The notes below the pieces were generated by a model. That model searched no databases. It had not been told where the DNA came from and was given only the letters and a program-made list of their open reading frames with translations. DNA of 22,787 bases from a virus: IMG/VR virus record IMGVR_UViG_3300009405_000027, positions 1 to 22,787 of that record. One strand, 5' to 3'. Positions within the stretch are counted from its first letter, which is position 1; the number at the start of each line of letters is the position of its first letter. The translations under genes were made by a program, and so were the position numbers. Shown here piece by piece: positions 1-22,787 of the stretch.

Positions 1-881
1 ACATATCCATCTGTTGCCCCCCCTGCAATTTTAATGGCATATAAAGATCCCGCTTTTACCGTGTCGCTGTCACCTCCTGTACCGTTCCAATGCTCTCGCC
101 AAATATCTGTATCCTGTCTCAGTTTATACCAACTATCCGGCGCAAGGAAATTAGCCGCCACGCAGCCGGGGGTGACTTCGTAAAAGGTAAAATTTTTCAA
201 CTCAATATTGTTGCCCCCGCAATCACTGACGCCATCTAAACCAGCATCGCCGGTTGATGTCGTGGCCGTTGCCTCAAAAACAAACGTGTGTGTTACCCAT
301 GAGCCGGTCGTGGTTTTTATCGGTGATCTATGCGAAGTCGTGTTGTCGTACATATACAATTTAAGGGTTTCGCCTGACGCCGTGCCGTCCTTGATATCGA
401 TTGAAATTTTATACAGCTTGCCGGAAGTGACCGACACGTTATTATTGTAAATCATGTACTTGTCCGCGCCGCTCGTAGCGAACTCGTAATGATCAGTGTC
501 AAACGATAGCGAATCACCGTCTTGCGCCCAATCGGCGGTATCGTCATCGGCCATGTCATCATCTTTAATGGCACTCCCCACATTCTCAAGGGTCGAATTG
601 CTCCACACATCGAAACCGGAATTGGTGAGTAGGTTCTGGTGCATGCGATTGGTGTTTTGCAGCTCCCAGTTGATGGAGCCTGGGTTTGAATCGGGGACGA
701 TGACCTTGGGCGAATTTTCGGACAGGCCGCCCGACGTGTTGGCCTCGTACAGATAGGCTTCGCCATCGACAACACAAAGCGCGATATCGCCGTTGGTGAT
801 CAGGCTGCCGTCTATACCATCCAGATCATCAGCGCCGCCGCCGGTCAGATCTCCATTTATGGGCCAGAATTTGTTTGCCAT
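1..881 (-). CDS. Tail fibre / tail-tip protein with carbohydrate-binding-like domain (3' end beyond window)
   Basis: An open frame of 293 codons runs from the ATG at 881 to the left edge without a stop, so the C-terminus is missing. The ATG directly follows the TAA of the upstream gene, with GGAGG about 10 bases before it, so translation is probably coupled. The first 75 residues hold a short tail-type repeat (LTGGGADDLDGIDG, then NTSGGLSE). A jelly-roll-like segment begins at NLLTNSGFDVWSN and continues with KLYKISIDIKDGT, SWVTHTFVFEAT and NIELKNFTFYEV, the strand pattern of CBM_4_9-like modules in phage fibres. Position at the end of the tail operon, after other tip proteins, fits a receptor- or polysaccharide-binding fibre. 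The domain call rests on pattern only; the ligand is unknown. Confidence 0.75.
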   Translation of the reverse strand, partial: MANKFWPINGDLTGGGADDLDGIDGSLITNGDIALCVVDGEAYLYEANTSGGLSENSPKVIVPDSNPGSINWELQNTNRMHQNLLTNSGFDVWSNSTLENVGSAIKDDDMADDDTADWAQDGDSLSFDTDHYEFATSGADKYMIYNNNVSVTSGKLYKISIDIKDGTASGETLKLYMYDNTTSHRSPIKTTTGSWVTHTFVFEATATTSTGDAGLDGVSDCGGNNIELKNFTFYEVTPGCVAANFLAPDSWYKLRQDTDIWREHWNGTGGDSDTVKAGSLYAIKIAGGATDGY

Positions 882-1661
882 TTATACGACCTCCAAAAGG
901 GGAATTTCGATAAAAGAATAATCCGGGGTGTTGTGCCCGGCTTCGGGCATGTCGCCATCAGGCATGGCGAACAAAAGCCACTTGTACTGATGGGCCGCCG
1001 CTTCGGACTCGACTATGATGTAAAAGAGCGGGTCAGGCCCGGCCTGGGCCAGGACGTTCATAAACAAAGACCAGAACTCGGAAGCCCACTCGGCGGGCAA
1101 TTCAAGATTAAGGGTGCGGGCCACGCTGCGTTTACGGGTATAGAAAGCACCGGGGGTGTTGTAGCCCTTTTTGATGGAGTAATCGCGCATGCCCTCGCTG
1201 ATTCCGATACGTGGGTCCCCAAAATCGACGGTTTCACAGGCCCGGACGATTCCGCACTGCAACGTCGAACTGCAGGTGAAATCCAAGATCAGATGGAAGG
1301 TGTGACTCTGGGCAGTAAAGGTGGCCCAGGCGACAAAGCGGCCGTCCGGGTATGTGCCGCTTACCACCGTGCCGGACTCCTCGGAACCGCCGAAAGACCA
1401 CGACCCACCAAATGACCAGGACCCGCCAAAGGAAAAGGCGATGCTGATCCGGGCCGTGACGGTCAATGCGGAGGCGTTGCAGTTGCAAAGAGCGACCCGG
1501 TCGGTATCCTCATCAACCTTGATTTCAAGCTCGCCGTTGCCCGATGAGCTGCGCTTCCAGTACGATTTGGGATCGCTGTTTTGAAGGTTGCTGGCCGGGT
1601 ACTGACTGTCTTCCTCGTCGGCGGTGATGGTCAGAATGTTGTCGGGGTAGAGTATTTTCAT
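882..1661 (-). CDS. Tail-tip protein with discoidin-like N-terminus and SFGGSW repeats
   Basis: 259 residues. Residues 1-75 (SQYPASNLQNSDPKSYWKR, then ELEIKVDEDTDRVAL) have the layout of the small F5/8-type (discoidin-like) module common in phage tail-tip proteins. Residues 77-93 are a tandem hexapeptide SFGGSW SFGGSW SFGGS, probably an exposed aromatic loop. The C-terminal half (DFGDPRIGISEGMRDYSIKK onward) resembles a distal-tail or baseplate domain without a motif I can name. Its ATG overlaps the TGA of the upstream gene as ATGA, so the two are translationally coupled. The gene sits between the 105-residue protein and the partial fibre gene. Role in tip architecture or host binding is inferred from position. 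Confidence 0.7.
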   Translation of the reverse strand: MKILYPDNILTITADEEDSQYPASNLQNSDPKSYWKRSSSGNGELEIKVDEDTDRVALCNCNASALTVTARISIAFSFGGSWSFGGSWSFGGSEESGTVVSGTYPDGRFVAWATFTAQSHTFHLILDFTCSSTLQCGIVRACETVDFGDPRIGISEGMRDYSIKKGYNTPGAFYTRKRSVARTLNLELPAEWASEFWSLFMNVLAQAGPDPLFYIIVESEAAAHQYKWLLFAMPDGDMPEAGHNTPDYSFIEIPLLEVV

Positions 1662-1975
1662 TGGATCAACTTTTTCTGCTGCTCGTTAAAAAGCGCTACC
1701 ATCACCGGGTCCGGCTTTGGCATTACCTCTCCGTTGATTTCCTGGCACATGCCGTTTCTAAACGATTCGACGGCCTGCTGGTTTCCTTCAAGGAGGCCGC
1801 ATTGGTCCCAAAGCATTTTGAACACCCACAAATCCAAACACTGCTTGACAATTTGCTGCTCGCCGCCTTTCGTGAGGGTGTTGCGCTCAATCCAGGCCGG
1901 GCAGCCGCTTTCGCCATCCCAGGTTTTCTCCGGGCAACGTTTTACAATGCCGCGTATGCAGGGGGGCTTTTTCAT
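1658..1975 (-). CDS. Conserved-type hypothetical tail-region protein, cysteine-containing
   Basis: 105 residues from the ATG at 1975, preferred over an in-frame TTG at 1981 because AAGGAT lies 5 bases upstream of the ATG. The N-terminus is basic and has cysteines in CIRGIVKRC and DGESGCPAW, a possible small metal site; the middle is rich in W, F and C (CLDLWVFKMLWDQCG); the end is polar and helical. It starts just after the TGA of the collar-fibre gene and its own TGA overlaps the next ATG. Size and place between fibre and tip genes suggest a small tip or fibre assembly protein. I do not recognise the family. Confidence 0.7.
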   Translation of the reverse strand: MKKPPCIRGIVKRCPEKTWDGESGCPAWIERNTLTKGGEQQIVKQCLDLWVFKMLWDQCGLLEGNQQAVESFRNGMCQEINGEVMPKPDPVMVALFNEQQKKLIQ

Positions 1976-1977
1976 TC

Positions 1978-2520
1978 TCAATCCTTTGTGGCTGCGATCA
2001 CTTCCTGATAATATGGCGCTGTGTTTGCGCCGGTATTGCCGTGGTCATGCGCACTACCACCACCGACTGAATCCTCTGACATACCGTTAGCTACCGGCCC
2101 CGTATCGCCATTCAACGGCCTGCATACCGAATAAGCGCCACTGCCGCCCATCATGCTGTAATAGTAATGCTTTACATTATGATCATGAGAAGGCATTTCG
2201 GCCACTGTCAGTGCATGACTTCCACCCGCATGCGTATGCGTGGCCTGGGGATCCACACCGCCGCCGGAGCCTATGTTGCCGCTGGCCGCATAGCAGAGCA
2301 TGGCATTGTCCTGCCAATCGGCTTTACGGGTCCAGCCGGTGGGGGCCGCGTTCTGACCGAAAAGCATAATCGTGCCGGAGGGAAACGGATTCAGGTCTGC
2401 CTTGAGATTGTCTCTGGTGATCTTTTTGGTGACCGACCCACTCACATCGACCACCGGGAACACATCATCAGACGCCAATGTAGTTATGCTGGTTAATCCT
2501 GATATTTCGGTATTTGCCAT
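1978..2520 (-). CDS. Short tail fibre with phage collar-type C-terminal domain
   Basis: 180 residues, ATG at 2520 preceded by AGAGGA. Residues 1-45 (TEISGLTSITTLASDDVFPV, then TKKITRDNLKADL) match the N-terminal fibre attachment segment seen in many phages. PFPSGTIMLFGQNAAPTGW is the classic start of a phage tail collar domain (T4 gp12-like). It is followed by a His-rich stretch (THTHAGGSH, EMPSHDHN, GGSAHDHGNT) of the kind that binds metal ions in a trimeric fibre, and ends with PYYQEVIAATKD, the usual closing strand. The product is probably a trimeric receptor-binding fibre. Family match is strong; the receptor cannot be read from sequence. Confidence 0.88.
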   Translation of the reverse strand: MANTEISGLTSITTLASDDVFPVVDVSGSVTKKITRDNLKADLNPFPSGTIMLFGQNAAPTGWTRKADWQDNAMLCYAASGNIGSGGGVDPQATHTHAGGSHALTVAEMPSHDHNVKHYYYSMMGGSGAYSVCRPLNGDTGPVANGMSEDSVGGGSAHDHGNTGANTAPYYQEVIAATKD

Positions 2521-2528
2521 GTCGTCCT

Positions 2529-3575
2529 CTAAATTATTATTTTGTCCCCAGACTCCAAAAGGAGAGCATCGCCGCTTTCCATCAACAAATAATCATCAGT
2601 CACGGTCAGCCGCCCCTCGCCCGTAATGATCACTTCATCGTTATCAAAATCATACTGGATGATGCGCGCCCGAATATATGCCTGGGTGTTGGTGTCGGCC
2701 AAAAGCTCCGAATCGGTCCAGGAGATGCGCTCCCCCGGCGTTGGCAGGGTGCCGGTCAAAGGCATGCGCACCGAACACCGCTTGGCACTCAACAGGTACA
2801 GAATGTCGGCCTGGGCGGCGACGATGTTGGCCTCGGTATCGTGGAACGAATCCTGCTCCACGGCTTCTCCATAGACATACATGGAATAGCTTTTATATGT
2901 GCCGTCGGTCACGGACGCCGCCGGTCTTTTCTGCTCGTAATGGGGAGGGAAAAAGTTTGTAAGGGTACGCGACCCGGCATCGGCATACATATCCACCAGG
3001 TGCAAGGTGGACGTAGCCGAATCGATGTAAAACAGGTGCGCATAAAACCGGGCCAGGTTATCCAGAAAATCGATGGTTCGCTGATCCCCATCAACCGTAT
3101 GCACCACACCGGGAGAGGGCGAACGGGCATAGGTGGTGTCGATGCTCAAATTCAACTGCGTGGGATCGCAAAGGGCCGTAAAGACATTGGCCAGGGTATC
3201 GTCAAACTCTGTGCCATCGGATATCAGGGCCGAATAATCAAGCGTATCGTAAATCTCATATGCGCCCTGATCAAAGGTCATGTTCTGCAAATGCGCCGTT
3301 CCTGCAAAAAGGGTCTGGGCCGTGGCCTCGTTGGATTCGGTGAACTTGATCGTTATGGGGCAAAAAAGCGGGGGGGGCCAGTCGTTTGCGAACAGATCCG
3401 GGGTGAACACGATTTGCCCCAGTTCCAAACGGCAATAGCCACCATGATCACCCTGAACGGCATACTGCAGAGGATCGATGGAAACGATTTTGCGCTTCCA
3501 ATTGTGGGCCAGGTCGTGCCCCTCGATGGAGAGGTAATGGAGCGTGCCGTTTATGTTAAATTCGACTAGAAGCAT
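2529..3575 (-). CDS. Baseplate hub-like / tail-tip protein
   Basis: 348 residues from the ATG at 3575, 7 bases after the tape measure stop. Upstream TTG and ATG codons overlap the tape measure gene and are less likely. There is no strong Shine-Dalgarno sequence, so expression may depend on re-initiation. The first 110 residues look like strand-rich distal-tail structure. The middle (TIDFLDNLARFYAHLFYID, then STLHLVDMYAD) resembles the hub fold of gp27/gpD-type proteins, where a ring domain is followed by a segment that reads local coordinates. The C-terminus (DYLLMESGDALLLESGDK) is a repeat common in phage tail proteins. Position straight after the tape measure supports a hub or distal tail role. 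Moderate confidence in class, low in exact equivalent. Confidence 0.72.
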   Translation of the reverse strand: MLLVEFNINGTLHYLSIEGHDLAHNWKRKIVSIDPLQYAVQGDHGGYCRLELGQIVFTPDLFANDWPPPLFCPITIKFTESNEATAQTLFAGTAHLQNMTFDQGAYEIYDTLDYSALISDGTEFDDTLANVFTALCDPTQLNLSIDTTYARSPSPGVVHTVDGDQRTIDFLDNLARFYAHLFYIDSATSTLHLVDMYADAGSRTLTNFFPPHYEQKRPAASVTDGTYKSYSMYVYGEAVEQDSFHDTEANIVAAQADILYLLSAKRCSVRMPLTGTLPTPGERISWTDSELLADTNTQAYIRARIIQYDFDNDEVIITGEGRLTVTDDYLLMESGDALLLESGDKIII

Positions 3576-3582
3576 AATTGAT

Positions 3583-6438
3583 TTATACCGGTGCAAAAAC
3601 CATGCGGCGGTTGCCTATGCCGCGCGCTGCGGCCTTGACGCGCACACCGTCCGAGATGCTTTTTATGCGGGCGTCGAACTCCTGCCCGCCGATTTCCACG
3701 GTGATGTAGATGGGACCGCTGCCGCCGGGCGCCTGGCCCTGGTTTAGCTGGTCAAGGGCGGTCATGCCGCGCCGGGATAAAACGCCCTCGCCGGTCTGAC
3801 CGACAAAAAAGCCCTCGTCATTTTTGAGGCCCAAAAAACCGCCGGTATGAAATAAGGCACCGGCTGACTGTCCTTCCGAAAGGCCGGAGAGATCGCCCAC
3901 AGCATTAGCCGCTTCTTGACCCTGCAATCCTCCAAACATACCCTGCGCAGCTTCAAATGATTGTTCCGGCGTTTGATCTGTAAAGCCAAGGGCTGAGGCA
4001 ATGTGTGGGCCAAGTATTGACGAAAGGAGTCCTGCGATTATTGCACCAATCGGGCCGCCAATTGCATAGCCGCCGCCTATCATGGCGGCTTCAATCAGAT
4101 TGGCCGCGATTGCCTGGGCATTGGTAATTGACATTGCTGCCTGATTCATACCATACATAAATGCTTTCATTCCCATCATTGGAAGCGCCGCCACGGGTAC
4201 AGTCCCATAAGCTGCAAGCGCAGAAATGGTTGAAATGCCCAGCGAGCGGCCGGATCCGCGGCCAAACGCCACCGCGGCTTCCGGTGATGCCGTAACGCCT
4301 GACAAAGCGGGCGCAATATCCGGGCCGGCGCCGGGGCCTTCAAAATATTTTCTCATTTGTTCGGAAACGTCCTTTGGAAGGATCATCTCACCTTCATGAA
4401 CCTGGACGACCTGATCTTTTTTTATTTTCCAGATCCCCGTATCCGCTGACAGAATATCAAAGAGCAAATTGCCGCCAAACTCGACCAGCTCCGAAACGAC
4501 CATATCGGCCACCGTGTCGGTAAAAGACTTTAGCAAACTATCTAAAAAGCCCTGCCAAATAATTTCGAATTGGTCCATGTCGCCCTTTATGGCCACAAAA
4601 AGGGATTGAGAAAGCGCACTCTTGGCGCCCGCGCCGGCATCGCCGGCAATCTTAATAACTTCAGCTTCCCAGGTCGGCCATGCGCCGTCCGTTTTAACAG
4701 AATCCTCAAGCGCCCGCTTTATAGCACCCAGAGTACCTTCATTTTCCTTCAACATCACGAAAAAGAAATCGTCCAAACCCTGCTTTAAATTGGCATACAG
4801 ACCGCCCGTAAGGGTTTCGACGGCACCTTTCCACGTGGGCCATGCTCCACCCTCGCCGACCTGGTTCTCGAGCGCCGCTTTTATGAGATCTATTGCGTCG
4901 GTGGACGGCGTGGTATTCACTTTGATATCCGGCACATTGCCCTTGATTGCCTCTGCTTTGGCCACCCAGAAATCCTCGAGTACGCCTATGGCTTGAGTGG
5001 CCGGCATCTGGCCCGTACCGGCGTTGCCGGTAAAATGGATCAGAGCGGTTCGGGGATCGCCGATGGCCCCATAAAACCAATCGAACTTGCCCTTCATCTC
5101 GTCTATCTTTTCGCTCAAGGGCCGCGTTGTGGAGCCGGATCCCAAAAACGGTATTTTTATCTTTATTTTGGTCAGCGCTTTTATCTTGTCGATAAAAGCA
5201 GCCACCTTGGCCATGGAGATGCCGATGGCCTCGCCTGTTTTCACAAAGGCCTTGGCCATGAATTTGACCGCCGGGGTGATGACTTTCAGGGTCGTTTCCA
5301 CATTGTTAAAAATTTTTTCAACCGTTTTGGCCCATTCGGCGAACTTGCCGCGATTTTTCTCGACATAGCTTGAAATTTTCTCCATGGCTCTTTTTAACGC
5401 CGGGGCGATGGCCGTGCCGAACTCGATAGCAATTTTATTGATCGTATTGCCAAAAGTGCTCTTGACAGCCTCAAAGGTGCCTTTCCAATCATCGAAAGCC
5501 TTGGCGGATGAACCGGCCCGCTCGCCCATGCCGGCCACCTGCTGGTTAAAATGTTTGAAATCGCCGGAGGCCAACGCGCTCATGCCCTTGAGGGCCTCCA
5601 CGCGGCCGAAGAGGGCGGCCATTTTCTCGGCGCTGCCGCCGGTCCACTGCTGCAGTTTCTGCAGGGTGCCGGAAAAGCCCACGGCCTCGATGGCGGCCTG
5701 GGCCGATTCGTGACCCATGCTGAAAAGAGCTTCGGACATGGCCTTTGAGGGTTTCATGAGGGCGGTCAACACGCTCTGGTACTGAGTGGCGGCCTCGGAC
5801 GTGGTGCCGGCGGTCTGGGTGATCTGGGCCAGGGCGCCGCCGAGTTCTTCCTGTTGGACACCCAGGTCCTTTGACATGGCGGCCAGGCCGCCGATCACGG
5901 GGATCAGCTCGGCCACGGAGGTCTGGCCCTGTTTTTCGATCTGAAACAGAAGATCGGCGGCATCCGAGGCGGTCTCGATCTCGCCCTTGTAGCCGGCCAT
6001 GACCTTGGTCAAACCCTTGATGGTTTCGCTTTGTTCCAGGTGGGCCGCATTGGCGGCCTTGGCTGAAACTTTCAACATATCAAGCGCCGCTGACGGTTCG
6101 GTGACGCCCGCGGAAATGACCTGGTAATAGCCCTGCATGAGTTCGGTCGCGCTGCCCAGGGCGGGATCGATGGACATGACGTCTTTACGGATCTGCTGAA
6201 GCGGCTGTGCTGTCACCTTGCCCATGTCCACCAGGGCGGTCTCGAAAACAGCGTACTCATCCACGGATTTTTTGATGGCTGCGGCCGTGGCGGCCGTCAG
6301 GCCGGTCAGGGCCGCCCCAAGAGCGACCACAGACTTTTTGGCCATTTTCATTCTTTTTTGGGTTGTTGAAGAAAATTCCGTGATGGTAACGGAACCCTTG
6401 TCATCCACCACCAGATCAAGTTTTAGTTTAGCAGACAT
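3583..6438 (-). CDS. Tail tape measure protein
   Basis: 951 residues, the longest gene of the window and directly after the tail assembly chaperone, as expected. Residues about 60-320 match the TP901-type tape measure core: YAVFETALVDMGKVTAQP, then VISAGVTEPSAALDMLKVSA, TIKGLTKVMAGYKG, AELIPVIGGLAAMSKDLGV and ALAQITQTAGTTSEAATQYQ. Residues about 735-817 are hydrophobic and Gly/Ala-rich (GGGYAIGGPIGAIIAGLLSS), a candidate membrane-interacting stretch used at DNA injection. The motif VVQVHEGEMILPKDVSEQM near residue 670 recurs in the C-terminal region of tape measures. At roughly 0.15 nm per residue, a rule known from lambda, the tail would be about 140 nm; this is inference. The start is ATG 6438, with only a weak GGGG upstream. 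Confidence 0.93.
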   Translation of the reverse strand: MSAKLKLDLVVDDKGSVTITEFSSTTQKRMKMAKKSVVALGAALTGLTAATAAAIKKSVDEYAVFETALVDMGKVTAQPLQQIRKDVMSIDPALGSATELMQGYYQVISAGVTEPSAALDMLKVSAKAANAAHLEQSETIKGLTKVMAGYKGEIETASDAADLLFQIEKQGQTSVAELIPVIGGLAAMSKDLGVQQEELGGALAQITQTAGTTSEAATQYQSVLTALMKPSKAMSEALFSMGHESAQAAIEAVGFSGTLQKLQQWTGGSAEKMAALFGRVEALKGMSALASGDFKHFNQQVAGMGERAGSSAKAFDDWKGTFEAVKSTFGNTINKIAIEFGTAIAPALKRAMEKISSYVEKNRGKFAEWAKTVEKIFNNVETTLKVITPAVKFMAKAFVKTGEAIGISMAKVAAFIDKIKALTKIKIKIPFLGSGSTTRPLSEKIDEMKGKFDWFYGAIGDPRTALIHFTGNAGTGQMPATQAIGVLEDFWVAKAEAIKGNVPDIKVNTTPSTDAIDLIKAALENQVGEGGAWPTWKGAVETLTGGLYANLKQGLDDFFFVMLKENEGTLGAIKRALEDSVKTDGAWPTWEAEVIKIAGDAGAGAKSALSQSLFVAIKGDMDQFEIIWQGFLDSLLKSFTDTVADMVVSELVEFGGNLLFDILSADTGIWKIKKDQVVQVHEGEMILPKDVSEQMRKYFEGPGAGPDIAPALSGVTASPEAAVAFGRGSGRSLGISTISALAAYGTVPVAALPMMGMKAFMYGMNQAAMSITNAQAIAANLIEAAMIGGGYAIGGPIGAIIAGLLSSILGPHIASALGFTDQTPEQSFEAAQGMFGGLQGQEAANAVGDLSGLSEGQSAGALFHTGGFLGLKNDEGFFVGQTGEGVLSRRGMTALDQLNQGQAPGGSGPIYITVEIGGQEFDARIKSISDGVRVKAAARGIGNRRMVFAPV

Positions 6439-6447
6439 GGGTACCCC

Positions 6448-6560
6448 AGTTCATAGGGTTAGTTGGGTTTATTGAGTTCATTGGGTTTCCGGGAACCCGG
6501 TAACGCAACAAACTCAACGAACTCAAGCAACTCAAAACGCTATGCGCTTTGCTCTTTGCG
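6448..6560. repeat. Inverted 9-nt repeat arrays joined to a 7-nt array (chaperone / tape measure gap)
   Basis: On the plus strand, units GGTTAGTTG, GGTTTATTG, AGTTCATTG are followed by a GC-rich centre with GGGTTTCC/GGGAACCC, then inverted units CAACAAACT, CAACGAACT, CAAGCAACT. Three contiguous 7-mers follow at 6540-6560: CTATGCG, CTTTGCT, CTTTGCG. The arm TTGAGTTCATTG pairs with CAACGAACTCAA with one mismatch. The stop codon of the frameshifted chaperone frame (TAG at 6542-6540) is part of the first 7-mer. Confidence 0.85.
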
Positions 6561-6902
6561 CTCTTGGGCGCGGAGCTCCAGAATGGCATCGATGCAGATC
6601 CGGACGCGGTCCATGAGGATCGGGCGCTGGCCTTTAGGAACGCGATAAATACGGAAAACAGAATCAACGGCGCCATAATCGAAAGAACCGTCGCCACGGC
6701 AAAGACCGGGGAGCATGCGCAGCAGCAAACGCGAAAAAGGCCTGTTTTCCTCATCCAGCCGGGGGACCCGGTCAAGGGGACATTTGGCTGCGCTTTCGAT
6801 GCCATGACATTCAACCTTTACATATCCGTCGTGTTGGGCCTTGTGGCAGAGCTCGCAGGTGTAATGGTTTCTTGAAAAAAACCACGCGGCCCATTGAGTT
6901 AG
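6540..6902 (-). CDS. Tail assembly chaperone, -1 frameshift extension (gpT-like part)
   Basis: This frame lies -1 to the upstream chaperone gene and is open without a break from the CTA codon at 6902 to TAG at 6542-6540, 120 codons. It has no plausible start or ribosome binding site of its own. Read through a -1 slip it gives a chaperone fusion of 234 residues. The extension starts LTQWAAWFF and contains cysteines spaced CX2C-X12-C-X8-C (HYTCELCHKAQ, then VECHG and AAKCP), a probable zinc ribbon. The end, LRAQERKEQSA, is encoded in the intergenic 7-mer repeat. Synteny (tube, chaperone with frameshift, tape measure) is the lambda G/GT arrangement. The zinc ribbon is seen in sequence; its role in binding tape measure or tube protein is inference. 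Confidence 0.8.
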   Translation of the reverse strand, partial: LTQWAAWFFSRNHYTCELCHKAQHDGYVKVECHGIESAAKCPLDRVPRLDEENRPFSRLLLRMLPGLCRGDGSFDYGAVDSVFRIYRVPKGQRPILMDRVRICIDAILELRAQERKEQSA

Positions 6903-7243
6903 TTTTTTTCCGCTTCCTCTTTTTTGCGGTTGAAATCAAAAGATTTGCTGATGACGAAAGCCGGGATGCCGCTCATCTGGAAAGCAAAGATCTTCTCCTT
7001 GATTTCTTCGGTAAGCTGGAGCGGGTTGTCGTCGGCATCCGTCAAATACCTGGCCCGTTTCAAGGAGCGCATGAAGACTTTCTTCTGTTCCTTGCCCGAT
7101 ATGAGGATGTTGCTTTCGGGCGTGATGATAAAATTCATCTCCTCCTGGGGGTAGGGCTCGATTTCGAGCTCGCATTGCATGTTGTCGATTTTGTATGTGT
7201 GCCATTGGGCCTTGATGGTAAGGCCGGTAAAGTCTAGTTTCAT
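6899..7243 (-). CDS. Tail assembly chaperone (gpG-like)
   Basis: 114 residues, ATG at 7243 with CGGAGG 8-9 bases upstream. The product is acidic to mixed and compact (MNFIITPESNILISGKEQKK, then IKEKIFAFQMSGIPAF), consistent with the soluble chaperone that coats the tape measure during tail assembly. It ends GAA AAA AAC TAA, placing a canonical slippery heptamer right at the stop. It stands between the tail tube gene and the tape measure gene. Family membership rests on position, length and the frameshift site rather than on a strong sequence motif. Confidence 0.82.
   Translation of the reverse strand: MKLDFTGLTIKAQWHTYKIDNMQCELEIEPYPQEEMNFIITPESNILISGKEQKKVFMRSLKRARYLTDADDNPLQLTEEIKEKIFAFQMSGIPAFVISKSFDFNRKKEEAEKN
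6902..6908 (-). promoter_or_regulatory. Programmed -1 ribosomal frameshift site (A AAA AAC)
   Basis: In the chaperone reading frame the last codons are GAA AAA AAC TAA, so the heptamer is A AAA AAC, a canonical X XXY YYZ site. The -1 frame downstream is open for 120 codons. A possible weak stem, TGGTTT with AAACCA, lies at 6884-6865, about 18 bases downstream; its stimulating role is unproven. Confidence 0.82.
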
Positions 7244-7262
7244 GTAAAATCCTCCGGATTTT

Positions 7263-7335
7263 GGTTTATTGAGTTTATTGGGTTTGTTGGGTTCATTGTG
7301 TTTTTTGCTTTGCGCTATGCTCTATGCGCTTTGCG
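7263..7335. repeat. Composite array: five 9-mers fused to four 7-mers
   Basis: Plus strand, with no spacer bases: GGTTTATTG, AGTTTATTG, GGTTTGTTG, GGTTCATTG, TGTTTTTTG (7263-7307), then CTTTGCG, CTATGCT, CTATGCG, CTTTGCG (7308-7335). It fills the gap between the stop of the upstream tail tube gene (7337) and the chaperone ribosome binding site. This array has one arm only, unlike the hairpin types. Confidence 0.88.
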
Positions 7336-7336
7336 G

Positions 7337-8233
7337 TTATGTGTCGGCCCTGAATGTGGGCAGCCCTTGTACTTCAAAGGTGACCGGTTCTGTGACCAGC
7401 TCACCGATGGGGGCCTGGATGTTCAGGCCGGTGATGACGGCCCAGCATATGTAATGGTCACCGGTCTGGTCCTGGTCCGGATCGTAGGTGAAAAGCTGCA
7501 ACAGGTGGTATTTCTGGGTACCGTCGAGCTCATCCTCCAGGGAATCGAAAAAGGATTTGCCGCCGATGAGATGGGCGTTGGCGTTGCCGGCGGCACTGGC
7601 CAGGCCGGGGAGAAACTCTTTCCACTTCTGGCCGGCACGGCTTGCGTCGGCCATGTCGAGGGTGAAATTGAGGCTCCAGTCGCGCAAATAGCCCACCTTT
7701 TGCATGGCGGCATAGGGGATGTAACCGTTATTGCCGGCTACGGTCACTACGGTGACGTTTCCGTCGAAAACGGCCGCGCCGCGCGAGTGGTCGAGGCGGA
7801 TCACGCTCTGCCCGCCCGAATCGGTGAAGGTGGGCGGGACGTTGGGGTTGAGGATCCGCTTGTCCGCGTCGGTGATCTGGCCCTCGATGCCGGACTCGGT
7901 GCAGGCCTCGGTGTCGAGGTTGCCGATGGCCCATTTATCGCCCAGAGTGTGGCCGGTGGTGGCGCCGAAAGTGACCGTCTGGGAATCGCTCAGGGTCTGG
8001 GCTCCACCGGTGATGGCCACGCCGGTGGTATAGGCCCCGCCGTTTTTGCGCCATTTGAAGGTATCCGGGGTGCCGGCGGCGTCGATTTCAACTTCGAAAT
8101 AAGCCGACGATCCGCCGCCGCTGTACCCGGTGCCCCAGGTCAGATCATTGAGCCCGGATCCGGAAAAACCGTTTGGCCGTAGCCGGTACAAATTGGCGTG
8201 TAGCCCATGAATGGGGGATGTAGGGCTTGGCAT
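7337..8233 (-). CDS. Tail tube protein paralogue with inserted Ig-like/beta module
   Basis: 298 residues, ATG at 8233 with AAAGGAG 9-10 bases upstream. The start (SPIHGLHANLYRLRPNGF) and the C-terminal third (DWSLNFTLDMADASRAGQKW, then KEFLPGL) closely parallel the next tail tube protein upstream (TPIHGKVCRVEKNG; SWNINVSMDVADISRQGQNW, KEILPGM), so the two are paralogues. Between them, about residues 40-110 hold a module (YFEVEIDAAGTPDTFKWRKN, AITGGAQTLSDSQTVTFG, TTGHTLGDKW) that recurs in many phage tail and fibre proteins. It is probably displayed on the outside of the tube. Position before the chaperone suits a tube or terminator-like protein. The tube call rests on paralogy; which copy forms the bulk tube is open. 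Confidence 0.8.
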   Translation of the reverse strand: MPSPTSPIHGLHANLYRLRPNGFSGSGLNDLTWGTGYSGGGSSAYFEVEIDAAGTPDTFKWRKNGGAYTTGVAITGGAQTLSDSQTVTFGATTGHTLGDKWAIGNLDTEACTESGIEGQITDADKRILNPNVPPTFTDSGGQSVIRLDHSRGAAVFDGNVTVVTVAGNNGYIPYAAMQKVGYLRDWSLNFTLDMADASRAGQKWKEFLPGLASAAGNANAHLIGGKSFFDSLEDELDGTQKYHLLQLFTYDPDQDQTGDHYICWAVITGLNIQAPIGELVTEPVTFEVQGLPTFRADT

Positions 8234-8262
8234 AAGGCTTTGCTCCTTTCAGTCGCAAGTTG

Positions 8263-8347
8263 AGTTTATTGGGTTTGTCGGGTTCATTGGGTTTGTCGGG
8301 TTTTTCGTACTCAATAAACTCAAAAAACTCTATCAACCCAATAAACT
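8263..8347. repeat. Inverted 9-nt repeat arrays (hairpin) between the two tail tube genes
   Basis: Plus strand left arm 8263-8307: AGTTTATTG, GGTTTGTCG, GGTTCATTG, GGTTTGTCG, GGTTTTTCG. After TA, the right arm 8310-8345 is CTCAATAAA, CTCAAAAAA, CTCTATCAA, CCCAATAAA, ending CT. AGTTTATTGGGTT (8263-8275) is perfectly complementary to 8335-8347 (13 bp), so a long hairpin forms in the transcript of either strand. Confidence 0.88.
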
Positions 8348-8358
8348 GCGTTTGCGCA

Positions 8359-8772
8359 TTACGCCAGGGTTTTGCTCAAGGCGCCGGTGCCCTGGAAATT
8401 GACGGTGAATTTGACCGCATCGCCGATGCCGGGGCCAAAAGACACGCCGGTGATGTAGAGATCTCCGGAAAAGTAATCGCCGGTGTCCTCCAGGTTGAAC
8501 TCCATGTCTGTGAGCTTGGTGCCGGGGGTGGCAACGATGATGTTGTCAAAGATGGCGGCCTGCTCGGTATTGCCGTGCACGGCCTGGCCGGAAAATGAGC
8601 CGTCCCAACCGGACATTCCGGGCAGGATCTCTTTCCAGTTTTGGCCCTGGCGCGAGATGTCGGCCACGTCCATGCTGACGTTGATATTCCAGCTTTCGGT
8701 GAACTCCATCAGGGTACCGTTTTTCTCAACGCGGCACACTTTGCCGTGGATGGGAGTGGTGTTGCCTGCCAT
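8359..8772 (-). CDS. Tail tube protein
   Basis: 137 residues, ATG at 8772 with GGAGG about 9 bases upstream. The product has the alternating hydrophobic strand pattern and size of a siphovirus tail tube subunit. It shares the core segment SWNINVSMDVADISRQGQNW with the larger downstream paralogue and ends in a strand (AVKFTVNFQGTGALS) typical of the beta-sandwich tube fold. It lies between tail completion genes and the chaperone, the normal place of the major tail protein. Being short and free of inserts, it is the better candidate for the main tube subunit. Exact family not confirmed. Confidence 0.82.
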   Translation of the reverse strand: MAGNTTPIHGKVCRVEKNGTLMEFTESWNINVSMDVADISRQGQNWKEILPGMSGWDGSFSGQAVHGNTEQAAIFDNIIVATPGTKLTDMEFNLEDTGDYFSGDLYITGVSFGPGIGDAVKFTVNFQGTGALSKTLA

Positions 8773-8793
8773 TTTTCATTTCCTCCGTTAAAG

Positions 8794-8900
8794 GGTTATT
8801 GGGTTCGTTGGGTTTGTTGAGTTTATTGGGTTGTTGGATTTGTTGGGTCTTTTAACTCAATAAACCCGATAAACTCTATCAACCCCATAAACCCTATTTG
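8794..8900. repeat. Inverted 9-nt repeat arrays before the tail tube gene
   Basis: Plus strand left arm: GGTTATTG, GGTTCGTTG, GGTTTGTTG, AGTTTATTG, GGTTGTTG, GATTTGTTG (8794-8845), then GGTCTTTTA. Right arm from 8856: CTCAATAAA, CCCGATAAA, CTCTATCAA, CCCCATAAA, CCCTATTTG. Two left units are 8-mers, so indels occur within units. The stop codon of the 63-residue gene (TAG at 8896-8894) lies in the last unit. Confidence 0.85.
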
Positions 8901-9085
8901 CGTTTGCCGGTTTTGGCCGGCGGGCTTTTATACTCGAAAAGGGGCTTTTGCTCCAGGTCCACGATGGTGGTGCGGGCCTGGGGGCAATCCATACAGCCGG
9001 GCTCCACGTCCTTTTTAAGGTTGCGCAGGCAGCCGCCTTTTTGCTTCTCGCACTCGATTCTTATCTGGCCTTTGTAGGGTTTCAC
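8894..9085 (-). CDS. Small four-cysteine protein of the tail region
   Basis: 63 residues from GTG at 9085, chosen because AGGAGC lies 7 bases upstream and because upstream in-frame codons come from the repeat array. The sequence is basic with four cysteines at 12, 19, 31 and 34 (IECEKQKGGC, then EPGCMDC), a likely zinc-binding knuckle, followed by a basic tail ending AKTGKRK. It lies between the tail completion gene and the tail tube gene. I do not recognise the family. A structural or assembly role in the tail is inferred from position only. Confidence 0.62.
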   Translation of the reverse strand: MKPYKGQIRIECEKQKGGCLRNLKKDVEPGCMDCPQARTTIVDLEQKPLFEYKSPPAKTGKRK

Positions 9086-9110
9086 GATGCTTGCTCCTTT
9101 TAGTCGCTTC

Positions 9111-9168
9111 GCGCATAGGGCATGGCGCATGGCGTTTTTGCTTTGCGCTTTGCGCTCAGCGCTATGCG
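9111..9168. repeat. Inverted 7-nt repeat array downstream of tail completion gene
   Basis: Plus strand left arm GCGCATA, GGGCATG, GCGCATG (9111-9131), loop GCGTTTTTG, right arm CTTTGCG, CTTTGCG, CTCAGCG, CTATGCG (9141-9168). CGCATAG at 9112-9118 pairs perfectly with CTATGCG at 9162-9168. The TAG stop of the tail completion gene is at 9164-9162, inside the last unit. Confidence 0.85.
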
Positions 9169-9635
9169 AATGGGTCGCCGCCCTGGGAATAGATGGTCGA
9201 AATCTTCAAAATCATGGCCACATCGAAAAACGGGAAAAACTCGATCTGGGAAAACTCGGTTTCAACGGTCTGCAGGAAAAAGCCGGCCGGGATCACGGCG
9301 GCGATGGCGGCCAAAACGTACTGGCGTAAGGTTTCGATGTGATCCACGCCCTGGTACTCCACCACGTTGGCCTTGCCGGTGGCGGCCTCGCTTGAGTTGT
9401 AGAGCTCGCACACGACGCCGAAGACGTGGTTCTGTTCGCTCAGTGCGTAGCCCTCGGCCTTGGCATCCATGGCCAGCATGACAAGCGGGCAGTCGTCTTT
9501 TCCGGGCGGCTTGCGCAGATCGATGCCCACATATACCTTGTGGTTGCGGCCATATTGGGCCGTGCACCACGTTTGCGTGTCGCTGTCGTCGTGGATGGCG
9601 TTTCGCAGGGTATCTTTGAGGGTGATCATGTTCAT
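9162..9635 (-). CDS. Tail completion / minor tail protein
   Basis: 157 residues from ATG at 9635, which overlaps the TGA of the upstream gene as ATGA; GGAG lies 8 bases upstream. The product starts MNMITLKDTLRNAIHDD and runs through YVGIDLRKPPGKDDCPLVML and HIETLRQYVLAAIAAVIP to EFFPFFDVAMILKIS, the size and pattern of the tail completion/terminator proteins (gp17-like) that cap siphovirus tails. It follows the HK97-gp10-like position gene, as usual. Its last residues and stop codon are encoded by the 7-mer repeat. Confidence 0.72.
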   Translation of the reverse strand: MNMITLKDTLRNAIHDDSDTQTWCTAQYGRNHKVYVGIDLRKPPGKDDCPLVMLAMDAKAEGYALSEQNHVFGVVCELYNSSEAATGKANVVEYQGVDHIETLRQYVLAAIAAVIPAGFFLQTVETEFSQIEFFPFFDVAMILKISTIYSQGGDPFA

Positions 9636-10300
9636 ATATATTCTCCGGCCATTTTGCGCTCCCACTTATCAACCATGTTCTGCTGAACTTCGTTTTCGTT
9701 TGCTCTCAAGAAGGGATCGACTAGCGGACGTGGCGGAAGCTGCTGTGCAAAGGATCCCAACCGCCGGCGGGCATGCGTGGTCAAAAAGAAAAACTTTGCG
9801 TCCGGATCGCCGCGTTTTTCCAGTATGGCGCCGATGCGGGCAAAATGTCTGCCCAATCTCGTGCGGCTGTTCCCCTCAGCTTTTCGGGCTTCTTTTATCT
9901 CGCTTCGCAAAGCTTTTCCGCCTGCCTGATGCTGTAAGAGCAGTCGCTTCCAGGAACGCTTTTTCATCTGGCCGCTCAGAAAGCCGACACTGAGGTTGAC
10001 CTTTTTACCCTGTTTTTCCACGTTGTAGCGCACCAGACGGCCCGTGCGGGCCAGGGGCTTGCGGGCAAATTTCTTGAATTTGCCTTTCTTGGTGCGGCGC
10101 GCGAGCTGGGTCAGCGGCTTCAGGCGGGTGCCGCCGGGCCGGGCCTTGTAGACCTCGCCCTTGAGTTTCTCGCGCAGCCGGTTCCCCTCCGACCTGGCAG
10201 CGATTTCGGCGGCCTTGACGCGCTGTTTGTCGATGGCATCCAGGTCTTTCTTCAAGCCTTGGGCATTGCGCCAGATCAGTCGTGCAGCGGAAGTGCTCAT
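9632..10300 (-). CDS. Minor tail / head-tail connector protein (DUF6441- or gp10-like)
   Basis: 222 residues from ATG at 10300, which overlaps the upstream TGA as ATGA; the longer in-frame extension overlaps the neighbouring gene and is rejected. The protein is very basic (RRTKKGKFKKFARKPLARTG, then GQMKKRSWKRLLLQHQ) and ends with PPRPLVDPFLRANENEVQQN. The RPLVDPFL-like C-terminal motif is typical of phage head-tail connector proteins in this position ("prohead-tail" gp10 families and DUF6441). A link between neck and tail is inferred from synteny. Coupled translation with both neighbours suggests fixed stoichiometry. Confidence 0.7.
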   Translation of the reverse strand: MSTSAARLIWRNAQGLKKDLDAIDKQRVKAAEIAARSEGNRLREKLKGEVYKARPGGTRLKPLTQLARRTKKGKFKKFARKPLARTGRLVRYNVEKQGKKVNLSVGFLSGQMKKRSWKRLLLQHQAGGKALRSEIKEARKAEGNSRTRLGRHFARIGAILEKRGDPDAKFFFLTTHARRRLGSFAQQLPPRPLVDPFLRANENEVQQNMVDKWERKMAGEYI

Positions 10301-10641
10301 AAGACAGGCCTCGTTTCGCGTTCGCACACACAGACCCACTCGCCGGCGAAATCCATTGCGGGGCGCCTTTCGCGGACACCGTCGGGAACTACGGTCCACG
10401 TCTGGGAATCGTCCACACCGTCGGTGATGGCAAAGGTGTCCAGATAGCCGGGGCGGGAATCGACCTCGCTTTGGCGAACGCAGATCTCGGCGCGATGCAC
10501 GCGGGCGCCGGGCTCGTTTGCAGCCTCGTCCAGATCGGGCTGGTCACGGAAAAGGATGGTGACGGCGGATCCGGAACCACCGGCCGGCGTGTAGGTGGCC
10601 GATACGCCGAAAAGCGTATAGTGGTCATCAGTGAGGGTCAT
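10297..10641 (-). CDS. Head-tail joining protein (gpFII-like)
   Basis: 114 residues, ATG at 10641, four bases after the TAA of the gene upstream and with no strong ribosome binding site. The sequence (HYTLFGVSATYTPAGGSGSA, ILFRDQPDLDEAA, ARVHRAEICVRQSEV, DDSQTWTVV) has the strand order and length of lambda gpFII/attachment-type head-tail joining proteins. Its place after the capsid and before the gp10-like gene agrees. Family assignment is by pattern and synteny. Confidence 0.75.
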   Translation of the reverse strand: MTLTDDHYTLFGVSATYTPAGGSGSAVTILFRDQPDLDEAANEPGARVHRAEICVRQSEVDSRPGYLDTFAITDGVDDSQTWTVVPDGVRERRPAMDFAGEWVCVCERETRPVL

Positions 10642-10645
10642 GTTC

Positions 10646-10885
10646 TTACGGCGCCGGATCCGGTTTGGGTTGCGGCTTGATCCATTCTAATTTGGCGGCG
10701 GTGGCTTTATCCGGTTTGTCCAGGGAGATAAGCTCACCGGCCTTGAACTGCACCGGCCCGACGATCTCGTAAACGCCTTTTTTGACCGGTTTCAGGTTCC
10801 GGGCCCGGCGGGCTGCCTGCTCCTCTGACAGCCCGATAAGACCTCCGAACAAATCCACGACAGCCGTGGTTTCGTATTTGCGCAT
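10646..10885 (-). CDS. Small hypothetical head-region protein
   Basis: 79 residues from ATG at 10885 with AAAGGAG 8-9 bases upstream. It begins MRKYETTAVVDLFGGLIGLS, has EEQAARRARNLKPVKKGVYE, then KAGELISLDKPDKATAAKLE, and ends in a Pro/Lys tail. Similar short proteins follow the capsid gene in many lambda/Mu-like phages and contribute to head completion; that analogy is inference. No cysteine, signal peptide or membrane segment is visible. Confidence 0.65.
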   Translation of the reverse strand: MRKYETTAVVDLFGGLIGLSEEQAARRARNLKPVKKGVYEIVGPVQFKAGELISLDKPDKATAAKLEWIKPQPKPDPAP

Positions 10886-10909
10886 GACACGCTCCTTTCA
10901 GCGGTATTC

Positions 10910-11053
10910 GCATGGTGCATGGCGCAGAGAGCATGGCGGGTTGATACGGTTTGGCTTTGCTTTGCTCTATGCGCTTTGCTCTATGCGCGTTTGGGCGCAT
11001 GGCGCGGGGCAAGTTGATGGTTTTGCTTTGCGCTATGCTCTTTGCGCTATGCG
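10910..11053. repeat. Double 7-nt repeat hairpin between capsid and small head gene
   Basis: Plus strand, two successive copies. Copy 1: GCATGGT, GCATGGC, GCAGAGA, GCATGGC (10910-10937), loop starting GGGTTGATACGG, then CTTTG, CTTTGCT, CTATGCG, CTTTGCT, CTATGCG (to 10987). Copy 2: GCGCATG, GCGCGGG, loop with AAGTTGATGGTTTTG, then CTTTGCG, CTATGCT, CTTTGCG, CTATGCG (to 11053). Left and right arms are inverted, and the loop shares GTTGAT with the arrays at 12043 and 21995. Confidence 0.87.
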
Positions 11054-11056
11054 CTT

Positions 11057-12010
11057 TTATGCCAGGGTCACAAGACAGCCGTTTTGCCAGTAACCGTAGC
11101 CCACGTTGCGCCAGGTATCGACGCCATATTGATGGGCATCGTTGTCAAACTCGTACTCGGAGCCTTCACCCTTGACTTTCAGGCTTACCTTGGTTTCCTC
11201 CTGGCGGATAAAGGCCTTCATGGCCGAATCGGTTCGGAACACGGCAAAAGAATCGGTCCAATCCGACAGGCGGGCATTGGGCACGGCGGAGATGGAAAAA
11301 TCCTGCTTGAGCGCCTGCAGGGCCGTCTGGCTGGCATCCACCTGGATGGGGGTGGCCACGGCCTGCTTGGCCACATTCATAAGTGACACCGGCACCATGG
11401 CCAGAAAAGCAGATGCGTTTTCGTTCATGGGTTCGCCCTGATCATCTTTGAAAGCTGCGATCTGGGCAATGGCCTGGGCGATGGCAAGCTGCATTTCCTC
11501 GACGCTGGGCGCCGTGGTGCTGCCGTGCACCGCGCAGGGCAAAGCGGAGATGTCCACCGAAATATCGTTGTCCTGGGTGCCGGAATCGCCCTCGGAATGA
11601 TCCGTGTCAAAAAAGTACTGGCCGTCATAGCAGACCGTGGCGGATGCGTTTAAAATGAGCGTGGTAAGCAACGAGGCCCAATGGGCGTTTGTTCGCCGCG
11701 CCAGCTCCTGGATGCGAACCATGACCTGGCCGGTCTTGTCGCGGCGAAGGTCTTTGACCAGATACTCGATGGTGGCCTCATAGTGTTTGTTTGTGATTGT
11801 CAGATTGTTTTCGCGGAAGCCCTTGGCATTGCGGCCGCCGACCCACTCACGCATGGCCGGTGACATGCCGAGCCAGGCGTATTCCTCCGAGCTTTGATCG
11901 GAAGTGAAATAGTTTGAAACAGCATTGATCCAGGCGGCGCCCGAATCCTGTTGCAGGGTCTTGTAAAACTCCCCGATGATTTGCCGCTCTGTGATTTTTT
12001 TAATTCCCAT
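11057..12010 (-). CDS. Major capsid protein (Mu gpT-like)
   Basis: 317 residues, ATG at 12010 with AAGGAG about 7 bases upstream. The sequence matches the Mu-like major head subunit gpT family: AMREWVGGRNAKGFRENN, ITNKHYEATIEYLVKDLRRD, KTGQVMVRIQELARRTNAHW and the hallmark CYDGQYFFDTDHSEGDSGTQ. It forms the HK97-fold icosahedral shell. Length is near that of Mu gpT (about 305). It follows the decoration gene and a 7-mer repeat gap. The capsid is of Mu type although terminase, portal and protease are lambda-like, a mosaic arrangement. Confidence 0.93.
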   Translation of the reverse strand: MGIKKITERQIIGEFYKTLQQDSGAAWINAVSNYFTSDQSSEEYAWLGMSPAMREWVGGRNAKGFRENNLTITNKHYEATIEYLVKDLRRDKTGQVMVRIQELARRTNAHWASLLTTLILNASATVCYDGQYFFDTDHSEGDSGTQDNDISVDISALPCAVHGSTTAPSVEEMQLAIAQAIAQIAAFKDDQGEPMNENASAFLAMVPVSLMNVAKQAVATPIQVDASQTALQALKQDFSISAVPNARLSDWTDSFAVFRTDSAMKAFIRQEETKVSLKVKGEGSEYEFDNDAHQYGVDTWRNVGYGYWQNGCLVTLA

Positions 12011-12042
12011 GTTATTCTCCTTTTTTGCTCATGGTGGTATTT

Positions 12043-12120
12043 GCATGGCGCATAGTGCAGAGTGCATGGCAGGTTGATATTGTTTGGTTTTGCTCTGCTC
12101 TCTGCGCTTTGCTCTTTGCG
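12043..12120. repeat. 7-nt repeat hairpin between decoration and capsid genes
   Basis: Plus strand left arm GCATGGC, GCATAGT, GCAGAGT, GCATGGC (12043-12070), a 22-base loop AGGTTGATAT then TGTTTGGTTTTG (12071-12092), right arm CTCTGCT, CTCTGCG, CTTTGCT, CTTTGCG (12093-12120). The loop differs at only a few bases from that at 22018-22039. The capsid ribosome binding site lies about 30 bases beyond the left arm, outside the hairpin. Confidence 0.88.
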
Positions 12121-12124
12121 CGTT

Positions 12125-12886
12125 TTAGGCTTCCATGGCCCAGGTGCCTTTGAGCTTGCGCACAAGCCAGCCGTTGGCATCGCCGTACTCGATGTCGGCA
12201 TAGTCTCCCCGGTTGGCGGTGGCCTTGGTGTTGATCAGGTCCTTGTCATCCACACCGGTCAGGTCCGGGCCCTCGATCATGTCGTTTGCGTTGGGGCTGA
12301 TGTTGACGGCCACGGCGCCGTAAGCGCCGGCGTTGACGATGCGGCAAGCGATGCCCTCGACGGCCAAAAGGGTGATGGCCTTGGCGTCGGTATCCACAAA
12401 AAAGACCTTGCCGTCATCCAATTTGTCGAGGGTCTTATTGTCGCTGACGGTTTCGGCGGTAAGGCCTTCGTGGGGATCCACGTATTTGTCAACGTCAAAC
12501 TCGACAATCATGTAGCCGGAGGACACAAAGCGCCGGGCAAAGCCGATAAAAACACCGCTGGTCTTGAGAAAAGAAAAGGCGTTATCATCCTGGGCATAAA
12601 CGGGGCAGCCCACGTCAGTGATGACAGCACCTGTGACGGCCAGTTTGACCGCACCTTTACGGTGAACGCGCACGTTGATGGCGGCTGCCGCGCCGGCGGA
12701 GTTGTCGGCCTGTTTCTCGGCAAAGCCGGCAAACTGGTCCGCGCTGGTCAGGGGCCGGGCGTGGCCGGAGGCCTTGACCAGGCCGACGGCGGCGCCTTCA
12801 TAAATAATGTCCGAAGCGATGACCGCAAACTCGTTACGGTCGCCGATCTCGAAGTCTCTGGCCGTGTCTGCTGATAAGGTTGTCAT
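12125..12886 (-). CDS. Two-domain capsid decoration (cement) protein
   Basis: 253 residues, ATG at 12886 with AGGAGGG 7 bases upstream. Residues 1-135 (EIGDRNEFAVIASDIIYEGA, AVGLVKASGHARPLT, QFAGFAEKQADN, VRVHRKGAVKLAV) match the small beta-barrel decoration/DUF2190-like proteins encoded just before phage capsids. Residues 140-253 form a second domain (NKTLDKLDDGKVFFVDTDAK, ACRIVNAGAYGAVAVNISP, LINTKATANRGDYADIEYG, GWLVRKLKGTWA) of a type also found in capsid-associated proteins. The second domain probably sits on the outer surface. Role is inferred from family and position between protease and capsid genes. Confidence 0.8.
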   Translation of the reverse strand: MTTLSADTARDFEIGDRNEFAVIASDIIYEGAAVGLVKASGHARPLTSADQFAGFAEKQADNSAGAAAAINVRVHRKGAVKLAVTGAVITDVGCPVYAQDDNAFSFLKTSGVFIGFARRFVSSGYMIVEFDVDKYVDPHEGLTAETVSDNKTLDKLDDGKVFFVDTDAKAITLLAVEGIACRIVNAGAYGAVAVNISPNANDMIEGPDLTGVDDKDLINTKATANRGDYADIEYGDANGWLVRKLKGTWAMEA

Positions 12887-12940
12887 GTTTTAACCCTCCT
12901 TGAAAATTTTAAGGATTTTTCCTTTTTATGGTTTTGGGAT

Positions 12941-13435
12941 TTACTTCTTTTCCCGGTTTTTGAGATATTTTACGTTGCCGGCCTCGCGGGCCTGCTCATA
13001 TGCCTTGTAGGCTTCAAAGTCGTTGCCAAACTCGCTGCGCAGCTTGGCGTCTTTTTCCCAGGTATCTTTGACACGCTCGTCAAAGGGTTTTTCCTGATCC
13101 GGCGGGGTGGTACCCGGATCCGGAGGGGTGCTGTGGTTGACCGGGGCAACGGTGTCCTGGTCGAGTTTATCCTGTGCGTCGAGACGGATCTTTTTTTCAG
13201 CCTGGAGGACTTTGACGGCCGCCTGTTCGCCGGTGGTTTCGCCGTCGAACATGAGACTTTGAATCAAATCCTCGTGGCCGGGCATGGCCTGGGCCTGGAC
13301 AGCCTGGATACGCAAACGCTCTCTTTCGGCGCCCAGATCTTTACCTTCTGCAAAAATCGCCTTGACGAGGTCCGGATGATCGTTGCGCAAAGCTTCCAGT
13401 GTGATCACCGGAGGTTTGGTTTTGTCTGTCGGCAT
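12941..13435 (-). CDS. Nested scaffold protein (lambda Nu3-like internal start)
   Basis: An ATG at 13435, in frame within the protease gene, is preceded by AAGGAGG at 7 bases spacing, as good a ribosome binding site as any in the window. It would make the last 164 residues separately: MPTDKTKPPVITLEALRNDH and then a charged helical segment (AIFAEGKDLGAERERLRIQA, KVLQAEKKIRLDAQDK), the usual character of scaffold proteins. In lambda, Nu3 is made in this way from the 3' part of gene C. The upstream linker (GPKTPADPADKTQGG) fits a junction between protease and scaffold. Sequence evidence is the SD and the domain break; expression is inferred. Confidence 0.78.
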   Translation of the reverse strand: MPTDKTKPPVITLEALRNDHPDLVKAIFAEGKDLGAERERLRIQAVQAQAMPGHEDLIQSLMFDGETTGEQAAVKVLQAEKKIRLDAQDKLDQDTVAPVNHSTPPDPGTTPPDQEKPFDERVKDTWEKDAKLRSEFGNDFEAYKAYEQAREAGNVKYLKNREKK

Positions 13436-14095
13436 GGGTTTTCCTCCTTGTGTTTTGTCCGCCGGATCGGCGGGAGTTTTTGGGCCCGCATAGTGTTTGA
13501 GGGATTCGGGCACGTTTTTATAATTTGTAAGTGAATTAAATACGTTCATATTCTGGGGTTCGGCGGCGCCGATGATGGTGTCTGCAAAGCCGAGCTCGAC
13601 CGCCTCGGCGGCCATCATCCAGGTTTCGTCGGCCATCATGTCCGATATCTTTTGTTCCTCCAGGCCGGTCTTGGCATTGTAAACGCCGACCAGGCTGGAC
13701 TTGACCTTTTCCAGTAAGGCGGCCATTTTGTGCATTTCTCCTGCGCCGCCATAGACGCCGCCAAATGGATCATGAATCATCAAAAAGGCGTTTTCGGGCA
13801 TCTCCACCGTACCGGACATGGCGATGACAGACGCTATGGAGGCGGCCAACGAATCGATTTTGACCACAATTTTAGCCGGGTGCGCCTTGAGGGCGTTGTA
13901 GATGGCCAGACCGGCGAACACGGATCCGCCGGGGCTGTAAATGTGCACAAAGATGGTTTTCACCTGCAAGCGGCGCAAATCGTCGACGATGTCCTTGGCG
14001 TCAAGTTCGTCCCAATAGTCGCCTATAATGCCGTACAAAAACAGGTCGGCCGTGTCGTCACTTTGATTGCGGATCTCGTATTGGTTTTGCTGCAT
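12941..14095 (-). CDS. Head maturation protease (ClpP/S14-like) fused to scaffold
   Basis: 384 residues from ATG at 14095, with GAGG about 6-7 bases upstream, overlapping the end of the portal gene by 38 bases; a TTG six bases earlier is less likely. Residues 1-190 are a ClpP-type serine protease: IYSPGGSVFAGL is the oxyanion segment, SLAASIASVIAMSG carries the nucleophile (Ser86), LMIHDPFGG the His (His108), and MADETWMMAAEAVELGFAD the acidic partner (about Asp156). Residues 221-384 are the scaffold part, which also has its own internal start. The protease processes scaffold and possibly portal during prohead maturation, in the way known for lambda gpC. All three catalytic positions are present, so it is expected to be active. 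Confidence 0.93.
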   Translation of the reverse strand: MQQNQYEIRNQSDDTADLFLYGIIGDYWDELDAKDIVDDLRRLQVKTIFVHIYSPGGSVFAGLAIYNALKAHPAKIVVKIDSLAASIASVIAMSGTVEMPENAFLMIHDPFGGVYGGAGEMHKMAALLEKVKSSLVGVYNAKTGLEEQKISDMMADETWMMAAEAVELGFADTIIGAAEPQNMNVFNSLTNYKNVPESLKHYAGPKTPADPADKTQGGKPMPTDKTKPPVITLEALRNDHPDLVKAIFAEGKDLGAERERLRIQAVQAQAMPGHEDLIQSLMFDGETTGEQAAVKVLQAEKKIRLDAQDKLDQDTVAPVNHSTPPDPGTTPPDQEKPFDERVKDTWEKDAKLRSEFGNDFEAYKAYEQAREAGNVKYLKNREKK

Positions 14096-15641
14096 TTTCA
14101 ACCTCTTTCAGTAAACCGTCATTGAGCCGGGCGCTGCGCTCTTTGACTTGTTGTTTGTGATTTTTCTCCCAATCGCCACCGGTGAGCTGTGCCGTTTCGG
14201 CGGCCAGGGTGGAAAGGCCGCTGTCCACGCGCTCCTTGGCGGCCTTGACCTCCACGGCCTCGTTGATCTGGCCTTTGGCCGGCCCGATGAAATCACATCC
14301 CAGATAGGCGGCGCGGGTGGCAGGATCGCTCAAAAAACCGGGGGCGGCGATGCGGCCGGCGGCCACGGCCTCGTACATCCAGACCTCGTAAACGAGCCTT
14401 AAAAAATTGTCCGTAAGCCAGCGGCGCTCAGACAAAACATATTTCCACAGTTCAAGCAGGGCGGCGCGGGCGGCGGAATAAGAGGCGGTAAAGTGCTTGA
14501 CCAGGACCTCGAAAGGGAGCTCCAGGGCCACGCCCACCTGGCGCAGCACGGACAGGACAAACTGGTCAAAGGTGGAATTGGGGCGGCCGGGGTTGGTATC
14601 GTGCACTTTCTCGCCCTTTTGCAGCTCCAGAATGAGGCCGTTTCCGAGCTTATAGTCTTTGTCCGACGTTACGGCGCCGGTTTCATCTCCCATGTTTGAG
14701 TAATCAAAACCGCCCATACCCATCTCGTTTTCGATGAACACGGTAAAATATCCGGAAATGACGGCGGCCATGAGTTCGGCGTCGGTGTACTTGCCGAGCT
14801 GCTTTAAGGGTTCGATGACCGGGGCCAGGTCGGGCACACCGCGACTTTGGCCGGGCCGCGTGGGGTTGAATACGTGAATCACGTTGCGCAGGCCGGAGGC
14901 CGCCCCGAAAGCGGGCACGGTGTCCCATTCCTGGGTGGCAAAGCCGATGTTACCGGGGTGATGTCTCAATATGTGATAGTTGATAGGGGCGCCCTGGGTG
15001 TCTTTTTGGACCCCGCCGGCCAGGGTTTCGGTATCGGCGGCGTTGTCTTTGTTGGCCAGGCGGTCGGCCTCGATGATCTGCAATTTGAGATCGTAAGGGG
15101 ATCCTTTGCGTTTTACGCGGGGCAAAAGGACCAGCACGTCGCCGTTTTCTTTTTGCTGCTGGTAGACCTGGCGGGTGATCTCGTGGCCGTTTAAGGTGCG
15201 GGCCACGTCGGTGTCTTTGGACTCCCAGAAAAGGCGCCACTCGCGCTCTGTTTTCGACTCCCAGGTGTCGGCCTGCTCGTCGGTGAAGGCCAGGACATCG
15301 CGGTCGATACGCGATTGCAGGCGCAGGCCGGCGCCCACCACGTTGGTGACCTTGGTCTTGACGGCGCCGGTGGCAAGCGGGTTGTTCCGGAGCAGATCGC
15401 GGCTTCTTTCGCGCAGGGTGGGCAGGTCGGTCAAAATGTCGGTGTCAGCATCGTTTCCGAAGGTGGACCACTCTTTTAGGGCCCGGCGGGTCTTGCTGGC
15501 GCCTTCGTAGGCGTTGGCGATGGCAAGCACCATGCGCGATCGCAGGCGCCTGGCGCCGGCGGCAGGGAAAAAATAGCCGATAGCACGGTCAAGGGGGTTT
15601 GGCCTGACCAGGGGCCGGCGCGGCTTGACCTCCTTCAACAT
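14058..15641 (-). CDS. Phage portal protein (lambda gpB-like)
   Basis: 527 residues, close to the 533 of lambda gpB. The N-terminal part (RPNPLDRAIGYFFPAAGARR and LRERSRDLLRNNPLATGAVK, TKVTNVVGAGLRLQSRID) is diagnostic for the lambda-type portal family; further family features are HVFNPTRPGQSRGVPDLAPV and FEVLVKHFTASYSAARAALL. The dodecameric portal forms the DNA entry channel and docks the terminase. The ATG at 15641 overlaps the end of the upstream small gene by 7 bases, and the 3' end overlaps the protease, so the head genes are translationally linked. Confidence 0.95.
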   Translation of the reverse strand: MLKEVKPRRPLVRPNPLDRAIGYFFPAAGARRLRSRMVLAIANAYEGASKTRRALKEWSTFGNDADTDILTDLPTLRERSRDLLRNNPLATGAVKTKVTNVVGAGLRLQSRIDRDVLAFTDEQADTWESKTEREWRLFWESKDTDVARTLNGHEITRQVYQQQKENGDVLVLLPRVKRKGSPYDLKLQIIEADRLANKDNAADTETLAGGVQKDTQGAPINYHILRHHPGNIGFATQEWDTVPAFGAASGLRNVIHVFNPTRPGQSRGVPDLAPVIEPLKQLGKYTDAELMAAVISGYFTVFIENEMGMGGFDYSNMGDETGAVTSDKDYKLGNGLILELQKGEKVHDTNPGRPNSTFDQFVLSVLRQVGVALELPFEVLVKHFTASYSAARAALLELWKYVLSERRWLTDNFLRLVYEVWMYEAVAAGRIAAPGFLSDPATRAAYLGCDFIGPAKGQINEAVEVKAAKERVDSGLSTLAAETAQLTGGDWEKNHKQQVKERSARLNDGLLKEVENAAKPIRDPQSK

Positions 15642-15850
15642 GGGGTGCCCCCGGTCAAGCGGATGCCGCCGCGTGTCAAGCGGATGACCTGCTTATTCCA
15701 AAAGGTGATGCGGTCACCGATAAATTTCAGATCGGCGCGCTCAAGCGATCGCTCTCCGATACGGTAGCTCTGGCCGGTCTGGACCGCCTCCTCGGCTGTG
15801 ATCCATTCTGAGAGCTTTGTCTCGGCCTGTGCAAGTGTGATTCCGGGCAT
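15635..15850 (-). CDS. Small head-tail joining-like protein (DUF6148/gpW-like)
   Basis: 71 residues from ATG at 15850, with GGGGG five bases upstream; an in-frame TTG at 15862 lacks a good site. The sequence MPGITLAQAETKLSEWITAE, EAVQTGQSYRIGERSLERAD, ITFWNKQVIRL matches the short DUF6148 pattern (two helices, a Tyr-Xaa-Ile-Gly turn, then a WNxQVxRL helix) encoded before lambda-type portals, in the place of lambda gpW. It is the first gene of the structural operon. Precise role not established. Confidence 0.85.
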   Translation of the reverse strand: MPGITLAQAETKLSEWITAEEAVQTGQSYRIGERSLERADLKFIGDRITFWNKQVIRLTRGGIRLTGGTPC

Positions 15851-15900
15851 GTATTCCCCCAAATATGGTTGTGCAAAATAATTGCAAACACCATATCATG

Positions 15901-15991
15901 GGGTTTTGGGGTGATTTCACGCTTTGTATACGTTTTGTATACGTTTTATATATGTTTTTTATACGATATTACTATTGACAGGGTTTTGGGG
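15901..15991. promoter_or_regulatory. Iterated 11-bp repeats, candidate operator of the structural operon
   Basis: Four tandem 10/11-base units lie at 15923-15965 on the plus strand: TTTGTATACG, TTTTGTATACG, TTTTATATATG, TTTTTTATACG. Two contain the palindrome GTATAC. They are flanked 80 bases apart by the direct repeat GGGTTTTGGGG (15901-15911 and 15981-15991). The region lies 50-140 bases upstream of the first structural gene and downstream of the terminator at 16007. No convincing sigma-70 promoter could be assigned here, so an activator-dependent promoter is possible. Function inferred. Confidence 0.55.
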
Positions 15992-16006
15992 AGGGGAAAG
16001 AGGAAT

Positions 16007-16033
16007 AAAAAAATCCGCCCGAAGGCGGATTTT
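16007..16033 (-). terminator. Intrinsic terminator with UUCG loop
   Basis: Read on the minus strand: AAAATCCGCC, loop TTCG, GGCGGATTTT and a run of seven T in all. The 10-bp stem, stable tetraloop and U-tract make a strong terminator for the helix-turn-helix/small membrane protein operon and isolate the structural operon downstream. A shorter T run on the other strand may give weak plus-strand termination. Confidence 0.9.
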
Positions 16034-16077
16034 AAGAAAGAAATGAAACGGATTTAATGATTAAGGAGTAATTTTTT

Positions 16078-16245
16078 TCATTTTATCAAACTAGCGCCGA
16101 TTCCAATCACGAGAGCAATAAGGATTGCAAACAAAAGATTCTTTACCCAACCGATGTCGCTTGCCATCTGTTTCAAATTGAATACTATAGCACCACTTTG
16201 ACACATCCGGTCACAAGGTAATGACTTTATTATATTTGGCTTCAT
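16078..16245 (-). CDS. Small single-pass membrane protein (XhlA-like pattern)
   Basis: 55 residues from ATG at 16245, eight bases after the TGA of the helix-turn-helix gene and ending at TGA 16080-16078, before the terminator. An N-terminal polar part (MKPNIIKSLPCDRMCQSG) is followed by LKQMASDIGWVKN and one membrane helix, LLFAILIALVIGIGASLI, then a final Lys. Helix, short amphipathic approach and C-terminal Lys recall XhlA-like proteins of phage lysis loci. No other lysis gene is visible in the window. Weak Shine-Dalgarno; probably coupled to the gene upstream. Coding status is supported by the exact membrane segment and gene-to-terminator layout; function is a guess. Confidence 0.6.
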   Translation of the reverse strand: MKPNIIKSLPCDRMCQSGAIVFNLKQMASDIGWVKNLLFAILIALVIGIGASLIK

Positions 16246-16253
16246 AATAAAAT

Positions 16254-16526
16254 TCATTCCGCATCATCCGGAATCTGTTTCATGCGCACATTTGTCCGTT
16301 GCTGAAAAAAGCGATCGATGTTGTCGACGTGGGCATACCAGAGCCCATCAATAGTGCAGGCGGGCATTCCCATTTTTACAAATTTCAAAAACGTGTGCCG
16401 TGAAATGGGGGATCCATCTATCCGAGACAGATACGCCATGATGGCTTCGGCGCCGATGAGCACCTTTTTGGGTTGAACGGCGCCGAATGCCTCGGTCAAT
16501 TTCTGGAGTAGCTGCTTTTCATTCAT
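16254..16526 (-). CDS. Small DNA-binding protein with winged helix-turn-helix
   Basis: 90 residues, ATG at 16526. Residues 20-70 (KKVLIGAEAIMAYLSRIDGS, PISRHTFLKFVKMGMPACT, GLWYAHVDNIDRFFQQ) have the excisionase/MerR/Nu1-like layout: a helix that places the domain, a turn, a recognition helix with SRHTF, and a wing ending in the W-Y-A-H region, then DNIDRFF. Such proteins are regulators, excisionases or small terminase subunits. Since a small terminase candidate exists upstream, a regulator is more likely. It is followed by the small membrane protein and a terminator, so it forms a separate short operon between the terminase and head modules. Confidence 0.72.
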   Translation of the reverse strand: MNEKQLLQKLTEAFGAVQPKKVLIGAEAIMAYLSRIDGSPISRHTFLKFVKMGMPACTIDGLWYAHVDNIDRFFQQRTNVRMKQIPDDAE

Positions 16527-16545
16527 TGGTTAATCCGTCTCACAG

Positions 16546-16582
16546 GCTGAGTTGCGGCGTTTTTTCAGCCGTCAACTCAAGC
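16546..16582. other. attC-like imperfect hairpin (tentative)
   Basis: TGAGTTG (16548-16554) and CGGC (16555-16558) pair with GCCG (16568-16571) and CAACTCA (16573-16579), leaving one bulged T at 16572. The minus-strand flank GGGCTAACAAGTCGCTTGAG resembles an integron attC left end (R''-like), but the opposite end (GGATTAACC) fits GTTRRRY poorly. It may be a simple hairpin. Confidence 0.2.
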
Positions 16583-16651
16583 GACTTGTTAGCCCAACCT
16601 ATTGATTTACCTTCTAGAATACGATTTATTAAAAAAAAGTGAAAAAAAGAC

Positions 16652-16680
16652 TTGACATCTTGATTGTAAAGATATATATT
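16652..16680 (+). promoter_or_regulatory. Strong sigma-70 type promoter for the plus-strand island
   Basis: TTGACA at 16652-16657, 17 bases spacing, TATATT at 16675-16680. The -35 is perfect and the spacing ideal; an A-rich upstream tract (16631-16649) could act as an UP element. A further TATAAT (16680-16685) is spaced too far (22) from this -35. Confidence 0.87.
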
Positions 16681-16713
16681 ATAATCAAAACAATAAAACA
16701 GGAGGTAAAGACA

Positions 16714-17202
16714 ATGAGAGACCAAATCGTAACCATCAACATTATCCCCTCTGACTACACAGGGAACCCACGTGACGCTCTTGGTTATTACTGGGCAAAT
16801 TTCGCCGATAAAATCCCCGGTGAAGATATTGTCTTGGAGCACGACCCCAAAAAGGGCGTTGCATGGAGAGCTTATCTGATGGACAGGTTCGGCGAGGATG
16901 TGGAGATCGACAACCATAATAATTACGGGTGGCTTAAAGACACGCCGGGGCAGATTATTGCCACGTTTAATTGCATGTGGTGCGGCGGGGTGTCCGGTGT
17001 CGTCTACCAGCCTCATGCTGGCACTACACCGCCGGAGGGTTTTGACCATAAACAGACTGGCGATTCTCTCGCGGATACAGCCGCCCGCGAGAAATTGGCG
17101 GAGGATATCGATCTGATGGAGATGGATGAGCTGCACAAAAATCATCCCGGATATTGCACCAAATGCCACAGCTTTTGTTACGGGGATTGCGAAGCAAATT
17201 AA
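16714..17202 (+). CDS. Cysteine-rich hypothetical protein, first gene of plus-strand island
   Basis: 162 residues from ATG at 16714, eight bases after GGAGG (16701-16705) and 34 bases after the -10 box; an in-frame ATG at 16639 lies upstream of the promoter and is rejected. The N-terminal 85 residues are compact and mixed (DYTGNPRDALGYYWANFADK, then GVAWRAYLMDRFGEDVEID). Cysteines at 87/90 (CMWC) and 148/151/155/159 (CTKCHSFCYGDC) suggest one or two zinc sites. A charged helical linker (REKLAEDIDLMEMDELHK) precedes the last cluster. No known family recognised. Own promoter and orientation against the phage operons suggest expression independent of the lytic programme, as in lysogenic cargo (moron) genes. 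Confidence 0.78.
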   Translation: MRDQIVTINIIPSDYTGNPRDALGYYWANFADKIPGEDIVLEHDPKKGVAWRAYLMDRFGEDVEIDNHNNYGWLKDTPGQIIATFNCMWCGGVSGVVYQPHAGTTPPEGFDHKQTGDSLADTAAREKLAEDIDLMEMDELHKNHPGYCTKCHSFCYGDCEAN

Positions 17203-17248
17203 TCTATTTTCGGGGGCCGCGCATCCTACACGCGGGAAAGGATACAAT

Positions 17249-17557
17249 ATGACAGACCAATGGAAATCAATTGGATTGTATGAGCACCCGGTAAAGCACC
17301 AGGCCGGGACGTATGGCAACGTGGTATTATCGACAGCGGGGGTGTACGCCCTGCTCGTCGGCGTATCGCAGATGTCCTGCCCCCAGGGCTGGGCAGCTAA
17401 AATCCACAAAGAGGAAGGCGATGAAAAAGAAGCTGCCATTATCATCCGCAACGTGCCCGAGTCCATCCGTCGCAATCTCAAGGCAAAGGCAGCCCTGGAA
17501 GGTAAGTCCATGCAGGGGCTAATCTTGGAGTTAATCACACGGTATGTCTCAGGATAA
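17249..17557 (+). CDS. Ribbon-helix-helix (FitA/Arc-like) protein, second gene of island
   Basis: 102 residues from ATG at 17249, with GGGAAAGG 5-8 bases upstream; longer starts overlap the gene before. The C-terminal 40 residues (AIIIRNVPESIRRNLKAKAA, then LEGKSMQGLILELI) are a clear ribbon-helix-helix DNA-binding domain like FitA-type antitoxins. The N-terminal 55 residues (IGLYEHPVKHQAGTYGNVVL, STAGVYALLVGVSQMSC) are not recognised. No PIN or other toxin gene follows; the terminator at 17577 comes next. It could repress its own operon or bind the 11-bp repeats at 15923. Order, binding domain at the C-terminus, is opposite to most antitoxins. Confidence 0.75.
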   Translation: MTDQWKSIGLYEHPVKHQAGTYGNVVLSTAGVYALLVGVSQMSCPQGWAAKIHKEEGDEKEAAIIIRNVPESIRRNLKAKAALEGKSMQGLILELITRYVSG

Positions 17558-17576
17558 TCTTTCATCTTTACCCACG

Positions 17577-17600
17577 GCCCCGGTCCTCCGGGGCTTTTTT
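17577..17600 (+). terminator. Intrinsic terminator of the plus-strand island
   Basis: GCCCCGG (17577-17583), loop TCCT, CCGGGGC (17588-17594), then TTTTTT (17595-17600). A perfect 7-bp GC stem with a four-base loop and U-tract, ending 2 bases before the stop of the convergent ParB-like gene. No U-tract is present on the minus strand. Confidence 0.93.
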
Positions 17601-17602
17601 AT

Positions 17603-19315
17603 TTAGATGTTTACCAGGCGCTCTCGTTCGCCCTCTGGGAATATTTCAAGCGGGGTCTTGCCGGTGAGTTCGACACCGGATTCAAGCAACAGCTTGACCA
17701 GCTCCGATTTTTTACAGCTTTCAAACCTGCCGCGTTTTTTGAGCAGGACTTCATAGAGGTAGTCTTTGGCCTTTTTGTCCTCGGTGATGCCGTGGACCTG
17801 AGCAAAGGAGAGGAGCTCGGCCTTGGTCTTTTTTTTGCAGTACTCCTCATCGATGGCAAACTCCCGGCCCAGATCGATACCAACATATTTGGCGATTTCG
17901 TGCCGGTGACCGTCGTCATGGCTCTGTAAAACCACCTGGGCGGCGGCCTCGCGGAAGGCCTCCATGATCTGGTCGCGGTCCATCCGACTTACGGCTGCAA
18001 ACAGGTCTTTATGCGAGATGTGATAATATGTTGGGCGCTCCCAACTTTCAGTATCTTCAGGGGGCGGTTCTTTCAGGCCAGTTTTTAACGAAAACCATTC
18101 ATGGAGACCGTTATTGGATTTCAAAAGAGCGAAAAGCGCGAGCTGGTAATTACGCTCATCCTCGTTGTCGATGACCGCGATTTTCTCCGGGAGCGTGGCC
18201 TGGTAGAACTTTTCGCGGAAGTGCTCCCCGTGCCAGGTGGGGCGCTTGGACTCGCCGGAGGATTTTGAACCGGATACGGTGCTGCGGGATTCTACTTTAA
18301 AACATTTTTTGTCACCGATGCAGGCCTGTGGAGTGTTTTCGCTGCCGTCCACACTTATTAAGGTTACAAAATGCTCGCACGTATGGCATGCTTTCTTTGC
18401 GCGGCGGGCGTAGCCGAATGACTCGTAATCGTTCCAGCCAAAATCCTCTCTGAATCGGAATCCAACGGTTTTATTGGCCTGGTGATACTTGCTCTTTTCC
18501 CAATTTGCCAAAAGCCAGTTGTTTTGCTGCTGCTTGAAACAGCGCGGATCGAGACAGGACTTTTTCTCGCCGTCCAGGTCAAAAAGCTTTTTCTGTACGT
18601 CGCTGTTGCGCTGGCAGGTGGTGCAGCCGGCCTTTTTCAAGTCAAAAAGGGCATGTTTGAGGGCCGGGGCCCTGCTGTCAATCTCGCTTTTGAGCTCCTT
18701 TACGGTCGTGGTTTCGCCCCGACGTTTAAAGCGCTGTCTTATTTCGAACAATATCTTGCCGAGCAAAGGCTTGTTATTCTTTACACGGACGAGCTGCTCA
18801 AGGTGGCCGTAAAGGAACTCGCCCTCATCCCACATCTTGAGCACGGCCTTGGGGAGATCGAGGACGGCCACGCGCCGGCGGATGTAACGGGGGTGGATGC
18901 CGGTGCGCTCGGCCAGATCGGGGAGGGCCTCGTCGCCCTTTTTGTTCAGGTAGACGGCAAAGGCGCGGGCCTCCTCCAGGGGGGTGAGATCCTCGCGCTG
19001 CAGGTTCTCGATGGTCATGAGGTCGAAGGCGGCCGAGTCGTCGAGCTCGCGCACCATGGCCGGGATGGTGGCGCCGGTCAGGCCACCGTTTTGCCTGGCG
19101 ACCTTGAGGGAGGCACGGAAGCGGCGCTCACCGAAAATGATCTCATAAGGGGTCTTTTTGGATTTGACCGGTCGCACCAGGATGGGCGATATGACGCCCT
19201 GCTTTTTGACGGAGGCCACCAGGTCGTTGAAAGTGGGCCCGGAAAAGCGCTTGCGCGGGTTGGCGGGGTTGGGTCGGATCCGGGTCAGGTCTATTTCTTG
19301 AATTTGCTGTGTCAT
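17603..19315 (-). CDS. ParB/Spo0J-like protein with two Cys4 clusters
   Basis: 570 residues, ATG at 19315 with GGAGG 8 bases upstream. Residues 5-110 are a ParB N-terminal domain: RPNPANPRKRFSG, GVISPILVRPV, the GERRFRAS box (62-69) and ENLQREDLTPLEEARAF. Residues 130-165 hold the helix-turn-helix (DLAERTGIHPRYIRRRVAV). It then departs from chromosomal ParB, with two similar cysteine clusters, C231-X2-C234-X19-C254-X4-C259 and C310-X2-C313-X18-C332-X5-C338, and an acidic/basic C-terminus that repeats a SAP-like motif (KAELLSFAQVHGITEDKKAK; KSELVKLLLESGVELTGKTP). It may bind a phage or host site and spread on DNA. It follows terL by 12 bases, with the tail of terL as leader. Role in packaging, replication or silencing is unknown. 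Confidence 0.85.
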   Translation of the reverse strand: MTQQIQEIDLTRIRPNPANPRKRFSGPTFNDLVASVKKQGVISPILVRPVKSKKTPYEIIFGERRFRASLKVARQNGGLTGATIPAMVRELDDSAAFDLMTIENLQREDLTPLEEARAFAVYLNKKGDEALPDLAERTGIHPRYIRRRVAVLDLPKAVLKMWDEGEFLYGHLEQLVRVKNNKPLLGKILFEIRQRFKRRGETTTVKELKSEIDSRAPALKHALFDLKKAGCTTCQRNSDVQKKLFDLDGEKKSCLDPRCFKQQQNNWLLANWEKSKYHQANKTVGFRFREDFGWNDYESFGYARRAKKACHTCEHFVTLISVDGSENTPQACIGDKKCFKVESRSTVSGSKSSGESKRPTWHGEHFREKFYQATLPEKIAVIDNEDERNYQLALFALLKSNNGLHEWFSLKTGLKEPPPEDTESWERPTYYHISHKDLFAAVSRMDRDQIMEAFREAAAQVVLQSHDDGHRHEIAKYVGIDLGREFAIDEEYCKKKTKAELLSFAQVHGITEDKKAKDYLYEVLLKKRGRFESCKKSELVKLLLESGVELTGKTPLEIFPEGERERLVNI

Positions 19316-19327
19316 GGTTATTCCTCC

Positions 19328-21274
19328 TCATATGTGAATGCCCCGGTTTAACACGCGGCGTTTCGACTTGGGCGGCGCTACGGCGTTGGGGGGCGGTTTT
19401 TGCTTCCAAAAGCGCAGCCCGATAATCTCGGCCGCCACCAGGTTGTAGACCGAAACGTCCCAGGCGTGATTGGCCCGGCCGGACATACATTGCCAGAGAC
19501 CTTTTTCGTCCACATATTCGGCCGTCATCTGGCGCGCCCATTCAAAGGGGGTCTCGCTATGCAGATGCCAGGCACCTGGATCGGCCGGGGAGATCTCCAG
19601 GATGTTTGAAAGCCGGTTTTTAAAAAAGGTGGTGTTGGCGCGCAGAAGCTGCAGGCCGCCCGGGATCGGTTTGTTGGTGCCGGGGTAAGTCTCGAGCTTG
19701 GAATAGGCAAAAGGTGCGTTCATGCGCTGCTCGCCTTTGAGCGGAAAGCTGCGACCGCGGTGCAGGCAGCAAAAATCGTAAACCTCCGATGTGCGCGTAC
19801 CCTCCCCGAGTGTCTCGCGCGCGACGCCTCCCATGGCATCGATGACCAGCATCTGCACCACGTATTTGCGGCCATCTGCATCGCGGTATTCGTCGTCGAA
19901 CATGATTTGCTCCAGGGCCTTAAAGGTGGGGGCAAATCCTTCGCGCACCTGCCAGCTCTCCCGGGTCAGACCGTAGGCCCAGGCGCGGATCTCGTAATAA
20001 AAGCCGTTGGCCTGGGTGTCTGCCGCGCCGGTGAGACCGGCCACGCTGCCACCGGCCGGCACCAGCCCGCGAGGGCGCTCGTCGGCCAGATTTAGAATGG
20101 CATCCTCGCTGCGCTCCACGGTGTAATCGCGCCACGGTTCGGCCTTATGGGCATTGAGAAAGTCCTTGAGCTTGCTTTTGTTTTTGAGACCGCGCAAAAA
20201 GGCCGCCGCCGGCTCGTTCAGGCTCACGAAGAAGGAAAGCCAGCTTGGCAGGTGAAAACCGATCTTACGCGGCCGTTGCGCCTGCAGATAGTCAAAAAGC
20301 TCCCGGCCGCTTTCGCGCTCGCGCCATTCACCGGCGCGTACGGCGCGGTCGCGTTCGGCATCCCCCCAATGCTGGTCGCAATGCGGGCATTCATACCAGG
20401 CCAGGCCCTTGGACACGACCCGCTCCGGATCGCGCTCGCCCTCGGGCCATTTGATCTGCTCAAAGGTCATCAGATGCAAAACGCCACAGGCCGGACATTT
20501 GACATGATAGTCAAATACGGCCTGGGCCTCCGTGGTAAGGGCCAGCCAGATGGGACCCGTTTCGATCGTAGGGGTTGAAATCTTCCAGATCTTGCGGTTC
20601 CAGCGGTAAGTGGTGGTCCGTTTTTCACCCAGCGAAATGGGATCGGCCTCTTTTTTGCCGGCCGTCTCGGGATATTTGTCGCATTCGTCAAAAACCACAT
20701 AGCGAATCGGTTTGTTGGCCAGACGCGCGGCTGAGCGGGCCCAGGCCAGATAGATGGGCATATGCGACAGATTGACACGCATGCTGCTGACATCGTCATC
20801 CACCCCGGTCAGATAGGAGCGCAGGCGCGGGGATGATTCGATCATGGGCTGAATGCGATCGTTGCAGTTTTCGCGCGACGTATCCCGGTCCGGGTAGACG
20901 TACAGGACCGGACCCGGGGCGCGGTCGATGACATATCCGATGCAGTTGTGCACCGATTCGGACTTGCCCGTCTGGGGCGCGGCGCATACGATGATCGTCT
21001 GCACGGATGAGAAGAAGGCCGCGTCCATGATGCCGGCCAAATAGGGCGTGGCTTCGTTTTTCCAGGGCCCCGGCAACGGCCCCGCAGTGAGCATGCGGTG
21101 GCGTTCAGCCCAGGCGCTGGCAGGGATTTTTTTGCGCTTGCGCAGGACTTTCTTTTCGGCGCGAGTGAAACCGGTGGTGATCTCGATGCGGCCTTCCAAA
21201 GCCAACTGCGCTTGCAGACCCGGGGGGAGCCAGGACGGCTTCGTAACCGTAATCGATGTGGTTTCAAGAGACAT
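19328..21274 (-). CDS. terL: Terminase large subunit (lambda gpA-like)
   Basis: 648 residues from ATG at 21274, with CGGAGG 6 bases upstream, preferred over ATG 21292. Walker A AAPQTGKS (residues 98-105) and Walker B YVVFDECDKYP (Asp196/Glu197) define the packaging ATPase. Two CxxC pairs (CPACGVLHL, YECPHCDQHW) form the zinc ribbon of this family. The nuclease part has GLTGAADTQANGFYYEI, the first acidic residue of the RNase H-like site, and VIDAMGG later. It cuts concatemers and pumps DNA into the prohead, probably at cos sites as in lambda. It overlaps the small terminase by 11 bases. Confidence 0.95.
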   Translation of the reverse strand: MSLETTSITVTKPSWLPPGLQAQLALEGRIEITTGFTRAEKKVLRKRKKIPASAWAERHRMLTAGPLPGPWKNEATPYLAGIMDAAFFSSVQTIIVCAAPQTGKSESVHNCIGYVIDRAPGPVLYVYPDRDTSRENCNDRIQPMIESSPRLRSYLTGVDDDVSSMRVNLSHMPIYLAWARSAARLANKPIRYVVFDECDKYPETAGKKEADPISLGEKRTTTYRWNRKIWKISTPTIETGPIWLALTTEAQAVFDYHVKCPACGVLHLMTFEQIKWPEGERDPERVVSKGLAWYECPHCDQHWGDAERDRAVRAGEWRERESGRELFDYLQAQRPRKIGFHLPSWLSFFVSLNEPAAAFLRGLKNKSKLKDFLNAHKAEPWRDYTVERSEDAILNLADERPRGLVPAGGSVAGLTGAADTQANGFYYEIRAWAYGLTRESWQVREGFAPTFKALEQIMFDDEYRDADGRKYVVQMLVIDAMGGVARETLGEGTRTSEVYDFCCLHRGRSFPLKGEQRMNAPFAYSKLETYPGTNKPIPGGLQLLRANTTFFKNRLSNILEISPADPGAWHLHSETPFEWARQMTAEYVDEKGLWQCMSGRANHAWDVSVYNLVAAEIIGLRFWKQKPPPNAVAPPKSKRRVLNRGIHI

Positions 21275-22007
21275 TATGAGCCTCCGTTTCATCCTCCAAA
21301 ACGATCACCTGATATCGGTCCATGGTGGCGAACTCGTTCAGCTTTTCGTCCAGATCTTCGTTGATGGTATTCAGGAGGCGGGGCCGTTTTTTGATATTGC
21401 CGTCCACCAGGGCGATCCAGTCCGCGATTCGGGTTTGGGCCATGTAGCGCAGGCCGGCTTCCAAAACCGCCGTACGCGCGGCCAGTTCCTGCTCGAAAGC
21501 GGTCCGCAGGATGTATTTACCCTGATTCACTTCACGCTTAAAGCGGATCTCCTCGGTCTGCTCCAGGATCTTGTCCAGCTCGGCCTGGGCTTTTTTAGCC
21601 AGGATCTCGGGGGCGTCGCCGCCGGGCCGGTCCGGTTTTTTTAACCCGGCCACCGTAATGTAAACCATGAGATCTTTTTCGAGTACGCTTCCATCGGGTT
21701 GGACTTTTAAAAGCTGCTTCGGTCCGGGAGCCGCATCTTTGTATAGCTTGCTTTTTTGGATGATCCCCCTGTTTGTCCCGTAGCCGAGATGCTGTAAATG
21801 TTTCAGAGCCTTCATGCGGTCATCGAAAAAAGGCTCATCCTCGGCGCCGCTTAGCATCCGGGATGCTTTTTCCAACGCCGCCAGGTTGCCGGCGTTGGGA
21901 TCCTCCTCGACCCTGACCCGGGCCTTTTCCTTGGCCCGGGTCAGGACCTCAATGTCGGATGATGGTTTGGTTTTGGTGATAATTCCCTCCTTTAGCGCAT
22001 GGAGCAT
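21264..22007 (-). CDS. Terminase small subunit-like DNA packaging protein
   Basis: 247 residues from ATG 22007, but this ATG is inside the 7-mer repeat and has no Shine-Dalgarno. The best site in the region, AAAGGAGG (21993-21986), lies inside the frame and points to ATC at 21980 (five bases away) with no ATG, GTG or TTG nearby; the true start is uncertain. The protein has a helical N-terminus (IEVLTRAKEKARVRVEED, then ALEKASRMLSGA) and a long coiled segment (AQAELDKILEQTEEIRFKRE), ending in an acidic stretch with RLLNTINEDLDEKLNEFA. Such architecture and position just before terL agree with a small terminase (DUF1441/Nu1-like role). It probably binds packaging sites and recruits the large subunit. 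Confidence 0.72.
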   Translation of the reverse strand: MLHALKEGIITKTKPSSDIEVLTRAKEKARVRVEEDPNAGNLAALEKASRMLSGAEDEPFFDDRMKALKHLQHLGYGTNRGIIQKSKLYKDAAPGPKQLLKVQPDGSVLEKDLMVYITVAGLKKPDRPGGDAPEILAKKAQAELDKILEQTEEIRFKREVNQGKYILRTAFEQELAARTAVLEAGLRYMAQTRIADWIALVDGNIKKRPRLLNTINEDLDEKLNEFATMDRYQVIVLEDETEAHNVS

Positions 22008-22081
22008 GGCGCATAGCGGGTTGATGATGTTTGGTTTTGCTTTGTGCTCTGTGCTATGCGCTTAGCGCCATGCACTTTGCG
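21995..22081. repeat. 7-nt repeat hairpin between antirepressor-like and small terminase genes
   Basis: Plus strand left arm GCGCATG, GAGCATG, GCGCATA (21995-22015), loop GGGTTGATGA then TGTTTGGTTTTG (22018-22039), right arm CTTTGTG, CTCTGTG, CTATGCG, CTTAGCG, CCATGCA, CTTTGCG (22040-22081). It touches the stop of the upstream gene at 22083 and its left end carries the apparent ATG of the small terminase. Confidence 0.88.
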
Positions 22082-22082
22082 T

Positions 22083-22787
22083 TCAAACCGCAATCAATGC
22101 CGGTTTTTTGAGCCGGATGTCGATGTAGCGCACGATGCCGCTCTTTACCTTTTCGAAACGCGCCCCCATGATTTGGCCGAAGCGGCGCTGGGACAGAATC
22201 AATTTGGCGAATCCGCTTTCACGGCAAAAATTGGTATAGGCCTCGTACAACACCGAGGCGCCCACCTGGGCCCCCGGCTCCACCACGCAACAGGTCGTCA
22301 CGAAATCGGCCGCCACATCCTCATAATCGTAGCGGTCGGCCTCGCCCGCGGCCGGATACGCCCGCGCATCGAAAAAACGCTCCGCTTCCAGGCTTTTGAT
22401 GCAGTCGTGGCCGGTCATGCGCTCGACAGCCGCATTGGCGCTCAAAACGGCACGCTTGCGGCCCATGCCCATGCTTTTGGCGATCTGGATCTGCGATTTG
22501 AACAGCATGGTGATGGCTTTGGAATCCTTGGCCACCTGGTCCAGGGAGTTGTAGCGCGGATCCGGGTCGCCGGCCGGGTGAAAGTGGTTAAAAAGGACCT
22601 GGTAGCACTCTTTCTGGTACTGGATGATGGTATCGCGCTTCTCCGGATCCAGATAACGGGCGGCGTTGATCTTGAACAGCCAGCCGTTGAGGTACCGCAG
22701 GGGGAGACAGACCATCTCGTAGGTCTTGCCGTCGGCTCCAGTTGAGGTCGTTACGACCCTAACTGAATTTAATACGATATCATTCAA
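22083..22787 (-). CDS. P22 antirepressor-like protein with primase-type winged helix (5' end at window edge)
   Basis: 234 codons, opening with TTG at the very edge, so the true start may lie further right. Residues 1-70 (GKTYEMVCLPLRYLNGWLFK, INAARYLDPEKRDTIIQYQ) match the P22_AR_N domain of phage antirepressors. Residues 160-228 (VTTCCVVEPGAQVGASVLYE, AYTNFCRESGFAKLILSQRR, FGQIMGARF) are the winged-helix domain normally at the end of phage P4/D5-type primase-helicases (VSASxLYxAYxxWC pattern). A helical linker joins them. The pair suggests a DNA-binding regulator of the lytic switch or of late transcription. It is followed by the 7-mer repeat and the terminase genes. Function inferred. Confidence 0.8.
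   Translation of the reverse strand: MNDIVLNSVRVVTTSTGADGKTYEMVCLPLRYLNGWLFKINAARYLDPEKRDTIIQYQKECYQVLFNHFHPAGDPDPRYNSLDQVAKDSKAITMLFKSQIQIAKSMGMGRKRAVLSANAAVERMTGHDCIKSLEAERFFDARAYPAAGEADRYDYEDVAADFVTTCCVVEPGAQVGASVLYEAYTNFCRESGFAKLILSQRRFGQIMGARFEKVKSGIVRYIDIRLKKPALIAV

Follow-up and report, generated by a model that had tools for sequence, protein, structure and literature searches.

The short-unit repeat arrays between the late genes of this phage are probably copies of dispersed, REP/BIME-like intergenic elements that are native to a group of Desulfobacteria, bacteria of sulfate-reducer type, and now reside in a phage of that group. In the window (the whole 22,787-nt stretch analyzed, from an IMG/VR virus record), a tailed phage has its late genes on the minus strand, among them those for a GpA-type terminase, portal, head protease, Mu-like gpT capsid, tail tube proteins, and tape measure. 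Eight gaps between co-directed late genes, with a combined length of 879 nt or 3.9% of the window, are occupied by arrays of 7-nt or 9-nt units (Table 1), and all eight arrays were found where an earlier note on this DNA had placed them. A period scan of the window returned 6 runs at period 7 and 6 at period 9, against approximately 0 in shuffled sequence and 0 to 1 at most other periods. No co-oriented late gap above 54 nt lacks an array, which agrees with the note, as does its one exception (12887-12940, 54 nt); the remaining late gaps without arrays measure 0 to 12 nt or are gene overlaps.

Table 1. Arrays, control gap, and anchor gene in the window (fold z, predicted RNA folding relative to dinucleotide shuffles)
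Feature	Coordinates	Strand	Score
9-nt arm pair (GGTTTATTG-type facing CAATAAACC-type) plus 7-nt arm	6439..6565	-	fold z -4.3
Chimeric array: 7-nt units (GCAAAGC/GCATAGC), then 9-nt units (AACCCAATA)	7244..7336	-	fold z -2.5
9-nt facing arms between two tail-tube-like genes	8234..8358	-	fold z -5.2
9-nt facing arms, one indel in register	8773..8893	-	fold z -3.1
7-nt facing arms; TAG of unit GCATAG is the stop of gene 9162-9665	9089..9170	-	fold z -1.2
Two 7-nt hairpins in series, downstream of major capsid gene	10886..11056	-	fold z -4.3
Major capsid protein (Mu-like gpT)	11057..12010	-	Pfam PF10124, E 5.5e-39
7-nt facing arms, loop AAAACCAAACAATATCAACC, upstream of major capsid gene	12011..12124	-	fold z -3.6
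Control late gap without array, 54 nt	12887..12940	-	fold z +0.7
7-nt facing arms, loop AAAACCAAACATCATCAACC, before small-terminase-position gene	21990..22082	-	fold z -2.1

Read along the mRNA, the arrays begin 0 to 11 nt past a stop codon or the stop lies within an array unit. The earlier description of arrays as following stops holds except at 6540 and 9162, where the upstream stop is itself the TAG of a GCATAG unit; at the former, the 7-nt arm overlaps both the C-terminus and the stop of the upstream reading frame. In most window gaps the array ends short of the next gene's ribosome-binding site, although the good site described for all of them is lacking in the 6439 gap, and gene 21264-22007 has no ATG 5 to 10 nt after its GGAGGG. 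Two further points of the note need correcting: units are out of exact register at 8793-8848, where TRF reports indels, and the array at 7263 is a chimera of a 7-nt arm and then a 9-nt arm, without facing complementary arms. Three of the 7-nt elements (10886, 12011, and 22008) have in common a loop of the form AAAACCAAAC-NNN-ATCAACC, seen as AAAGCCAAACCGTATCAACC in the second hairpin of 10886..11056. At that resemblance the loop was not found elsewhere among the loci read; the viral contigs that had it were limited to two further assemblies of this phage, both >99% identical to the window and identical in the array at 21990..22082.

Both unit families also occur in host-group genomes, which rules out a system confined to the phage. 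Across 241 genomes of the class centered on the Desulfobacteraceae MAG of locus L083, the 9-nt array at 8234..8358 had relatives in 20, compared with 1 of 40 control genomes of other groups, and the array at 8773..8893 matched one in genome G209 at approximately 81% over 102 nt. The 7-nt array was found in 4 of the 241 and in 0 of the 40 controls, a count that is probably an underestimate because BLAST needs long identical stretches. One MAG of the group, G104, was sampled over approximately 1 Mb, with ORF-based gene calls and with the fragmentation usual to these MAGs. Its intergenic DNA showed peaks at periods 7, 8, and 9 (136, 40, and 18 runs) and their multiples, with no runs at periods 4 to 6, 11, or 12 and 0 in Markov-simulated intergenic DNA; its coding DNA had few such runs. 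The search of host-group genomes that the earlier note had proposed thus turned up such arrays in number, and its count of two families proved an understatement: G104 alone has 463 arrays in approximately 70 unit families at periods 7, 8, and 9, the largest being the 7-nt family of the window. One called coding frame of G104 (L207, 3931-4127) contains alternating 7-nt and 8-nt arrays of several families. A search for the host by way of the capsid gene returned three distant capsid relatives (27 to 42% identity) and no close match among 60 relatives of G104.

The placement of arrays in G104 resembles that in the window. Among gaps of 60 to 400 nt, arrays were present in 133 of 291 co-directed and 18 of 33 convergent gaps and in 2 of 25 divergent ones (co-directed or convergent versus divergent, Fisher p ~2e-4 either way). 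In co-directed gaps, the array started within 10 nt of the upstream stop in 52% of cases, compared with 23% under random placement (maximum of 35% in 2,000 draws), and the median distances were 2 nt to the stop and 49 nt to the next start codon. The tendency was the same in phages (medians of 7 and 25 nt).

Copies of elements were recognized at unrelated sites. Loops of different elements resembled each other at a score of at least 13 in 22 comparisons, where 0 were expected. Arms and loop are common to two sites in L278 and one in L289, in either orientation and between unrelated flanks; an element of G104 recurs in G204 over approximately 108 nt only; and a nested element of approximately 206 nt, with one facing-array hairpin (inner GCATAGC/GCTATGC arms) within the loop of another family's (outer GGTTCA/TGAACC arms), was found in both L195 and L249 (at ~17030-17300 and ~1150-1420, respectively, with differing flanks). 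Common loops between unrelated flanks indicate copying as whole units. Turnover is evident at orthologous positions: one gap among relatives of G104, whose flanking genes are 75 to 88% identical, has no array in some and otherwise AGCAGGG, GCATAGC, or GATTGAC plus GTGTCCG; several relatives have an array-internal stop in place of the native one. At a second orthologous locus the gap ranges from approximately 5 to 404 nt, as judged from match coordinates alone. From such family swaps and changes in gap length it follows that elements are gained, lost, and replaced quickly; no insertion with an intact empty site and a target duplication was caught in the loci compared. No transposase or other enzyme was linked to the elements. 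Genes for Y1 transposases, the RAYT type, are present in 54 of the 60 relatives and none were found in two array-bearing MAGs, and their number correlated weakly, not clearly, with an array proxy (rho 0.36, p 0.10).

Phages found through the major capsid protein as anchor show a similar picture. Arrays of period 7 or 8 occur in several of the closer relatives, for the most part with different units (GATGCAG, AATAACA, GGTTCAA, AACATCG, CAGCCAT, and AATTTTC). In the gap upstream of the capsid gene, the GCATAGC family is present in the window and in L014, GGTTCAA in L004/L005, GAACCCG in L006, and an AATTTTC-type array in L016, while in L003, L007, L012, L015, and L017 this gap is 5 to 29 nt long and has no array. 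Arrays are not a common property of the capsid lineage, as relatives in other hosts have almost none (26 intergenic period-7 runs in 0.18 Mb of close relatives versus 0 to 3 in 2.1 Mb of distant relatives from other hosts). The window families also occur in viral contigs without detectable relation to its genes, both of them in L348 and several 7-nt arrays in L352. BLAST of the arrays against sequenced phages gave no match, although a low-complexity filter may hide matches.

Each element consists of two tandem arrays of a degenerate 7-, 8-, or 9-nt unit that face each other around a loop. In the unit profile AGCGCAT, positions 2, 4, 5, and 6 are at least 93% constant, while positions 1, 3, and 7 vary in restricted, position-specific ways common to 57 arrays. 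Wherever a family has two or more pairs, the order of its facing arms is fixed (21:0, 17:0, 4:0, 2:0, and 2:0 among 57 pairs in total, counts in which element copies are related and events not independent), usually with the G-richer strand first, and the window elements follow the order of the G104 families. Such a pair looks alike from either strand, so its order does not depend on gene direction; a fixed strand preference relative to transcription was rejected, as most families show none among their unpaired arrays. The facing arms are not matched to each other in detail. Over 33 pairs, complementarity at the variable positions was 0.821, compared with 0.816 for shuffled units (p 0.22), a level at which conserved RNA structure was rejected. 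The arms are independent draws from a unit cloud and pair only by way of the constant core; they represent neither inverted duplications nor hairpins tuned for exact RNA pairing.

We propose that elements multiply by copying as units, that their arms lengthen and shorten by slippage, and that the insertions that survive would mainly be those immediately after stop codons, between co-directed or convergent genes, where an array may even supply the stop of the upstream gene. Transfer would presumably have run from host to phage. There is good support for the possibility, raised in the earlier note, of a repeat family that lives in intergenic space, since the same families occur in host-group genomes and copies share loops and not flanks. 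A wider claim, that Desulfobacteria possess a general mechanism that makes and spreads head-to-head arrays of 7-, 8-, or 9-nt units, G-richer strand first, behind stop codons, is a tentative one; it would make these arrays a mobile repeat class separate from REP/RAYT, synthesized or copied by machinery of its own, with many interchangeable families in bacteria and phages.

It is rather unlikely that the arrays are functional mRNA elements whose hairpins set RNA decay or translation for each late gene and are kept by selection, the other possibility that the earlier note had raised. Placement behind stop codons in transcribed gaps and the predicted hairpins fit transcribed elements, and the predicted folds beat dinucleotide shuffles in most of the eight gaps (z -1.2 to -5.2). 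Occupancy also fits: all eight co-directed late gaps above 54 nt are filled, while four co-directed gaps adjoining the late operon, in the approximately 6.8 kb by which one assembly of the same phage (L345) extends beyond it, are empty (8 of 9 versus 0 of 4, Fisher p 0.007, on small numbers). Against selection for hairpins stand the chance-level complementarity of the arms, the related phages with unrelated units or none at the same gaps, and the exchange of families between host orthologs at 75 to 88% flank identity. Since families are replaced gap by gap and are absent from relatives, no specific conserved function is indicated. As copies of dispersed elements, the arrays would still form stem-loops between cistrons of the late mRNA, maybe with a mild effect on RNA decay or translation, and some role there, as modeled from predicted folds, is possible.

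We consider it improbable that plain microsatellite slippage favoring units of 7 to 9 nt in neutral intergenic DNA produced the arrays without dispersal. Slippage would account for changes in length by whole units: L013 and L014, 99.4% identical, differ in one array by 35 nt (five units), and L330 and L331 differ at the orthologous gap by one 7-nt unit. In many bacteria, moreover, heptamers outnumber other long simple repeats (PMC4679880, PMC4692102), and polymerase slippage favoring units of 7 to 9 nt is an idea of Mrazek quoted in PMC4679880. Slippage alone, however, does not give position-specific unit variation over 57 arrays, and it leaves unexplained the fixed order of facing arms, the homologous loops at unrelated sites, and the anchoring to stop codons. 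For single-arm arrays, each family may have had an independent origin by slippage. Very improbable is break-fill synthesis, wherein a slipping or template-carrying polymerase would add G-rich repeats to each of the 3' ends at a break before the ends are joined, like a head-to-head telomere fusion. It predicts independent arms, as seen, and the G-richer strand first, as seen in 13 of 16 families, in which that strand is the 5' arm (two-sided sign test, 0.02), yet three families break the rule, loops common to unrelated sites are not predicted, and the enzyme or template is hypothetical. Intrinsic terminators, which combine a GC hairpin with a U-tract, can be dismissed, for no U-tract follows any of the eight arrays, just as the earlier note had reported.

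Taken as dispersed intergenic elements, the arrays are best read as a multi-family variant of heptameric repeats located 3' of genes, carried along by a phage and most similar to the Xanthomonas GGGAATC repeats. The GGGAATC-type repeats of Xanthomonas (and GGGGA(C/T)T of Nostoc; Rehm et al. 2015, PMC4692102) have constant and variable positions (GGGANTN) and many dispersed intergenic copies, frequently in convergent pairs (70 and 75 cases); they lie 28 nt from the 5' ORF versus 160 nt from the next, are rare between divergent ORFs, vary in length and sequence across related species, are absent from two Xac plasmids, and are of unknown function (PMC4692102). Ours likewise are tandem 7-nt units with a fixed core and variable positions, a pattern that the 8-nt and 9-nt families extend; neighboring arrays converge (57 pairs, with one order per family), lie near the upstream gene, are rare between divergent genes, and turn over fast. 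Unlike the Xanthomonas repeats, they comprise dozens of families per genome at periods 7, 8, and 9, are borne by phage, and in the window families mostly lack G-tracts for G-quadruplexes (0 to 2 GGG runs per gap). The REP/BIME elements of the GTAG and CGTC superfamilies are dispersed, palindromic, and extragenic, mostly in co-directed or convergent gaps downstream of coding regions, and are often paired, probably transcribed, and variable between strains; REPs are single palindromes of 20 to 40 bp with a GTAG or CGTC tag (PMC3733652). The arrays share the extragenic location downstream of genes in co-directed or convergent gaps; in contrast, their arms are tandem arrays of 7- to 9-nt units without such a tag, and GTAG, CTAC, CGTC, and GACG are absent from all eight array gaps.

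Two other heptamer systems are more distant. The TAACTGA repeats of Beggiatoaceae (MacGregor 2015, PMC4679880) are also intergenic 7-nt tandem arrays in many copies, yet they end a few nucleotides before start codons and almost never form inverted pairs, whereas the Desulfobacteria arrays begin at stop codons (median of 2 nt) and often face each other. Geobacter metallireducens, also deltaproteobacterial, has tandem 7-nt and 8-nt repeats in inverted pairs, regarded as putative global regulator sites (PMC2700814); several short-unit families, opposite-strand pairs, and variable distance are common to both, and host-phage sharing, the order rule, and turnover go beyond that description. A limited literature search found no paper on such arrays in Desulfobacteria or phage. 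What is new is the large number of families and periods, the extension of the order rule across families, and carriage by phage. Heptameric intergenic repeats have been noticed for decades in scattered bacteria, and their origin has gone unexplained. With dozens of families in a single genome group and its phages, comparisons out of reach of single-family cases become possible (fixed arm order, independent arms, loops common to unrelated sites, family replacement at orthologous gaps, and stop-codon anchoring). The origin of heptamer repeats thereby becomes testable, and phages can serve as natural reporters of repeat traffic in their hosts.

Several other features of the window deserve mention. 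The adjoining genes at 7337-8233 and 8359-8772 both match the major tail protein families phrog_1407 and phrog_10528, which suggests from sequence a duplicated tail tube gene. Within 6540-7243, a slippery site, GGAAAAAAAC, lies at ~6904-6913 (minus strand) at the end of a 114-amino-acid frame, and a -1 shift there would give an open frame reaching 6540; this layout is that of the G/GT frameshift of tail assembly chaperones, which precedes the tape measure gene, and the predicted extension would end in the array-encoded residues EQSA. The small-terminase-position gene (21264-22007, minus strand) has a strong GGAGGG without ATG, GTG, or TTG at the right distance (21960-22010), and its start may be ATT or ATC or an array-internal ATG. 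Upstream of the head operon, a period-11 tandem repeat with approximately four copies of ACGTTTTGTAT (15919-15965) could represent operator or iteron-like sites, and the gap in which it falls (15863-16253), unlike the array gaps, has a regular intrinsic terminator (AATCCGCCTTCGGGCGGATTTTTTT).
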